From: Candidatus Rhodoblastus alkanivorans | GTDB lineage: Bacteria; Pseudomonadota; Alphaproteobacteria; Rhizobiales; Beijerinckiaceae | NCBI RefSeq assembly: GCF_022760755.1 | Contig: NZ_JAIVFP010000001.1 | Span: 1,133,501 to 1,197,500 of the forward strand | DNA length: 64,000 bases | Direction: 5' to 3' | In this document: one piece after another, positions 1 to 64,000 of the stretch | Layout of the letters: each line of letters begins with the position of its first letter | Position numbering within the stretch: position 1 is the stretch's first letter | The notes under the pieces: generated by a model | What the model saw: only the letters and a program-made list of their open reading frames with translations | Told to the model about the DNA's origin: nothing | The model's database searches: none | Translations under genes and position numbers: made by a program

Positions 1-936
1 CAGATCGTCGGCACGAAAGCCGTGCTCGACCCCGACGACGCCGCTTTGGTGCGTGGTTTCGTCGTCAATAAATTTCGCGGCGACGCCAGCCTGTTTGCCG
101 AGGGCATGGCGCTGATCGCGCAAAAGACCGGCTGGTCGGCGCTCGGCCTCGTGCCCTTTTTCGCCGACGCCCGGCGCCTGCCGGCGGAAGACGCCGTCGC
201 ACTCGCGCAACGGGAGCGGCCGAACGGCGCGGGAAAAATCGTCGCCGTTCCGCTGCTCGCCCATATCAGCAATTTCGACGATTTCGACCCGCTGAAACTG
301 GAGCCGGGCGTCGATCTGCGCCTCGTCCCGCCTCAAGAGCCTTTGCCGCTTAGCGATCTCGTCATTCTGCCGGGAACCAAGGCGACAATAGCCGACCTCG
401 CCTTTTTTCGCGCACGGGGCTGGGACGTCGATCTCCTCGCCCATGCGCGGCGCGGCGGGAAAATTTTGGGAATCTGCGGCGGCTATCAGATGCTGGGCAA
501 AACGATCGCCGACCCGCTCGGCGTCGAGGGGCCGCCGGGCGAAGTCGAGGGGCTGGGCCTGCTCGACGTTGCGACCGAACTGACCGGCGAAAAGATTTTG
601 CGCGCCTGCGAAGGCGTTTCCCTTGCGGAGAAGGCGGCTTTTTCAGGCTATGAAATGCATGTCGGCGCGACCACCGGGCCGGATTGCGCGCGACCGATGC
701 TGCGCTTTGCGGATGGCCGCGCCGATGGCGCCGTTTCAGCGAGCGGCGCGATCCGCGCCTGCTATGTCCATGGCCTCTTCGCCCACGAGGCGCAGCGCGC
801 CGCGCTCTTGCGCTGGATCGGCGCCGAGCCGTCGAGCCTCGCCTATGAAGTGGAAATCGATCGCGTGCTCGATGCTCTCGCCGATCATCTTGAGCAGCGC
901 ATCGACCTCGAAGCGCTGCTCGAATTGGCGCGATAA
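1..936 (+). CDS. cobQ: cobyric acid synthase CobQ, 5'-truncated by window edge
   Basis: This is the C-terminal part of CobQ, which makes the glutamine-dependent amidations that convert cobyrinic acid a,c-diamide to cobyric acid in cobalamin synthesis. The frame is open from base 1, so the GTG at 22 is probably internal and the true start lies left of the window. The segment has the end of the synthetase domain (VNKFRGD) followed by the class I glutamine amidotransferase domain. The nucleophile Cys lies in GICGGYQ (codon at 475) and the catalytic His in CYVHGLF near the end. It converges on the next gene with only 7 bases between the stops. Family assignment is firm. Confidence 0.93.
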
Positions 937-943
937 TCCGTTC

Positions 944-2455
944 TCACTTCATCCCCCCGGTGATCCCGCGCAGAATCTCGCGGGCGATGGCTGACCCGAC
1001 GGTGCGGGCGGCCGAGGTCGCCGCCGAGCGGACCGCCGATTGAGCCACCGACGGTCTCTTGCCATGCGATCGGAACAGGTCCTGGAGACCGGCGCCGATT
1101 TGCGACAGCAGGCCGCCTTCCCCCTCATTATTGGTCCCGACAGGGGCGCCCGACGTGCGCGACTGCGCCCGCGCCTGAAGCATTTCGAAGGCCGATTCGC
1201 GATCCACCGCAACGTCATATTTGCCCTTGAAGGGGCTGGACTCCTGGACTTCCTGCAATTCGGCGTCGGTGATCGGACCGACGCGCGACACGGGCGGGGC
1301 AATTTTTACGCGTGTGACCATGGCTGGCGTTCCCGAGCCCTCCAGCATCGAAACCAGAGCTTCGCCGACATTCAGCTTGGTGATGACGTCGGCCGTGTCG
1401 AGCGCCGGGTTCTGCCGAAAGGTTTCTGCGGCGGTCTTCACCGCCTTCTGGTCGCGCGGGGTGAAGGCGCGCAAGGCGTGCTGGGCGCGGTTGCCGAGCT
1501 GGCCGAGCACGACCTCGGGCACGTCGAGCGGGCTTTGCGTTACGAAAAAGACTCCGACGCCCTTGCTTCGAATCAGCCGCACCACTTGTTCGATCGCGCG
1601 CAGCAGCGCTTTCGGCGCGTCGTCGAACAGGAAATGGGCCTCGTCGAAGAAGAATACGAGTTTCGGCTTGTCGGGATCGCCGACCTCGGGCAACCGGACG
1701 AACAGTTCGGACAAGAGCCAGAACAGGAAGGTCGCGTATAGATTGGGGCTGCGGATCAGTTTTTCCGCTTTGAGAATATGGATGAAGCCGCGCCCGTCGA
1801 TGTCGGGCTTGAGCAGGTCCATGATGTCCAGCGCCGGCTCGCCGAAGAATTTGTCGGCACCCTGGTTTTCGAGCACCAGCAATTGCCGCTGGATCGCGCC
1901 GACCGAGGCCGCGGAGACGTTGCCGTAGCGCTGCTGGAGGTCGGAGGCGTTCTCCGACACGAAGGCCAGCATGGCGCGCAGGTCCTTGAGGTCGAGCAAA
2001 GCGAGCCCCTGCTCGTCGGCGACGCGGAAGGCGATATTGAGCACGCCCTCCTGAATCTCGTTGAGCTGAAGGATGCGCGCCAGCAGCAGCGGGCCCATTT
2101 CGGCGATGGTGGCGCGGACCGGATGGCCCTTTTCGCCAAAAATGTCCCAAAAGACGCAGCGGAACTGGTCGGGCTCATAGGCGAGCCCGATTTCCTGGGC
2201 GCGCGCGACAAAAGGCCTGGCGCCGTCGCCGGGCATGGCGATTCCGGACAGGTCGCCCTTGACGTCGGCGGCAAAGACGCAGGCGCCGGCGCCGCAAAAG
2301 CCCTCGGCGAGCTTTTGCAAGGTCACGGTCTTGCCCGTGCCGGTGGCCCCGGCGATGAGCCCGTGGCGGTTGCCGTAGCGCAACAGAAGATAAATATAAT
2401 CCTCGGCCTTGCCGACGAGGATTTTTCCGGGGACGTTGCTTGGATCGTCGGCCAT
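944..2455 (-). CDS. HerA-like ATPase of the DUF853 family
   Basis: A 503-residue P-loop ATPase of the helicase HerA-like/DUF853 family, related to the FtsK-HerA superfamily. Walker A is GATGTGKT at residues 36-43, and a Walker B-like run FFFDEAHFLF lies in the middle. The frame stays open to 3658, but the reading upstream of 2455 is the antisense of ccmI. The ATG at 2455 (MADDPSNVPGK) fits the usual family N-terminus and length near 500 residues. It is divergent from ccmI with 102 bases between. The cellular role of this family is not well settled; a DNA-translocating or bipolar helicase function is inferred from fold only. Confidence 0.88.
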   Translation of the reverse strand: MADDPSNVPGKILVGKAEDYIYLLLRYGNRHGLIAGATGTGKTVTLQKLAEGFCGAGACVFAADVKGDLSGIAMPGDGARPFVARAQEIGLAYEPDQFRCVFWDIFGEKGHPVRATIAEMGPLLLARILQLNEIQEGVLNIAFRVADEQGLALLDLKDLRAMLAFVSENASDLQQRYGNVSAASVGAIQRQLLVLENQGADKFFGEPALDIMDLLKPDIDGRGFIHILKAEKLIRSPNLYATFLFWLLSELFVRLPEVGDPDKPKLVFFFDEAHFLFDDAPKALLRAIEQVVRLIRSKGVGVFFVTQSPLDVPEVVLGQLGNRAQHALRAFTPRDQKAVKTAAETFRQNPALDTADVITKLNVGEALVSMLEGSGTPAMVTRVKIAPPVSRVGPITDAELQEVQESSPFKGKYDVAVDRESAFEMLQARAQSRTSGAPVGTNNEGEGGLLSQIGAGLQDLFRSHGKRPSVAQSAVRSAATSAARTVGSAIAREILRGITGGMK

Positions 2456-2557
2456 GGGGCGATTCGCTCCGTTGGAAATTTGCGAGAGGTTAGCCTTCCT
2501 TTGATCTGCGACAATGGCGCCCTTCCATTGCGCGCGGGAAAAAGTTAAAGCAGCGCG

Positions 2558-3661
2558 ATGATCTGGCTTGTTTTCGCGCTGCTGACCGGCGCCGCTGTCC
2601 TTTCCATCCTCTGGCCGCTGTCGCGCCCGGCGCCGAGGGCGCGCGAGGACGCGGCCGACGTCGCCTTCTATCGCGCCCAGATCGCCGAGATCGACGCCGA
2701 ATTCGCGCGCGGCGGCGTTGACAAGGACCAGGCCGAGGCGGCCAAGGCCCTGGCCGCGCGCCGGCTGCTCGCGGTCGCGCCCGAAGAGGCGGGGACTGAA
2801 TCTTCGCCGAGGGGGCGCAGGATCGCGGCGGTTCTGGCCTTGATCGTCATCCCCGCCGTGGCGCTCGGGCTCTATTCGCGGATCGGCCATCCCAGCCTGC
2901 CGGACATGCCTTTGCAGGCGCGCCTCTCCGCGCCGCCGTCGCAGCAGGATTTCGCCGCCGTCGTCGAGCGGATGGAGGACCATATCAAGGCCCATCCCGA
3001 CGACGCCCGAGCGCTGGAACTGATGGCGCCGGTCTATGTGCGCATGGGCCGTTTCGACGAGGCCGTGCAGGCGCGCAAGAAAGTCATCGCCCTGCTCGGC
3101 GCGACGCCGGACCGCCTGCTGAAATATGCCGAAGCCCTGGCCTTCGCCAATAACGGGACGATCACGCCCGAAGCCATCGCGCAGCTCCAGCAGGCGCTCA
3201 AGCTCGACCCGAAGAATATCGGCGCGCGCTTCTATCTCGGCCTCGCGGCGGCGCAGCAGGGCGACAACGGCAAGGCTCGCAAGATCTGGACGGCGTTGCT
3301 GCCCGACCTGCCTGAAAAGTCCCTGGCCCATAAGGAAGTGGCGGAAAAGCTCGCGCTGCTCGACGCGCCCGCGGAAGCAACTGGCGCACCGTCCGGCGAA
3401 GCCGCGGCCATCGCTTCGGCGGCTCCGGCGGAGCAGCAGAAGATGATTCGCACCATGGTCGAGCGCCTGGCCCAGCGCCTTGCCGCGCAGGGCGGCAGCC
3501 CCGACGAATGGCTTCGCCTCATTCGCGCCTATAAAGTGTTGAATGAAACGGATAAGGCGCAAAATTCCTATAACGAGGCGCTGAAGGCACTGTCCGGCGA
3601 CACGGCGGCGCGGGAGAAACTTGCAGCCCTGGCTCGGCAATTGGGATTGAACCCGCAATGA
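2558..3661 (+). CDS. ccmI: cytochrome c biogenesis protein CcmI (CycH)
   Basis: CcmI is the apocytochrome c chaperone of System I, anchored in the inner membrane. The 367-residue protein begins with a hydrophobic segment (residues 1-23), followed by a cytoplasmic stretch starting [13 protein letters not shown] second membrane segment lies at about 90-108, and a periplasmic TPR region follows. This two-helix plus TPR layout is typical of alphaproteobacterial CcmI. It is first in the ccmI-ccmE-ccmF-ccmH operon and overlaps ccmE by 4 bases (ATGA), which implies translational coupling. Confidence 0.93.
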
Positions 3662-4125
3662 CGCGCAAGCAGAAAAGACTGGCCCTCATAGGCTCCGCCC
3701 TGGGCGTATTCGGCGTCGCCATCGGACTGATCCTGCACCAGTTGAGCGGGAACATCGTTTTCTTCTACGGCCCGACGGATATGGTTCAGAAACATATCGG
3801 TCCCGGCGTGCGCCTGCGCATCGGCGGGCTGGTGGAGAAGGGCAGCCTCGTTGAACGCGCCGGCAAGAGCGTCACGTTCAAGGTCACCGACGGCAAGGAT
3901 GCCGTGCCTGTGGCCTATACCGGCCTGCTGCCGGATCTCTTCCGCGAGGGCCAGGGCGTGGTCGCCGAGGGCGCGCTCGACAAGCAAGGCGTGTTCCGGG
4001 CGGATTCCATCCTCGCCAAGCATGACGAGCGCTATATGCCGCGCGAAGTGGTCGAGGCGTTGAAGAAACAGGGCAAATGGGTCGGTCCGAACGATCAGTT
4101 GGCCGATCAGGCGAGGGCGCAATAA
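3658..4125 (+). CDS. ccmE: cytochrome c maturation heme chaperone CcmE
   Basis: CcmE is the periplasmic, membrane-anchored heme chaperone that passes heme to CcmF for attachment to apocytochrome c. The 155-residue protein has one N-terminal membrane anchor (about residues 9-27) and an OB-fold domain. The covalent heme-binding His is H122 in [10 protein letters not shown], followed by the usual Tyr. Length and motif match the family. It overlaps ccmI by 4 bases and ccmF by one base (TAATG). Confidence 0.97.
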
Positions 4126-6110
4126 TGATCGTCGAAACTGGACAATATGCGCTGGTTCTAGCCTTGGCGCTGTCGCTGATGCAGAGCATTCTGCCGTTCT
4201 GGGGCGCGCGGACACATGACGCGCGGCTGATGGGACTGGCGCGGCCGATCGCCCTCACCCAGTTCGCCTTTGTCGCGATGTCCTATGCGGCGCTGACCTA
4301 CGCCCATGTCGTCTCCGATTTCTCGCTGGTCAACGTCGTCCAGAATTCGGCTTCGACCAAGCCGCTGATCTACAAGATTTCCGGCGTCTGGGGGAACCAT
4401 GAGGGCTCCATGATGCTGTGGGTCCTCATCCTGACGCTGAGCGGCGCCGCCATGGCCGCCTTTTCCCGCGCCATCCCGCCGCGCCTGTTGGCCGACGCGC
4501 TCTCGGTTCAGGGCGTGCTCGGCATGGCCTTCCTGCTGTTCATCCTGCTGACCTCCAATCCCTTCGCGCGGATGATTCCCGCGCCGATCGAGGGCAACGA
4601 CCTCAACCCGATCCTGCAGGACCCTGGCCTCGCCATTCATCCGCCGCTGCTCTATCTCGGCTATGTCGGTTTCTCGATCGTCTTTTCGCTCGCCGCGGCA
4701 GCGCTGATCGGCGGGCGACTCGACGCCGCCTTCGCCCGATTCATTCGGCCATGGACGCTCGCGGCCTGGTGTTTTCTGACGCTCGGCATCGCCATGGGCT
4801 CCTATTGGGCCTATTACACGCTCGGCTGGGGCGGATTCTGGTTCTGGGACCCGGTCGAGAACGCGTCCCTCATGCCCTGGCTCGCGGGCACGGCGCTGCT
4901 CCATTCCGCGGCGGTGATGGAAAAGCGCGAGGCGCTGAAAGTCTGGACGGTTTTCCTCGCCATTGTCACCTTCTCGCTGTCGCTGCTCGGCACCTTCCTG
5001 GTGCGCTCGGGCGTGCTGACCTCGGTTCACGCCTTCGCCAGCGACCCGCGTCGCGGCCTGTTCATCCTCGCCATCCTCGTCCTGTTCATCGGCGGCGCCT
5101 TGTTCCTGTTCATGCTGCGCGCTTCCTCGCTCAAGCAGGGCGGGTTGTTCTCGCCGATCTCGCGCGAGGGCGCGCTGGTGGTGAACAATCTCCTGCTCAC
5201 CGCGGCCTGCGCTGCGGTCATCATCGGCACGCTCTATCCCTTGGCGCTCGAATCGATCAACGGCGACAAGATTTCGGTCGGCGCGCCCTTCTTCAACCTG
5301 ACTTTCGGGCCGCTGTTCGCACCGATCCTGTTGCTGGCGCCGCTCGGCCAATTGCTGGCGTGGAAGCGCGGCGACCTGCTGGCGGCGGCGCAGCGTCTGT
5401 TCTTCGCCGCGGCTTGCGGTCTCGCGGCGATGGCGGTCTTTGCCGCCGTCAATGGCGCGCCGGTCATGGCGGTCATCGGTTCGGGCGTTGCGGTCTATCT
5501 CATCATCGGCGCCTTCACCGATATCTTCGGGCGCGTGTTCCCGTCCGGCCTTGGCGCGACGAAAAACGCGCTTTTCCGCGCCAAGGGGCTGCGGCTCTCG
5601 GCCTGGGGCACAACCTTCGCCCATGCTGGCCTCGGGGTGACCCTGCTCGGCTTGGCCGCCACCGGTTGGGGCGCGGAAAAGATTGTGGCTATGAAACAGG
5701 GCGACATTTATGACGTCGGTCCCTACAAGCTCGAAATCCTCGCCCTCACCAATGACAAGGGGCCGAATTACAACGAAACCATCGCCCATATGACCGTGAA
5801 GCGCGACGGCCATGTCGTCGCTTTGATCGCGCCGTCGAAACGCTTCTTTACGACCCGCCGGATGGCGACGGCCCAGGCGGGCATCGTCACGCTCAATCTC
5901 GGTCAGGTCTATGTCAGCATCGCCGAGCCGCAACCGAACGGTCTGATCGACGCCAGGCTTTTCTGGAAGCCGCTGGTCTCGCTGATCTGGATCGGCGCTC
6001 TGCTCATGGCGTTCGGAGGCGCCTTGAGCCTCAGCGATCGGCGGCTGCGGGTCGGCGTCGCCCGCCGCGCGGCCCGAATATCCGATGTGGCTCAGGCGGC
6101 GGCAGAATGA
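4125..6110 (+). CDS. ccmF: heme lyase subunit CcmF
   Basis: CcmF is the large membrane component of the System I heme lyase (CcmF/CcmH). The start at 4125 gives [10 protein letters not shown] and a 661-residue protein, the usual length. An ATG further upstream at 4077 lies inside ccmE and is rejected. Many membrane helices are visible. The tryptophan-rich heme-handling motif WGGFWFWDPVEN is present, as is the upstream KISGVWGNHEGS segment typical of CcmF. The stop overlaps the ATGATG start of the next gene. The protein acts with CcmE and CcmH in the inner membrane. Confidence 0.97.
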   Translation: MIVETGQYALVLALALSLMQSILPFWGARTHDARLMGLARPIALTQFAFVAMSYAALTYAHVVSDFSLVNVVQNSASTKPLIYKISGVWGNHEGSMMLWVLILTLSGAAMAAFSRAIPPRLLADALSVQGVLGMAFLLFILLTSNPFARMIPAPIEGNDLNPILQDPGLAIHPPLLYLGYVGFSIVFSLAAAALIGGRLDAAFARFIRPWTLAAWCFLTLGIAMGSYWAYYTLGWGGFWFWDPVENASLMPWLAGTALLHSAAVMEKREALKVWTVFLAIVTFSLSLLGTFLVRSGVLTSVHAFASDPRRGLFILAILVLFIGGALFLFMLRASSLKQGGLFSPISREGALVVNNLLLTAACAAVIIGTLYPLALESINGDKISVGAPFFNLTFGPLFAPILLLAPLGQLLAWKRGDLLAAAQRLFFAAACGLAAMAVFAAVNGAPVMAVIGSGVAVYLIIGAFTDIFGRVFPSGLGATKNALFRAKGLRLSAWGTTFAHAGLGVTLLGLAATGWGAEKIVAMKQGDIYDVGPYKLEILALTNDKGPNYNETIAHMTVKRDGHVVALIAPSKRFFTTRRMATAQAGIVTLNLGQVYVSIAEPQPNGLIDARLFWKPLVSLIWIGALLMAFGGALSLSDRRLRVGVARRAARISDVAQAAAE

Positions 6111-6676
6111 TGACAGGGATCCCCGACTCGGTTGGAAACCGTCATTGCGACGGTGGCGGAACTATCCATGCTGCGGTTCGGCGGCAAGGCGGGTGGTTTC
6201 GCCGCCTACAGCTCCTCGCCATGACGACCCTTTTGTTTCTGCTCGCCGGCCCGGCCTTCGCGGTCGAGCCCAGCGAAATGCTCAAAGACCCCAAGCTGGA
6301 GGCGAGGGCGCGAAAAATTTCGGAAGGGTTGCGCTGCCTCGTCTGTCAGAACGAGTCGATCGACGATTCGGGCGCCTCGCTCGCCCACGACCTGCGCGTT
6401 CTGGTGCGCGAACGCCTTAAAGCCGGCGACACCGACAAGCAGGTCAAGGACTATCTTGTTTCCCGCTACGGCAATTTCATCCTGCTCAAGCCGCCGTTCG
6501 AATGGGATACGCTCTTGTTGTGGGTCTCACCCTTCGTGGTCCTCGCACTCGGCGCGGGCGCGGCGCTCGTCAGTCGCCGCAAGGGCGAGGACAAGCCCGC
6601 CACGCCGCTGTCAGAGCAAGAAGACGCGAAGCTTCGGGCTCTTCTCGTCGACTCGCCCGGCGACCAAAAAGCTTGA
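6107..6676 (+). CDS. ccmH: cytochrome c maturation protein CcmH (CycL)
   Basis: CcmH is the thiol-disulfide protein that keeps the CXXCH site of apocytochrome c reduced. The core has RCLVCQNESIDDS with the CxxC pair, then LVSRYGNFILLKPPF and one C-terminal membrane segment. Two starts are possible. The one at 6107 overlaps the ccmF stop (ATGA) and gives an Arg-containing n-region (FRRLQLL) ahead of the hydrophobic signal segment. The one at 6221 (MTTLLFLLAGPAFA) has no Shine-Dalgarno and no basic n-region. I prefer 6107. The 38 extra codons are largely encoded by what looks like a decayed palindromic repeat. The 3' end is antisense to the AraC gene. Confidence 0.9.
   Translation: MMTGIPDSVGNRHCDGGGTIHAAVRRQGGWFRRLQLLAMTTLLFLLAGPAFAVEPSEMLKDPKLEARARKISEGLRCLVCQNESIDDSGASLAHDLRVLVRERLKAGDTDKQVKDYLVSRYGNFILLKPPFEWDTLLLWVSPFVVLALGAGAALVSRRKGEDKPATPLSEQEDAKLRALLVDSPGDQKA
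6139..6227. repeat. decayed palindromic dispersed repeat inside the 5' end of ccmH
   Basis: The ends form an imperfect inverted repeat: GTCATTGCGA at 6141-6150 against TCGCCATGAC at 6216-6225 (9 of 10 paired). The interior has a second dyad, GGCGGC/GCCGCC. Ends of this form resemble the GTCATTGCGA...TCGCAATGAC elements scattered through many alphaproteobacterial genomes. That membership is from memory, not from a search. Confidence 0.45.
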
Positions 6677-7632
6677 CCTTCGCGGCGGCTGTTTCGGTAG
6701 GCGCGCGGACTCATACCGAACGCCTTCCGGAAGGCGCGGCTAAATTGCGGCTGATCGACGAAACCCGCGTCGTGCATGACCGCGGCGAGGCTCCACCCTT
6801 TCGCGGACGGGGCGGTAAGGTTGCGCGCGGCGGCGTTCAGGCGCAGGGCGCGAAGATGGCCGCTGAATGTGATTCCTTCCGCCTGAAAGAGCTCCTGCAG
6901 TCGCCTGACCGAGAGTCCGGCTGCCGCGGCGGCCTCGGCGATCGACAAATCCGGTTGATGGAAGTTCTGCGCCAGGAAAATCTTGGCCCGTTGCAGGCAG
7001 ACGTTGGCGCGCGTGACGGTCGGATCGGCCACCAGGGCGGCGCCTAGAATGTCAAAGCCGTTGAAGAGCAGCTTACTGATGGCGGCGTCGTTCAGTTCGG
7101 CCGCCCGCGAATAAAATTCCCGCCAATAACTGGCGGCAAACGCGCCGAGCGGCGAAGCTCTCGTAATGGGGATCGCGGTCAGCGCCCGCAATTCGCCAAG
7201 CGTCTGCTCCGCAAGCTGGCGGTCAGCCATGATGACGAGGGCCTCGAACGCGCCCGGCGTCGCAATCTCGTATGGACGCATGCTTTCATAGAGGCACAGG
7301 TCTCCGGCCTTCAGAACGGCGGCGCGGCCCTCCTGGGCGATGTGGCATTCGCCCGAGACGACGAAAGTAATCAGCGCCGTCTCCTGGACCGCTTCGCGGA
7401 TGTTTCCCGGCGTCCGTGAAAGAAGCTGATTGGCGCTGCGCACATGAGCGAACGTCGCCACATTGTGGGCGCGCAGAGCCATCGTCCCGTTGAACCCCTG
7501 TTCCATCGGAACATGGCAGGGACGCCGCATCTCGACGCCTGCCAGATGATCGCCGACCAGTTCCCGCCAGCGCCGCAGCCTCAGGCCCACGGGAATGGAG
7601 GCGCAGTCAAGCATAATATCCGTTGGAGCCAT
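6466..7632 (-). CDS. AraC-family transcriptional regulator with antisense-encoded tail
   Basis: A 388-residue regulator with an N-terminal AraC-binding-like sensor domain and a C-terminal AraC helix-turn-helix pair (AEAAAAAGLSVRRLQELF and the closing FGMSPRAYRNSRR). The start at 7632 (MAPTDIML) is chosen because the in-frame ATG at 7665 overlaps a plausible -10 box. The HTH domain ends near 6676, but no stop occurs until 6466. The last 70 or so residues are therefore encoded entirely antisense to ccmH and have low-complexity composition. Effector and targets are unknown; the divergent membrane protein at 7782 is one candidate target. Confidence 0.85.
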   Translation of the reverse strand: MAPTDIMLDCASIPVGLRLRRWRELVGDHLAGVEMRRPCHVPMEQGFNGTMALRAHNVATFAHVRSANQLLSRTPGNIREAVQETALITFVVSGECHIAQEGRAAVLKAGDLCLYESMRPYEIATPGAFEALVIMADRQLAEQTLGELRALTAIPITRASPLGAFAASYWREFYSRAAELNDAAISKLLFNGFDILGAALVADPTVTRANVCLQRAKIFLAQNFHQPDLSIAEAAAAAGLSVRRLQELFQAEGITFSGHLRALRLNAAARNLTAPSAKGWSLAAVMHDAGFVDQPQFSRAFRKAFGMSPRAYRNSRREGQAFWSPGESTRRARSFASSCSDSGVAGLSSPLRRLTSAAPAPSARTTKGETHNKSVSHSNGGLSRMKLP

Positions 7633-7659
7633 GTCGGGCGACCTGTGCGACGCCGCGCG

Positions 7660-7688
7660 ATTCATGGACGAATCGCGTCTGGGGTCAA
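7660..7688 (-). promoter_or_regulatory. candidate promoter of the AraC regulator
   Basis: Reading leftward, TTGACC (7688-7683) and ATGAAT (7665-7660) are separated by 17 bases, a sigma-70-type spacing. This predicts transcription starting about 20 bases ahead of the ATG at 7632. Confidence 0.4.
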
Positions 7689-7781
7689 GTTTTTACGCGT
7701 CGGTGGACAAAACGCGCCCTGCGGCGTTGCTAGGATCGCCGAGTCGCCCGGAGCGGGGGATTTCGACGATTGGAGCAAAGG

Positions 7782-8213
7782 ATGGGTCCGGCTTTTCTGG
7801 CTGTTGGCGGCGCGGTTTGCCTTTCGGTCGCGATCATCGAGGCATGGCTGATCGTCGCGCATTTTGCGAGTTCCGACGGACCGGTCGCGCGGCTCATTCC
7901 CGGCGGGCGCGATTTGGTGCGCTCTCATATCGATTACCTGATGATGGCGCTGTTTCTTTTCGTTTTTTATGGCTTGTGTCGCGTCATGCCGTTTTCGCCT
8001 TCGCTCTGGATCATCGCCGCGCTGTGCTTCGGGTCTTTCTTCAATCCTTTCGCATTTTTTGTCCGAGCAGCAAAACCGGGATACCTTGAGGCGCCACCTG
8101 TCTGGTTCAAGTTGATGCTGACAATCAGTTGCATCGCAACGACCGTGGGTTATGGCGTCATGGCTTGGACCATCGCCGGCGCGTCGCTGGCGATCGCCGG
8201 TCAGGCGTCTTGA
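7782..8213 (+). CDS. hypothetical four-helix membrane protein
   Basis: A 143-residue protein that I do not recognise. It has about four hydrophobic segments: near residues 3-25, 46-66, 71-92 and 107-135. The ATG at 7782 has GGAG seven bases upstream, so it is preferred over the TTG at 7770. The gene is divergent from the AraC regulator with about 150 bases between, so it may be under its control. Only an inner-membrane location can be stated. Confidence 0.7.
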   Translation: MGPAFLAVGGAVCLSVAIIEAWLIVAHFASSDGPVARLIPGGRDLVRSHIDYLMMALFLFVFYGLCRVMPFSPSLWIIAALCFGSFFNPFAFFVRAAKPGYLEAPPVWFKLMLTISCIATTVGYGVMAWTIAGASLAIAGQAS

Positions 8214-8366
8214 GGCGGGCGGAGCGTGAGCCCGGCGCGGATCGTAAGTCGCGTAGGCTGCCGCCTTACCAAAATTTCATCACGCTGAAACTGCGGCGTA
8301 AGCTGAAGGCGTCCATATTCCCAAGCGTAGGGCGGCGCGATTCGCCGCTTAGGTTTTGCATGGTCT

Positions 8367-9920
8367 ATGGAGCCTCGAATGTTGAACTGGTCCGCGCAAT
8401 CTTCCCGTCGTGAACCGTCGCCCTCGCGCGCCCGGCGCCGCCCGCTGCGCAGGGTGATGCTGAGCGCCGTGGGCGCGACAGCGCTCATCGGCTCCGCCGC
8501 CGGCGTGACGATGGTGCCGGCTCATGCCGAGGCCCCCGCCAACCAGGGCTTGAACCCGGTCGGGCCGACGTCCTTCGCCGACCTGGTCGATCGCGTCAAG
8601 GGCGCGGTGGTTTCGGTCAAGGTCGACGTTGTGGAGAAGAGCGACGCCAATGGCGCGGATTTCGGCGGAGGCCTGCCTCCGGGGATGCCGCCGGTCTCGC
8701 CCGACGACCCGCTCTATCATTTCTTCAAGCGCTTCGGCAGCCCGATGCCGCGTCACCCGCACAAGGGCGAAGCGCTCGGCTCGGGCTTCATCATTTCGAG
8801 CGACGGCTATGTCGTGACCAACAATCATGTCGTCAACGACGCGACCGACGTGAAGATCACGCTCCAAGGCGGCAAGGTCGTGCCGGCCAAGATCGTCGGC
8901 GTGGACAAGAAGACCGATCTCGCCCTGCTCAAGATCACCGCGCCGGGAACCTATCCTTACGTCCAGTTCTCGAACACCATGCCGCGCGTCGGCGACTGGG
9001 TGATCGCGGTCGGCAATCCCTTCGGCCTCGGCGGCACGGTCACGGCGGGCATCGTTTCCGCGCGGGGCCGGGATATCGGCTCGGGACCCTATGACGATTA
9101 CCTGCAGATCGACGCCCCGGTGAACCGCGGCAATTCCGGCGGTCCGACCTTCAACGAGAAGGGCGAGGTCGTCGGCATCAACACCGCGATCTATTCGCCA
9201 TCGGGCGGCAGCGTCGGCATCGGCTTCGCCATTCCCTCGGAAGTCGCCAAGGAGGTCATCACCGAGCTTAAGGAAAAGGGCTCGGTCAGCCGCGGCTATA
9301 TCGGCGTGCAGATCCAGTCGGTGACCACCGAAATCGCCGAAAGCCTCGGGCTGAAGTCCACCGAGGGCGCGCTCGTCGCCCAGGTCCAGCCGAACACGCC
9401 GGCTGTCGCGGCGGGCGTTGAGTCGGGCGACGTCATTTCCGCCGTCAACGGCGTGAAGGTCGAGAATCCGCACGAGCTGTCGCGCAAGATCGCGGCGCTC
9501 GGCCCCAATGCGGAAGTCGATCTGACGATCATCCGCAACGGCGCCGACAAGAACATCAAGCTCAAGCTGGGCAAGCTGCCGGACGAGGTTCAGGCCAAGG
9601 CGGGAACCGTCGTGCCCGAAAAGGCGGCGAAAACCGCCCTCGCGAAATTCGGCTTCAGCCTGGAGCCATCGTCGGATGTCGCGGGCGCCGGCAAGGTCGG
9701 CGCGGTGGTCACCGACATCGATCCGGACGGCCCGGCGGCGCAAAAGGGGCTTCGCCAGGGCGACGTGATCCTCGACATCGCCGGCAAGCCGGTCGTGGGG
9801 CCCGCGGATGTGGTCAAGGCCCTGAGCGACGCCAAGAAGGATGGACGTCGCGCCGTCCTACTTCGGGTGAAGACCGGGGACAACACCCACTTCCTCGCCC
9901 TTTCCACGGACGCCTCGTAA
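8367..9920 (+). CDS. degP: DegP/HtrA-type periplasmic serine protease (Do family)
   Basis: A 517-residue periplasmic protease-chaperone. The N-terminus has an Arg-rich n-region, a hydrophobic core and AHAEAPA near residue 54, consistent with Sec export. The trypsin-like domain carries the catalytic triad H154 (TNNHV), D184 (TDLALLK) and S257 (GNSGGP). Two PDZ domains follow, at about 290-385 and 420-510. An internal ATG at 8379 would shorten it by four residues. It is followed by a strong hairpin and a response regulator gene, a pairing also known in other Rhizobiales, where the regulator is often envelope-stress related (inference). Confidence 0.95.
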   Translation: MEPRMLNWSAQSSRREPSPSRARRRPLRRVMLSAVGATALIGSAAGVTMVPAHAEAPANQGLNPVGPTSFADLVDRVKGAVVSVKVDVVEKSDANGADFGGGLPPGMPPVSPDDPLYHFFKRFGSPMPRHPHKGEALGSGFIISSDGYVVTNNHVVNDATDVKITLQGGKVVPAKIVGVDKKTDLALLKITAPGTYPYVQFSNTMPRVGDWVIAVGNPFGLGGTVTAGIVSARGRDIGSGPYDDYLQIDAPVNRGNSGGPTFNEKGEVVGINTAIYSPSGGSVGIGFAIPSEVAKEVITELKEKGSVSRGYIGVQIQSVTTEIAESLGLKSTEGALVAQVQPNTPAVAAGVESGDVISAVNGVKVENPHELSRKIAALGPNAEVDLTIIRNGADKNIKLKLGKLPDEVQAKAGTVVPEKAAKTALAKFGFSLEPSSDVAGAGKVGAVVTDIDPDGPAAQKGLRQGDVILDIAGKPVVGPADVVKALSDAKKDGRRAVLLRVKTGDNTHFLALSTDAS

Positions 9921-9928
9921 GGCTCGAA

Positions 9929-9959
9929 CGAAAGGGCGCTCTCAACCAGCGCCCTTTCG
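9929..9959 (+). terminator. hairpin after degP
   Basis: A perfect 12-bp stem (CGAAAGGGCGCT at 9929-9940, AGCGCCCTTTCG at 9948-9959) with a 7-base loop, nine bases after the degP stop. There is no T run, so it could be a Rho-dependent end, an mRNA stabiliser or an attenuator. CGAAAGGGCGCTC recurs at 9985-9997 and could pair with the same right arm. Confidence 0.6.
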
Positions 9960-10091
9960 CCGGAAGGCATCGGAAACGAATCCTCGAAAGGGCGCTCATA
10001 CTCCCGAACCGGCGACCGGTTCGCGGCGCGCGCTCTCGGCGGCAGGTCGGGACGCGGTCCCAGCCTGCCGACTTTTTTCGAGGAATGAATT

Positions 10092-10787
10092 ATGCTCTCG
10101 GACATGCGCATATTGATCATCGAAGACGATCCGCAGGCTTCCGCCTATCTCGTCAAGGCATTTCGCGAAGCCGGCCATGTCGCCGATACCGCCACCGACG
10201 GCCTCGCCGGCTATGCCCGCGCCGAGGGCGGCGCTTATGACGTTTTGATCGTCGACCGCATGCTGCCCAAGCTCGACGGCCTCTCGCTGATCGGAGGCCT
10301 GCGCGCGCAAAAAATCGACACGCCGGTGCTTATTCTTTCCGCGCTCGGCCAGGTCGACGACCGCGTGAAAGGCTTGCGCGCGGGCGGCGACGATTATCTC
10401 GCCAAGCCCTACGCCTTCGCCGAACTGCTCGCCCGGGTGGAAATTCTGGCGCGGCGGCGCGGCGGGGCTGCGGCCGAGGAGACGGTCTATCGCGTCGCCG
10501 ATCTGGAGCTCGACCGGCTCAAGCACAAGGTCTTTCGTGCTGGCAAGGAGATCGTGCTGCAGCCGCGCGAATTCCGCCTGCTCGAATATCTGATGCGCCA
10601 CGCTGGCCAGGTGGTGACCCGCACCATGCTGCTCGAAAATGTCTGGGACTACCACTTCGACCCGCAAACCAATGTGATCGACGTGCATATTTCAAGGCTG
10701 CGCGGCAAGATCGACAAGGGGCAGGAGAAGCAGTTGCTGCAGACCGTTCGCGGCGCGGGCTATACCTTGCGCGAGGGGCTGGTTTGA
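10092..10787 (+). CDS. OmpR-family response regulator (orphan)
   Basis: A 231-residue two-component regulator with an N-terminal receiver domain (EDD acidic pair, phospho-acceptor Asp in VLIVDRMLP at residue 55, conserved Lys in YLAKPYAFAEL) and a C-terminal winged-helix DNA-binding domain (QPREFRLLEYLM...NVIDVHISRLRGKID). GAGGA lies seven bases before the ATG. In related genomes this kind of gene after degP is followed by a sensor kinase (recalled, not checked). Here the stop is ten bases from the convergent purD stop and no kinase gene is present. Confidence 0.92.
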   Translation: MLSDMRILIIEDDPQASAYLVKAFREAGHVADTATDGLAGYARAEGGAYDVLIVDRMLPKLDGLSLIGGLRAQKIDTPVLILSALGQVDDRVKGLRAGGDDYLAKPYAFAELLARVEILARRRGGAAAEETVYRVADLELDRLKHKVFRAGKEIVLQPREFRLLEYLMRHAGQVVTRTMLLENVWDYHFDPQTNVIDVHISRLRGKIDKGQEKQLLQTVRGAGYTLREGLV

Positions 10788-10797
10788 TGGGCGGCGG

Positions 10798-12063
10798 TCA
10801 ACGCTTGATGGCGCGCCAGCCGATGTCGCGCCGGTAGAAGCCGTCGGGGAAGTCTATTGCCGCGACGCCGCGATAGGCGAGCGCCTGAGCGTCCGCGACG
10901 CTGTCGGCGAGCGCGATGACATTGAGGACGCGGCCGCCATTGGCGACGAGTTGGCCGTTTTCCATTTTCGTCCCGGCATGGGCGACGCTCACGCCGGGAA
11001 TTTTTTCGGCCTCCTCGACGCCTCCGATCCGCCCGCCTTTGTGCGGCGTCCCGGGATAGCCGCGCGCCGCCAGCACCACCGTCAAAGCGGTCTTGGGCGA
11101 GAGACGCACGGCCTCCGGCAACCGGCCGTCCGCGCAGGCGAGCAGCAGTCCGAGCAGATCGTCCTCCAGCCGGGCCATCATCACCTGGCATTCCGGATCG
11201 CCGAACCTGGTGTTGTATTCAATCAGTTTCGGGCCGTCCTTGCCGATCATCAGCCCGGCGAAGAGCACACCCTTGAAGGGGCAGCCTTCGGCCTTCATGG
11301 CGGCGACCGTCGGCGCGATGATGTCCTTCATCACCCGCGCGCTCATTTCGGGCGTCATCACCGGGGCGGGCGAATAGGCTCCCATGCCGCCGGTATTCGG
11401 CCCGACGTCGCCGTCGCCGGCCCTTTTGTGGTCCTGCGCCGAGGCGAAAGCGAGCGCCTTTTCGCCGTCGCAAAGCGCGAAAAAGGAGGCCTCCTCGCCT
11501 TCGAGATATTCCTCGATCACCGCTTCGGCGCCCGCCGCGCCGAAGGCGCCGGCGAACAGCGCATCGACCGCCCGTTCCGCCTCGTCGATCGTCATCGCCA
11601 CGACCACGCCCTTGCCGGCGGCGAGGCCGTCGGCCTTGACCACGATCGGCGCGCCCTTTTCGCGCACGAAAGCGAGCGCGCTGTCGCGGTCGGCGAAGCG
11701 GCCGTAGGCGGCGGTCGGAATATGATATTTGGCGCAGATATCCTTGGTGAAACCCTTGGACCCCTCGAGCCGGGCCGCCGCCTTGCTCGGCCCGAAGGCC
11801 TTGATTCCCGCAGCTTCCAAGGCGTCCACCAGGCCATCTACCAATGGCTGCTCGGGGCCGATCGCCACGAAGGCGATGTTCTGGACCCGGCAGAAGGCGA
11901 TGACCGCGTCGAAATCCGTCGCGTCGAGCGCGACGTTCTGCGCGACGCGGGCCGTGCCGGGATTGCCGGGGGCGACGAAAAGGCGATCGAGCAGCGGGCT
12001 TTTGGCAAGTGCCAGGCTAAGCGCATGTTCGCGGCCGCCGGAGCCGATGAGGAGAACGTTCAT
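10798..12063 (-). CDS. purD: phosphoribosylamine-glycine ligase PurD
   Basis: PurD makes glycinamide ribonucleotide from phosphoribosylamine, glycine and ATP in de novo purine synthesis. The 421-residue length matches the family. The N-terminus [15 protein letters not shown], the ATP-grasp region ([15 protein letters not shown]), [14 protein letters not shown] and [10 protein letters not shown] are all present. It is monocistronic and convergent with the response regulator gene. The upstream region is AT-rich. Confidence 0.97.
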
Positions 12064-12387
12064 GAAAGGCCTCGTTTGGTCGCCTGTTTAGGCGAGGGCG
12101 AGCCGCCTTTCAACTTGCGGAATGAATGGCGTTCGATCGGCGCGTTCATTTAACAATTTAATGACGACATTGCTCGATTTTTCTTCAAATTCTCTGATTT
12201 TTGCTTATAAATAGAGTGCTTAGGACGTCCTGCGGCATTTTCGGGCAGGGCGGTCGGGCGGCGCGCTTTTTCAAGGCGCCGGCCGCGCCAAAATCGCGCT
12301 GTATGGCGCGGTTCGGGGTGCGGGATTTAGCGGCGAGATCCGCCGGTAATTCTTCGTCGAATTTGTGTCAACAAAGAAATTGCGAAG
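12064..12387. other. intergenic region between purD and the SnoaL-like gene
   Basis: A 324-base divergent gap. The part from 12147 to 12215 is markedly AT-rich for this window and probably holds the promoters of both neighbours. I see no RNA gene, clear riboswitch or repeat. A rightward ORF from 12201 has no coding features and is not accepted. Confidence 0.5.
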
Positions 12388-12828
12388 ATGAGCGATACGA
12401 AAATATTTTTGGCAAGCCTCAGCCGCGAACAATATCTGGCTCTCGCCCGCGATATTTACGGCCGGCGCGCCAAAGGCGACAACGAGCCGGGATTGCAGTT
12501 TTTCGCTGACAACGCGACCTATCGCCTGATCGGGTCGCGCGACCTGATCCCGGCGGCCGGCGTGCGGGTCGGCAAGAACGAAATCCGCGAGGCCTGGCGC
12601 GCCTTCGACGTCGATTTCGAGATCGTCACCTTCGAGATCGACGATCTGGTCGTCGATTTTCCCCGCATGTCCTATATGTCCTGGCACATGACGCTGAAAA
12701 ATCGCGGCACCGGCGCGATGGTCGAGCTTGAGGGCGTGGACCGCCTGCGCTGGGAGGATTTCAAGGTCGTCGATTGGACGCGCTATTTCGACACAGCCTT
12801 GGTCGCCGCGCTGCGGCAGGGCGAATGA
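12388..12828 (+). CDS. SnoaL/NTF2-like domain protein
   Basis: A 146-residue cytoplasmic protein with the layout of the SnoaL/NTF2-like superfamily. It has a helical N-terminus (LSREQYLALARDIYGRRAKGD), then FFADNATYRLIGSRDLIPAAGVRVGKNEIREAW, then beta strands ending VVDWTRYFDT. Members include isomerases, polyketide cyclases and many proteins of unknown function, so no reaction is assigned. It converges on the TPR gene with six bases between. Confidence 0.7.
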   Translation: MSDTKIFLASLSREQYLALARDIYGRRAKGDNEPGLQFFADNATYRLIGSRDLIPAAGVRVGKNEIREAWRAFDVDFEIVTFEIDDLVVDFPRMSYMSWHMTLKNRGTGAMVELEGVDRLRWEDFKVVDWTRYFDTALVAALRQGE

Positions 12829-12834
12829 ACGCAG

Positions 12835-14604
12835 TCAGTCGCCCTTGCCCGCCACCGTCGCCGGCGCGTGACCTTCGGTATGCTGCGGATCGTCGGGCAG
12901 GCCGTTTTCGATTTTGCTCAGGATCTTGGGCAGATCCTCGGGATCGGGATGGAGGTCGCGGGCGTGGTTCCACTGGAACTTGGCGTCGAGCTTGCGGCCG
13001 ACACGCCAATAAGCGTCGCCAAGATGGTCGTTGATGGTCGGATCGCCAGGCTTCAGGTCAATGGCCTGCTCCAGATATTTCACCGCCTCGTCGTAATGCC
13101 CGAGCTTGTAATGCGCCCAGCCGAGCGAATCGACGATATAGCCGTCGTCCGGCTGCAGTTCGACGGCGCGCCGCAGCATTTTGAAGGCTTCGTCGAGATG
13201 CAGGCCCTGGTCGACCCAGGAATAGCCGAGATAATTCAGCACGAGCGGCTGTTCCGGATAGAGGTCGAGGGCCTCTTTCAGATCGGGCTCGGCCTTGGGC
13301 CAGTCCTTGGCGCGTTCGTAATCGACGCCGCGGAAATAGTAGATCGCCCAGCGGCTCTTGTCGTCGGGCGCCGTCAGCGCCAGCACCTTCGTATAGGCCT
13401 CGGCCGATTCCTTGAACTGCTTGTGCGAGCGCAGGACGTCGGCGAGCGCCGAGATCGCGTCCACATTCTCGGGATGGGCCTTGACGATCGCGCGCAACTG
13501 CTTGACCGATTCGTCCGACTTGCCCATGGCGTCGAGCAGCAGAGCGATGCGGATGTCGGTCGTGACCCGCAGCGGACTTGAATCGGGCACCTGATCGTAG
13601 ATTTCGATCGCCGCGCCATATTGCTTGAGCTTGCCATAGGCTTCGCCGAGGGTGTCGAGCGCCAGGGCATGTTCGGGCGCGAGTTCGAGCGAAAGGCGCA
13701 GAAAGACGATCGCCGCGATCTGGTCGCCGGCCCGGCTCGAGGCCGCGCCCAGGCCATAGGCGCCGAGGCCGTAAAGCACTTCCGCCGCGCCGGCCTTGAC
13801 GTTCTGGACCATAGGTTCGAGCTTCCGTCCCGCCGCGAGATCGGCGAGCGCGGCCTCGACCACGGGATTGTGCGGTTGGAGCTTGTCGAAGGCGGCATAG
13901 ACCGCCTTGGCCTCGTCAATCTTGCCCTGCCGCGCCAGATTGCGGGCATAGGCGTCGATCAGGCGCAGCGTGGAATGGTCGCCGCCATAGGCGGCTTTGA
14001 GCCGGGCCCCGGCTTCTGCGGTCCGTCCGGCGACGTCGAGCATCAAGCCGGCGTGGAAGTCGCGAAATACGGCGAAGCTCGGATCGCTCATCGTATCGAC
14101 CAGAGCGATCGCCTTTTTCACGTCGCCGGAGCCGACATAGCTCCACGCCGTCAGCAAAATGGTGGTGAGATCGCCCTTGCCGTCGCCGCCCTTGAGCAGG
14201 GCGCGCGCCGCCCCGAAATTCTTGTCCCGGAAGTCGCGCACCACCAGAGTGAGGCGGGCGGAGGCATTGTGCCGATCGCGCTGGAGCAGCTTCTGCGCCA
14301 GGGCGTTCGCGGCGTCCATGTCGCCGTTCGCGAGCGTCGCGACGAAGGCGCTCTGAATCAGCTCGGGATTGCGGGGATCGGCGCGCAAGGCTTCGCGGAA
14401 GAAGGTCGAGGCCGCGAATGTGTCGTGCTCGGCCTCCGCGACCCGCGCGGAAAGATAATTGCCGGCCGGACTTTCGCCGACCTCGAAGGGCTCCGAAATA
14501 GCAGCGGTCTGATGCGCCTGGCCCGCGCAGGGCAGCAGGGCGAGGGTGAGAGCCAGGCCGTAAAAAAGGGCGCTTTTGCGCGCGCTGACGAATGTGAGGT
14601 GCAC
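12835..14604 (-). CDS. exported TPR-repeat protein
   Basis: A 589-residue protein made almost wholly of tetratricopeptide repeats, with clear units in the C-terminal half (YLGYSWVDQGLHLDEAFKML, DSLGWAHYKLGHYDEAVKYL, INDHLGDAYWRVGRKLDAKFQW). The GTG at 14604 is preferred: GGAAAG lies nine bases upstream and the product begins with a signal peptide (SALFYGLALTLALLPCAGQAHQ). The frame is open up to 14703 but without signal-like features. It resembles the large TPR proteins of alphaproteobacteria thought to act in envelope assembly. Its partner is unknown. Confidence 0.8.
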   Translation of the reverse strand: MHLTFVSARKSALFYGLALTLALLPCAGQAHQTAAISEPFEVGESPAGNYLSARVAEAEHDTFAASTFFREALRADPRNPELIQSAFVATLANGDMDAANALAQKLLQRDRHNASARLTLVVRDFRDKNFGAARALLKGGDGKGDLTTILLTAWSYVGSGDVKKAIALVDTMSDPSFAVFRDFHAGLMLDVAGRTAEAGARLKAAYGGDHSTLRLIDAYARNLARQGKIDEAKAVYAAFDKLQPHNPVVEAALADLAAGRKLEPMVQNVKAGAAEVLYGLGAYGLGAASSRAGDQIAAIVFLRLSLELAPEHALALDTLGEAYGKLKQYGAAIEIYDQVPDSSPLRVTTDIRIALLLDAMGKSDESVKQLRAIVKAHPENVDAISALADVLRSHKQFKESAEAYTKVLALTAPDDKSRWAIYYFRGVDYERAKDWPKAEPDLKEALDLYPEQPLVLNYLGYSWVDQGLHLDEAFKMLRRAVELQPDDGYIVDSLGWAHYKLGHYDEAVKYLEQAIDLKPGDPTINDHLGDAYWRVGRKLDAKFQWNHARDLHPDPEDLPKILSKIENGLPDDPQHTEGHAPATVAGKGD

Positions 14605-14699
14605 GAAACCGAACTTTCCATGACGCGCAGCGAGTCGCGCGCTTTGCGATGATCGTCGTGAAGAAGATGGCCTTTTTACGCTCGCAGGGCAAGAACAGG

Positions 14700-15557
14700 T
14701 CAATTGATTTCAATATCGAGGCCAAGGTCGAGCACGGGCGCGGAATGGGTGAGCGCGCCGGAGGAAATCAGGTCGACGCCGGTTTCGGCGATTTCCTTCA
14801 GGCCGTCGAGATGGATTCCGCCCGAGGCTTCGGAGGTCATCCGGCCGCCGATCATCGCCACCGCCTCGCGCAATTGCGCCGGGGCCATATTGTCGAGCAG
14901 CACCGCGTCGGCGCCCTCGGCCAGAACCTCGCGCAACTGGTCGAGCGAATCGACCTCGATCTCGATCTTGACCAGATGGCCGACAAAGGCTTTCGCCGCG
15001 CGCAACGCCGGGACGACGCCGCCGGCGACGGCGATATGATTGTCCTTGATCAGCACGGCGTCGTCGAGGCCGAAGCGGTGATTGACGCCGCCACCGCAGC
15101 GCACCGCATATTTCTCGAAAGCGCGCAGGCCAGGCGTCGTCTTGCGGGTGCAGCAGACCTTCGTCTTGGTGTGGGCGATCGCGGCGGCGTATTGCGACGT
15201 CAAGGTGGCGACGCCGCACAGCCGGCCGAGAAAGTTGAGCGCGACGCGCTCGCCGGCGAGAACGCCGCGCGCCGGGCCCTCGATCCGGGCAAGGATCGCG
15301 CCGGGCGCGAAGGACTCGCCGTCGCGCGCGGCCGGCTCGAAGCTTATGGCGGGATCGACCAGCTCGAAGGCCTTGCGCGCGAGATCGAGTCCGGCGAGGA
15401 CGCCCGGCCTTTTGCGCGCGGCGATCACGGCCCGGGCCTGGGCCGCGGCGGGAATGACGGCCTGCGAGGTGATGTCGCCGGCGCGGCCGAGATCTTCGGC
15501 CAAGGCGTCGCGCACGGCCGCCTCGACCAGATGGGGGCTGAGTATGGGAAGATTCAT
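14700..15557 (-). CDS. nadC: quinolinate phosphoribosyltransferase NadC
   Basis: NadC converts quinolinate and PRPP to nicotinate mononucleotide, the third step of de novo NAD synthesis. The 285-residue protein has [11 protein letters not shown] at the N-terminus, [21 protein letters not shown] with the substrate-binding basic residues, and the barrel motifs EIEVDSLDQ and EASGGI. The start at 15557 overlaps the nadB stop by four bases (ATGA), so the two are translationally coupled. It is last in the nadA-nadB-nadC operon. Confidence 0.97.
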
Positions 15558-17107
15558 GCGGCCTCGGAAGCGACGACGCCATGCGCGGCGCGCAGGGCCT
15601 CGTCCAGTGTGATGAAGGAGCGGCGGGCCTGCGCCGGATCGGACGCGGGATAATCCGTGCGGAAATGGCCGCCGCGGCTTTCTCGCCGCAGAAAAGCGCT
15701 GGCGGCGATCAGCAGCGCGGCCTCGGCGCGGTTGCGCAGGTCCATGGAGCCCTCGGCGAGCGCCCGGCCGCGCAGGCGGCACAGAGCGCGCAGGGCCTCG
15801 CGCAGGCCGGCCTCGTCGCGCAGCACCCCCACATGGCGCGACATGATCCGGCGAATTTCCGCCGCGCCTTCGGGGTCGCGCCGCTCGGGCTGGCCGGGCG
15901 CGTGCGCGGATTTGAGCGCGGGCAGGGCGGGCAAGGCGGCGGCGATGTCGCGGGCGACGCGATCGCCGAAGACGACGGCCTCGAGCAGCGAATTGGAGGC
16001 GAGACGATTGGCGCCGTGGAGGCCGGTCGAGGCGGCCTCGCCCGCCGCCCACAGGCCGGGGAGCGAAGTCCGGCCGCGCCCATCGGTCCACAGTCCGCCC
16101 ATGTGGTAATGCGCGGCCGGGGCGACGGGGATCGGTTGTAAGGAAGGGTCGATTCCGGCCGCCAGGCAGGACGCCGCGACATTGGGGAATTTTTCCGCGA
16201 AATTCGTTCCGACCGCTTCGGTTGCGTCGAGAAAAGCCCCGCGGCCGGCGGCGATCTCGGCGAAGACGCCGCGCGCGACAATGTCGCGGGGGGCGAGTTC
16301 GGCGTCCCGATGCAGGGCGGGCATGAAGCGCCGCCCCGTCCGATCGACCAGAACGGCGCCTTCGCCGCGCAGGGCCTCGGTCGCCAGGGGTGCGGGGTCG
16401 CGGCCGATGTCGATGGCGGTCGGATGAAATTGGACGAATTCGGCGTCGGCGATGCGCGCGCCCGCCCGCGCCGCGAAAGCGAGCGCCGCGCCGGACGCCT
16501 GGGCGGGATTGGTGGTGACGGCGTAAAGCCCGCCGACGCCGCCGCTGGCGAGCACGGTCGCACGCGCGGGAAAGGCGCGCAGAACGCCTGCCGCGTCGCG
16601 CGCGAATGCGCCGGCGATCCGGCCGTTCTGGACGATCAGGTCCTCGGCGACGAAATTTTCATGCACCGTGATCGACGGAGTCCGCCGTACGGCGGCGATC
16701 AGGGCCTGCATGATGGCGGCGCCGGCGCCGTCGCCCTTGACCCGCACGATGCGGCGAGCCGAATGGGCGGCCTCCTGCGAGGGCGCGAGGCGCCCGGCGG
16801 CGTCGCGGTCGAAAGGCGCGCCGAAACGCAGCAAATCCTCGACTCGCGCCCGGGCCTCGCGCGCGACCGAAAGCGCGACCTCGTTATCGACAATGCCGGC
16901 GCCGGCATTGGCCGTGTCCCTGGCGTGGAGTTCGGGGCTGTCGCCCTCGCTCACAGCCGCCGCGACGCCGCCCTGGGCCCAGACCGAAGACGCGCCTTCG
17001 CCGATCGGAGCGGCGGTGAGCACGGCGACCGGCAGGGGCGCGAGCTTCAGCGCGCAGAACAGGCCGGCCAATCCGCCGCCGACGATGAGGATGTCAGGTT
17101 CTCGCAT
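15554..17107 (-). CDS. nadB: L-aspartate oxidase NadB
   Basis: NadB is the FAD enzyme that oxidises L-aspartate to iminoaspartate, the substrate of NadA. The 517-residue protein has the N-terminal dinucleotide-binding motif [14 protein letters not shown], the [11 protein letters not shown] segment, and the HPTAI and [22 protein letters not shown] motifs of the succinate dehydrogenase/aspartate oxidase family. Length is normal. It lies 76 bases after nadA and overlaps nadC by four bases. Confidence 0.97.
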
Positions 17108-17183
17108 TTCGGGCGCTCCCCCCCTCTCCCGGCATAAGGCGGCGTCTTTCGACGCGCTATGCGCGCAGAGGGAATAGGTCCGG

Positions 17184-18263
17184 TCACTTCAGTTCGATCA
17201 TCCGCTCGACAGAGCGGCGGGCGCGCGCGGCGAGGATCGGGTCGACGACGACCTCCTCGCGCATATAGACCAGGCTGTCGAGGATTTTCGGCAGCGTGAT
17301 CCGCTTCATATGCGGGCAGAGATTGCACGGGCGCACGAAATCGACGCCCGGATTTTCCGCCGCTACATTATCGGCCATGGAACATTCGGTGACGAGCAGC
17401 ACGCGCTTGGGCTGGCGCGTCTTGACATAGTCGATCATGGCGGCGGTTGAGCCGGAGAAATCGCAGACGTCCACCACTTCCGGCGGGCATTCGGGATGGG
17501 CGACCAGCTTGATCGACGGGTCGTCCTCGCGATAGCGCAGCAATTCCTCGGCCGTGAAGCGCTCGTGCACCTCGCAGGCGCCGTGCCAGGCGATGATTTT
17601 CACTTTGGTCTGGCGCGCGATATTGGCGGCCAGGAAGCGATCGGGAACCATGATCACCGTATCCGCGCCAAGGCTTTCGACCACTTTCAACGCATTGGAC
17701 GAGGTGCAGCAGATGTCCACCTCCGCCTTGACCTCGGCCGAGGTGTTGACATAGGCGACAATCGGAACGCCGGGATATTTGCGGCGCAGCGCCCGCACGT
17801 CCGCTCCCGTGATCGAGGAGGCGAGCGAGCAGCCGGCGCGGGAATCCGGGATCAGCACGGTCTTGTCGGGGCTGAGAATCTTGGATGTTTCCGCCATGAA
17901 ATGGACGCCGCCCTGCACGATGACATCGGCGTCGGACTGGCCGGCGATCCGCGCGAGCTGGAGCGAATCCCCGACGACGTCGGCGACGCAATTATAGATT
18001 TCCGGCGTCTGGTAATTATGCGCCAGGATGACGGCGTTGCGCTGCTTCTTGAGGTCGTTGATCGCCTTGACATAGGGCGCGTGGAACGGCCATTCGATCG
18101 GCGGGATGATCGACTTGACCTTTTCGTAAAGCGGGGCGGTCTCGCGGGCGACTTCCGGCGTCCACGCCAGATTGGGCATGGGGACGACGCCATGGCGCAG
18201 GGCGGCGGGGCTCGGCTGAACCGGGGCCGCCCCGAGAACTTGAGAAGAAGTGACAACCTGCAT
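17184..18263 (-). CDS. nadA: quinolinate synthase NadA
   Basis: NadA condenses iminoaspartate with dihydroxyacetone phosphate to quinolinate using a 4Fe-4S cluster. Core motifs are present: [48 protein letters not shown] and CNLCPHMK, which include the likely cluster Cys residues. I choose the ATG at 18263 because GGTGAG lies just upstream. ATGs at 18275, 18296 and 18335 are in frame, but 18296 lies inside an operator-like palindrome. First gene of nadABC, preceded by two matching palindromes. Confidence 0.95.
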
Positions 18264-18277
18264 GACGCTCACCATTA

Positions 18278-18298
18278 TTATGCTCAATATGAGCATAA
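18278..18298 (-). promoter_or_regulatory. nadABC operator-like palindrome 1
   Basis: Perfect 9-bp arms TTATGCTCA and TGAGCATAA around a 3-base spacer, 15 bases upstream of the chosen nadA start. It shares the consensus (A/T)TATRCTCA-N3-TGAGYATAA with the site at 18361. A NAD-biosynthesis repressor such as NadQ is a plausible owner; that is an inference. Confidence 0.7.
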
Positions 18299-18360
18299 CT
18301 TGACCGGAACGAAGGGCGGCGGGGTTTTTCCCCAAGACGGTTCCCTTTCACACTTCCTAC

Positions 18361-18381
18361 ATATACTCATAATGAGTATAA
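18361..18381 (-). promoter_or_regulatory. nadABC operator-like palindrome 2
   Basis: TATACTCAT and ATGAGTATA form a perfect palindrome about one central base (18362-18380). Aligned on CTCA-N3-TGAG it matches the site at 18278, with centres 83 bases apart. The spacing would allow cooperative binding or looping over the nadA promoter. Confidence 0.68.
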
Positions 18382-18484
18382 AGGCAAGGCCGATTCGTTA
18401 ACAATTTTGCTGTTGGTTAGCGGCGCCGAAAACTCGGTCAACCTTTTCGATCCAGGCTGGTTCGGCGTTTTCGGAAATGGCGAA

Positions 18485-22936
<4,452 letters not shown>

Positions 22937-23087
22937 CGGCCCGGACTATTGCACGAATGCGCGACAAAAGCGAAAGGCCCTTGTGCGGCGCCGATATAAA
23001 AGGTCTTATTCCATCGTTTTTATGGGTTTTTGCTGGATAAAATGATATTTTGCCGGGAATCGGCGTCAGGCGGCGGGAACGGGAGAA

Positions 23088-23531
23088 ATGCTGACCAACA
23101 AGGGGAAATATGGGCTCAAGGCGATGGTTCATCTCGCCGGGCTCGAAGCGGGCGCGCTTGCGCAGGTCCAGGAAATGGCCGACGCCAATTCGATCCCGAA
23201 AAAATTCCTCGACCAGATTCTCTCCGAATTGCGCAATTCCGGGTTGGTGTTTTCGAAAAAGGGCAAGGGCGGCGGCTATGCTTTGGCGCGTTCGGCGAAT
23301 CAGATCACGGTTGGTCAGATCGTCCGGGTGCTCGACGGGCCGCTCGCGCCGATTCCCTGCGCCAGCGTCACCGCCTATCGCGCCTGCGACGATTGCGGCG
23401 ACGAGCGCGTCTGCACGGTGCGGCTGGTGATGGTCAAGGCCCGCAACGCCATTTCGGACGTGCTCGACAATCTGTCGCTCGCCGAAATGCGCGCCATGGG
23501 CGCGCTGCCGGAGACGCTCATTCAGATCTGA
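23088..23531 (+). CDS. Rrf2-family regulator with a four-cysteine cluster site
   Basis: A 147-residue transcription factor. The N-terminal winged helix (YGLKAMVHLAGL, IPKKFLDQILSELRNSGLVFSKKGKGGGYAL) is standard Rrf2. The C-terminal part has Cys at 91, 100, 103 and 109 (spacing C-x8-C-x2-C-x5-C), so it probably senses through an Fe-S cluster. The spacing differs from textbook IscR, and I do not assign IscR, NsrR or RirA. The upstream gap is AT-rich. Its 3' end overlaps the acyl-CoA ligase by ten bases, convergently. Confidence 0.88.
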   Translation: MLTNKGKYGLKAMVHLAGLEAGALAQVQEMADANSIPKKFLDQILSELRNSGLVFSKKGKGGGYALARSANQITVGQIVRVLDGPLAPIPCASVTAYRACDDCGDERVCTVRLVMVKARNAISDVLDNLSLAEMRAMGALPETLIQI

Positions 23532-25027
23532 GCGGGAGGCGCCCATATCTCGGGCAGAAGCCGCCGTGCGATTTTGCCGTTTTTCGTGCGCGGCAGGTCG
23601 CTCACGAAGACATATTTCTTGGGGTTCTTGTAGGCGGCGAGATGTTCGGCGCAATGGTTCCTGAGCACTGCTTCGTCCGGCGCGGCGCCGGGCGCGAGGA
23701 CGACAAAGGCGCAGATCACCGAGACATCCTCGCGGACCTTGCGTTCAACCGCCGCGACATCGGCCACCCCCGGCGCGTGGCTCAAGGAGGCTTCGACCTC
23801 GGCCGGCGAGACGCGATAGCCCTGGGCGTTCATGAGGTCGTCGGCGCGGCCATGCAGCCAGACATAGCCGTCGGCGTCGAGTTCGGCGACGTCGCCGCCG
23901 ACGAACCATGCGCCGCGAAAGACTTCCCGTTCTGCCTCCGGGCGGCGCCAATAGGAGAGCATCAGGCCGGGGTCGGAACGATGGACCGCGATCAGGCCGC
24001 GCTCGCCGGCGGGCAGCTGCCTCTCGCCGCCATCGAGCGGCAATATGGCGACGCGCCGGCCCGGCTGCGGCTTGCCGGGCGAGCCGGGGCGGGTCGGGAC
24101 GGTCGGGCCGCTTGAAATATAGGTCGAGATTTCGCTCATCCCGAGCGCTTCATAGAGCGGCTTGCCCGACTTTTCGCGCCATTGTTCCAGCAGGGCGGGC
24201 TTGAGCGCCTCGCCCGCGACAACCCCGTGGCGCAGACTCGCCAGAGTGTCCCGCGTGCAGGAGGCCTGGCGCAGCATCTGGCGATAGACGCCGGGCACGG
24301 CGGCGAAAATGCTCGCGGAAAAGCGCGCGATCAGCGTCGGCCAGACGCTCGCTTCGGCGGGCCCGTTGTAAAGGACCGCCGCCGCGCCCCTTGCGAAAGG
24401 GTCCATCAGGCCGACGCCGAGCGTATAGGTCCAGTTGATCGCGCCCGCATGCAGGACGATGTCGGATTCGGTCAGGCCGAGCCAATGGTCGAGCACGGGC
24501 GCGCGGCCGAGAATGACGCGCTGGGCGTGCAGCACGCCCTTGGGGCGGTCGGACGTGCCTGAGGTATAGATGAGATAGGCGGGGTCGTCCGGCGCCGTCG
24601 CGGCATAGGCGCGCGGCGGGAAGGCGGAGAGGCGTGCAAGTTCCTCATCGCCGATGATCCGCGTCCCTTGCACGGCAAGGCCGCCCGAACAGATCGCGGC
24701 GGCCGCGCCCGAATCGGCGGCGAGGAAATCGGCTTCGTCCTGTGTGAGTTGGGCGGAGGAGGGCAAAGCGACCAGACCGGCGGCGATCAGGGCGAAAAAG
24801 CTCAGGACATAGGCAAGATCGTTGCCGCGCCGGATCATGACCCGTGCGCCGGTCGGCAGGCCGAGCGACGACAGGCCCGCCGCGAGGCGGCGCACGGCGA
24901 GGTCGAACGCCTCGTAAGTCAGGCGCCTTTCACTCGTCCCGTCGGTGAGGATGAGCGCGGTTTTCGCCCCGCGGCGCGCGGCGTTTTCGGCGAGGCAGAA
25001 GCCGGCAAGATTGAAGCTTTCGGTCAT
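23522..25027 (-). CDS. AMP-dependent acyl-CoA synthetase/ligase
   Basis: A 501-residue ANL-superfamily enzyme that activates a carboxylic acid with ATP and transfers it to CoA. The P-loop signature YTSGTSDRPKGVLHAQR, the LGMSEIS adenine region, the HGRADDLMNAQGYRVSPAEVE hinge and the catalytic Lys in TKNGKIARR are present. Size and sequence are closest in feel to benzoate-CoA ligase relatives, but the acid is not assigned. The ATG at 25027 is chosen over a TTG at 25039. It is flanked by an Rrf2 regulator and a methyltransferase gene. Confidence 0.88.
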   Translation of the reverse strand: MTESFNLAGFCLAENAARRGAKTALILTDGTSERRLTYEAFDLAVRRLAAGLSSLGLPTGARVMIRRGNDLAYVLSFFALIAAGLVALPSSAQLTQDEADFLAADSGAAAAICSGGLAVQGTRIIGDEELARLSAFPPRAYAATAPDDPAYLIYTSGTSDRPKGVLHAQRVILGRAPVLDHWLGLTESDIVLHAGAINWTYTLGVGLMDPFARGAAAVLYNGPAEASVWPTLIARFSASIFAAVPGVYRQMLRQASCTRDTLASLRHGVVAGEALKPALLEQWREKSGKPLYEALGMSEISTYISSGPTVPTRPGSPGKPQPGRRVAILPLDGGERQLPAGERGLIAVHRSDPGLMLSYWRRPEAEREVFRGAWFVGGDVAELDADGYVWLHGRADDLMNAQGYRVSPAEVEASLSHAPGVADVAAVERKVREDVSVICAFVVLAPGAAPDEAVLRNHCAEHLAAYKNPKKYVFVSDLPRTKNGKIARRLLPEIWAPPAQI

Positions 25028-25116
25028 GGGCGGAAACAATCAGACCTTCATTGTCCTGTCACCTGATTTTCATAGGCAGACGCGGTTACGCGCAGGCGGT
25101 GAGGAAAGGAACGCCG

Positions 25117-25761
25117 ATGTCTCAATCGATGCAAGTCGAGAGTCTGAACGCCCGCAAGACCTATGAGCGCATCGCCTCGATTTATGACTTCCTCGACGCG
25201 CCTTATGAGATCGGCTGGAAGCGCGCCTTGCGCCGCCGCATGTTCGAGGGCCTGCGCGGCGCCGTTCTCGACGCCGGCTGCGGCACGGGGTGCAATTTCG
25301 TCGCTTATCCCGACGGCGTGAAAGCTTCCGGCTGCGACGCCAGCGCCGCCATGCTGGAGCGGGCGCGGACGCGGGCCGAAAAGCTCGGGCTTCTCGTCGA
25401 TCTGCGCCGCTCCGATCTCACCCGGCTCGACTGGCCGGACGATAGCTTTGACGGCGTCGTCGCCACTTTCGTCTTCGCCTGTATCGAGGATCACGAGCAG
25501 CTCGCCGCGCTCAAGGAATTGCACCGGGTCTGCAAGGCGGAGGGCGAAATCCGGATCGTCGATTACCGCCTCTCGCCGCGCCCTCTGGTGCGGGCTCGTC
25601 AAAAGCTGATGTCGAAATGGCTCAACGGCGCTTTCGCGGCGACCTATACGCCGACCACGGAAAACTATTTCGATGAGGCGGGCCTTGAAGTTATCGAGCA
25701 AAAATTCATCCGCAGCGACGTGCTCAAGATGATCCGCCTGCGTCCGCGCCAGCCGAGCTGA
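25117..25761 (+). CDS. class I SAM-dependent methyltransferase
   Basis: A 214-residue cytoplasmic methyltransferase. Motif I is VLDAGCGTGCNF, an acidic CDAS follows for ribose binding, and LDWPDDSFDGVVATFVF is the motif IV region. The N-terminus (YERIASIYDFLD) and spacing resemble the UbiE/phosphatidylethanolamine N-methyltransferase group; the substrate is not certain. A very good Shine-Dalgarno (GAGGAAAGGA) sets the start at 25117, against the longer reading from 25051. It converges on the diguanylate cyclase gene. Confidence 0.85.
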   Translation: MSQSMQVESLNARKTYERIASIYDFLDAPYEIGWKRALRRRMFEGLRGAVLDAGCGTGCNFVAYPDGVKASGCDASAAMLERARTRAEKLGLLVDLRRSDLTRLDWPDDSFDGVVATFVFACIEDHEQLAALKELHRVCKAEGEIRIVDYRLSPRPLVRARQKLMSKWLNGAFAATYTPTTENYFDEAGLEVIEQKFIRSDVLKMIRLRPRQPS

Positions 25762-25812
25762 ACGCTCGTGCGAAGCAGGTCCAAGAACGCGTTGCCTTTT
25801 CGGGCGGCGCGC

Positions 25813-26760
25813 TCAGACAGCGGCGCGCCGCCGGCTCTCGCGCCGCTCGCCGGCATGGCGGATGAGACTGGCGGATACTGAGCAGGGCCTTTCGTCGTCA
25901 TGGACCACGACACGGTCGCGCCCGCCGCGCTTGGCGGCGTAAAGCGCGCAATCGGCGCGGCGCAGAAGGTCGTCGATTTCCGCGCCAGGCTGGGCGACGG
26001 CGACGCCGAAGCTGCAGCTCAGGCGCAATGGCGTTCCATCGACGTCGATCTCGCACGAAGCTATCGCGCGGCGGAGGTCTTCCGCCACCGCCAAGGCGTG
26101 TTCCGGACTGCTTGCCGGCAGCAAGAGAACGAATTCCTCGCCGCCGAGACGGGCGGCGACGTCAGCCCGCCGGGCGAGATTTTCCGCGACGCTCTTCAGG
26201 GCCTTGTCGCCCCAGGCATGGCCGAATCGGTCGTTGACCGACTTGAAATGGTCGACGTCCGCCATGATCGCCGCGATCGGCGCCCCGCCCTCCTTGCAGA
26301 TTTTTATGGCGCGGTGGAAAAAGGCAGGGCGGTTCAGCAGGCCGGTCAGGCCGTCGCGCGTGGCCAGTTCCACCAGTTTCAGTTGCATCTGGTTGAAGCG
26401 TTCCGCGGAGCGCAGCCGCGCATACAGCTCGTTGGCGCAGAGCGGCAGTTGCATCACGTCGTCGGCGCCGCAATCGAGGGCCTCGACCACGCCTTCCGGC
26501 GACATCGGCCGCGACACCAGGCAGATATAGATCGGGCGTTCCGAACTCGCGAGAAGCCGCGCCTCCCAGCAAAGCTCGACGGCCTGCTCGGCTTTCTGGA
26601 GATCGAGGACGAGGAAGGCGTTTGTGGTCTGGTCGTCCCGCAGCTTTGTCAGCGCGCGCTCGCCCTCGGAGAAACGCAGGACGTCGTGGCCCCGCGTTTC
26701 AAGGATGGCGGCGATCGATTCTCTCGGCTCCCGATTGGCCGCCAGCAACACGACACGCAT
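25813..26760 (-). CDS. diguanylate cyclase with receiver-like N-terminus
   Basis: A 315-residue protein with an N-terminal receiver-like domain (Asp in FLVLDLQ near residue 52, GADDVMQLPL in place of the usual Lys region) and a C-terminal GGDEF domain. The active-site motif reads GGEEF, and the inhibitory I-site RRAD lies exactly five residues upstream, so an active, product-inhibited cyclase is expected. The ATG at 26760 is chosen; the upstream extension is proline- and arginine-rich. It is divergent from flgE, so its c-di-GMP may affect motility (inference). A phospho-acceptor function is doubtful because the acidic pair and Lys are degenerate. Confidence 0.88.
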   Translation of the reverse strand: MRVVLLAANREPRESIAAILETRGHDVLRFSEGERALTKLRDDQTTNAFLVLDLQKAEQAVELCWEARLLASSERPIYICLVSRPMSPEGVVEALDCGADDVMQLPLCANELYARLRSAERFNQMQLKLVELATRDGLTGLLNRPAFFHRAIKICKEGGAPIAAIMADVDHFKSVNDRFGHAWGDKALKSVAENLARRADVAARLGGEEFVLLLPASSPEHALAVAEDLRRAIASCEIDVDGTPLRLSCSFGVAVAQPGAEIDDLLRRADCALYAAKRGGRDRVVVHDDERPCSVSASLIRHAGERRESRRRAAV

Positions 26761-26859
26761 TCTTCCGTCTCCCCCAGGGCCAACACGCGGCCGCCGGCGC
26801 CCTTGCAACCATAGGTGGAAAGCGTGAGCTCTAGGTTAACCGGACCGTCTTCGCCCGGC

Positions 26860-26875
26860 GACAGCTTCGCGCAAG
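26860..26875 (+). promoter_or_regulatory. flagellar regulon motif upstream of flgE
   Basis: GACAGCTTCGCGCAAG matches GNCAGYY-N4-GCAAG and ends 44 bases before flgE. One of five exact copies upstream of flagellar units. Confidence 0.6.
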
Positions 26876-26919
26876 GCAGCACGCGCATTTTTCGCTGAAC
26901 GCGATCCCGGAGAAGCACG

Positions 26920-28182
26920 ATGGGTCTTTACGACGCCATGAACGCCAGCGTGACGGGCATGTCTGCCCAGTCGAACCATCTGACCAATATCGGCCAGAAC
27001 ATTTCGAATTCCAGCACGGTGGGCTACAAGCAGGCAGACACGGAATTTTCCACCATGGTCGACCAGGCCGGCGTCGGCCAAACCGCGGCCGGCGGCGTGA
27101 TCGCCAGCACGCGCCTCGATATCGCCCAGCAGGGCACGCTGACCGGCGCCACTTCAGCGACCGATCTCGCCGTCAGCGGCAGTGGCTTTTTCGTGGTCTC
27201 CAACGCCGCGGGCCAGCAGTTCCTGACCCGCGCCGGCTCCTTTGTCGCCGACAAGGACGGCAATCTCGTCAATGCGGCGGGCTATTATCTCAATGGCTAC
27301 AGCCTCGCCAACGGAACGCCGACCATGGCGGCCAATTCGCTGTCCGGCATGCAGATCGTCAATGTCAATTCCGCCACTTTGTCGGCGACCCCGACGACGA
27401 GCGGAACCCTGACCGCCAATCTGCCCTCCGCGGATTCGACCATCGCGGCCGCCGACCTGCCCTCGGCCAACAGCTCGTCCTCGACCTATGACGAGAAGAC
27501 ATCGATGGTCATGTACGACAACCTCGGCGCCTCGCACACCATCGACGTCTATTTCGCCCAGACCGCGTCGGGAACCTGGGAAGCCTCGGCCTACGACCAT
27601 TCGGCGGCAAGCTCAACCGGAGGTTTCCCATATAGTTCCGCGGCGCTGGCGACCACGACGCTGAGCTTCGACTCGAGCAACGGCCATCTGACGTCGGGCA
27701 GCGCCAACAGTCTTTCCATTCCTGTGCCGAGCGGCGCGAACATGACGCTCGACCTTTCCGGCATGACCCAGCTCGCCGGCTCGTTCGCGGTCTCCACCGC
27801 GACGGTCAACGGCAACGCAGCCGCCTCGATAAGCTCGGTCACCATCGGCACGGACGGCGCCTTGTCGTACGACCTCACGAACGGCTCGATCGTCTCGGCT
27901 TACAAGATCCCGCTAGCGTCGGTGGCGAGCCCGGACAATCTGGAGGCGTTATCCGGCAACGTCTATTCGCCGAATATCCTTTCCGGTCAGGCTTCGGTGG
28001 GCACGGCGGGCACGGGAGGGCTGGGAACGATCCAGTCGAACGAGCTCGAGGAATCCACGGTCGATATTGCGACGGAACTGACCAACATGATCGTCGCCCA
28101 GCGCGGCTATCAGGCCAATGCGCAAATGTTCAAGACAGGCGCCGACCTGATGAACACACTGATCCAGATGAACCTGACGTAA
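26920..28182 (+). CDS. flgE: flagellar hook protein FlgE
   Basis: FlgE forms the flagellar hook, exported by the flagellar type III system. The 420-residue protein has the N-terminal rod/hook motif (MNASVTGMSAQSNHLTNIGQNISNSSTVGYKQ), a central Ser/Thr-rich variable domain and the C-terminal coiled-coil motif (ELTNMIVAQRGYQANAQMFKTGADLMNTLIQM). Length is typical for rhizobial FlgE. GGAG lies upstream of the ATG. It is first in a rightward hook and junction operon. Confidence 0.97.
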   Translation: MGLYDAMNASVTGMSAQSNHLTNIGQNISNSSTVGYKQADTEFSTMVDQAGVGQTAAGGVIASTRLDIAQQGTLTGATSATDLAVSGSGFFVVSNAAGQQFLTRAGSFVADKDGNLVNAAGYYLNGYSLANGTPTMAANSLSGMQIVNVNSATLSATPTTSGTLTANLPSADSTIAAADLPSANSSSSTYDEKTSMVMYDNLGASHTIDVYFAQTASGTWEASAYDHSAASSTGGFPYSSAALATTTLSFDSSNGHLTSGSANSLSIPVPSGANMTLDLSGMTQLAGSFAVSTATVNGNAAASISSVTIGTDGALSYDLTNGSIVSAYKIPLASVASPDNLEALSGNVYSPNILSGQASVGTAGTGGLGTIQSNELEESTVDIATELTNMIVAQRGYQANAQMFKTGADLMNTLIQMNLT

Positions 28183-28213
28183 CAAGAGATCGCCGCAAAA
28201 GAGGATCGCCAAG

Positions 28214-29698
28214 ATGGGCCTCTCGAACGCCTGGGATGTCGCCACGACCTCGCTCGCGACCAATGCGGGCCTGACCTCGATCGTCTCGCGCAACATTTCC
28301 AATGCGCAGAACACGGCCGGCTATGTCTCGACCAAGGTCGCCAATCTCGTCACCGGGTCGAATGGCGCGGCGACGATCGCTTCGATCAGCGATCTCGCCA
28401 ACGCGACCTTGTTCAACTCCATGCTTTCGAGCACATCGGCGAACGCCTCGGCCCAGGCGCTCTCCACCGGCGTGACCCAGTTGCAGCAGACGGTGAGCGA
28501 CGCGACCACGACGAGCGACTCAAGCACCGCCGCGCAATCGCCGTCCACGCTGCTGCAGTCCCTGTCCACGGCGCTGCAAACTTATTCGTCCTCGCCCGGC
28601 AGCGCCTCGGCCGCGAGCGCCGTGCTGACGGCGGCGCAGAGTCTCGCTAGCGGCCTCAATTCGGCGAGCGCGACGGTCGCGAGCGTGCGCGAGACGGCGG
28701 ACCAGGACATGGTCAATTCCGTCTCGACGGTCAATTCGCTGCTCGCCCAGTTCCAGGACGTCAACAATAGGATCGTGAAAGGGACCGCGACCGGCTCCGA
28801 CATTTCCAACGCGCTCGACCAGCGCAACACGATTTTGCAGAGCCTCTCGCAACAGATTGGCATCACGACGACAACCGGCTCGAACGGCTCGATGTCGATC
28901 TATACCGACAGCGGCGCGACATTGTTCGACGTGTCCCCGCGCAGCGTGACCATGACGCCGACGACGACTTATACCGCTTCGACGACCGGGGCGGCCGTCT
29001 ATGTGGACGGCGTTCCGGTGACGGGCGCAAACGCTGTCATGCCGATCCAGTCGGGCGCGCTCGCCGGCTATGCAAACCTGCGCGACAATGTCGCACCCCA
29101 ATATCAGGCGCAGCTCGATTCCATCGCCGGCGGCCTCGTCAACGCCTTCGCCGAGACCAATAGCTCCACCGGCGCGCAGGCTCCGGGTCTGTTCACTTAT
29201 GCGGGCGCGACCGGCGTTCCCGGCTCGTCGCGGGTTTCCGGCCTCGCCGGCGAAATCGAGGTTTCGAGCGCGGTCGATCCATCGCAGGGCGGCTCGCTCG
29301 GTCTGATCCGCGACGGTGGGATCAACGGTTTGGGCTATGTCCAGAACTCGACCGGCGCCTCGGGCTACAGCGCGGTGATTCAGGGAGACATTGCGGCGCT
29401 GAGCGCGACGACCGCTTTTCCTTCCGCCGGCGGGCTCTCGACCTCGACCAGCCTGAGCGATTACGCCGCCAATTCGGCGAGCTGGCTCGACGGCGAATAT
29501 CAAACCGCAAGCAGCCAGGCGACCTATCAGTCGACCTTGCAGACCCAGGCGTCGCAAGCACTCTCCAACGCCATTGGCGTCAATATCGACACGCAAATGT
29601 CGAAAATGCTCGATCTCGAAAACTCCTATCAGGCGTCGGCCAAATTGATTTCGACCATCAATACGATGTTCGGCGCCCTCTTGCAGGCGGTGGCGTGA
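28214..29698 (+). CDS. flgK: hook-filament junction protein FlgK
   Basis: FlgK (HAP1) is the first hook-associated protein joining hook to filament. The 494-residue protein begins MGLSNAWDVATTSL with NISNAQNTAGYVSTKVAN, and ends with IDTQMSKMLDLENSYQASAKLISTINTMFGALL, the usual axial-protein terminal helices. GAGGA lies eight bases before the ATG. It follows flgE by 31 bases and flgL starts one base after its stop. Confidence 0.95.
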   Translation: MGLSNAWDVATTSLATNAGLTSIVSRNISNAQNTAGYVSTKVANLVTGSNGAATIASISDLANATLFNSMLSSTSANASAQALSTGVTQLQQTVSDATTTSDSSTAAQSPSTLLQSLSTALQTYSSSPGSASAASAVLTAAQSLASGLNSASATVASVRETADQDMVNSVSTVNSLLAQFQDVNNRIVKGTATGSDISNALDQRNTILQSLSQQIGITTTTGSNGSMSIYTDSGATLFDVSPRSVTMTPTTTYTASTTGAAVYVDGVPVTGANAVMPIQSGALAGYANLRDNVAPQYQAQLDSIAGGLVNAFAETNSSTGAQAPGLFTYAGATGVPGSSRVSGLAGEIEVSSAVDPSQGGSLGLIRDGGINGLGYVQNSTGASGYSAVIQGDIAALSATTAFPSAGGLSTSTSLSDYAANSASWLDGEYQTASSQATYQSTLQTQASQALSNAIGVNIDTQMSKMLDLENSYQASAKLISTINTMFGALLQAVA

Positions 29699-29699
29699 C

Positions 29700-30758
29700 A
29701 TGAGTCTGAATGCGGTGTCCTCGGCGACCCTTTCCTCGATCCTCCAGAATACGGTTTCGCGCATCCAGTCGCAGTTGACGACCAGCGAGATCGAAAATTC
29801 GACCGGCAAACTTGCCGACATCGGACTGACGCTCGGCGCCGATTCCGGCCAGGATATCGCCCTGCATCAGCAGATGGCCGATTTGACGGCGATTTCGAAT
29901 TCCAACGCCGTGGTCACGGCCCAGCTTGGGGGCGCCGCGAACGCTTTGACCAGCCTGCAAAGCACGGCTTCGACCATGCTGTCCGCCTTCGTCGACGGCG
30001 CGTCGGGAACGGCGAACAGCATTGGCGCCGCCGGCTTGCAGCAGCAGGCGTCAGGCGCTTTGCAGACCTTCGCGTCGCTGATGAATTCGGACGTCGGCGG
30101 GGTTTATGTCTTTGGTGGAATCAACAGCGGCGTCGCGCCGATCGCCGCCTATTCCCAGACTCCCCCGAGCATGGCGCAAAATGCGGTGGAGACCGCGTTT
30201 CAGAATTATTTCGGCTTCGCAATCTCGTCATCGAATGTGAATTCGATCACCGGGACGCAGATGCAGACTTTTCTCACCAATCAATTCGCCGCTCTGTTCA
30301 GCGGGTCGAATTGGACGTCGGACTGGTCGTCCGCCAGCGACACGGCCGCGACCAACCGCATCGGCGCCAACCAGACCGTGACGACCTCCGTCAGCGGCAA
30401 TGATCCGGCGTTCCAGAACATGGCGGAAGCCCTGACCATGGTCAGCGCCTTCGGCGGGCTCAACCTTTCCTCCGACGCTTATTCGACCCTCATGAGCACG
30501 GCGCAATCGGTGATGAACAGCGCAAACAACGGCCTGATCTCGGCTAGCACGGCGGTCGGGACGATGGAGAACCAGGTGACCGAGGCGAACAGCGCGATCA
30601 ACCTGCAGCAAAACGTGCTGACCACGCAGATCAACGCGGCCGAGACGGTCAACGCCTATGATGTGGCGACCCAGGTGAGCAATCTCTCGACCCAATTGCA
30701 GACGGCCTATTCGCTCACGTCGCAGATCCACAAGCTGAGCCTCGTCAATTTTCTTTAG
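29700..30758 (+). CDS. flgL: hook-filament junction protein FlgL
   Basis: FlgL (HAP3) is the second junction protein, related to flagellin. The 352-residue protein has a flagellin-like N-terminal helix (SATLSSILQNTVSRIQSQLTTSEIENSTGK), the DVGGVYVFGGINSG segment typical of FlgL, and a C-terminal helix (VATQVSNLSTQLQTAYSLTSQIHKLSLVNFL). It lies between flgK and flaF as in Sinorhizobium-type clusters. Confidence 0.93.
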   Translation: MSLNAVSSATLSSILQNTVSRIQSQLTTSEIENSTGKLADIGLTLGADSGQDIALHQQMADLTAISNSNAVVTAQLGGAANALTSLQSTASTMLSAFVDGASGTANSIGAAGLQQQASGALQTFASLMNSDVGGVYVFGGINSGVAPIAAYSQTPPSMAQNAVETAFQNYFGFAISSSNVNSITGTQMQTFLTNQFAALFSGSNWTSDWSSASDTAATNRIGANQTVTTSVSGNDPAFQNMAEALTMVSAFGGLNLSSDAYSTLMSTAQSVMNSANNGLISASTAVGTMENQVTEANSAINLQQNVLTTQINAAETVNAYDVATQVSNLSTQLQTAYSLTSQIHKLSLVNFL

Positions 30759-30781
30759 CCTGAAACCTGCGAGACTGCCGA

Positions 30782-31129
30782 ATGTACCAGTTCACCTATG
30801 CAGAAGTTGTCGACGATTCGCCTCAAGACATGCGCGAGCGCGAGCGCGACGCTCTGGCGCGCTGCATCGACATGCTGGAGGCCGCGGAGAAAGCCGGGCC
30901 GCAATCCGCCGAAGCGCGCGACGCACTTACTTTTCTGCGCCGCCTGTGGTCGATCTTCATCGAGGATCTGAGCAGCGAGGGCAATGATCTGCCGAGGGAC
31001 CTCCGCGTCCAGCTCATTTCCATCGGTATCTGGACTCTGAAAGAGATCGAGCGGCTGCGCAGCGGCGCGAAGCAGAGCTTCGGCGATCTCATCGAGATCA
31101 ACGCGATCATTCGCGACGGACTGGCGTGA
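30782..31129 (+). CDS. flaF: flagellar biosynthesis regulator FlaF
   Basis: FlaF is an alphaproteobacterial flagellin secretion and regulation factor that works against FlbT. The 115-residue protein matches the family throughout, with RERERDALARCIDML at the N-terminus and LRVQLISIGIWTLKEIERL in the middle. It is soluble and alpha-helical. It sits directly before flbT, eight bases apart, as in other Rhizobiales and Caulobacter. Confidence 0.95.
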   Translation: MYQFTYAEVVDDSPQDMRERERDALARCIDMLEAAEKAGPQSAEARDALTFLRRLWSIFIEDLSSEGNDLPRDLRVQLISIGIWTLKEIERLRSGAKQSFGDLIEINAIIRDGLA

Positions 31130-31136
31130 GGCGGTC

Positions 31137-31541
31137 ATGCTGTTGAAACTGCGGGCCGGCGAGAAGCTTTACATCAACGGCGCCGTCATCAGGGTCGAGC
31201 GGAAGGCGACGATCGAATTGCTCAACGACGCGACCTTTCTGCTCGAGGCGCATGTCATCCAGCCGGATGAGGCGAGCACGCCATTGCGCCAGCTTTATTT
31301 CACGCTGCAAACGGAGCTGATGGATCGCGACGCGGCGCCAATTGCGCGAAAGATGTTCAAAACCATGCTGGCGGACACCAGCGCGGCTTTTGGCCCCGGC
31401 GCCGTGGCGGAGGGTTTGCGCGAGGCGCAGGCTTTGGCCGAATCGGGCCGCATATTCGAAGCCCTCAAGGCCATTCGGGCGCTTTATCCGCGCGAGGCCG
31501 AATTGCTCACAGGAGCGCCGCAAACAAACGCCGCCGCCTGA
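31137..31541 (+). CDS. flbT: flagellin post-transcriptional regulator FlbT
   Basis: FlbT binds the 5' leader of flagellin mRNA and limits its translation until the hook is done, in the Caulobacter model. The 134-residue protein begins LLKLRAGEKLYINGAVIRVERKATIELLNDATFLLE, characteristic of the family. The flagellin gene at 59730 has a 176-base upstream gap that could hold the target leader. It is co-oriented with and next to flaF and flgD. Confidence 0.96.
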   Translation: MLLKLRAGEKLYINGAVIRVERKATIELLNDATFLLEAHVIQPDEASTPLRQLYFTLQTELMDRDAAPIARKMFKTMLADTSAAFGPGAVAEGLREAQALAESGRIFEALKAIRALYPREAELLTGAPQTNAAA

Positions 31542-31554
31542 AAAGGATCAAACC

Positions 31555-31959
31555 ATGACCGTGTCTTCCGTCACCGCGACGACCCCGACCGCCACCATCA
31601 GCGCCAACAGCACTGCCGCGCAGGCGGCGACTATCAATTACAACGAATTCCTCCAGCTGCTCGTCACCGAATTGCAGAACCAGGATCCGACCAATCCGAT
31701 GGACCCGACGCAGCAGGTCTCGCAGCTTGCGTCCTTCTCGTCGGTCGAGCAGCAGGTGCAGACCAATTCGACGCTGACTTCACTGTTGAACAATTCCTAT
31801 ATTTCACAGGCTGAAGCCGCGATCGGAAAAACGGCGACATCGGCGGACGGCTCGGTCAGCGGGACGATTTCCTCCGTCTCGATCAGTTCCTCCGGTGCGA
31901 CAGCGACGCTGACGGACGGCAATACTTTGTCGCTCGGCACGGGCGTAACGATCTCCTGA
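31555..31959 (+). CDS. flgD: flagellar hook capping protein FlgD (short form)
   Basis: FlgD caps the growing hook. The conserved N-terminal segment YNEFLQLLVTELQNQDPTNPMDP and QLASFSSVEQQVQTNSTL are present. At 134 residues it lacks most of the C-terminal Tudor/Fn3 domains of the enteric protein; short FlgD forms are usual in rhizobia. The ATG at 31555 is preceded by AAAAGGA. The reading from 31342 overlaps flbT and is rejected as a start. Confidence 0.93.
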   Translation: MTVSSVTATTPTATISANSTAAQAATINYNEFLQLLVTELQNQDPTNPMDPTQQVSQLASFSSVEQQVQTNSTLTSLLNNSYISQAEAAIGKTATSADGSVSGTISSVSISSSGATATLTDGNTLSLGTGVTIS

Positions 31960-31992
31960 CGCCGCACTCCTCGTCCTGAAAGCAATCCCGCC

Positions 31993-32259
31993 ATGAACGA
32001 GGCTGACGCGCTCGATCTGCTTCACGCCTCGATCTGGACGATCCTTGTCGCCGCGGGTCCGGCGGTGGCCGCGGCCATGGTCGTCGGCATAGCCATCGCC
32101 TTGTTTCAGGCCCTGACCCAGATCCAGGAAGCGACCCTGACCTTCGTTCCCAAGATCATCGCCGTCCTCCTCACCCTGGCCTTGACGGGCGCCTTCATGG
32201 GCGCGCAAATTCACACTTTCGCCGAGCAGGTTTACGGGCGGGTGGAAAAAGGCTTCTGA
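31993..32259 (+). CDS. fliQ: flagellar export apparatus protein FliQ
   Basis: An 88-residue inner-membrane component of the flagellar type III export gate. It has two hydrophobic helices (about residues 14-41 and 51-75) with the family sequence GIAIALFQALTQIQEATLTFVPKIIAV between and across them. It sits between flgD and flhA, with 69 bases before flhA that hold a flagellar regulon motif. Confidence 0.96.
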   Translation: MNEADALDLLHASIWTILVAAGPAVAAAMVVGIAIALFQALTQIQEATLTFVPKIIAVLLTLALTGAFMGAQIHTFAEQVYGRVEKGF

Positions 32260-32268
32260 ACGCCGAGG

Positions 32269-32284
32269 GGCAGTCTGACGCAAG
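32269..32284 (+). promoter_or_regulatory. flagellar regulon motif upstream of flhA
   Basis: GGCAGTCTGACGCAAG matches GNCAGYY-N4-GCAAG and ends 44 bases before flhA, the same distance as at flgE. It is followed by CTTGCG, making a small local dyad. Confidence 0.58.
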
Positions 32285-32328
32285 CTTGCGCCGCCAATCT
32301 CCATCGAGACGAAACGGCGGCGCCCATC

Positions 32329-34416
32329 ATGACCAATGCGACTCTCACGCAAGAGAATTCCGGCGAAAAGAGCAGGCGGGATTTCTATTTCGCCTTTGGC
32401 GTCATCGGAATTCTCTGCATATTTTTCCTGCCGGTTCCCGCCTTTCTGATCGATTTCGGATTGGCCATTTCGATCGCCTTTTCCGTTCTGATCCTGATGG
32501 TGGCCTTGTGGATCGAAAAGCCGCTCGAATTCTCCGCTTTTCCCACCATCCTGCTTGTTGTCACCATGCTGCGGTTGTCGCTCAATATCGCGACGACGCG
32601 CCTGATCCTGTCCCATGGCGCCCAGGGCGTGACCGCCGCCGGCTATATCATCGGCGGCTTCGCAAGGCTGGTGATGGGGGGCGATTTCGTCATCGGCCTC
32701 GTCGTCTTCATCATTCTCATCACCGTCAATTTCCTCGTCATCACCAAGGGCGCGACCCGCATCGCGGAAGTCGGCGCGCGCTTCACCCTCGACGCCATTC
32801 CCGGCAAGCAGATGGCGATCGACGCCGATCTTTCGGCGGGCCTGATCAACGAGAAGGAAGCACAACAGCGCCGCCGCGAGCTGGAGGAGGAAAGCTCGTT
32901 TTTCGGCTCGATGGACGGGGCCTCGAAATTCGTCCGCGGCGATGCGATCGCCGGTCTGATCATCCTCGCGGTCAATGTCTTTGGCGGCATCGTGATCGGC
33001 GTCACCCGCCATGGACTCGATCTTGGCGCGGCGGCGGACGTCTATACCAAATTGTCGGTTGGCGACGGTCTGGTGTCGCAGGTCCCGGCGCTGATCGTTT
33101 CGCTCGCGGCGGGCCTTCTGGTGTCAAAGGGCGGCACCCGCGGCTCGGCAGAGAAGGCGGTGTTCGGTCAGCTCGGCGGCCATCCGCGCGCCCTGTTCGT
33201 CGCCAGCGCGTTGCTGTTTTTCCTCGGCCTCATGCCGATGCTGCCGTTTTTCCCATTCGCGACCTTGAGCGGCGTTTTGGCCTTCCTCGGCTATACGATT
33301 CCCCGACGACTCGCGGAAGAACGGGCGGCGCAGGAGGCGAGCGAGCGCGTCCGCGAAGAGCAGGCGCGCGCCGAAACGAAGAATTCGGTGAAAGAGTCCT
33401 TGCGTACGCACGAGATCGAGCTGGTGCTGGGCAAGCAGCTCGCGGCGCGGCTGCTGGCGTCGCAGAACGAGCTCTCGACCCGCGTCGCGCGGATGCGGCG
33501 GAAATTCGCCACCCAATATGGCTTCGTCGTGCCCGAGATCAAAGTGTCGGACAGTCTGTCGGCGCCGCCCAAATCCTATCAGATCAAGATTCACGGCGCC
33601 ATTGTCGCCCGGCAGGAAGTGCGGATCGGGGAATTGCTCATTATCAACGGCGACGGCAGGCGGCCCGACATCCCCGGCGAGGACACGCGCGAGCCGGCGT
33701 TCGGGATGAAGGCCTACAGCATTTCCGAAGCCTATGTCGCGGAGGCGAAACGCGCCGGCTTCAATCCGATCGACAATATGTCGGTGCTCTTGACGCATCT
33801 CTCCGAAACCCTGCGCAATAATCTCGCGCAACTTCTGTCCTATAAGGACATGCGGGTTTTGTTCGACCGGCTCGGCCCGGAATATAAAAGGCTGCTCGAC
33901 GAAATCAGTCCGTCGCTGATTTCCTTTTCCGGGCTGCAGGCGGTGCTTAAACTGCTGCTCGCCGAGCGGATTTCGATCCGCAATCTGCATCTCATTCTGG
34001 AAGCGATCGCCGAGATCGCGCCGCATGCGCGGCGCGCGGAGCAGATCGCCGAACATGTGCGCCTGCGCATGGCGCAACAGATCTGCGGCGACCTTGCGCA
34101 GGGCGGGGAGCTGAAAATCCTGCGGCTCGGAAACCGCTGGGATCTCGTGTTCCATCAGGCGCTCAAGCGCGACGCCAAAGGCGACGTCGTCGAATTCGAT
34201 ATCGATCCGCGGCTCGTCGAGGAATTCGGCGAGGAGGCGTCGCCGGTCATTCGCAAACATATGGACGCGGGCGAGCATTTCGTCGTCATCGCCACCCCCG
34301 AGACGCGGCCCTATGTCCGCATGATGGTCGAGCGCCTGTTTGCAACCCTGCCGGTTCTGTCGCATCTCGAACTGGCGCGCGGCGTCGAGATCCAATCCCT
34401 GGGGACGATTTCGTGA
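32329..34416 (+). CDS. flhA: flagellar export gate protein FlhA
   Basis: FlhA is the large export-gate protein with a membrane half and a cytoplasmic substrate-docking domain. The 695-residue protein has about eight N-terminal helices, the FHIPEP-type loop ([48 protein letters not shown]) and [13 protein letters not shown]-like [21 protein letters not shown]. The cytoplasmic domain starts near residue 340. Its GTGA stop overlaps the fliR start. Confidence 0.97.
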
Positions 34417-35165
34417 CCTTTTTCTCGGCCGATCTGGTCGCGACGGCGCTCGTCCTGTTCTGCCGGATCGGCGGATGCCTCATGCTGGCGCCCGGATTTT
34501 CGAGCGCGCGCGTGCCGATGCGGGCCAGATTGTTCGTCGCCTTGACTTTGACCTTGTCTTTGACGCCAGCCTTGACTGCGAAAGGCTCCATCGTCTTTCC
34601 CAATCTAGGCGCGCTCGCGGGCGATATTTTTTCAGAGCTGTTTCTGGGCGCCATGATCGGCCTGCTTGGGCGGCTTTTCTTTCTGGCGCTTGAGACCTTG
34701 ATGATGGCCGCGTCGATGCAGATCGGCATGAGCAATCCGCTTGGAGCGCCGATCGACGAAACCGTGGCCCTGCCGCCGATCGCGACGCTGATCACGACGA
34801 CCGCGACGGCGCTGATCTTCGTCTCCGGCCTTCACTGGGAGCTGATCCGGGGCATTGCCGGCTCTTACGCGGTGATGCCGGTGGGATTTCTGCTACGGCC
34901 TGAGGCGGCGATGCATATGGTGGTGAACGATCTCTCCACCGCTTTCGTCGTGGCCTTGCGGGTGTCGAGTCCGTTCATCGTCTATGCGGTGATGGTCAAT
35001 CTGGCCATTGGCCTCGTAAACCGGTTGACGCCGCAGATTCCCGTTTATTTCGTCTCCGGCCCCTTCGTCGTCGCGGGCGGATTGATCCTGTTCTATTTCA
35101 TCTCCGGCGCGATGGTTGCGGCCTTCATGTCGGCATTCGGGGACTGGGCGGTGCGAGGCAATTGA
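34413..35165 (+). CDS. fliR: flagellar export apparatus protein FliR
   Basis: A 250-residue membrane protein of the export-gate core (FliPQR). It starts with GTG at 34413, overlapping the flhA stop (GTGA). It has about six hydrophobic segments, with [15 protein letters not shown]-like [20 protein letters not shown] and [11 protein letters not shown] motifs of the family. Its stop TGA overlaps the ATG of the following coiled-coil gene. Confidence 0.95.
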
Positions 35166-35563
35166 TGCGTGACAGAAAGAAGGCTCTCGAGCGGCTGCTC
35201 GCGGTGAAAACCAAGATGCGCGAATTGGAGGAGGCCCGCCTCGCCGAAATCGAACGAATGAAACGGCAGGCGCAGGAAGACCGGCGCGCGATGCTGGGCT
35301 TTCTCGATCGCGCGGAGGCCAAGGATGCGCTTCTGCTTGGGCTCGCCTGCCGGCGGGTCGCCGCCGCCGAGCGCGGCGCGGCGGCGCTCGAAGCGCAGGC
35401 CGATGCGCAACGGGAAATCGTTCTGCGCCGGACAGCGCAAAGACGCGGCGTCGAGAAATTGCTGAGAGAAGCCGGCGACGCCCTGGAACGCGAGGAGGAA
35501 AAGCGCAGGCTGCTCGAGCTCGGCGAGCGCCTCGCCAAGGCGCCGCCGACAAGCCTGCCGTAA
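35165..35563 (+). CDS. coiled-coil flagellar protein, FliJ-like
   Basis: A 132-residue soluble protein, highly charged and predicted as nearly continuous coiled coil ([26 protein letters not shown] onward). Size, charge and position resemble FliJ, the stalk of the FliHIJ export ATPase, but similarity cannot be confirmed by eye. The ATG at 35165 shares its A with the fliR stop. Alternative: an unnamed rhizobial flagellar protein found after fliR. Confidence 0.6.
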   Translation: MRDRKKALERLLAVKTKMRELEEARLAEIERMKRQAQEDRRAMLGFLDRAEAKDALLLGLACRRVAAAERGAAALEAQADAQREIVLRRTAQRRGVEKLLREAGDALEREEEKRRLLELGERLAKAPPTSLP

Positions 35564-35602
35564 GCCAGGTCGAGTAGCTTTCCCAGGCTATGGGAGCCGC
35601 AT

Positions 35603-36064
35603 ATGGCCATTTCTCCACCATCCGACCTCATTATCGACGTGGCGCGCGCCGCCGATCCCCAGAAAGCCATGGCGACGACCCGGATGCTCGCTGCGGCCAC
35701 GGGCGATGTTTCGACCGGCTTTTCCGCTGCGCTCGATCAGCTTCCCGCGCGCCCGGCGGCTCCTTTGCGCGACCTGTCCTATCAGAACCCCGTTGCGTCG
35801 CTGATGGCGAAACAGACGCCCGCGCACAAGGCGGAGGTCGGTCTTGCCAGCCTGCTGCTGAAAAACATGATCGACCAGATGCTGCCCAAGGATGCCGGCG
35901 ATGTTTTCGGAACGGGCGTCGCCGGCGACGTCTGGAAATCGTTTCTTTCCGAAAAGATCGCCGAGCAGATTGCGAAATCGGGCGAGCTGAAAATAGGAGA
36001 GCGGCTCTTCGCCACCCATCAGAACCTTTTGAAATCGAAGAAAAATACGGTGACCGGCGCATAG
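35603..36064 (+). CDS. rod-binding domain protein (FlgJ N-terminal/CheL-like)
   Basis: A 153-residue protein with the rod-binding domain found at the N-terminus of FlgJ and in rhizobial CheL. The signature is the stretch FLASLLLKNMIDQMLP-like GLASLLLKNMIDQMLPKD, followed by GDVWKSFLSEKIAEQIAKSGELKIGE. There is no muramidase domain, which is normal in alphaproteobacteria. GGGAG lies just before the ATG. It probably helps rod assembly through the cell wall. Confidence 0.85.
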   Translation: MAISPPSDLIIDVARAADPQKAMATTRMLAAATGDVSTGFSAALDQLPARPAAPLRDLSYQNPVASLMAKQTPAHKAEVGLASLLLKNMIDQMLPKDAGDVFGTGVAGDVWKSFLSEKIAEQIAKSGELKIGERLFATHQNLLKSKKNTVTGA

Positions 36065-36083
36065 AGCGCCCGAGGCGAGGCCC

Positions 36084-36458
36084 ATGACCATTCATCGAAA
36101 TTTGCGTTTTGCGGCGAACGCCGCTCCGGCGCTCTATGACGCGCTCGACCGCATGGAGGCGGCGATCGAGCAGGAGACCGCGATCTTGCGTGAAAATGGG
36201 GCCACGGAATTGACGGATTTCAATCATCGCAAGCGTCAGGGCCTTCTCGAAATCAATCGCATCCTGCGCAATTTCGACGCCGCCGATCTTGCGGGCGTCG
36301 ACCGGACGCGCGTCCTCCGCCTGGTCGGCAAGCTCGAAGAGAATCAAAGGATGCTCGCGCATCATCTGAAGGCGGTCGATTCGATCGCCGCGCTGCTGAC
36401 GCGCGCGATGCAGGACGCGGAGTCGGACGGCACCTACGGCCGCGGGGGCGCTCCTTAG
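36084..36458 (+). CDS. FlgN-like flagellar chaperone candidate
   Basis: A 124-residue helical protein. The middle part (LDRMEAAIEQETAILRENGATELTDFNHRKRQGLLEINRILR) has the pattern of FlgN-type chaperones, which hold FlgK and FlgL before export. It lies 19 bases after the rod-binding gene, in the same run of flagellar genes. The family call is by pattern and context; confidence is moderate. Confidence 0.6.
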   Translation: MTIHRNLRFAANAAPALYDALDRMEAAIEQETAILRENGATELTDFNHRKRQGLLEINRILRNFDAADLAGVDRTRVLRLVGKLEENQRMLAHHLKAVDSIAALLTRAMQDAESDGTYGRGGAP

Positions 36459-36475
36459 ATCGGGGCGAAGAAGCG

Positions 36476-36928
36476 ATGGTCAAATTGTTGATCCTGGCGC
36501 TTTGGGTGAGCGCGATTACGGCCTTTTCCAGCTACGAGGCGGGCCAATGGCGCGTCGCGCGCGCGACCGCCGCGCATGACGAAGCGACCGAGCACAATTA
36601 CGAATATCGCAAATCGCGGGTGATCAACGTGCCGGTGATCGCGGATGGCGCGCTGCTGGGCTATGTCATCGTCCAGTTTCTTTACGCGATCGACGCCAGG
36701 CAGGCGGAAAGGCTCAATGTCAATCCCGAGGCCTTCGTCCTCGACTACGCCTTCCGCACCATCTATGGCGATCCGAGCCTCGATTTCCGCCATCTCGACA
36801 AATATGACATCAACGCCCTCACCAGCCAGATCCGGACGGTGGTGAATGAAAAGCTCGGCAAGGGCCTTATCAAGGAGGTTCTCGTGCAGGACTTCGCCTA
36901 CATGCCGAAGGATCAGATGCCGCAATAG
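36476..36928 (+). CDS. membrane-anchored FliL-like flagellar protein
   Basis: A 150-residue protein with one N-terminal signal/anchor segment ([20 protein letters not shown]) and a periplasmic domain. Its end, [30 protein letters not shown], resembles the C-terminus of FliL, the stator-associated basal body protein. A second and more usual FliL lies at 58301, so this is a possible paralog. It is 17 bases after the FlgN-like gene. Confidence 0.55.
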
Positions 36929-37038
36929 CGAAATCGAAGGGCAAGGTCGGGACAAGCCGCGCCCGCCACAATGTCGAATCTGTCAACCGGCGCTCGTCCG
37001 ACTTCGGGTCGGCGCCTTCAGCCGATGGTGCGGAAAAG

Positions 37039-39153
37039 ATGGGACTGAATCCCTTGAGGAAGGCGCGCGCGAACGTTACGGACGGCGCGGGCGTTTATGA
37101 GGCGCTGAGCGCGGCGATCGCGCCGCGGATCGAGGAAATCTTCGACGCCTTCTACGCCGAATTCGCGGCTGATCCGGACAAGTCCGCGCTGCTGCGCGAT
37201 CCCCAGACGGCGCGGCGGGCGCGGGACGCCAATCTCGAACACTGGAAATATCTGCTGGCCAATCCGCCCGGCGCGGAGCTGAAGAAAAGGGCGCGGCGGA
37301 TCGGCGAAACCCATGTGCGGTTGAAGCTTTCTCCGGAAATCTATCTCGGCGCCTATGGCTATTTCTTCAAGCGCTTCCTGCGCGTGATTCTCGCCCGGCG
37401 CGGCCGCGAGGCCGAGATTGTCGAGGCCCTGACCGAATCGGTGTTCACGGACATGGGCGCCAATCTGAACGCCTTTTTCGCAGGCACGGAAAGGGCGGCG
37501 CGCGAACTCGAAGCGCTCGATCTGAAAAACGCGATCGAGGCGGAAATGGAGTCCTCGAACGAGGTCGCCGCCCGCCAGTCCGAGTCCTTGCGGGCGATCG
37601 TGAACGATCTCGAAAAATTGCTGACCGAATTGCGCGGCGGCGTTTCGCTGGTCAAGGACGGCGTCGAAACCACCTCCCAATCCATGGGGGCGGTCGCGGC
37701 GGCGGTCGAGGAATTGCAGGCGTCGAGCCAGGAGGTCGGGCGCCAGGCCAATGAGACGGATACTCTGGTGAACGACGCCGTCGGACGTGCGGATGAAGCG
37801 GAGCGGCGCTTCGCGGCTTTGTCGGCTTCCGCCGCGCGGGTGGCCGAGATCGTGGGGTTGATCGCCGGCGTCTCCAACCAGACCAGCCTGCTCGCGCTCA
37901 ATGCGACGATCGAGGCGGCGCGCGCCGGGGAGAACGGCCGCGGATTCGCCGTGGTCGCCAATGAGGTGAAGCTCCTGTCCCAGCGCACCAACGCCGCGAC
38001 GCGGGAAATTTCCGGCCAGATCGCAGAAATCGAAGCCGCGATGAAATCGGCGGTCGGCGCGATGAAGGACATGCGGGAACTGATCAGCCAGATCAGCCTG
38101 ATCGCCTCCGCCGTAGCCCATAGTTCGGGCCAGCAGGTCGAGGCGGTCGGGCAGATCGGACATAGCGCTCATGCGGCGGCGGCAGGCGCGGCGCAACTTG
38201 GCGGCAGCGTCGAAATGTTCACCGGCGCCGTGGGCGAGGTCGATATTGCGGCGGCGAAGGTTTCCGATCAGTCGCGCCAGGTCGGCACCCTGTTCGAGCG
38301 CCTTTCGACCCGTCTGGTCGTCGTGGTGAAAAGCTTCGCCGATGTGGATGGCCGCAAATATCCGCGCTCACCCGCGCTCGTACCCGTGGAGCTTGTCCGG
38401 AACGGGCGGCGCATGGCCGGAGAAATCGTGGAAATATCCGTGGGCGGGGCGACTGTCTCGGGCCTTCCCGATCTCTTGGAGCCCGGGCTGATCGTAGAGG
38501 CCGAACTGAAGGCCGTCGGCCCGTTGCGCGCGCGTGTCGCGCCGCCGTCGGACCACGGCCAGAGGCTCCAGTTCGTGGAAATCCCGGACCAGACCTCGGC
38601 AGCGCTGAAGGCGTTGATGGAGCGGCTCTTGGCGAAGGAGGAAAAGTTGCGCGAAATCGTGGTCGCGCGGTCGAAAATGGTCGCGGAGCTGTTCGAGCGC
38701 GCCGTCGCCAATGGCGAGATCACGGAAGCGGCCTTGTTCGACGCAAATTACGTTCCGATCCCGGACACCAATCCACGGCAATACCGCAATCAGACGCTGG
38801 AGTTTCTCGAACGCCATTTGCCGGAAATTCAGGAGCCGATCCTCGAACTCGATCCGGCAGTGGTGTTTTCGGCCGCCGTCGATCGCAACGGCTACCTGCC
38901 GGTGCACAACAGGAAATATTCCGCGCCACAGGGCCCGGACCCAGTGTGGAACAACGCCAATTCGCGCAACCGCCGGATATTCGACGACATGACCGGAATG
39001 ACGGCGGCGCGCAACACCAGTCCCGTGCTGAGCCAGACCTATCCGCGTGATCTCGGCGGCGGCCGCGTCGCTCTGATCAAGGACATTTCCGCGCCGATCT
39101 ATGTCAATCGCAAGCATTGGGGCGGGTTGCGGATGGGCGCGAAGATCGCCTGA
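37039..39153 (+). CDS. soluble globin-coupled chemoreceptor with PilZ and C-terminal sensory domain
   Basis: A 704-residue protein with no membrane segments. Residues 1-160 are a protoglobin-type sensor with the probable proximal heme ligand H92 ([23 protein letters not shown]). Residues 200-430 are the methyl-accepting signalling domain with the tip [33 protein letters not shown]. Residues 438-530 look like a PilZ domain: RKYPR gives RxxxR, but the second motif reads EISVGG instead of D/NxSxxG. Residues 540-704 form a further domain ([33 protein letters not shown]) known from other chemoreceptor C-termini. It probably senses oxygen or redox and reports to the CheA at 48943. Confidence 0.9.
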
Positions 39154-39361
39154 GCCGCGCGGAGGTCGCGGAAAGGAAAAACGTCTCAAAGCGACGGCCA
39201 AGTTTCGCTTCGCTGCGGTCATGAGCCACACTCGGCCGCGGCGCGGGCGCTCTCCCCAATTAGGGGGAAGGATCATCAAAAGCGCAGAGGCTTCTCCCTC
39301 CCCCTTGCGGGGCGGCGACGCCAGGAGACTGAGCGCGCGGCCGGGCTGCGTTTTTGATGTC
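39154..39361. repeat. convergent gap with possible degenerate dispersed repeats
   Basis: The 208 bases between two convergent genes hold short GC hairpins: TCCCC/GGGGA around 39252-39268 and CCCC-TTGC-GGGG at 39301-39312. They look like remnants of the CTCCCC...GGGG elements common in Rhizobiales. Their role may simply be bidirectional termination. Confidence 0.3.
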
Positions 39362-39796
39362 TCAGCGCGGAGCGCCGCCGCGTGGCGGCGCGATTCTGGC
39401 GTCGGCGACGGCGCTGGCGAGGCGCTCGCAGGGACGCTCGTCGCCGTCCGGTTCGTCGAAGACCATCTGCTGGAGATCGACGCCGGCGTAGGCGGAATCG
39501 AGGCGCAAGGCAAAAAAGGCGGTCACGCCGCGCCAGGAAAACTCCATGTTGAGAGAGATCGCCGGCGGCGTCTCCCACAAAAGGTCGAGATCCGCCGACC
39601 AGGCGTAGCGCAGCGCGCCTTGCTTGAAGTAGAGCTCCGACGCTGAATTAACCAAATCTTCGAGCGTCGCGACGCGTTCGCCGCGAATGTAGCCGATCAA
39701 GTCGGCGACATTGATCAGCCGAAGTTCGCTCGCGACGTCCGCGAGATTCTCGGCGAGGATGCGCTCGCAGGCGAAGGCGGCTTCGGCGTTGGACAT
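39362..39796 (-). CDS. hypothetical protein downstream of flhB
   Basis: A 144-residue soluble protein that I do not recognise. It has an acidic, helical N-terminus (LAENLADVASELRLINVADLIGYIRGE) and a beta-rich part (YFKQGALRYAWSADLDLLWETPP). The ATG at 39796 has GAGGG upstream. A GTG at 39811 overlapping the flhB stop is an alternative start. It is last in the motA-fliM-fliN-fliG-flhB run, so a flagellar role is likely from position only. Confidence 0.65.
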   Translation of the reverse strand: MSNAEAAFACERILAENLADVASELRLINVADLIGYIRGERVATLEDLVNSASELYFKQGALRYAWSADLDLLWETPPAISLNMEFSWRGVTAFFALRLDSAYAGVDLQQMVFDEPDGDERPCERLASAVADARIAPPRGGAPR

Positions 39797-39807
39797 GACG
39801 GTCGCCC

Positions 39808-40887
39808 TCACGGGTTGCGGCGGCCGGAGCCGCGCGTGTTCAGGAAATGAATGATTTCCGCGATCGCGCGATAGAATTCCGCTGGAATCATCATGTCCAC
39901 CTCGACACGATCATACATCGACCTTGCCAGGGCCTTGTCCTCGATGACCGGTATGGCGTTCGCTTCGGCGATTTCGCGAATCTTGAGCGCGATGAGGTCC
40001 TGGCCCTTGGCGACGACCTTCGGCGCGCCGCCTTCGTCGCGGACATAGCGCAAGGCGATGGCGTAATGGGTCGGATTGGCGACGACGAGCGTCGCGCTCG
40101 GCACCGCGCTCATCATGCGCTTGCGCGATCGCTCGAGCGCGACGGATCGCAGGCGGGCCTTGACCATCGGGTCGCCGAGCATTTGCTTCTGCTCTTCCTT
40201 CACTTCCTGGCGGGTCATGCGCAAATCGCGGCGCCAGTGAATCCGCGACCACACGAGATCGGCGGCAGCGAGCGCGCCGGCGGCGGCGGCGACGCTCGCG
40301 AACAGGCCGCGGACGACGTCGAGCAGATGGTCGGCTAGTTCGGCGGGATCGGAGAAGATCGATTTGAAGGCGCCTCCGATCTCGCCTTTCACGATGATGG
40401 TGACGACGAGGCCGACGGCAAAGAGTTTCAACAGGCTCTTGCCGAATTCGGTTGCGCCGCGCAGGCTGAAAATGCGGCCCCAGCCCGAGCGGGGTGAGAC
40501 GCGATCCCACTTGGGCGCAATGCGTTCGCCGATCAGGCGCGGCGGATTCTGGGCCACAGCGGCGACCACGCCGGCGACGATCAGCAGGATCAATGCGGGG
40601 GCGACAAAGGCGCCCGAATCCTCGACGACGGCGCCGAGGAGCAGCGTCGCGTTGCGGCCCTGGCCGAGCTGGTATTGGCCGCTCTGGTCGAGGAGGTTCT
40701 GCAAGGCGGCGATGAGACGCACGGCGCCGTCGCGCAGGAAAAAGGAAAGGAAGAGCAGGGAAGCGAGCAGGCTCGCGAACAAAGCGGCCTCGCGCGAAAA
40801 TGGCGTGTCGCCCTTTTCGATCGAATCGTGAAGTTTTTTCTCGGTCGCTTCCTCGGTCTGACTTTCCTTGTCGGGCGCGTCGCTCAT
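39808..40887 (-). CDS. flhB: flagellar export switch protein FlhB
   Basis: FlhB switches export from rod/hook to filament substrates. The 359-residue protein has four membrane segments and a cytoplasmic domain with the autocleavage site NPTH at 271-274 (VVANPTHYAIALRY), followed by VVAKGQDLIALKIREIAEANAIPVIED. The N-terminus (ESQTEEATEKKLHDSIEKGDTPFSRE) is typical. It is 124 bases downstream of fliG, on the same strand. Confidence 0.97.
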   Translation of the reverse strand: MSDAPDKESQTEEATEKKLHDSIEKGDTPFSREAALFASLLASLLFLSFFLRDGAVRLIAALQNLLDQSGQYQLGQGRNATLLLGAVVEDSGAFVAPALILLIVAGVVAAVAQNPPRLIGERIAPKWDRVSPRSGWGRIFSLRGATEFGKSLLKLFAVGLVVTIIVKGEIGGAFKSIFSDPAELADHLLDVVRGLFASVAAAAGALAAADLVWSRIHWRRDLRMTRQEVKEEQKQMLGDPMVKARLRSVALERSRKRMMSAVPSATLVVANPTHYAIALRYVRDEGGAPKVVAKGQDLIALKIREIAEANAIPVIEDKALARSMYDRVEVDMMIPAEFYRAIAEIIHFLNTRGSGRRNP

Positions 40888-40968
40888 GCCCGGCGGGCCT
40901 CATAGGAACTCCGCTGGCGCGAAATTTCGCCGATGACGAAAAGGGGCTTCGCGCCATGGCGTTTCCTT

Positions 40969-40985
40969 GGATTGCGAAGCAATCC
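40969..40985. repeat. small palindrome between fliG and flhB
   Basis: GGATTGC and GCAATCC flank GAA, a perfect 7-bp inverted repeat. GGATTGC...GCAATCC is the inner dyad of the same widespread alphaproteobacterial repeat whose ends appear at 6141-6225. It may be a fragment of such an element inserted in the 124-base gap. Confidence 0.4.
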
Positions 40986-41011
40986 TGCCGAAACCGCAAT
41001 GCTCCGGCGCG

Positions 41012-42079
41012 TCATTCGAACAAGGCGTCCGACTCGCCCGATCCATGGATTTCGATTTCGTTGCGCTCCGCCATTTCGAGCACCGTGTCGGCGATCGCGC
41101 GGCGTGCTTTCATCACCTCGCGCTGCTGCGCGGGGCCGCCGGTGTTGAGTTCGTTTTCGACCATGCGGCGTGCGCGGGCGGCCATCGACGACAGGATGAG
41201 TTCGCGGAACGTCGGGTCGGTGCCCCTGAGGGCGAGGACGACGCGGTCGGCCGGCACGCGGTCGAACACGGTGGTGCGCGCCTTGAGGGAAAGCTTGGCG
41301 ATGTCCTCGAAGGTGAAGAGCAGGCCGCGCAGGGTTTCCGCGTCCTTGGGGCGATCCTCGGCGAGCGACTGCAACACGTCCTCGATCTGCTCGCGCTCCA
41401 TTTTGTTGATGATTTCGGCGATCTTGGAATGGGTGTCGGCGCCGGTGTTGCGGGCGACATTCAGCAGGAGATCTTCGTGCAATGTGCGTTCGAGCAGGCG
41501 CATCATCGGATCCATCACCGGGCGCGGCGACAGCATCCGGCGCATCAGGCTGTTGCGGATCTCGCGCGGCGTCTGGGCGAGGATTTTCGCCGCCGCGCCC
41601 GACGAGAGTTTGGAAAGTACGAAGGCGAAGGTCTGGGGGTGTTCCTTGACGAGATAGGACGCCAGCGCCCCCTCGGGCGCGGCCGAGAGCCGGTCCCACA
41701 TCGCCTTGTTGGAATTGCCGAGCACGTCGGAAAGGATTTCCGCCGCCTCTTCCGGCGGCAGGGCGCCGGCGAGAAGATTTTCCGCTTCGCCCGCCGAGCC
41801 CAGCAATTCGGCGCCCGAGGAGAATTGCTCCTCGAAATCCGCGATCAGCCTTTCGATCGTCACCGGATTGACAGAGCCGAGTTCGGAAGCCGCCCGCGTG
41901 ACTTGGCGCAGTTCGAGCGAATCGAGGCGTTTCAGCAGGCGTCCGGCGATCGGCTTGTCGAGGGCGAGCAGGAGGGCGGCGACCTTTTCGGCTCCGAACA
42001 GCGGCCGCGCCACGGCATGGGAGCGCGCGGCGTGCTGGCCGCCGAGATGGCTCGAATCCTCAGACGAAGGCGTCGGCAT
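41012..42079 (-). CDS. fliG: flagellar motor switch protein FliG
   Basis: FliG is the rotor protein that touches MotA and generates torque. The 355-residue protein has the N-terminal GAEKVAALLLALDK, the middle-domain HPQTFAFVLSKL equivalent of the EHPQ motif, and the C-terminal domain with charged residues (FEDIAKLSLKARTTVFDRV, LALRGTDPTFRELILSSMAARARRMVENEL). The start at 42079 (MPTPSSED) overlaps the end of fliN by 20 bases. Further upstream the frame is fliN antiphase. Confidence 0.96.
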   Translation of the reverse strand: MPTPSSEDSSHLGGQHAARSHAVARPLFGAEKVAALLLALDKPIAGRLLKRLDSLELRQVTRAASELGSVNPVTIERLIADFEEQFSSGAELLGSAGEAENLLAGALPPEEAAEILSDVLGNSNKAMWDRLSAAPEGALASYLVKEHPQTFAFVLSKLSSGAAAKILAQTPREIRNSLMRRMLSPRPVMDPMMRLLERTLHEDLLLNVARNTGADTHSKIAEIINKMEREQIEDVLQSLAEDRPKDAETLRGLLFTFEDIAKLSLKARTTVFDRVPADRVVLALRGTDPTFRELILSSMAARARRMVENELNTGGPAQQREVMKARRAIADTVLEMAERNEIEIHGSGESDALFE

Positions 42080-42401
42080 CGGCGGATCCCACGATCTCTG
42101 TGAGGGAGACGCCGAAGCGCGAATTGTCCTCGTCCACCACCACGACCTCGCCGCGGGCCACGACGCGGCCGTTGACGACGACATTCACCGGTTCGCCGAC
42201 GCGCTGGTCGAGCGCGACCACGGCGCCGCGCCCAAGTTTCATCAGATGCGCGACCGGCATGCGCGCCGAGCCGAGCACCACTTGCACGGTGACCGGAATC
42301 CGCAAGATGGCGTCGTGCTTGCGCAACCCGGCGTCGGCGGCGTCGTCGCCGCCTTCCGGCGCGGCGGCCGCCGTGTGCAACAGTTCTTCGGCTTCAGCCA
42401 T
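42060..42401 (-). CDS. fliN: flagellar motor switch protein FliN
   Basis: A 113-residue C-ring protein with the SpoA-type domain. AILRIPVTVQVVLGSARMPVAHLMKLGRGAVVALDQRVGEPVNVVVNGRVVARGEVVVVDE matches FliN closely. An acidic and Ala-rich N-terminal extension precedes it. The ATG at 42401 is preferred to the reading from 42425. It lies between fliM and fliG and overlaps fliG by 20 bases. Confidence 0.96.
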   Translation of the reverse strand: MAEAEELLHTAAAAPEGGDDAADAGLRKHDAILRIPVTVQVVLGSARMPVAHLMKLGRGAVVALDQRVGEPVNVVVNGRVVARGEVVVVDEDNSRFGVSLTEIVGSADADAFV

Positions 42402-42421
42402 GTCGTCCTCTCGTGCAGGAT

Positions 42422-43372
42422 TCAATTTTGTTCGGCGGCGCCGGCGAGTTCCAGGAATCGCGCGAGCGGCATTTCCTCATTGTCCACGCGCTCCGCCACT
42501 TTCAGTGTGTAATGGCCTTTGCCTTGGCCGAGTTCGCACCAGAACAGGGGCTGGCCCTTGCAGTCGAGGCGGATCTTGGTGTCGACGGAGGCTTTGAGCG
42601 GGAGAATGTGGCCGACGCGCCAGCCGGAAATTTCGCCAAGCGTGAGTTCATTTTCGTCGAGAATCGCGAAAGCCGAGACTTCCGCCTTTTCGATTCCCGC
42701 CCGCATCATCTTCTGCCAGCGCGGGTCGCTCGCCGAACCGTCGCTCGACAAGTCGCGCGACAATTGCTGGCGGATGGGCGTGAGCGCGGGCTGGGGAATG
42801 ACCACGAACATCTGGCCGCCGATATCCATGGCCTGGATCAGGATCTTGGCGATCACCCCGAGCACGTTGCGGCGTCCCATGACGGTGAAGTCCATCCGCG
42901 TCTCGACCCGTTCGAGCCGGAATTTGGTGGCGATGATCGGCCCGAAAGCGGAATGAAGCGCTTCGGCGGCAATTTCGAAGACCGTCTGCGCGACGCGGGT
43001 TTCGAGCGTCGAGAAATTGCGGTCGTCGTCGTAGGGCGGCTCCTTGCTGTCGCCGCCGAGCAGGACCTCCATCAGCGAGAAGATGCAGCGCCGGTCGAGG
43101 CCGACGAGAATGCGGGCGTCGAGCTCCGGCGAATAGAGAATCGCGGCCACGCTGCCGTCATAGGCGTCGAGCGCGTCCCACACATGGTCGGTCGCGATCG
43201 AATTCACGAAGCAGGTCAGGATCGCCGGCGAATAGGGGCGCAAGCCCTCCGCGCAGGCGGTCGCAAGCCGATCGAAGATCAGCGTGAGCATCGGCAGGCG
43301 CTCGACGCTCAGGCCCGGATTGTCGAGCAGTCTTTCGGCGGCGGGCGCCGCGGATTCGGTCTTGGCGTCCAT
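42422..43372 (-). CDS. fliM: flagellar motor switch protein FliM
   Basis: FliM binds CheY-P and, with FliG and FliN, sets the direction or speed of rotation. The 316-residue protein has the middle domain (ALDAYDGSVAAILYSPELDARILVGLDRRCIFSLMEVLLGG) and a C-terminal SpoA domain (WRVGHILPLKASVDTKIRLDCKGQPLFWCELGQGKGHYTLKV). As in other rhizobia the N-terminal CheY-binding peptide is divergent. It lies three bases after motA. Confidence 0.92.
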   Translation of the reverse strand: MDAKTESAAPAAERLLDNPGLSVERLPMLTLIFDRLATACAEGLRPYSPAILTCFVNSIATDHVWDALDAYDGSVAAILYSPELDARILVGLDRRCIFSLMEVLLGGDSKEPPYDDDRNFSTLETRVAQTVFEIAAEALHSAFGPIIATKFRLERVETRMDFTVMGRRNVLGVIAKILIQAMDIGGQMFVVIPQPALTPIRQQLSRDLSSDGSASDPRWQKMMRAGIEKAEVSAFAILDENELTLGEISGWRVGHILPLKASVDTKIRLDCKGQPLFWCELGQGKGHYTLKVAERVDNEEMPLARFLELAGAAEQN

Positions 43373-43375
43373 GGG

Positions 43376-44248
43376 CTAGGCCGCCTGCCTATCGGCGCCG
43401 CCGGAAGTGGTTTCGTTCTCCACTTCGTCGATGGTCGGGCGCTCTTTGGCGGGAATGGTCTTGCGGCCGAATTCGACGGCGATCTGCGGCATCGCGCCGT
43501 TCATATAGGCGAGCAGCGTCTGTTTCACGAGAATGAACAGGCGCAGCTGCTTGTTGCGCGTGGCCTTGATGAGCAGCGCCACCGGCGCGACAATGCCATA
43601 GGAGGCGAAAATGCCGGAAAAGGTGCCAACCAGCGCCGCGCCGATGAGCCCGCCGAGCACTTCAGGCCCCTGGTCGAGCGCGCCCATGGCGTGGATGATG
43701 CCGAGCACCGCGGCCACGATGCCCAGCGCCGGAAAGCCGTCGGCCACCGTGGTCAGAGCGTTGTACGGCTTCAGCTTGTCATAGGTGATGGTCTGGATTT
43801 CCTCGTCCATCAGCGCCTCGATCTCATAGGAGCGTGCGGAGCCGATGATGATCAGCCGGCAATAGTCGCAGACGAATCCGAGGAGCAGCTTGTTGGCGAG
43901 CACCTTGGGATGGGCGCGGAAAATTTCGGATTCGCCGGGATTGTCGATATGGCCTTCGACCTCGCCGCGCGACTTGCCGCGCATTTCGCGCATCAGCGCG
44001 TGAAGAAGCGACAGAAGATCGAGAAAATCCTTCTGTTTCGGGCCCTTGCCGGCGATGGCCTCTACGATCGCGGAGCCGGAATCCTTGATCACCGGCACGG
44101 GATTGGCGACGACGAAAATGCCGAGCGCGGCGCCGCCGAGAATGAGGAACTCGAAGGGCTGGAGCAGGGTGTGGAGATGGCCGCCGAGCGCCGCATAGCC
44201 GCCCAGCATGCAGCCGAAGGAAATGACAAGGCCGACGACGAAATTCAA
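43376..44248 (-). CDS. motA: flagellar stator protein MotA
   Basis: MotA is the stator subunit with four helices that couples proton flow to rotation. The TTG at 44248 is chosen: it has GGAG seven bases upstream and gives [47 protein letters not shown], aligned with family N-termini. The ATG at 44374 adds 42 non-conserved residues. At 290 residues it is normal. Its partner motB is not in the window, as in rhizobia where motA and motBC are apart. First gene of the leftward motor operon. Confidence 0.94.
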
Positions 44249-44294
44249 GGCCGCGCTCCGCTTGGTTGGACCGCGCCCATTAGGCTCATTCGGG

Positions 44295-44308
44295 CTTGCG
44301 CGAGGCTT
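44295..44308 (-). promoter_or_regulatory. near-match to flagellar regulon motif upstream of motA
   Basis: On the minus strand AAGCCTCGCGCAAG matches CAGYY-N4-GCAAG except for the first base, and ends 46 bases before the motA TTG. Weaker than the five exact copies. Confidence 0.42.
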
Positions 44309-44422
44309 AAACCGCGGAAGCAGGATCTGCGAAAAACGCTCGCCGGCCTTCAGACGAAAATCCAGCCAAAACAAGAGAAACCCAGCGGGACTTCATCGGC
44401 GGGCCGGCGACGTCCCTGGCAG

Positions 44423-44438
44423 GTCAGCCTGGAGCAAG
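44423..44438 (+). promoter_or_regulatory. flagellar regulon motif upstream of flgF
   Basis: GTCAGCCTGGAGCAAG matches GNCAGYY-N4-GCAAG and ends 58 bases before flgF. It shares CAGCCTGG with the flgB copy. Confidence 0.6.
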
Positions 44439-44496
44439 CGCCCTTGGGTGTGATGTGGCCGGCTGCGCGGCTGGCGCGCAGGTCACGGACGCCCCG

Positions 44497-45222
44497 ATGC
44501 AATCGAGTATCTATGTCGCGCTCTCGGGTCAGGTCGCCTTGCAGAAGCGGCTCGACACGATCGCCAACAACATCGCCAACATGAATACGGCCGGCTATCG
44601 CGCCGAGGAGGTGACCTTTTCCACCGTGCTCTCGCGCGCGGGGGCGGAGCCCACCGCTTTCGCGACGAGCGGCGAGAGCTATATTTCGCGCCAGGGCGGG
44701 GAGCTGATTTCGACAGGCAATCCGCTCGACATCGCGGTGCAGGGCGAGGGATGGTTCGCGCTGCGGACGCCGGACGGCGTCGTCTATACCCGCGACGGCC
44801 GCCTGCACATGGACGAAGGCGGGACGTTGCGCAGCGTCGACAATTATCCGATTCTCGACGCCGGCGGCGCCTCCATCATGCTCGATCCATCGGGCGGGGC
44901 GCCGACAATTTCCCAGGACGGGATGATCAGCCAGAACGGCGCCCAGATTGGCGCCGTGGGCCTGTTCTCCATCGATCCCGCGGCGCGGCTGAGTCGCTAC
45001 GAGAATTCTTCCGTCAGGCCTGACATTCCCGCGACGCCGGTGCTGGATTTCACCAACAATGGCGTGGCCCAGGGCATGACCGAAGGCTCGAATGTCAATC
45101 CGGTGCTGGAAATGACCCGGATGATCGACGTTTCTCGGGCCTTCGACAGTTCGGCCAATGCGACCCAATCGACCGAAAATTCGTTCCTCGACGCCATCAA
45201 AACGCTTGGGGCGACCTCGTGA
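44497..45222 (+). CDS. flgF: proximal rod protein FlgF
   Basis: FlgF is a rod component of the basal body. The 241-residue protein begins MQSSIYVALSGQVALQKRLDTIANNIANMNTAGYRAEEV, the family N-terminus, and ends with MTRMIDVSRAFDSSANATQSTENSFLDAIKTLG. The ATG at 44497 is chosen over the longer reading from 44455. It is divergent from motA and followed 15 bases later by fliI. Confidence 0.94.
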   Translation: MQSSIYVALSGQVALQKRLDTIANNIANMNTAGYRAEEVTFSTVLSRAGAEPTAFATSGESYISRQGGELISTGNPLDIAVQGEGWFALRTPDGVVYTRDGRLHMDEGGTLRSVDNYPILDAGGASIMLDPSGGAPTISQDGMISQNGAQIGAVGLFSIDPAARLSRYENSSVRPDIPATPVLDFTNNGVAQGMTEGSNVNPVLEMTRMIDVSRAFDSSANATQSTENSFLDAIKTLGATS

Positions 45223-45237
45223 CGGCGGAAGCCTGAA

Positions 45238-46590
45238 ATGCAGGCGCTGGAGCAATTGCTGCGCGAGGTCCAGGAGGCCGAATTACGGCTCGATCCGGTG
45301 CGCGTCGGCGGAACCATCACCGAGGTCGGGCCCTCGGCCTATCGCGTCGCGGGCCTGTCGCGGCTCTTGAAACTCGGCGACGTCGTCTGCATCGACGGCG
45401 ACGCGCGGGGCGCGCCCGGCGAGGTTGTGCGCATCGACGCGCAGGCCGTGACGGTGAAGAGTTTCGACTCCCGGGTTCAGGCCGGCGTCGGCCATCTCGC
45501 CTTCCGCTCGCGGCCGATGCGGCTCAAGCCGCATCGCTCCTGGAAGGGGCGGGTGCTCAATGCGCTCGGCCGGCCGGTCGACGGGCTTGGGCCGTTGCTC
45601 GAAGGCCCGCGCTCCGTGCCGATCGACGCCGAGCCGCCCGCCGCGATGCGGCGCGAAAGGGTGCGCCGCCCGGTCAAGAGCGGCATTCGTGTCGTGGATT
45701 TCTTCACCCCGATTTGCGCCGGTCAGCGCATCGGCATTTTCGCGGGATCGGGCGTCGGCAAATCGACCGTTCTCGCCATGCTGGCGGGCTCGCCCGGCTT
45801 CGACAGCGTGGTGATCGCGCTCGTCGGGGAGCGCGGACGCGAGGTGCGCGAATTTCTCGACGACGCTCTCGGCGAGAATCGCAAGCTGGCGATCACCGTG
45901 GTCGCCACTGGCGACGAGAGCGCGATGATGCGCCGGCTTGCGCCGAAAACCGCGATGAGCATCGCCGAATATCTGCGCGACCAGGGCGAGTCGGTTCTGC
46001 TCATCGTCGATTCGATCACACGCTTCGCCCATGCCGCGCGCGACGTGGCGCTCGCCGCCGGCGAGCCGGCGGTGGCGCGCGGCTATGCGCCGAGCGTTTT
46101 TTCCGAACTGCCGAAGCTTTTGGAGCGCGCAGGGCCCGGGGAGGCTGGGGGCGGCTCGATCACCGGCGTGTTTTCGGTGCTCGTCGATGGCGACGACCAC
46201 AATGATCCGGTCGCCGACAATATTCGCGGCGCGCTCGACGGCCATATCGTGCTCGATCGCGCCATCGCCGACCAGGGGCGCTATCCGGCGGTCAATGTGC
46301 TGTCCTCGGTGTCGCGGCTGGCGCATCATGTCTGGACCAAGGAGCAGCGGACGCTGGTGATGAAATTGCGCGCGATGATCGCGCGTTATGAATCCTCGCG
46401 CGACCTGCGCCTCATGGGCGGCTATCACGCCGGCGCCGATCCACTGATGGATCAGGCCGTGATTTTCGTTCCCAAAATCTACGAGGCCATGGGGCAGTCG
46501 CTCGATGACCAGCCGAGCGCGGACGCCTTTCGCGAGCTTGCCGACACCCTGCAGGGCGACAAAGGCGCCGAACCGGGGAGGAAGGAATGA
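45238..46590 (+). CDS. fliI: flagellar export ATPase FliI
   Basis: FliI is the ATPase of the flagellar type III export system. The 450-residue protein has the Walker A GIFAGSGVGKST, the catalytic Glu region (LVGERGREVREFLDDAL), Walker B SVLLIVDSITRFAHAARDVALAAGEP and the family segment GYAPSVFSELPKLLERAG. Length is normal. It overlaps the following hypothetical gene by four bases (ATGA). Confidence 0.97.
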   Translation: MQALEQLLREVQEAELRLDPVRVGGTITEVGPSAYRVAGLSRLLKLGDVVCIDGDARGAPGEVVRIDAQAVTVKSFDSRVQAGVGHLAFRSRPMRLKPHRSWKGRVLNALGRPVDGLGPLLEGPRSVPIDAEPPAAMRRERVRRPVKSGIRVVDFFTPICAGQRIGIFAGSGVGKSTVLAMLAGSPGFDSVVIALVGERGREVREFLDDALGENRKLAITVVATGDESAMMRRLAPKTAMSIAEYLRDQGESVLLIVDSITRFAHAARDVALAAGEPAVARGYAPSVFSELPKLLERAGPGEAGGGSITGVFSVLVDGDDHNDPVADNIRGALDGHIVLDRAIADQGRYPAVNVLSSVSRLAHHVWTKEQRTLVMKLRAMIARYESSRDLRLMGGYHAGADPLMDQAVIFVPKIYEAMGQSLDDQPSADAFRELADTLQGDKGAEPGRKE

Positions 46591-47093
46591 ACGACCTCGC
46601 GCTGAAGTCGGTCGGTCTCGCCTGCGCGGCGGGATCGGTCTGGTTCGCGGTCTTCATGTTCAACCATCAGGAAGGCGGGCCGCGAATCTACGCCATGAAG
46701 GATTTCGCGATCTTCGCCCAGCCCAACCGCGTCAAGGCGGTCGAGGCCGCGGTGCGGGCCGCGGCGGCCGAGGACCGGACGCGCAAGGCCCACAGATCGA
46801 TCACGATCGACATGACGCCGGTCGGCGCCGTGCCAGCGCGCTCCGAGGCGAAGGATCCGCCCGAGCGTCACAAGGTCCGCATCGTCGAGCTCAACGACGA
46901 CAATGCTTTGCTTGAAAGCGACAGCGGGTTTCGCCGGGTTCGGGTCGGCGACGAAAGTCCGGAAATCGGCCGGATCATCGCCATACGCAGCATGGGCGAC
47001 TATTGGGTGGTGGTGGCGAGCCAGCGCTCCCTGGCCCAGGTTGCGCCCGAGATCGGGCCGGACAGCGCGGGCGGAGAGGTGGAGAGGCCGTGA
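46587..47093 (+). CDS. hypothetical membrane-anchored protein after fliI
   Basis: A 168-residue protein, unrecognised by family. It has one N-terminal membrane segment (SVGLACAAGSVWFAVFMFN) and a periplasmic or cytoplasmic domain. Its second half (KVRIVELNDDNALLESDSGFRRVRVGDESPEIGRIIAIRSMGDYWVVVASQ) looks like a small beta domain of the kind in secretion pilot proteins. The start overlaps the fliI stop by four bases, so it is translated with fliI. Rhizobial clusters also carry an unnamed gene at this position, which supports a flagellar role by synteny only. Confidence 0.7.
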   Translation: MNDLALKSVGLACAAGSVWFAVFMFNHQEGGPRIYAMKDFAIFAQPNRVKAVEAAVRAAAAEDRTRKAHRSITIDMTPVGAVPARSEAKDPPERHKVRIVELNDDNALLESDSGFRRVRVGDESPEIGRIIAIRSMGDYWVVVASQRSLAQVAPEIGPDSAGGEVERP

Positions 47094-47099
47094 CGCCCC

Positions 47100-48143
47100 T
47101 CAAGCCGAAAGTCCGACCAGGGCGTTGATCCGCCTGCCAATGTCGCCTACGGCGAGAATTTCGTCGGCGCCGCCGCATTCGGCGACGGCCCGAGGCATGC
47201 CCCAGACGGCGGAGGAAGCCTGGTCCTGCGCGATCACGTGGGCGCCGGCCTCCTTGAGCTTCAAGAATCCCCTGGCGCCGTCATTGCCCATGCCGGTGAG
47301 CATGATCGCCAGCACATTGCCGCCATAACCCGCGGCGACGCTGTCCGCGAGTACGTCGACGCTCGGCTTGTAAAGGCTTTCGCCCTGGTCGGCGGAAATT
47401 TTCGTGCGGCCGCTGGCGACGCGGAACTGCATGCCGCCAGGGCCGACATAAACGCCGCCCGGCGCGAGCGCCATCTCGTCCGAGGCCTCGACGATTTTCA
47501 GCGCGCAATGTTCGGCGAGCCATTTCGACATGGCGGATGTGAATTGCGGCGGCATGTGCTGGGCGACGACGATCGGCGCCGGAAAATGCGCGGGCAGACG
47601 TTCGAGCACCTGCAGCAAGGCCCGCGGGCCGCCGGTGCTGCTGCCGATGACGACGATGCGCGGCCGCAACTGGCCGACGCGCGGTTTGCGCGCGGCGAGC
47701 GGCGCCCGCGGCGCCGCGACCGCCACCGTCGGCGCCAGACGCGCCCGCGCCGCCCCGACGACTGCGAATAATTTTTCGTGCAGATTCTCGAAGCCGCCCT
47801 TCTTGGGGATGAAGTCCATCGCGCCATATTGCAGCGCCTGGATCGTCGTCTTGGCGCCGGCCTCGGTCTGGGCGCTGACCATGATGACGGGAATCGAGGT
47901 TTGCGCGAGGATCTGGCGTAGCGCCTCGATTCCATTCATTTCGGGCATTTCGACGTCCATGGTGATGACGTCGGGCCGGAGCTCCAGCGCCTTGGCGACG
48001 CCCTCGCGGCCGTTCGTCGCCGCGCCGATGACCTGGAATCGGGCCTCGCGCTGGATATGGCGCGTGATCGCGCTGCGCATGAAGCTGGAATCGTCGACGA
48101 CGAGAACGCGAATCGGCGAAATCGCGGGCTTTCGGGTCAGCAT
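47100..48143 (-). CDS. cheB: chemotaxis methylesterase CheB
   Basis: CheB demethylates and deamidates chemoreceptors when phosphorylated by CheA. The 347-residue protein has an N-terminal receiver domain (phospho-acceptor D63 in VITMDVEMPEM) and a C-terminal esterase domain with the catalytic residues Ser (IGSSTGGPRALL), His (VAQHMPPQFT) and Asp (LTGMGNDGARG). The ATG at 48143 is chosen; the reading further upstream is not domain-like. It is the only che gene on the minus strand and is divergent from the rest. Confidence 0.95.
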   Translation of the reverse strand: MLTRKPAISPIRVLVVDDSSFMRSAITRHIQREARFQVIGAATNGREGVAKALELRPDVITMDVEMPEMNGIEALRQILAQTSIPVIMVSAQTEAGAKTTIQALQYGAMDFIPKKGGFENLHEKLFAVVGAARARLAPTVAVAAPRAPLAARKPRVGQLRPRIVVIGSSTGGPRALLQVLERLPAHFPAPIVVAQHMPPQFTSAMSKWLAEHCALKIVEASDEMALAPGGVYVGPGGMQFRVASGRTKISADQGESLYKPSVDVLADSVAAGYGGNVLAIMLTGMGNDGARGFLKLKEAGAHVIAQDQASSAVWGMPRAVAECGGADEILAVGDIGRRINALVGLSA

Positions 48144-48347
48144 TTTGGAAACCCGCTCCTGTTCGAAAGTGCGCCCGCGTCGGTGCGGGCCGGTCAAGGT
48201 CGTGCCGGGCTGCGGGCTGCAAAGCCGGCGCTCGATCGCCGGCAAAGGATGCCGCCTGTTCGTTAAAAAAGCACAACTTAGAATTGTATATCTCCGAAAG
48301 AACGAAAAATTTCAGCGACGTCCGGATAAGGCGGCGTGTCGGGCTGG

Positions 48348-48396
48348 GTTGTAACCATTTTTTATCGTGTTGCGCGCAATAACCATAAAACACAAC
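48348..48396. promoter_or_regulatory. imperfect dyad in the cheB-che intergenic region
   Basis: TTGCGCGCAA (48370-48379, a perfect palindrome) is flanked by TTTTAT (48360-48365) and ATAAAA (48385-48390), with GTTGT and ACAAC outside. It lies 20 bases before the rightward che start in an AT-rich stretch. It may be an operator, but this is weak. Confidence 0.3.
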
Positions 48397-48416
48397 TAAA
48401 ACGGGTAGTTCGAACG

Positions 48417-48950
48417 ATGTCGAAACACGGGGCGGCGCATCAGGAGGGGGTTGGTGTTTGCGACCATCATGGACGCGAGGCCTCGTTGGGGTTCGTGAAC
48501 CAGTCAACCGGCCTCGCCAACGACTATCTGAATGTATTCAACGAGATCCTTCTTCTGCTGGAATTCCTTCCGACCATGCCCGAAATGACGGACGAGGCCC
48601 TCGCCTGGCAGCCGCGCAGCTATCGGGAATATTTCCTGCAGTCGCCGCTTCCCGGCGCGCGCGAGGCGGTGCGTCGCTACGAGAGACTCGACCCGGCCTT
48701 GCGCGAGAGCTTCGAATCGATCCTGAAACGCCTCAATGAGATCGCTCTCGAAGCACAACGCACAGTTGCGGTGGAAATGAACGGCCCGAATTTTCCCGAA
48801 TCGATCGCGGAGCCCTGCGAGACCACGGCGGCAGCGATGCGCGCCGGCCTCGCCTATGTGGCGCGTCTGATCAATGAAGGACCGTCCGACGAGTGTCGGG
48901 AGAAAAAGACGACGAAATCGACCAATGAGCGGAAGCAGAGCCATGGATGA
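48417..48950 (+). CDS. hypothetical protein co-transcribed with cheA
   Basis: A 177-residue soluble protein that I do not recognise. The middle is helical (STGLANDYLNVFNEILLLLEFLPTMPEMTDEALAWQPRSYREYF, then ARRYERLDPALRESFESILKRLNEIALEAQRTV-like sequence) and the C-terminus is Lys/Glu-rich. The ATG at 48417 is chosen over 48336. Its stop overlaps the cheA start by eight bases, a strong sign of coupling. A role in chemotaxis is inferred from position; no phosphatase motif such as CheZ is clear. Confidence 0.7.
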   Translation: MSKHGAAHQEGVGVCDHHGREASLGFVNQSTGLANDYLNVFNEILLLLEFLPTMPEMTDEALAWQPRSYREYFLQSPLPGAREAVRRYERLDPALRESFESILKRLNEIALEAQRTVAVEMNGPNFPESIAEPCETTAAAMRAGLAYVARLINEGPSDECREKKTTKSTNERKQSHG

Positions 48951-51549
48951 AATGTTGAAGGAATTCCTCGCCGAATCCGCCGAGCAGATCGAGGCGGCGT
49001 CGGCGCAGATCGTGGCCTTCGAGCGTCATCCCGAGGATGCGGGCCTGATCGCCAGCATTTTCCGCCTCGTCCATACCATCAAGGGCACCTGCGGCTTCCT
49101 TGGCCTGAACCGGCTCCAGCGGCTCACCCACGCGGCGGAAAACCTGATCGGGGCTTTGCGCGAGGGCGCCGACGCGACTCCCGAGGTCGTTTCAGCTGTT
49201 CTCGCGGCGGTCGATCGCGTCAAGGCGCTGCTCGCCGAGCTGGAGGAAAAGGGCTGCGAAGGCGAGGGTGACGATTCCGACATGATCGCTCTGCTCGAGG
49301 AGCGGGTGGTCGAGTGCCGCGGCGCCGCTGTCGAGGAGGAAGCCCCGGCGGCGGCGCCCATTTCCGAACCGGAGCCCGAACCCGAGCGCGTCGTAGCAGC
49401 GGCGCCGGTCGCGCCGGAGGCTGAAACGCGGCAAACGCCCGCGGCGATCGGATCCGTCAAAAACGCTCACGCCGGCGCCCCGGCCGCCGAGACGGCGCCC
49501 GGCAAGCGCGCCGAGACGATCCGCATCAATCTGAACACGCTCGAGCGCATCATGCAGCTCGTCTCGGAACTGGTTCTGACCCGGAACCAGCTCCTCGAGA
49601 TCACGCGCCACCATGCGGACGAGACGCTCAAGTCGCCGTTGCAGCGTCTCTCGGCCATGACGTCCGACCTGCAGGACGCCGTGATGCGCGCCCGCATGCA
49701 GCCGGTCGAGCGTGTTTTCACCAATCTGCCGCGCATGATCCGCGATCTCGCGACCGATCTGGACAAGAAGATCAATCTGGTCACCGACGGCGGCGACACC
49801 GAACTCGACCGCCAGCTCATCGAGCTGATCCGCGATCCGCTCACCCATCTCGTGCGCAATTGCGCCGACCACGGCATCGAACCGCCGGAAGAGCGCGTCC
49901 GCCTCGGCAAGCCGGCGGCGGGAACGGTGCGTGTCGCGGCTTCGCACGAGGCCGGCCAGATTACGATCGAGATCAGCGACGACGGGCGCGGGCTCAACAA
50001 GGAGCGGATCAAGGAGAAGGCGCTCGCGCGGGGTCTGGCGACGACCCAGCAGCTCGAACGGATGGGCGACGACGAGATCCATCGCTTCATCTTCTCGCCG
50101 GGCTTCTCCACCGCCGAGCGCGTGACCAATGTTTCCGGCCGCGGCGTCGGCATGGACGTCGTCCGCGAGAACATTCAGGCGATCGGCGGCTCGGTGGCTC
50201 TGTCCTCGACGCCGGGGCGGGGCTCCTGTTTCGCGCTCAAAATTCCGCTGACGCTCGCCATCGCCCCGGCCCTTATCGTCGAGGCCAGCGGTCAAAGATT
50301 CGCCTTGCCGCAGCATTCGGTGGTCGAGGCCGTCGGCGTCAACGGCGGCGAGCATCGCATCGAATTCGTCCAGGGTTCGAAAATCCTGCAATTGCGCGAG
50401 GCGGTCCTTCCCATCGGCAGCCTTGCGGAACTGCTCGATCTCGCCCCGCTGGACGAGCCCGGGGCTGATCCGGAGCAGCTTGCCGTCATCATGCGCGTCG
50501 GCGCCCAGTCCTTCGGGATTACGGTTGATGCGGTCACCGACGTCCAGGAAATCGTGGTGAAGCCGATGGGCGGCTCGCTGCAGCATCTCGCCGCCTTTTC
50601 CGGCCACACCATTCTCGGCGACGGTTCGGTCGTGCTCATTCTCGACCCCAACGGCCTGCGCGAGGCTTTGGGGCTGGAGCAGTCGCGCGAGGCGGCCACG
50701 ATCGACGCGGAAAACGTCCGCGCGGCCAGCGCCGACAAGATGCGCCTCATCTATTTTCGGGCGGGCGCGGGCGTTGACAAGGTTCTGCCTCTTTCCAACG
50801 TGGCGCGGATCGAGACCGTCTCGTCGGAAAACATCGAGCTTTCGAACGGGATGATGCTCACGCATCACCAGGGCCGCCTGATGCAGATCGTCGCCGCCGC
50901 CCCCGACGTGATGGTCAAGGAGGGTGACAATACGGTCTTCGTCATTTCGCCGGACGGCGAGCCCTTCGGGCTTTTGGTCGACGGCATTCTCGATATCGTG
51001 GACGAGAAACTCGATGTCGAAATCGCCGGAGAGGCGCCGGGGATCGTCGGCGCCGCCAATTTCGGCGGCAAGGTCGTCGAACTGCTCGACATCGCTTATT
51101 TCATCGACATGCTGCGGACGCCGGGCGAAGGCGAGGTCAAGGGCAAGACCCGCTTGCTGCTGGTGGACGACGCCGCGTTTTTCCGCGACATGCTTTCGGC
51201 CACGCTGCAGGCTTCGGGCTTTGAGGTGGTCAAGGCGGAGACCGGCGCGCAAGCCGTTTCGCGCATCGCGCAGAATGCGCGCTTCGACGCTATTCTCATC
51301 GACGTTGATCTGCCCGACGGCGCTGGCTTCGAACTCGGAAGGCGCCTCCGCGACGCCGGGGCGCGCGCGCCGATGATCGCGCTCGCGCCTTTCGCCAGCC
51401 GCGAGATAATGCGCGCCGCGGAAGCGGCCGGCATGATGGCGGCCGTCGGAAAATTCCAGCGCAACCAGCTTCTCGACATCATCCGCGCCTGCGTCGCCGA
51501 CGACGGCGTCGGGGAGAGCGCCGCTTTCGCCGCAGGAGTCGCCGCATGA
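48943..51549 (+). CDS. cheA: hybrid chemotaxis histidine kinase CheA with two CheW-like domains and a receiver
   Basis: CheA autophosphorylates and passes phosphate to CheY and CheB. The 868-residue protein has an HPt domain with H44 (LVHTIKGTCGF), an Ala/Pro/Glu-rich linker with no clear P2 domain, a dimerisation helix pair (ERIMQLVSELVLTRNQLLEI) and a GHKL ATPase (HLVRNCADHGIEPPEER, DDGRGLN, GRGVGMDVV). One CheW-like domain follows (about 440-580), then a second, weaker one (about 600-730). A C-terminal receiver domain ends it (RLLLVDDAAFFRDML, Asp in AILIDVDLP). The start MDEMLKEF at 48943 is preferred to 48925. Confidence 0.95.
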   Translation: MDEMLKEFLAESAEQIEAASAQIVAFERHPEDAGLIASIFRLVHTIKGTCGFLGLNRLQRLTHAAENLIGALREGADATPEVVSAVLAAVDRVKALLAELEEKGCEGEGDDSDMIALLEERVVECRGAAVEEEAPAAAPISEPEPEPERVVAAAPVAPEAETRQTPAAIGSVKNAHAGAPAAETAPGKRAETIRINLNTLERIMQLVSELVLTRNQLLEITRHHADETLKSPLQRLSAMTSDLQDAVMRARMQPVERVFTNLPRMIRDLATDLDKKINLVTDGGDTELDRQLIELIRDPLTHLVRNCADHGIEPPEERVRLGKPAAGTVRVAASHEAGQITIEISDDGRGLNKERIKEKALARGLATTQQLERMGDDEIHRFIFSPGFSTAERVTNVSGRGVGMDVVRENIQAIGGSVALSSTPGRGSCFALKIPLTLAIAPALIVEASGQRFALPQHSVVEAVGVNGGEHRIEFVQGSKILQLREAVLPIGSLAELLDLAPLDEPGADPEQLAVIMRVGAQSFGITVDAVTDVQEIVVKPMGGSLQHLAAFSGHTILGDGSVVLILDPNGLREALGLEQSREAATIDAENVRAASADKMRLIYFRAGAGVDKVLPLSNVARIETVSSENIELSNGMMLTHHQGRLMQIVAAAPDVMVKEGDNTVFVISPDGEPFGLLVDGILDIVDEKLDVEIAGEAPGIVGAANFGGKVVELLDIAYFIDMLRTPGEGEVKGKTRLLLVDDAAFFRDMLSATLQASGFEVVKAETGAQAVSRIAQNARFDAILIDVDLPDGAGFELGRRLRDAGARAPMIALAPFASREIMRAAEAAGMMAAVGKFQRNQLLDIIRACVADDGVGESAAFAAGVAA

Positions 51550-52031
51550 GCTTCGAACCTTCCCGAACGTTGAGCGAAACGCCGCAGGCCGCGGCCAATG
51601 CGCTCGACGGCTATTTCTCGATCAAGGTCGCCGACGACGTTTTCGGCCTGTCGGTGACGCGCGTTCAGACGATCTTCCGGATCGGCTCGGTCACCCGGGC
51701 GCCCGGGGGCCCGCGCGACATTGTCGGCCTCGTCAATCTGCGCGGCAAGATCGTGACGGCGGTGAGCCTGCGCCGCCGTCTCGGCCTCAGGCCGGAGGAT
51801 GGCGGCGCGGGCAGCCTGGCGATCGGCATCGAGCATGGTGGCGAGGCCTTCGCCCTGCTCGTCGACGAGATCGGCGACGTGTTGAGCCTCGCCCCCGACA
51901 CGGCGATCGCGCCGCCGCCGCATATAGCGCGCGGCCGGGCGAAATTCGCCGCCGCCTATCATCGGATCGCAGGCCGGATCATGCCTTTGCTCAATATCGA
52001 CGCGGTCTTCGACTTCAGCGAGGACAGCTGA
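51546..52031 (+). CDS. cheW: chemotaxis adaptor CheW
   Basis: A 161-residue adaptor linking receptors to CheA. It shows the CheW domain (YFSIKVADDVFGLSVTRVQTIFRIGSVTRAPGGPRDIVGLVNLRGKIVTAVSLRRRLGL) and the ending GRIMPLLNIDAVFDF. The start overlaps the cheA stop by four bases, so the two are coupled. No second stand-alone cheW is in the window, though cheA itself has two CheW-like domains. Confidence 0.96.
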   Translation: MSFEPSRTLSETPQAAANALDGYFSIKVADDVFGLSVTRVQTIFRIGSVTRAPGGPRDIVGLVNLRGKIVTAVSLRRRLGLRPEDGGAGSLAIGIEHGGEAFALLVDEIGDVLSLAPDTAIAPPPHIARGRAKFAAAYHRIAGRIMPLLNIDAVFDFSEDS

Positions 52032-52076
52032 TCCATCACGCATCGGGCGCAAAGAAATCACGAATGGAGACTGACA

Positions 52077-52442
<366 letters not shown>

Positions 52443-52490
52443 CGGGCGCGGATTTGTCTATATCGCTTTGCGTAATTCGGGTGTCGCGTC

Positions 52491-53330
52491 ATGTCTCAGG
52501 CTTTCCTGGCCTTGCAGAGCTTTTTGCTGAAATCGTCCGGACTGGCGCTCGACCGCGAGAAGCAATATCTCGTCGAGGCGCGGCTCAATCCGGTGATCGA
52601 TCAGGCGGGGCTGAACGGTCTGGCGGAACTCGTCGCGCGCATTGAGAAGGACCGCGCGCTCGCGAAGAAGGTGACGGAGGCGATGACCGTCAACGAAACC
52701 TTCTTCTTCCGCGATCGCGCGCCTTTCGAGGGGTTTCGCAACGCCATTCTGCCGGAATTGCTGAAGGCGCGGGCGCGGACGCGCCGCATCCGGCTGTGGT
52801 CGGCGGCCTGCTCGACCGGGCAGGAGCCCTATTCGCTGGCCATGATCCTCGACGAGGAAGCGCGCAAGCTCGGAGGCTGGAGCGTCGATATCGTCGCGAC
52901 CGATATAGCCGACTCCGTGCTGAAGCGCGCGCGGGAGGGCGTCTACAGCCATTTCGAGGCCCAGCGCGGCGTGCCAATGTCGCATCTCGTGCGTTATTTC
53001 ACCAAGCGCAAGGATCAATGGGCTATCAACCAGAGCATCAAGGCGCGGATCGATTTCCGCCAGCAGAATCTGATGAGCGACTTCTCGCCTCTCGGCGTGT
53101 TCGACGTGATCCTCTGCCGCAACGTGCTGATCTATTTCGCGCCGGAACAGAAACGCGACGTGCTGGCGCGCATGGCGCGCGCGCTCGCGCCCGACGGCTA
53201 TCTCGTGCTTGGCGCGGCGGAAAGCGTGATCGGCTATTCGAGCGAATTCAAGCCCCATGGCGAGAATCGCGTGATCCTCACCCGGCGTATGCTTGGCGAG
53301 GCGCAGGCGAAAAAGGGATTGGCCTTCTGA
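52491..53330 (+). CDS. cheR: chemotaxis methyltransferase CheR
   Basis: CheR methylates chemoreceptors using SAM. The 279-residue protein has the N-terminal helical domain (TEAMTVNETFFFRDRAPFEGF, ending in the FFR motif) and the SAM-binding fold (IRLWSAACSTGQEPYSLAM, VATDIADSVLKRA, DVILCRNVLIYF). It lies 48 bases after cheY and ends the che run. There are 92 bases before flgB, which hold a flagellar regulon motif. Confidence 0.97.
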   Translation: MSQAFLALQSFLLKSSGLALDREKQYLVEARLNPVIDQAGLNGLAELVARIEKDRALAKKVTEAMTVNETFFFRDRAPFEGFRNAILPELLKARARTRRIRLWSAACSTGQEPYSLAMILDEEARKLGGWSVDIVATDIADSVLKRAREGVYSHFEAQRGVPMSHLVRYFTKRKDQWAINQSIKARIDFRQQNLMSDFSPLGVFDVILCRNVLIYFAPEQKRDVLARMARALAPDGYLVLGAAESVIGYSSEFKPHGENRVILTRRMLGEAQAKKGLAF

Positions 53331-53334
53331 GGGG

Positions 53335-53350
53335 GCCAGCCTGGGGCAAG
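53335..53350 (+). promoter_or_regulatory. flagellar regulon motif upstream of flgB
   Basis: GCCAGCCTGGGGCAAG matches GNCAGYY-N4-GCAAG and ends 72 bases before flgB, just after cheR. It marks flgB as the start of a separate flagellar unit. Confidence 0.6.
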
Positions 53351-53422
53351 ATTGACTTCCTAATCTCGCGCTGAAGACCTTTCGCGCCCAGCGGCGTGAA
53401 GGAAACTTGGCGGAGATTCTCC

Positions 53423-53803
53423 ATGCAGACGCTGGCGCTGTTCTCGCTCGCGACGCAGCAGGCGAACTGGCTCGACGCCCGGCAGGCGACGATCGCCTCG
53501 AATGTCGCCAATGCCAACACGCCGGATTATGAGGCGCGCGATCTCGCGCCTTTCGCCGCCGTGCTCTCCCATATGCAATTGTCCATGGCCGCGACGGAGC
53601 CGGGTCATATTCAACCTGTCGCCGACGCCGGCCAGCGCGTGAAGGTCAAGCGCGACGACGCCTGGGACGTGGTCTATTCCGGCAATTCGGTCAATCTCGA
53701 ACAGGAAATGATGAAGGCCGGCGAGGTCAGCCGCGCCCATTCGCTCAATGTCAACATCATCCGCTCCTTCCAGCAGATGCTGATGAACGCCGTGAAGGTC
53801 TGA
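53423..53803 (+). CDS. flgB: proximal rod protein FlgB
   Basis: FlgB is the first rod protein. The 126-residue protein reads MQTLALFSLATQQANWLDARQATIASNVANANTPDYEARDLAPF and ends MMKAGEVSRAHSLNVNIIRSFQQMLMNAVKV, matching the family. GGAG lies seven bases before the ATG at 53423; the reading from 53396 starts at GTG and adds nothing conserved. It starts the flgB-flgC-fliE-flgG-flgA-flgI run. Confidence 0.95.
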   Translation: MQTLALFSLATQQANWLDARQATIASNVANANTPDYEARDLAPFAAVLSHMQLSMAATEPGHIQPVADAGQRVKVKRDDAWDVVYSGNSVNLEQEMMKAGEVSRAHSLNVNIIRSFQQMLMNAVKV

Positions 53804-53806
53804 ATC

Positions 53807-54226
53807 ATGTCGATCGATCCGCTTGCCTCCTCGCTTCACATTGCCGGCTCCGGCCTTGAAACGCAATCGGCGCGCCTGCGCGTCGTGGCGGAAAATATCG
53901 CCAATGCCCGATCGACCGGATCTTTCGCCGGCGCCGATCCTTACGCGCGCAAGACGATCACTTTCGAGGACGAACTCGACCGCGCCGGCGGCGATACGCT
54001 CGTCGCAGTGAAAACCATCGGCGTGGACAAGACGCCCTTCCGCATCGAGCACATGCCGGGCAATCCAGCCGCCGACGCCGAGGGCGACGTGAAAATGCCC
54101 AATGTCGATCTCCTGTTCGAAATGGCCGACATGCGCGAGGCCAACCGCTCCTATGAGGCCAATCTCCAGGTGGTGAAACAGACGCGCCAGATGATTTCCG
54201 ACACGATCGACCTGATGAGGAGCTGA
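53807..54226 (+). CDS. flgC: proximal rod protein FlgC
   Basis: A 139-residue rod protein with the axial N-terminal motif ([28 protein letters not shown]) and the FlgC ending ([38 protein letters not shown]). The central segment has [19 protein letters not shown], typical of FlgC. It lies three bases after flgB and one base before fliE. Confidence 0.96.
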
Positions 54227-54227
54227 C

Positions 54228-54536
54228 ATGATCGCCGCCATTCTTCCCCTCGCCGCCGGCGCCGTTCAGACGGCGGCCTCCGTCGCTCCGGCGGCCGTCG
54301 CCTCCGTCGCGAGCGCCGGATCGGACTTCGGCGCCGCGCTGGCGCAGGCCGCCGACAATGCGCTGCACACGCTCAAGACCGCCGAGACGACCTCGATCAA
54401 GGGCATCGAGGGCAAGGCGAGCGTGCAGCAGGTCGTGGACTCGATGATGTCCGCGGAGAGGACGCTGCAGACGACGCTGGCGATCCGCGACAAGACGGTC
54501 GCCGCGTTTCAACAGATCAGCCAGATGCAGATTTGA
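54228..54536 (+). CDS. fliE: MS-ring/rod junction protein FliE
   Basis: A 102-residue protein that joins the MS ring to the rod. The N-terminal half is Ala-rich; the conserved C-terminal half (FGAALAQAADNALHTLKTAETTSIKGIEGKASVQQVVDSMMSAERTLQTTLAIRDKTVAAFQQISQMQI) is that of FliE. Order flgB-flgC-fliE-flgG is the standard rhizobial one. Confidence 0.94.
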   Translation: MIAAILPLAAGAVQTAASVAPAAVASVASAGSDFGAALAQAADNALHTLKTAETTSIKGIEGKASVQQVVDSMMSAERTLQTTLAIRDKTVAAFQQISQMQI

Positions 54537-54552
54537 GTAAAGGAGTGAGTCG

Positions 54553-55344
54553 ATGAGAGCGCTCGCCATCGCCGCGACGGGCATGAACGCCCAGACCAAG
54601 AATCTCGAAGTGATCGCCAATAACATTGCCAATATCAACACAACGGCGTTCAAGCGTTCGCGCGCGGAATTCACCGATCTGATCTATCAGGCCGAGCGTC
54701 TGCAGGGCGTCTCGACGCGCGGGCAGAATGCGGTGGTTCCCGAGGGTGCGCAGATCGGCCTCGGCGTGCGCACCGCCGCCATCCGCCCGCTGAATATTCA
54801 GGGCTCTCTGACCAATACCGGCAATCAGCTCGATCTCGCCATCAACGGCCGCGGCTGGTTCCAGGTGACGACGAGCACCGGCGAAATTCTCTATACCCGC
54901 GCCGGCTCCTTCAGCACCAACGCCAACGGCCAGATCGTCACCAGCGACGGCTATCAGATTCAGCCTGCGATCGTCGTTCCCAACAATACGACGGCGATCA
55001 CGATCAGCCAGACCGGCGTCGTCGACGCGACCATCGGCGGCCAGACCATTCCGCAGCAGATCGGCCAGCTGACCATCGCCAATTTCGTCAACGAGGCCGG
55101 GCTGATGGCGATGGGCGGCAATCTGTTCGAGCCGACGGCGGCCTCGGGGCAGGCGGTGGTCGGCGTGCCGGGCGACCCTGGTTTCGGCTCGATCAACCAG
55201 GGCTATCTCGAAGCCTCCAATGTCGATCCGGTGTCGGAAATCTCCAACATGATCGCGGCGCAGCGCGCCTATGAGATGAATTCGAAAGTGGTCGAGGCGG
55301 CAAGCTCCATGGCCGGCACGATCTCGAACCTGAGGGTGTCATGA
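54553..55344 (+). CDS. flgG: distal rod protein FlgG
   Basis: A 263-residue rod protein. It begins [46 protein letters not shown], has the [15 protein letters not shown] and [14 protein letters not shown] segments, and ends [39 protein letters not shown] precedes the ATG. The stop overlaps flgA by four bases. Confidence 0.97.
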
Positions 55345-55793
55345 CCGCGGGCCGCCGGCTCCTTTTCGCCGTCGCCGCCGTCCTCGTCGCCGGCGCGGCG
55401 CAGGCCGGTCAGCGCGCGCTGCCGGTTCCGGCGCGGGTGATCTATCCCGGGGACCGGATCACCGGCGCTATGCTGGTCGATTCCAGGGATTTTTCCGCCG
55501 AGCCGGGGGATGTGGTCTGGGACCGCGCCGATCTCGTCGGCAAGGTCGCGCGGCGCACCCTGCTGCCGGGCCGGCCGATCGCGGCGATTGCGGTGGGGGC
55601 GCCGCGCGCCGTGTCCATGGGGGCCCTGGTCTCCGTCTACTACCAGCAGGACGGCATCGACATCGCCACGACCGCCCAGGCCCTGCAGAACGGCTATGTC
55701 GGCCAGGTCGTGCAGGCGCGCAATCTCGACAGCGGCGTGGTGATCTCCGGCGTCGTTCAGGCGGATGGTTCGATCCGTGTCCGGGGCGGTTGA
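55341..55793 (+). CDS. flgA: P-ring assembly chaperone FlgA
   Basis: A 150-residue periplasmic chaperone for FlgI assembly. It has a Sec signal peptide ([18 protein letters not shown]) and a SAF-like domain ([65 protein letters not shown]). It is shorter than the enteric protein, as usual for rhizobia. It overlaps flgG by four bases; flgI follows one base later. Confidence 0.92.
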
Positions 55794-55794
55794 A

Positions 55795-56901
55795 ATGCGC
55801 TTTTTCCGAGCCTGCGCGCTCGCGGTTATGGCCGTGTTCGCCTTTGCTCATGCCGAGGCGGCGGTACGGATTAAGGACATCACCTCCGTCAAGGGCGTCC
55901 GCGACAACCAGCTCGTCGGCTATGGTCTCGTCGTCGGCCTTCAGGGCACCGGCGATTCCCTGCAGAACGCGCCATTCACCGGGCAGTCCCTCCAAGCGAT
56001 GCTGGACCGCATGGGCGTGAATGTGCGCAACGTCAATCTGCGGACGAGAAATGTCGCCGCGGTGATGGTCACCGCGGATCTGCCGCCTTTCGCCGCGCGG
56101 GGGACGCACATCGACGTTACCGTCTCATCGATGGGCGACGCGAGCTCGCTGATGGGCGGGACTTTGTTGCTGACGACGATGAGCGGCGCGAACGGTCAAG
56201 TTTACGCGGTCGCGCAAGGCGCGGTGTCGGTCACTGGCTTTGCGACTCAGGGCCAGGCTGAAACGCTGACTCAGGGCGTGCCGACGGCGGGCCATATTTC
56301 CAACGGCGCGACGGTGGAGCGGGAGATCGCCAGCCGCATGCCATCGGACGGCGCGCTGAATCTGGAATTGAACAATCCCGATTTCGCCACCGCCGTGCGA
56401 ATCGCCGATGCGATCAACAGATATTCCTGGGCGGGTTATCACCGGCGCACGGCCCTCGAACAAAGTCCCAATTCCGTAGCGCTCCATCGTCCGCCCGGCG
56501 TCGGCGCGACCCATTTCATCGCCGAAATCGGCGAGCTTATGGTCGAGCCTGACGCACCGGCGCGGGTGGTGATCGATTCGCGCACGGGAACTGTCGTGAT
56601 CGGGCTGGACGTTCAAATTTCTCCGGTTGCCGTGACGCAGGGCACGCTCACCGTGCGGGTGACCGAGACGCCGCAGGTCTCGCAGCCGGCGCCTTTCTCG
56701 CACGGCCGCACCGTGGTTACGCCCCAGACTCAGATTCAGGCGGACGAAGGCGGCGGTTGGGTCGCGGTGATCGGCGGCCGAAGTCTGAGGGGATTGGTGC
56801 ATGGCCTGAATCGTATCGGCGCCAAGCCGCCGACGATCATCGCGATCCTGCAGGCGATCAAGGCGGCGGGCGCGCTCCAGGCCGATATCGTGGTGCAATA
56901 G
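55795..56901 (+). CDS. flgI: flagellar P-ring protein FlgI
   Basis: FlgI forms the P ring in the peptidoglycan layer. The 368-residue protein has a signal peptide (ACALAVMAVFAFAHAEA), the conserved RIKDITSVKGVRDNQLVGYGLVVGLQGTGDSL, and SSMGDASSLMGGTLLLT. The ATG at 55795 is chosen because the reading from 55765 overlaps flgA. The C-terminus (PPTIIAILQAIKAAGALQADIVVQ) is typical. Confidence 0.97.
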   Translation: MRFFRACALAVMAVFAFAHAEAAVRIKDITSVKGVRDNQLVGYGLVVGLQGTGDSLQNAPFTGQSLQAMLDRMGVNVRNVNLRTRNVAAVMVTADLPPFAARGTHIDVTVSSMGDASSLMGGTLLLTTMSGANGQVYAVAQGAVSVTGFATQGQAETLTQGVPTAGHISNGATVEREIASRMPSDGALNLELNNPDFATAVRIADAINRYSWAGYHRRTALEQSPNSVALHRPPGVGATHFIAEIGELMVEPDAPARVVIDSRTGTVVIGLDVQISPVAVTQGTLTVRVTETPQVSQPAPFSHGRTVVTPQTQIQADEGGGWVAVIGGRSLRGLVHGLNRIGAKPPTIIAILQAIKAAGALQADIVVQ

Positions 56902-56926
56902 GCGCGAGGCCGGCAGGCGCCTGAGC

Positions 56927-56942
56927 GTCAGCCCAACGCAAG
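56927..56942 (+). promoter_or_regulatory. flagellar regulon motif upstream of motE
   Basis: GTCAGCCCAACGCAAG matches GNCAGYY-N4-GCAAG and ends 30 bases before motE. Like the flhA copy it is followed by CTTGC, giving a short dyad. Confidence 0.55.
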
Positions 56943-56972
56943 CTTGCCGGCGGAAAGTGCGGCAAAGGAAGC

Positions 56973-57569
56973 ATGCCGATGATCCGCCGTCTCCACACCA
57001 TCCTCACGCCGCTGATCTGTCTTGCCGCGCTCGGGCCCGCTCTCGCAAATGAGGGGGGCGGCGGAAAACAAAGCATTCAGGCCGATCCGCCGAACATGCC
57101 GCCCATTCGCCAAGTGCCGATTCGCAGGCCGGCATTGTCGCCGATCAAGCCCCTTGCCGTCACGGGCATGAAGGGCGTGGCCAATTATTGCGGGGCGATC
57201 GCGAATTCCGCCGCGAGCGCCCGGCTCGCCTGGCAGGAGCAGCGGATCAAGACCTTGCAGGCGGAGTTGACGGTCAAGATCGCCGAGCTCGACGCCAAGA
57301 CCGGCGAGGTCCGCCAATGGGTCGCCAAGCGCGAGGAACTGCTCGCCAAGGCCAGCGCGAATCTCATTGCGATCTACAGCAAGATGACGCCGGACGCCGC
57401 GTCGGCCCAGCTGCAGGACATGGACGACGACACCGCCGCGGCGCTGCTCCTGAAAATGAAGCCGGCGGTCGCGAGCGCGGTGATGGGGGAAATGGACGCC
57501 GCGCGCGCGGCGCGCCTGAGCGATCTTCTGACCGGCGCGACAGCCAAATCCGAGGGGAAGAAATCGTGA
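56973..57569 (+). CDS. motE: MotC chaperone MotE
   Basis: MotE is a periplasmic chaperone known from Sinorhizobium that stabilises the motility protein MotC. The 198-residue protein has a signal peptide (LTPLICLAALGPALA), a Pro-rich stretch and a coiled coil (WQEQRIKTLQAELTVKIAELDAKTGEVRQWVAKREELLAK). The conserved end IYSKMTPDAASAQLQDMDDDTAAALLLKMKP follows. A single Cys at residue 73 in the mature part could form a dimer disulfide, as reported for MotE. It is coupled to flgH by GTGA. Confidence 0.88.
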   Translation: MPMIRRLHTILTPLICLAALGPALANEGGGGKQSIQADPPNMPPIRQVPIRRPALSPIKPLAVTGMKGVANYCGAIANSAASARLAWQEQRIKTLQAELTVKIAELDAKTGEVRQWVAKREELLAKASANLIAIYSKMTPDAASAQLQDMDDDTAAALLLKMKPAVASAVMGEMDAARAARLSDLLTGATAKSEGKKS

Positions 57570-58285
57570 TCGTCCGCTCTCGCCTCGTCGCCGCCCAGAT
57601 TCTGGCTCTCCTCCTCGCGGCGCCGCTTTCGGGATGCAACGAAAGGTCGCGGCTGTTCGTCGCGCCCGCGATGTCGCCGGTCGGCAGCGGCTTCGTCGCC
57701 AATACCGATCCCGCGCTTTACGAATTGGCGCCCCGGCGCCATCCGTCGGGCGCGTCGCTGTTCGTGGACGGCGCCGCCAATCTCTTCACCGATTCGCGCG
57801 CCATGAAAGTCGGCGACGTCATTACCGTCGTCATCATGATCAACGACAAGGCGAGCTTCGGCAACACCACCGGCCGCTCGCAGACCGCCCAGGAAAGCAT
57901 GGGCTTCGACTGGATCTTCAACCAGAACATGTATCAGAACAAGGTCAATGCGCTCGGCGATCTCAATTCCTCCAGCTCGTCGAACGGGCAGGGTTCGATC
58001 GACCGCTCCGAGAAGGTGCAGCTTTCGATCGCCGCCGTCGTCACCCGCGTCCTGGCCAATGGCAATCTCGTCATCAGCGGCACGCAGGAAGTGCGGGTGA
58101 ATTTCGAAAAGCGCGTTCTCCATGTCGCAGGCATCGTGCGGCCGCGCGACATCAACAGCAACAATACGATCGGCTATGACAAGATCGCCGAGGCGCGCAT
58201 CTCTTACGGAGGCCAAGGGCGCATCAGCGAGGTGCAGCAGCCCGCGTGGGGGCAGCAGGTTTTCGACGCTCTGAAGCCGTTCTGA
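57566..58285 (+). CDS. flgH: flagellar L-ring lipoprotein FlgH
   Basis: FlgH forms the L ring in the outer membrane. The start is a GTG at 57566 overlapping the motE stop (GTGA). The 239-residue product has a lipoprotein signal with lipobox LSGC (C24), then SLFVDGAANLFTDSRAMKVGDVITVVIMINDKASFGNTTGRS and the ending GIVRPRDINSNNTIGYDKIAEARISYGGQGRISEVQQPAWGQQVFD, all FlgH features. The longer reading from 57188 lies inside motE. Confidence 0.95.
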   Translation: MIVRSRLVAAQILALLLAAPLSGCNERSRLFVAPAMSPVGSGFVANTDPALYELAPRRHPSGASLFVDGAANLFTDSRAMKVGDVITVVIMINDKASFGNTTGRSQTAQESMGFDWIFNQNMYQNKVNALGDLNSSSSSNGQGSIDRSEKVQLSIAAVVTRVLANGNLVISGTQEVRVNFEKRVLHVAGIVRPRDINSNNTIGYDKIAEARISYGGQGRISEVQQPAWGQQVFDALKPF

Positions 58286-58300
58286 TCCGGGAGACGGGCG

Positions 58301-58816
58301 ATGGCAGGAAAGATGGAGGGCAGGGCGGAAACGCCGCCCAAGGCCTCGCGGGGGATGAGTCTGGCGCAGAACGCGATCGCTTTCGCCGTCGCAGCCCTCA
58401 TTGCGGCAGGCGTCGGCGGCGCATCAGGCTTTCAGACCGCGCATCCGGGCGCATCTGTGGTGAAGGCGCAAGGCGGCGGCGTCGCAAAGACGGGCGACGG
58501 CGCCAAGGTTCCGCCGATGGTCGAAATGGGCTCGATGGATCTCGCTCCGGTCGTCACCAATCTCGCGTCGCCCGCCGACGTCTGGGTTCGTCTTGAGGCG
58601 ACCATGTTGTTCGAGGGCAAGACGCTGCCGCATGGCGAGGCGCTGGCGGGCGAGATCGCCGGCGATATCCTCGCCTATTTGCGCACCGAGACCCTGGCCC
58701 AGATTCAGGGCGTCGCCGGTCTGGAGCATCTACGCCAGGATCTCAACGACCGTGCGTCCATCCGGTCGGAGGGCAAAGTGCGCGCATTGATCATCCGATC
58801 GCTGGTGGTGCAATGA
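58301..58816 (+). CDS. fliL: flagellar basal body-associated protein FliL
   Basis: A 171-residue inner-membrane protein with one N-terminal helix (AIAFAVAALIAAGVGGASGF) and a periplasmic FliL domain (MGSMDLAPVVTNLASPADVWVRLEATMLFEG...) ending VRALIIRSLVVQ. FliL supports the stator. It lies between flgH and fliP as in Sinorhizobium and overlaps fliP by four bases (ATGA). A second FliL-like gene is at 36476. Confidence 0.88.
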   Translation: MAGKMEGRAETPPKASRGMSLAQNAIAFAVAALIAAGVGGASGFQTAHPGASVVKAQGGGVAKTGDGAKVPPMVEMGSMDLAPVVTNLASPADVWVRLEATMLFEGKTLPHGEALAGEIAGDILAYLRTETLAQIQGVAGLEHLRQDLNDRASIRSEGKVRALIIRSLVVQ

Positions 58817-59553
58817 AGCGCGCGTTTTTTCTTGCTCCCCTGGCGCCGATCCTGTTCGCGGGCGCGGCGCATGCGCAAGGCGGCGATCTTGCCGCCGCGC
58901 TCAACAATATCGCCGGCGCCTCGACCAGCGGCCGCATCGTGCAGCTGGTGGCGCTGCTCACGGTCCTGTCGCTCGCGCCGGGCCTGCTGATGATGGTGAC
59001 GAGCTTTACCCGCTTCGTCATCGCTTTGTCCTTCCTGCGCTCCGGTCTCGGCCTGCAGAGCACGCCGGCCAATCTGGTGCTGATCAGCCTCGCGCTGTTC
59101 ATGACCTTCTTCGTCATGGCGCCGACCTTCGACAAATCATGGAAGGACGGGATCAAGCCGATGATCGACAACCAGCTCAGCGAGGAGCAGGCTTTTCCCA
59201 AGATCGTCGAACCATTCCGCCGGTTCATGCTCGCCCAGACGCGGGAAAAGGACCTGAAGACCTTCGAGGATCTTTCGCGCGGCGCCTTCGACATCAAGGA
59301 CCGGTCGACGGTCGATCTGCGCGTGCTCATTCCGGCCTTCATGATTTCGGAATTGCGGCGCGGCTTCGAAATGGGATTCCTGATCGTCCTGCCCTTCCTC
59401 ATCATCGACATGATCGTGGCGACGCTCACCATGTCGATGGGCATGATGATGCTGCCGCCGTCGCTGATTTCCCTGCCGATGAAACTTCTGTTCTTCGTGC
59501 TGATCGACGGCTGGAACCTGCTGATCGGCAGCCTGGTGCGCTCGGTGAATTGA
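58813..59553 (+). CDS. fliP: flagellar export apparatus protein FliP
   Basis: FliP forms the export-gate core with FliQ and FliR. The 246-residue protein has a signal peptide (APLAPILFAGAAHAQ) and four helices. The family signatures are MVTSFTRFVIALSFLRSGLGLQSTPANLVLISLALFMTFFVM, AFMISELRRGFEMGFLIVLPFLIIDM and SMGMMMLPPSLISLPMKLLFFVLIDGWNLL. It ends the motE-flgH-fliL-fliP run and is followed by the flagellin leader. Confidence 0.97.
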   Translation: MKRAFFLAPLAPILFAGAAHAQGGDLAAALNNIAGASTSGRIVQLVALLTVLSLAPGLLMMVTSFTRFVIALSFLRSGLGLQSTPANLVLISLALFMTFFVMAPTFDKSWKDGIKPMIDNQLSEEQAFPKIVEPFRRFMLAQTREKDLKTFEDLSRGAFDIKDRSTVDLRVLIPAFMISELRRGFEMGFLIVLPFLIIDMIVATLTMSMGMMMLPPSLISLPMKLLFFVLIDGWNLLIGSLVRSVN

Positions 59554-59729
59554 GGCGCGCGACAGCAAAAGCGCGGCTGTTAAAGATTGAGCAAGGTTTC
59601 TCGCATAAGTTGTAATCAAGCACGATGGGTTGAGTCGTCGAGACTCGAAGGCATGAGGCCGCTCCCGTTGTTCCGGAACGCCCGGGATGTTTCTCGTATC
59701 TCTCATGCATCCCAGAGGAACGCCTCACC
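59554..59729 (+). promoter_or_regulatory. flagellin promoter and leader region
   Basis: A 176-base gap. It holds TAAAG-N-GCAAG (59581-59595) and GCATAA at 59602, which together could be a flagellar-type promoter, and two small dyads: GAGTC/GACTC (near 59631-59645) and TTCCGGAA (near 59670). The length and dyads would suit FlbT-type control of the leader. GAGGAA lies before the ATG. Promoter details are uncertain. Confidence 0.4.
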
Positions 59730-60665
59730 ATGACCTATCTGCTGACCAACGCTTCCGCCCTGACCGCGCTCCAGAGTTTGACCATGACCCAGCAATCGCT
59801 GGCGAACACGCAGAGCCAGCTCTCGACCGGCCTCTCCATCCAGCACGCTTCCGACAACACTTCCTATTGGTCGATCTCCCAGACCATGTCGTCGGACAAT
59901 GGCGCGCTCGGCGCGGTGTCGTCAGCGCTCAAACAGAGCTCGTCGATGCTCGCCACCTTCACCTCGGCGATTGAACAGACGATCTCGGTGGTCAACAACA
60001 TCAAGAACGACCTGGTCGCCGCGCAGAATCCGGGCGCCAACCTGACCCAGATCCAGAGTGACATCGCCGCCCAGCAGAACTCGCTGCTACAGATCGCCGG
60101 CGGCTCCGCCTTCAATGGCCAGAACTGGCTGAACGGCACGGTCAACGGCTCTACCGCCGGTTTCCAGTCCTCGGTCAATCTGGTCGGCGCCTATACCAAC
60201 AGCGGCGGCGTCTCGTATATCTCCGTCACCGCGAGCGCCGCGAGCCTCTATACCAACGGTTCCGCCGCGACTTCGGTTGCGAGCGCCTCCGGCGGCATCC
60301 TCGGCGCGACCAGCGCCGGCTATTCCTCGGCGATCCTCGGCGGCCAGGCGATCAATGTCACCGGCGCGACCGGCGCGAATGTCTCCAACCTGACCAACAT
60401 GGTCGCTTCGGTCAATAACACCATCACCCAGCTCGAGACCGCCGCCGCGACGATCGGCTCCGCGCAGGAGCAGCTCACCACCCAGCAGACCTTCATCTCC
60501 GCGATGCAGACCAATCTGACCAATGGCGTCGCCTCCCTGGTGGACGCCGACATGAACCAGGTCTCGACCCGCCTGCAGGCCCTCCAGACGCAGCAGCAGC
60601 TGGGCGTCCAGTCGCTGTCAATCGCCAACCAGTCCTCGCAGATGATCCTGAAGCTGTTCCAGTAA
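59730..60665 (+). CDS. flagellin
   Basis: A 311-residue filament protein. The N-terminal D0/D1 helices (LTNASALTALQSLTMTQQSLANTQSQLSTGLSIQHASDNTSYWSISQTM) and the C-terminal ones (VSTRLQALQTQQQLGVQSLSIANQSSQMILKLFQ) are canonical. The central domain is short and rich in Ser, Thr, Gly and Ala, with no Cys. Such Ser/Thr-rich surfaces are typical glycosylation targets, and a GT41-like enzyme follows. It is a single copy in this window. A strong terminator follows. Confidence 0.97.
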   Translation: MTYLLTNASALTALQSLTMTQQSLANTQSQLSTGLSIQHASDNTSYWSISQTMSSDNGALGAVSSALKQSSSMLATFTSAIEQTISVVNNIKNDLVAAQNPGANLTQIQSDIAAQQNSLLQIAGGSAFNGQNWLNGTVNGSTAGFQSSVNLVGAYTNSGGVSYISVTASAASLYTNGSAATSVASASGGILGATSAGYSSAILGGQAINVTGATGANVSNLTNMVASVNNTITQLETAAATIGSAQEQLTTQQTFISAMQTNLTNGVASLVDADMNQVSTRLQALQTQQQLGVQSLSIANQSSQMILKLFQ

Positions 60666-60690
60666 CAGACAAATCCAGGGACTTCATCCG

Positions 60691-60713
60691 GGCCGCGCCC
60701 TTTGGGCGCGGCC
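60691..60713 (+). terminator. terminator after flagellin
   Basis: A perfect 10-bp GC stem (GGCCGCGCCC and GGGCGCGGCC) with a TTT loop, 25 bases after the flagellin stop, followed by TTCGTCGTTTCG. A good intrinsic-terminator candidate. Confidence 0.8.
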
Positions 60714-60800
60714 TTCGTCGTTTCGCGCTCCGGGTCCTTGCGACAGCCTCGCGCCAGTTTGCCATGTTGCAATCCGGCTTCAGGACCCGGCAAGGAGCGG

Positions 60801-63275
60801 ATGGGGACGACGATGACGGCCAAGGCGATCGCTGAGCAGGAGAAGCAGGGGCAGATCCCGCTGCCGCCGCAGGAAATCATCCGGCAAAGTATCGCGCTCG
60901 CCGCGCGGTCGCACCAGGCCGGACAATTGAGGCAGGCGGAGCAGCTCTATCGCGCCATTCTGGCGGTCGATCCGCTTCACGCTGACGCCCTGCACGGTAT
61001 GGGCGTCCTGGCGCATCAGGCCGTGCGCAGCGACCTCGCCGAGCAATTCCTGCGCGCGGCGCTGAACCAACGCGCCGAGCCCACCTTCCACAACAATCTC
61101 GGCCTGGTGCTGCTCGCGCTCGACCGGCCTCACGAGGCGCTGGCGGCGGTCTATCGGGCGCTGGAGCTGCGCGGCGTCTATCCGGAAGCTTTCAACGCCC
61201 TGGGCAATGTGCAGCAGAAGCTCGGCCGGCGCGACGAGGCGGCGGCGTCTTACGGAAAGGCTGTGGCGCTGCGGCCCGATTATGCCGACGCCCACGCCAA
61301 TCTCGGCAAGGTCCTGCTGGAGATGGGTGAATTCGCGGCTGCCGAAGAGTCGGCCCGCAAGGCTTCGGCGCTCGCGCCGGCGAGCGCCGAAGCCTGGAAC
61401 ATTCTTGGCAATGTCTTACGCGCCCGCGGCGAATATGACGAAGCGATTTCCTGTTTTGATCTGGCCCTGGCGGCGCGGCCCCATTACGCCGAAGCCTTCA
61501 ACAACAGGGGCGTCGCTTTGCTGATGCTGGGGAAGGTCGACGACGCCGTCGTCGCCGCGCGTTGCGCGCTCGCCACCAACGATAAACTTTCCGTGGCCTG
61601 GGCGACCTATGGCTCGGCCTTGTTCGCGCAGGGGAGATTCGACGAGGCGGTTCAGAACTTCGAGCGCGCCGTCGCGCTCGATCCCAATTGCCTCGAAGCC
61701 TATAATAATCTCGGCACGACGTTGCTCCAGCTCGATCGCGCCGACGACGCCATCGCCGCTTTCGAAAAGGCGATCGCCCTCTCCGAAGAGGGTAGCCGCG
61801 CCGAAGGCCACTACAATCTGGGCACCACGCTGATCGACGGCAATAATCTCGACCGCGCCATCTATTGTCTCGGCAAGGCGGTGGAGCAGGACCCCGAACA
61901 CGCCGCGGCCCACAACAATCTCGGCGTCGCCTTGCAGAACAAGGGCTTGCCCGATGAGGCCATCGAATCCTATGGCAGAGGAATCGAGGTCGATCCGCAA
62001 TATGCCGGCGCCTATTGCAACAAGCTGATGGCGATGCATTACGTCGAAAGCTTCGGCAATGACGAACTTCTGGAAACCGCGCGGCAATTCGGGCGGATGT
62101 TCAACCGGCCCGACCCGCGGCCGTTCCCCGACTGCGATCTCGCGCCCGATCGGCGCCTGCGCATCGGTTATGTGTCGGGCGATTTCAACAACCACCCGGT
62201 CGGATTCTTCTTCGCGCGGGCGCTCGCCGCGCATGATCGCGCCGGTTTCGAAACCTTCTGCTATTCCAACTGGGCGGCCGAAGACGAGATGACCGCCGAA
62301 TTGCGCGGCCTCGCCGGCCATTGGCGCGACATTCACAAGCAGTCCGACGGCGAAGCCTTCGAGCGGATAAGTGAAGACAAGATCGACATTCTGGTCGATC
62401 TTTCGGGCCATACCAACAAGACGCGGCTGTTGCTTTTCGGCCTGAAACCGGCGCCCATTCAAGCGAGCTGGATCGGCTATTTCGGTACGACCGGCCTGCC
62501 GGCGATGGATTACCTCATTCTCGATCAGATCTCGGCCCCGCCGGGTTCGGATCGCTGGTACACGGAATCGGTCGTGCGCCTGCCTTATGGCCGCTTCTGT
62601 TACAAGCCGCCCGCCTTCGACATTGCGCTCGCCGAGCCGCCCTGCTTGCGCAAGGGCGTCGTGACGTTCGGCTGTTTCAACAATGTCGCGAAATTGAGCG
62701 CGGGCGCAATTCGGCTCTGGGCCGAGATTTTGCGCGCGGCGCCGGATTCGCGGCTCCTGCTCAAATGGAAGAGCCTCAGCGAGGCCAGCGTGCGGGAAAG
62801 GCTCCTCGATTCCTTTGCGGGCCATGGCGTCGCGCGCGATCGCATCGGATTTCGCGGCCAATCGTCTTATGCGCTTATGCTGCGGGAATATAACGACATC
62901 GACATCGCGCTCGATCCCTTCCCCTTCGGCGGCGCCACGACGAGTTGCGAGGCATTGTGGATGGGCGTTCCGGTCATCACTCTGCCCGGCGATCGCCTGG
63001 CGTCGCGCCAGACGCTCGGCTTCCTGCATCACATGGGACATGAGGAGCTGGCGGCGGATTCGCCGCGGGATTATGTAGCGCGCGCCGTCGCGCTCGCGAA
63101 AGACCCGGTCCGGCTCAAGGAATTACGCGCCGGATTGCGCTCGGCGATGGAATCGGCTCCCTTTTGCGACGGCCCCAAATTCACCGCCTCCCTCGAAGCC
63201 GCCTACCGCCAGATGTGGCGCCGCCATGTCGCGGGCGAGCGGCCGGCCGCGTTCGACATCGCGGCGCTTGGATAG
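60801..63275 (+). CDS. TPR O-GlcNAc-transferase-like glycosyltransferase (GT41)
   Basis: An 824-residue cytoplasmic protein. Residues 20-430 are about eleven TPR units (AEQLYRAILAVDPLHADALHGMG, ALGNVQQKLGRRDEAAASY, AYNNLGTTLLQLDRADDAI and others). Residues 440-815 are the GT41 catalytic region shared with SPINDLY and O-GlcNAc transferases (RLRIGYVSGDFNNHPVGFF, DILVDLSGHT, WIGYFGTTGLPAMDYLI, VTFGCFNNVAKLS, DIALDPFPFGGATTSCEALWMGVPVITLPG). AGGAG precedes the ATG at 60801. Its place right after flagellin suggests it glycosylates flagellin, as TPR transferases do in Caulobacter (FlmG); that is an inference. Confidence 0.92.
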   Translation: MGTTMTAKAIAEQEKQGQIPLPPQEIIRQSIALAARSHQAGQLRQAEQLYRAILAVDPLHADALHGMGVLAHQAVRSDLAEQFLRAALNQRAEPTFHNNLGLVLLALDRPHEALAAVYRALELRGVYPEAFNALGNVQQKLGRRDEAAASYGKAVALRPDYADAHANLGKVLLEMGEFAAAEESARKASALAPASAEAWNILGNVLRARGEYDEAISCFDLALAARPHYAEAFNNRGVALLMLGKVDDAVVAARCALATNDKLSVAWATYGSALFAQGRFDEAVQNFERAVALDPNCLEAYNNLGTTLLQLDRADDAIAAFEKAIALSEEGSRAEGHYNLGTTLIDGNNLDRAIYCLGKAVEQDPEHAAAHNNLGVALQNKGLPDEAIESYGRGIEVDPQYAGAYCNKLMAMHYVESFGNDELLETARQFGRMFNRPDPRPFPDCDLAPDRRLRIGYVSGDFNNHPVGFFFARALAAHDRAGFETFCYSNWAAEDEMTAELRGLAGHWRDIHKQSDGEAFERISEDKIDILVDLSGHTNKTRLLLFGLKPAPIQASWIGYFGTTGLPAMDYLILDQISAPPGSDRWYTESVVRLPYGRFCYKPPAFDIALAEPPCLRKGVVTFGCFNNVAKLSAGAIRLWAEILRAAPDSRLLLKWKSLSEASVRERLLDSFAGHGVARDRIGFRGQSSYALMLREYNDIDIALDPFPFGGATTSCEALWMGVPVITLPGDRLASRQTLGFLHHMGHEELAADSPRDYVARAVALAKDPVRLKELRAGLRSAMESAPFCDGPKFTASLEAAYRQMWRRHVAGERPAAFDIAALG

Positions 63276-63294
63276 AGCAGGATCGAAAAAAGCG

Positions 63295-63320
63295 GCAGGA
63301 TGCGTCGCGACGCATCCTGC
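63295..63320. terminator. perfect 26-bp palindrome between convergent genes
   Basis: GCAGGATGCGTCG followed directly by its own reverse complement, 20 bases after the glycosyltransferase stop. With no T run it could end transcription in both directions or be a dispersed palindromic repeat. Confidence 0.45.
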
Positions 63321-63363
63321 GCGAACAGAAGCTCCGCCTTTGGGGTGGCGTGGTTGGCGCCGT

Positions 63364-64000
63364 TCAGACCTGCGTCTCGGGAACTGCCACCAGCACATAT
63401 TGCAGCGGTGAAGCGTCGGCGACCGCCTGGTCGGGGTCGAATCCGGCCGCCGTCGCCATGGCGCGGATGGCGGGCAGGAAGCGTTCGCGCTCGGCCTCGG
63501 GAAAAATACGCGGCTTGCCGTCGATCACGCGATAGCCGCAGGACTGGAACATTTCCAGCGCGGTGATCCGGGTGAACCAGCGCAGATGGGTGCGGTCGAG
63601 GAGGCCTGCGTCCTCATAGCGGAACAGGCCGCAGGCAAGGCGAAGCTGGACGCTCCAGTGCTGGGCGTTGGGAATGCAGGCGACGACGCGGCCGCCCGGG
63701 CGCAGCAGCGGCCGGATGCGCCGCAACACGTCCCAGGGATCGCGCAAATGTTCGAGCGTGTCTCCGAACACGGCGCAATCGCAGGCGAAGAGCCGTTCGA
63801 AGGTTTCGCCGGGCATGGTTTCGACGTCGCCGACGACGGCCTCCGCGCAGATTTTTCGCGCCGCCTCCGCGTAATTGGGATCGATCTCCACGCCGGCATA
63901 ATGGCAATTCGAGTTGACTTTCAGATAGGCGCGGGCGAGCGCGCCGGTGCTGCAGCCGACTTCGACGACGCGGTTGCAATCGGGGGGCATAAAGCTGAGA
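63364..64000 (-). CDS. SAM-dependent methyltransferase, 5'-truncated by window edge
   Basis: A class I methyltransferase with motif I VVEVGCSTGALARAYL, the acidic GVEIDPNYAEAA and CDCAVFGDTLEHLRDPWDVLRRIRPLLRPGGRVV, typical of methyltransferase_11-type enzymes that act on sugars or small molecules. The frame is open through base 64000 and the ATG at 63990 (MPPDCNRVV) begins mid-domain, so the true start is beyond the window. It lies next to a glycosyltransferase, so modification of a surface or flagellar glycan is possible; this is inference. Confidence 0.82.
   Translation of the reverse strand, partial: LSFMPPDCNRVVEVGCSTGALARAYLKVNSNCHYAGVEIDPNYAEAARKICAEAVVGDVETMPGETFERLFACDCAVFGDTLEHLRDPWDVLRRIRPLLRPGGRVVACIPNAQHWSVQLRLACGLFRYEDAGLLDRTHLRWFTRITALEMFQSCGYRVIDGKPRIFPEAERERFLPAIRAMATAAGFDPDQAVADASPLQYVLVAVPETQV

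Follow-up and report, generated by a model that had tools for sequence, protein, structure and literature searches.

A sequence signal that precedes the operons that build the flagellum, and that recurs in many rhizobia-like relatives, most probably marks the landing site of the regulator Rem/FtcR/LafR, as judged by genome comparison. The element is probably a class II operator combined with a promoter, at which the aspartate-less OmpR-type activator Rem would be bound in place of a -35 element. The motif, its conservation, its fixed spacing to a -10 box, its orientation toward the genes, and its co-occurrence with rem were all observed in the present analysis. The regulator class is already known; an operator of this form was not found published.

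The window analyzed here is a stretch of 64,000 nucleotides from Candidatus Rhodoblastus alkanivorans. A pattern scan of these 64 kb for GNCAGYYN4GCAAG returned 5 exact matches, at 26860, 32269, 44423, 53335, and 56927, all on the plus strand; shuffled windows gave a mean of 0.08 matches, and 5 or more were reached in 0 of 100 shuffles. The first-pass annotation had described five exact copies in gaps, oriented toward flagellar operons, and a near copy before motA; the pattern scan confirmed the former, and the near copy was recovered on the minus strand by the matrix scan (Table 1). The listed motA ORF begins upstream of the likely motA start. Distances from copy to start codon also agree with that description: 44 nt for both flgE and flhA, 30 nt for motE, 72 nt for flgB (if ATG 53423), and 58 nt for flgF (if ATG 44497). 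The gene names flgE, flhA, flgF, flgB, and motA are supported by Pfam; for motE there is an MgtE_N match only, below threshold. The accompanying estimate that the copies are far above chance was replaced by independent tests, because its pattern had been built from the very five sites that it counted.

Table 1. Candidate Rem boxes in the window and the hexamers at the -10 position.
Gene or operon	Box	Strand	Support	Hexamer	Hexamer position	Predicted start
flgE operon	26861-26878	+	22.4 bits, best of 114 kb	CATTTT (-10 box)	26886-26891	about 26898
flhA operon	32270-32287	+	exact pattern and matrix	CAATCT (-10 box)	32295-32300	about 32307
153-165 aa gene downstream of fliR (weaker candidate)	35550-35567	+	10.1 bits	TAGCTT (-10 box)	35575-35580	
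motA-fliM	44292-44309	-	19.3 bits	CCTAAT	44279-44284	
flgF	44424-44441	+	10.5 bits; exact 16-mer	TGTGAT (weak)	44449-44454	
flgB operon	53336-53353	+	exact pattern, matrix, and -10 model	TAATCT (-10 box)	53361-53366	about 53373
motE operon	56928-56945	+	exact pattern and matrix	GAAAGT	56953-56958	
TPR glycosyltransferase-41 gene	60743-60760	+	18.8 bits; before or near gene start	TGCAAT	60768-60773	

As seen in Table 1, the candidates differ in strength, and their conservation within the genus differs as well. The flgE and flgB boxes are exact in 6/6 flagellated congeners. The flhA box is exact in 3 of 6 and has one mismatch in the other 3; the flgF box is exact in 1 of 6, has one mismatch in 4, and is absent in 1; the motE box is exact in 1 of the 3 congeners compared. 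Boxes like the weaker candidate downstream of fliR are found at a matching distance after flhA in L138, L061, and L062. The TPR glycosyltransferase-41 gene, assigned by Pfam, adjoins flagellin, and boxes like its candidate occur in L144, L147, and L150 (a likeness at the box level only).

The motif was also discovered de novo in other genera. From 42 flgE and flhA upstream regions (a set without Rhodoblastus loci, duplicates, short upstreams, and loci with a minus-strand match, and with genera of the same broad family and near-duplicates, namely two Microvirga and two Bradyrhizobium), the motif cCAgCYTCGCGCAAGCtT was obtained with a log-likelihood of 355, versus at most 89 in 5 shuffles run with fewer restarts. 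It scored above 8 in 35/42 of these upstreams. Minus-strand loci left out of the set include the flgE loci L021, L023, L027, L029, L030, and L032; among their flgE upstreams, GCAAG is present in L023, L027, and L029 and absent in L021 and L030. A -10 box, YAnnnT, follows GCAAG at a fixed gap of 10 nt, with A in 27/35 and T in 27/35 at the set offsets, and 9 sites of the present genome carry T (9/9) and A (6/9) at the -10 position. This fixed-distance -10 box indicates that the motif is part of a promoter. Of the originally proposed pattern the copies stand, the leading G is local, and the wider motif reads cCAgCYTCGCGCAAGCtT-N7-YAnnnT.

Fixed -10 spacing and fixed orientation are typical of core promoters, and the box and -10 box could together form a core promoter with an unusual -35 region, read by a sigma factor with no activator bound. 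This is improbable, since conservation in the alignment extends over about 17 bp, more than a -35 hexamer, and the box goes together with rem and Rem-type flagella. The sigma-54 promoter consensus, TGGCAC-N5-TTGC, is not present in the alignment consensus. Neither is the CtrA site TAA-N7-TTAAC, in the form given in the accessible part of its source (PMC3616915). An RNA-leader element is not favored because the box precedes the predicted transcription start.

As a genome-wide marker, the bare 16-mer was rejected, its 16 matches being no more common than the 17 of the reversed control. These counts would fit chance similarity in short GC-rich gaps, and equally good matches in coding regions, named by the first-pass annotation as evidence against the element, do exist for the bare 16-mer, but its placement is not shared by them. 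Within the flagellar cluster, all 6 matches fall in non-coding DNA and are followed within 150 nt by a coding-like start; 9 of the 10 outside it lie inside coding-like ORFs. Elsewhere in the genome, 0 of 8 forward-strand matches, the only ones covered by the start test, precede a coding-like start, and the 2 reverse-strand matches (L005, L015) are both in coding-like ORFs. Chance similarity was rejected as having almost no probability: it is contradicted by this promoter placement, the independent rediscovery in other genera, the fixed -10 box, the conservation in congeners, and the flhA promoters considered below.

A matrix scan of 114 kb recovered the window sites, including those of motA and the TPR glycosyltransferase gene. 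Beyond the window it found sites at fliF and a DUF1217 gene. Matches of at least 12 bits numbered 15, compared to a mean of 2.2 for permuted matrices, one case of which reached 14. When 150 of 2465 first-look candidates were scored with the matrix plus the -10 box model, 6 of the 13 best genome matches were in the flagellar region, and E was below 0.1 for flgE alone among these 13. In the matrix scan, candidate boxes are found at class II operons and none at flagellin or che genes. At the reported matrix thresholds no oriented box lies upstream of flagellin (59730), and none before cheA or the chemoreceptor gene, in agreement with the earlier remark that che genes have no copy.

The distribution of the motif tracks that of Rem-type flagellar systems, and the flhA promoters of other flagellar types lack it. 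In leave-one-locus-out scoring, at least 8 bits was reached by 19/24 flhA promoters of Rem-type loci (defined by FlhA identity of at least 60%; 2 of the 24 are Rhodoblastus) versus 0/50 others. The rem gene itself is within the fetched stretch in 10 of these 24 loci. The strict 14-mer occurs in 57/83 genomes with rem versus 70/214 without (p=2.5e-8; p=0.17 for the reversed control), in statistics that ignore the interrelation and unequal size of the genomes; 26 of the 83 have no strict 14-mer. A site of at least 15 bits was found at 14/29 rem loci (permuted mean 0.56, maximum 3), and no strong site within the 1.5 kb examined at the other 15; in L026 and L028 rem is directly before flgE, yet no box is there. 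Further sites numbered 12 across the 352 kb from Rem-type loci, where 0.8 were expected (16 loci, omitting L059, L063, L066, L069, L070, L078, L081, and the Rhodoblastus loci), and 7 across 1108 kb from other loci, where 4.0 were expected. It can be seen that the distribution of sites follows the regulator in a strong, incomplete association.

A Rem/FtcR/LafR orthologue is encoded at G000:C1:1206740-1207420, 9.2 kb past the window. Its match (G000:C1:1206752-1207414) has 65% identity to Rem of L067, and its receiver has no phosphate-accepting Asp. Counting the present genome, the orthologue exists in 6 of 7 flhA-bearing genomes of the genus and in 0/4 without flhA; in G045 none was found, though flhA and boxes are present. 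The orthologue, the co-distribution with Rem-type flagella, and the fixed -10 box support the original suggestion of a Rem-like or FtcR-like activator site or core promoter. Co-occurrence cannot separate regulators of identical distribution, and another regulator traveling with Rem-type flagella might bind the box. This is also improbable, since rem is often beside flgE (in a neighborhood survey leaving out L194, L208, and L218) and Rem is reported, in the accessible part of PMC9812332, to be aspartate-less and to activate class II genes directly.

On the favored reading, the OmpR/PhoB-type Rem would bind the 18-bp box CCAGCYTCGCGCAAGCTT, spanning about -37 to -20, and recruit housekeeping RNA polymerase to the -10 box. 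Since YAnnnT lies 10 nt after GCAAG, transcription is predicted to begin about 27 nt downstream of the first G in GCAAG. Rem would turn on the hook, rod, export, and motor operons (flgE, flhA, flgF, flgB, motE, motA-fliM, and fliF), the DUF1217 gene, and here probably the TPR glycosyltransferase gene. The box-bearing set would not include flagellin or the che genes. The PHO box of PhoB, in common with similar operators of OmpR/PhoB-type activators, sits just upstream of -10, in place of -35. The present box, with its fixed -10 distance, would do likewise, and both are about 18 bp. The PHO box consists of 11-nt direct repeats, according to the available part of PMC4415409, and an 11-nt period is possible in the present box (direct lag 11, p 0.0124, corrected 0.064); however, the sequences differ, an imperfect palindrome fits equally well (inverted, p 0.0032, corrected 0.088), and the receiver, unlike those of PhoB-type activators, lacks the phosphate-accepting Asp.

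As in Sinorhizobium, Agrobacterium, Brucella, and Bradyrhizobium, an orthologous regulator is present, and the target list agrees with class II as given in the accessible parts of PMC8429497 and PMC9812332. One difference is of place: rem is outside the window, and its usual position before flgE is taken by a GGDEF gene. The Brucella melitensis FtcR ChIP-seq motif, TGTGGGCA in the available part of PMC9456535, belongs to the same regulator family and has no resemblance to the present box, a point against the favored reading. No published Rem/FtcR/LafR operator of this form was found in the accessible portions of the open-licence literature, and an earlier description elsewhere is possible. Two rhizobial studies of transcription starts (PMC3616915, PMC4842269) contain neither GCAAG nor "flagell" in their main text.

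A broader interpretation is offered tentatively, with slightly less than even confidence: the box may be the hitherto undefined Rem/FtcR/LafR operator across much of Hyphomicrobiales, where a phosphorylation-free activator would stand in for the -35 element at every early flagellar promoter. Early flagellar output would therefore be set by the amount of Rem and the strength of the box. In that case the flagellar operator would be a different sequence from the published FtcR motif, calling that ChIP-derived motif into question, and lineage-specific genes, such as the putative flagellin glycosyltransferase, would enter the regulon when they acquire a box. These findings provide a base-level, order-wide prediction, with predicted starts, of the site of the flagellar master activator in rhizobia and their relatives, and a testable model of promoter activation by a response regulator without a phosphate-accepting residue. 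It would become possible to read the early flagellar regulon from sequence, even in uncultured genomes.

The first-pass annotation had reported five exact copies of GNCAGYYN4GCAAG ahead of flagellar genes, and this is borne out: in the 64-kb window all five lie on the + strand, each in the gap upstream of flgE, flhA, flgF, flgB or motE, with 0.08 expected and 0/100 shuffles reaching five. The box-to-start distances also held on re-reading, and the flagellar gene names are backed by Pfam, motE by a sub-threshold MgtE_N match only. The proposed scan of the whole genome gave a divided outcome: the placement is special to the flagellar cluster, but the bare count does not exceed that of a reversed control (16 vs 17). 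Six matches belong to the cluster, the five in the window and one at G000:C1:1209120 on the source contig; all are non-coding with a coding-like start at most 150 nt downstream. Nine of the 10 matches elsewhere sit within coding-like ORFs, and a downstream start is absent for all eight forward ones (the check for starts covered the forward direction only).

A motif search in 42 flgE and flhA upstream regions, with Rhodoblastus excluded and some genera of the same broad family included, returned the 18-bp candidate Rem box cCAgCYTCGCGCAAGCtT with a log-likelihood of 355; five shuffles, run with fewer restarts, reached at most 89. The motif scores above 8 in 35/42 regions. The misses include two loci, L026 and L028, in which rem immediately precedes flgE; not every rem-flgE locus therefore has the box. 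When downstream bases were aligned on the box alone (35 sites, offsets from the first G of GCAAG), T or C was found at offset 15 in 33, A at offset 16 in 27, and T at offset 20 in 27. This second fixed element, GCAAG-N10-YAnnnT, reads as a -10 box. Among nine source-genome sites outside the training set, the final T is present in 9/9 (2e-7 from base frequencies) and the A in 6/9 (0.0016), and all nine own sites considered are oriented towards their genes. The -10 spacing thus puts the box at positions -37 to -20 or so, in the place of a -35 element, and transcription is predicted to start ~27 nt past the first G of GCAAG.

In a set of 297 genomes from the order, CAGCYTCRCGCAAG is present in 57/83 rem+ vs 70/214 rem- genomes (Fisher 2.5e-8), and its reversed control in 14/83 vs 23/214 (p 0.17); the strict pattern is missing from 26/83 rem+ genomes. 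Leave-one-locus-out scores are at least 8 for 19 of 24 flhA promoters of the Rem type (FlhA identity 60% or more) and for none of 50 other alphaproteobacterial flhA promoters (highest 7.8). Another 12 sites of at least 15, eight with the -10 T, lie in the 352 kb of sixteen Rem-type loci (0.8 expected), and seven lie in the 1108 kb of 55 other loci (4.0 expected). Within the fetched stretch, a site of at least 15 accompanies rem at 14/29 loci (permuted mean 0.56, maximum 3) and a strong nearby site is missing from 15/29. All three Bradyrhizobium loci with a rem gene (L071, L072, L076) have the box at flhA; the five Bradyrhizobium loci with the other type of flagellum (L107, L108, L114, L118, L119) fall outside the best 15 of 50 and score at most -3.2. 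According to PMC8429497, LafR of B. diazoefficiens controls lateral flagella only and does not need phosphorylation.

The matrix learned from other genera found 15 sites of at least 12 bits in 114 kb of the source genome (permuted matrices: mean 2.2, up to 14). Eight are promoter sites, among them flgE, flhA, flgB and motE, with the others listed in the table; the remaining seven look like chance. A 32-position model including the -10 gave 13 genome matches with E up to 10 (150 of 2465 candidates scored), only flgE lying below 0.1. Six fall in the 49-kb flagellar region (flgE, DUF1217, flhA, motA, fliF, flgB). Of the seven outside, three are in coding-like ORFs, one is between convergent genes, one precedes a phosphorylase gene and one lies ~280 nt before a helicase gene. 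Box-like, hairpin-like words (GCTTCGCGCAAGCGAAGC) were seen at G000:C1:188028 (L224, between convergent genes) and 2596940 (L229, upstream of a phosphorylase gene); the former may be a terminator. At these thresholds, no oriented site precedes flagellin, cheA or the chemoreceptor gene. The site distribution agrees with the Rem-cascade class II gene list, as given in PMC8429497 and PMC9812332.

Predicted sites (outside matrix) and neighbouring features; L183 is the stretch just past the window
Feature	Position	Strand	Score (bits)	Remark
motA site		-	>=12	promoter site
fliF site	L183:901		>=12	promoter site
DUF1217 gene site	L183:11621		>=12	promoter site
TPR glycosyltransferase gene site			>=12	promoter site
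flgF site			10.5	below 12 bits
Site at 35550	35550		10.1	below 12 bits; -10 box TAGCTT
rem orthologue	G000:C1:1206752-1207414			~9.2 kb beyond window
rem orthologue ORF	L183:9240-9923			window coordinates 73240-73923, outside window
GGDEF gene	25813-26808			divergent, adjacent to flgE
GTTAAC	26835-26840			immediately upstream of flgE box
Chemoreceptor	37039-39153			protoglobin, signalling, PilZ domains
Flagellin gene	59730-60665			
TPR/glycosyltransferase-41 protein	60702-63275			directly after flagellin; Rem-box-like site near its start
TPR/glycosyltransferase-9-like ORF	L183:12591-14198			second such ORF, after DUF1217 gene

The TPR/glycosyltransferase genes by flagellin and DUF1217 possibly serve flagellin glycosylation. 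In congeners L138, L143 and L146, too, GTTAAC or TTAA immediately precedes the box of flhA or flgE, and the copy at flgE is possibly a CtrA half-site.

Eleven genomes of the genus were sampled, seven with flhA; by FlhA, the closest named relative is Rhodoblastus acidophilus DSM 142 (85%), and one MAG reaches 90%. The exact pattern is upstream of flgB and flgE in 6/6 other flagellated congeners (one flgE case read from adjoining stretch L137). At flhA it is exact in three of the six and has one mismatch in the remaining three; at flgF it is exact in one, has one mismatch in four and is absent from one. For motE, one of three congener rows read is exact, and in three further genomes a box with one mismatch lies at the apparent motE. 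Upstream of congener chemoreceptor genes (L136, L142) no clear box was seen, GCAAG words only.

A Rem/FtcR/LafR orthologue is present in 6/7 flhA+ genomes of the genus, the source genome among them and G045 being the one in which it was not found, and in 0/4 genomes without flhA. The flgE-adjacent place that rem occupies in Mesorhizobium and Aminobacter is filled here by the GGDEF gene. The receiver-like domain of the rem orthologue has Glu at the phosphate-accepting Asp position (a paralogue keeps Asp), and relatives have Ser, Arg or Glu there, in line with the aspartate-less Rem described in PMC9812332 and PMC12632262.

AGCYT-N6-AGCTT in the box could be read as a repeat with the PHO-box period of 11 nt (PMC4415409). 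A direct repeat fits the box with a corrected p of 0.064, and an imperfect palindrome fits equally (0.088); the likeness claimed would be one of working, not of build. A Brucella FtcR study gives a different motif, TGTGGGCA (PMC9456535), and the box has possibly been described before, for example in the founding Rem paper, outside the literature covered. On sequence grounds, the best reading is that the box is the class II operator of the OmpR/PhoB-type activator Rem, which would occupy it where a -35 element would be and, so placed, would recruit sigma-70 polymerase.
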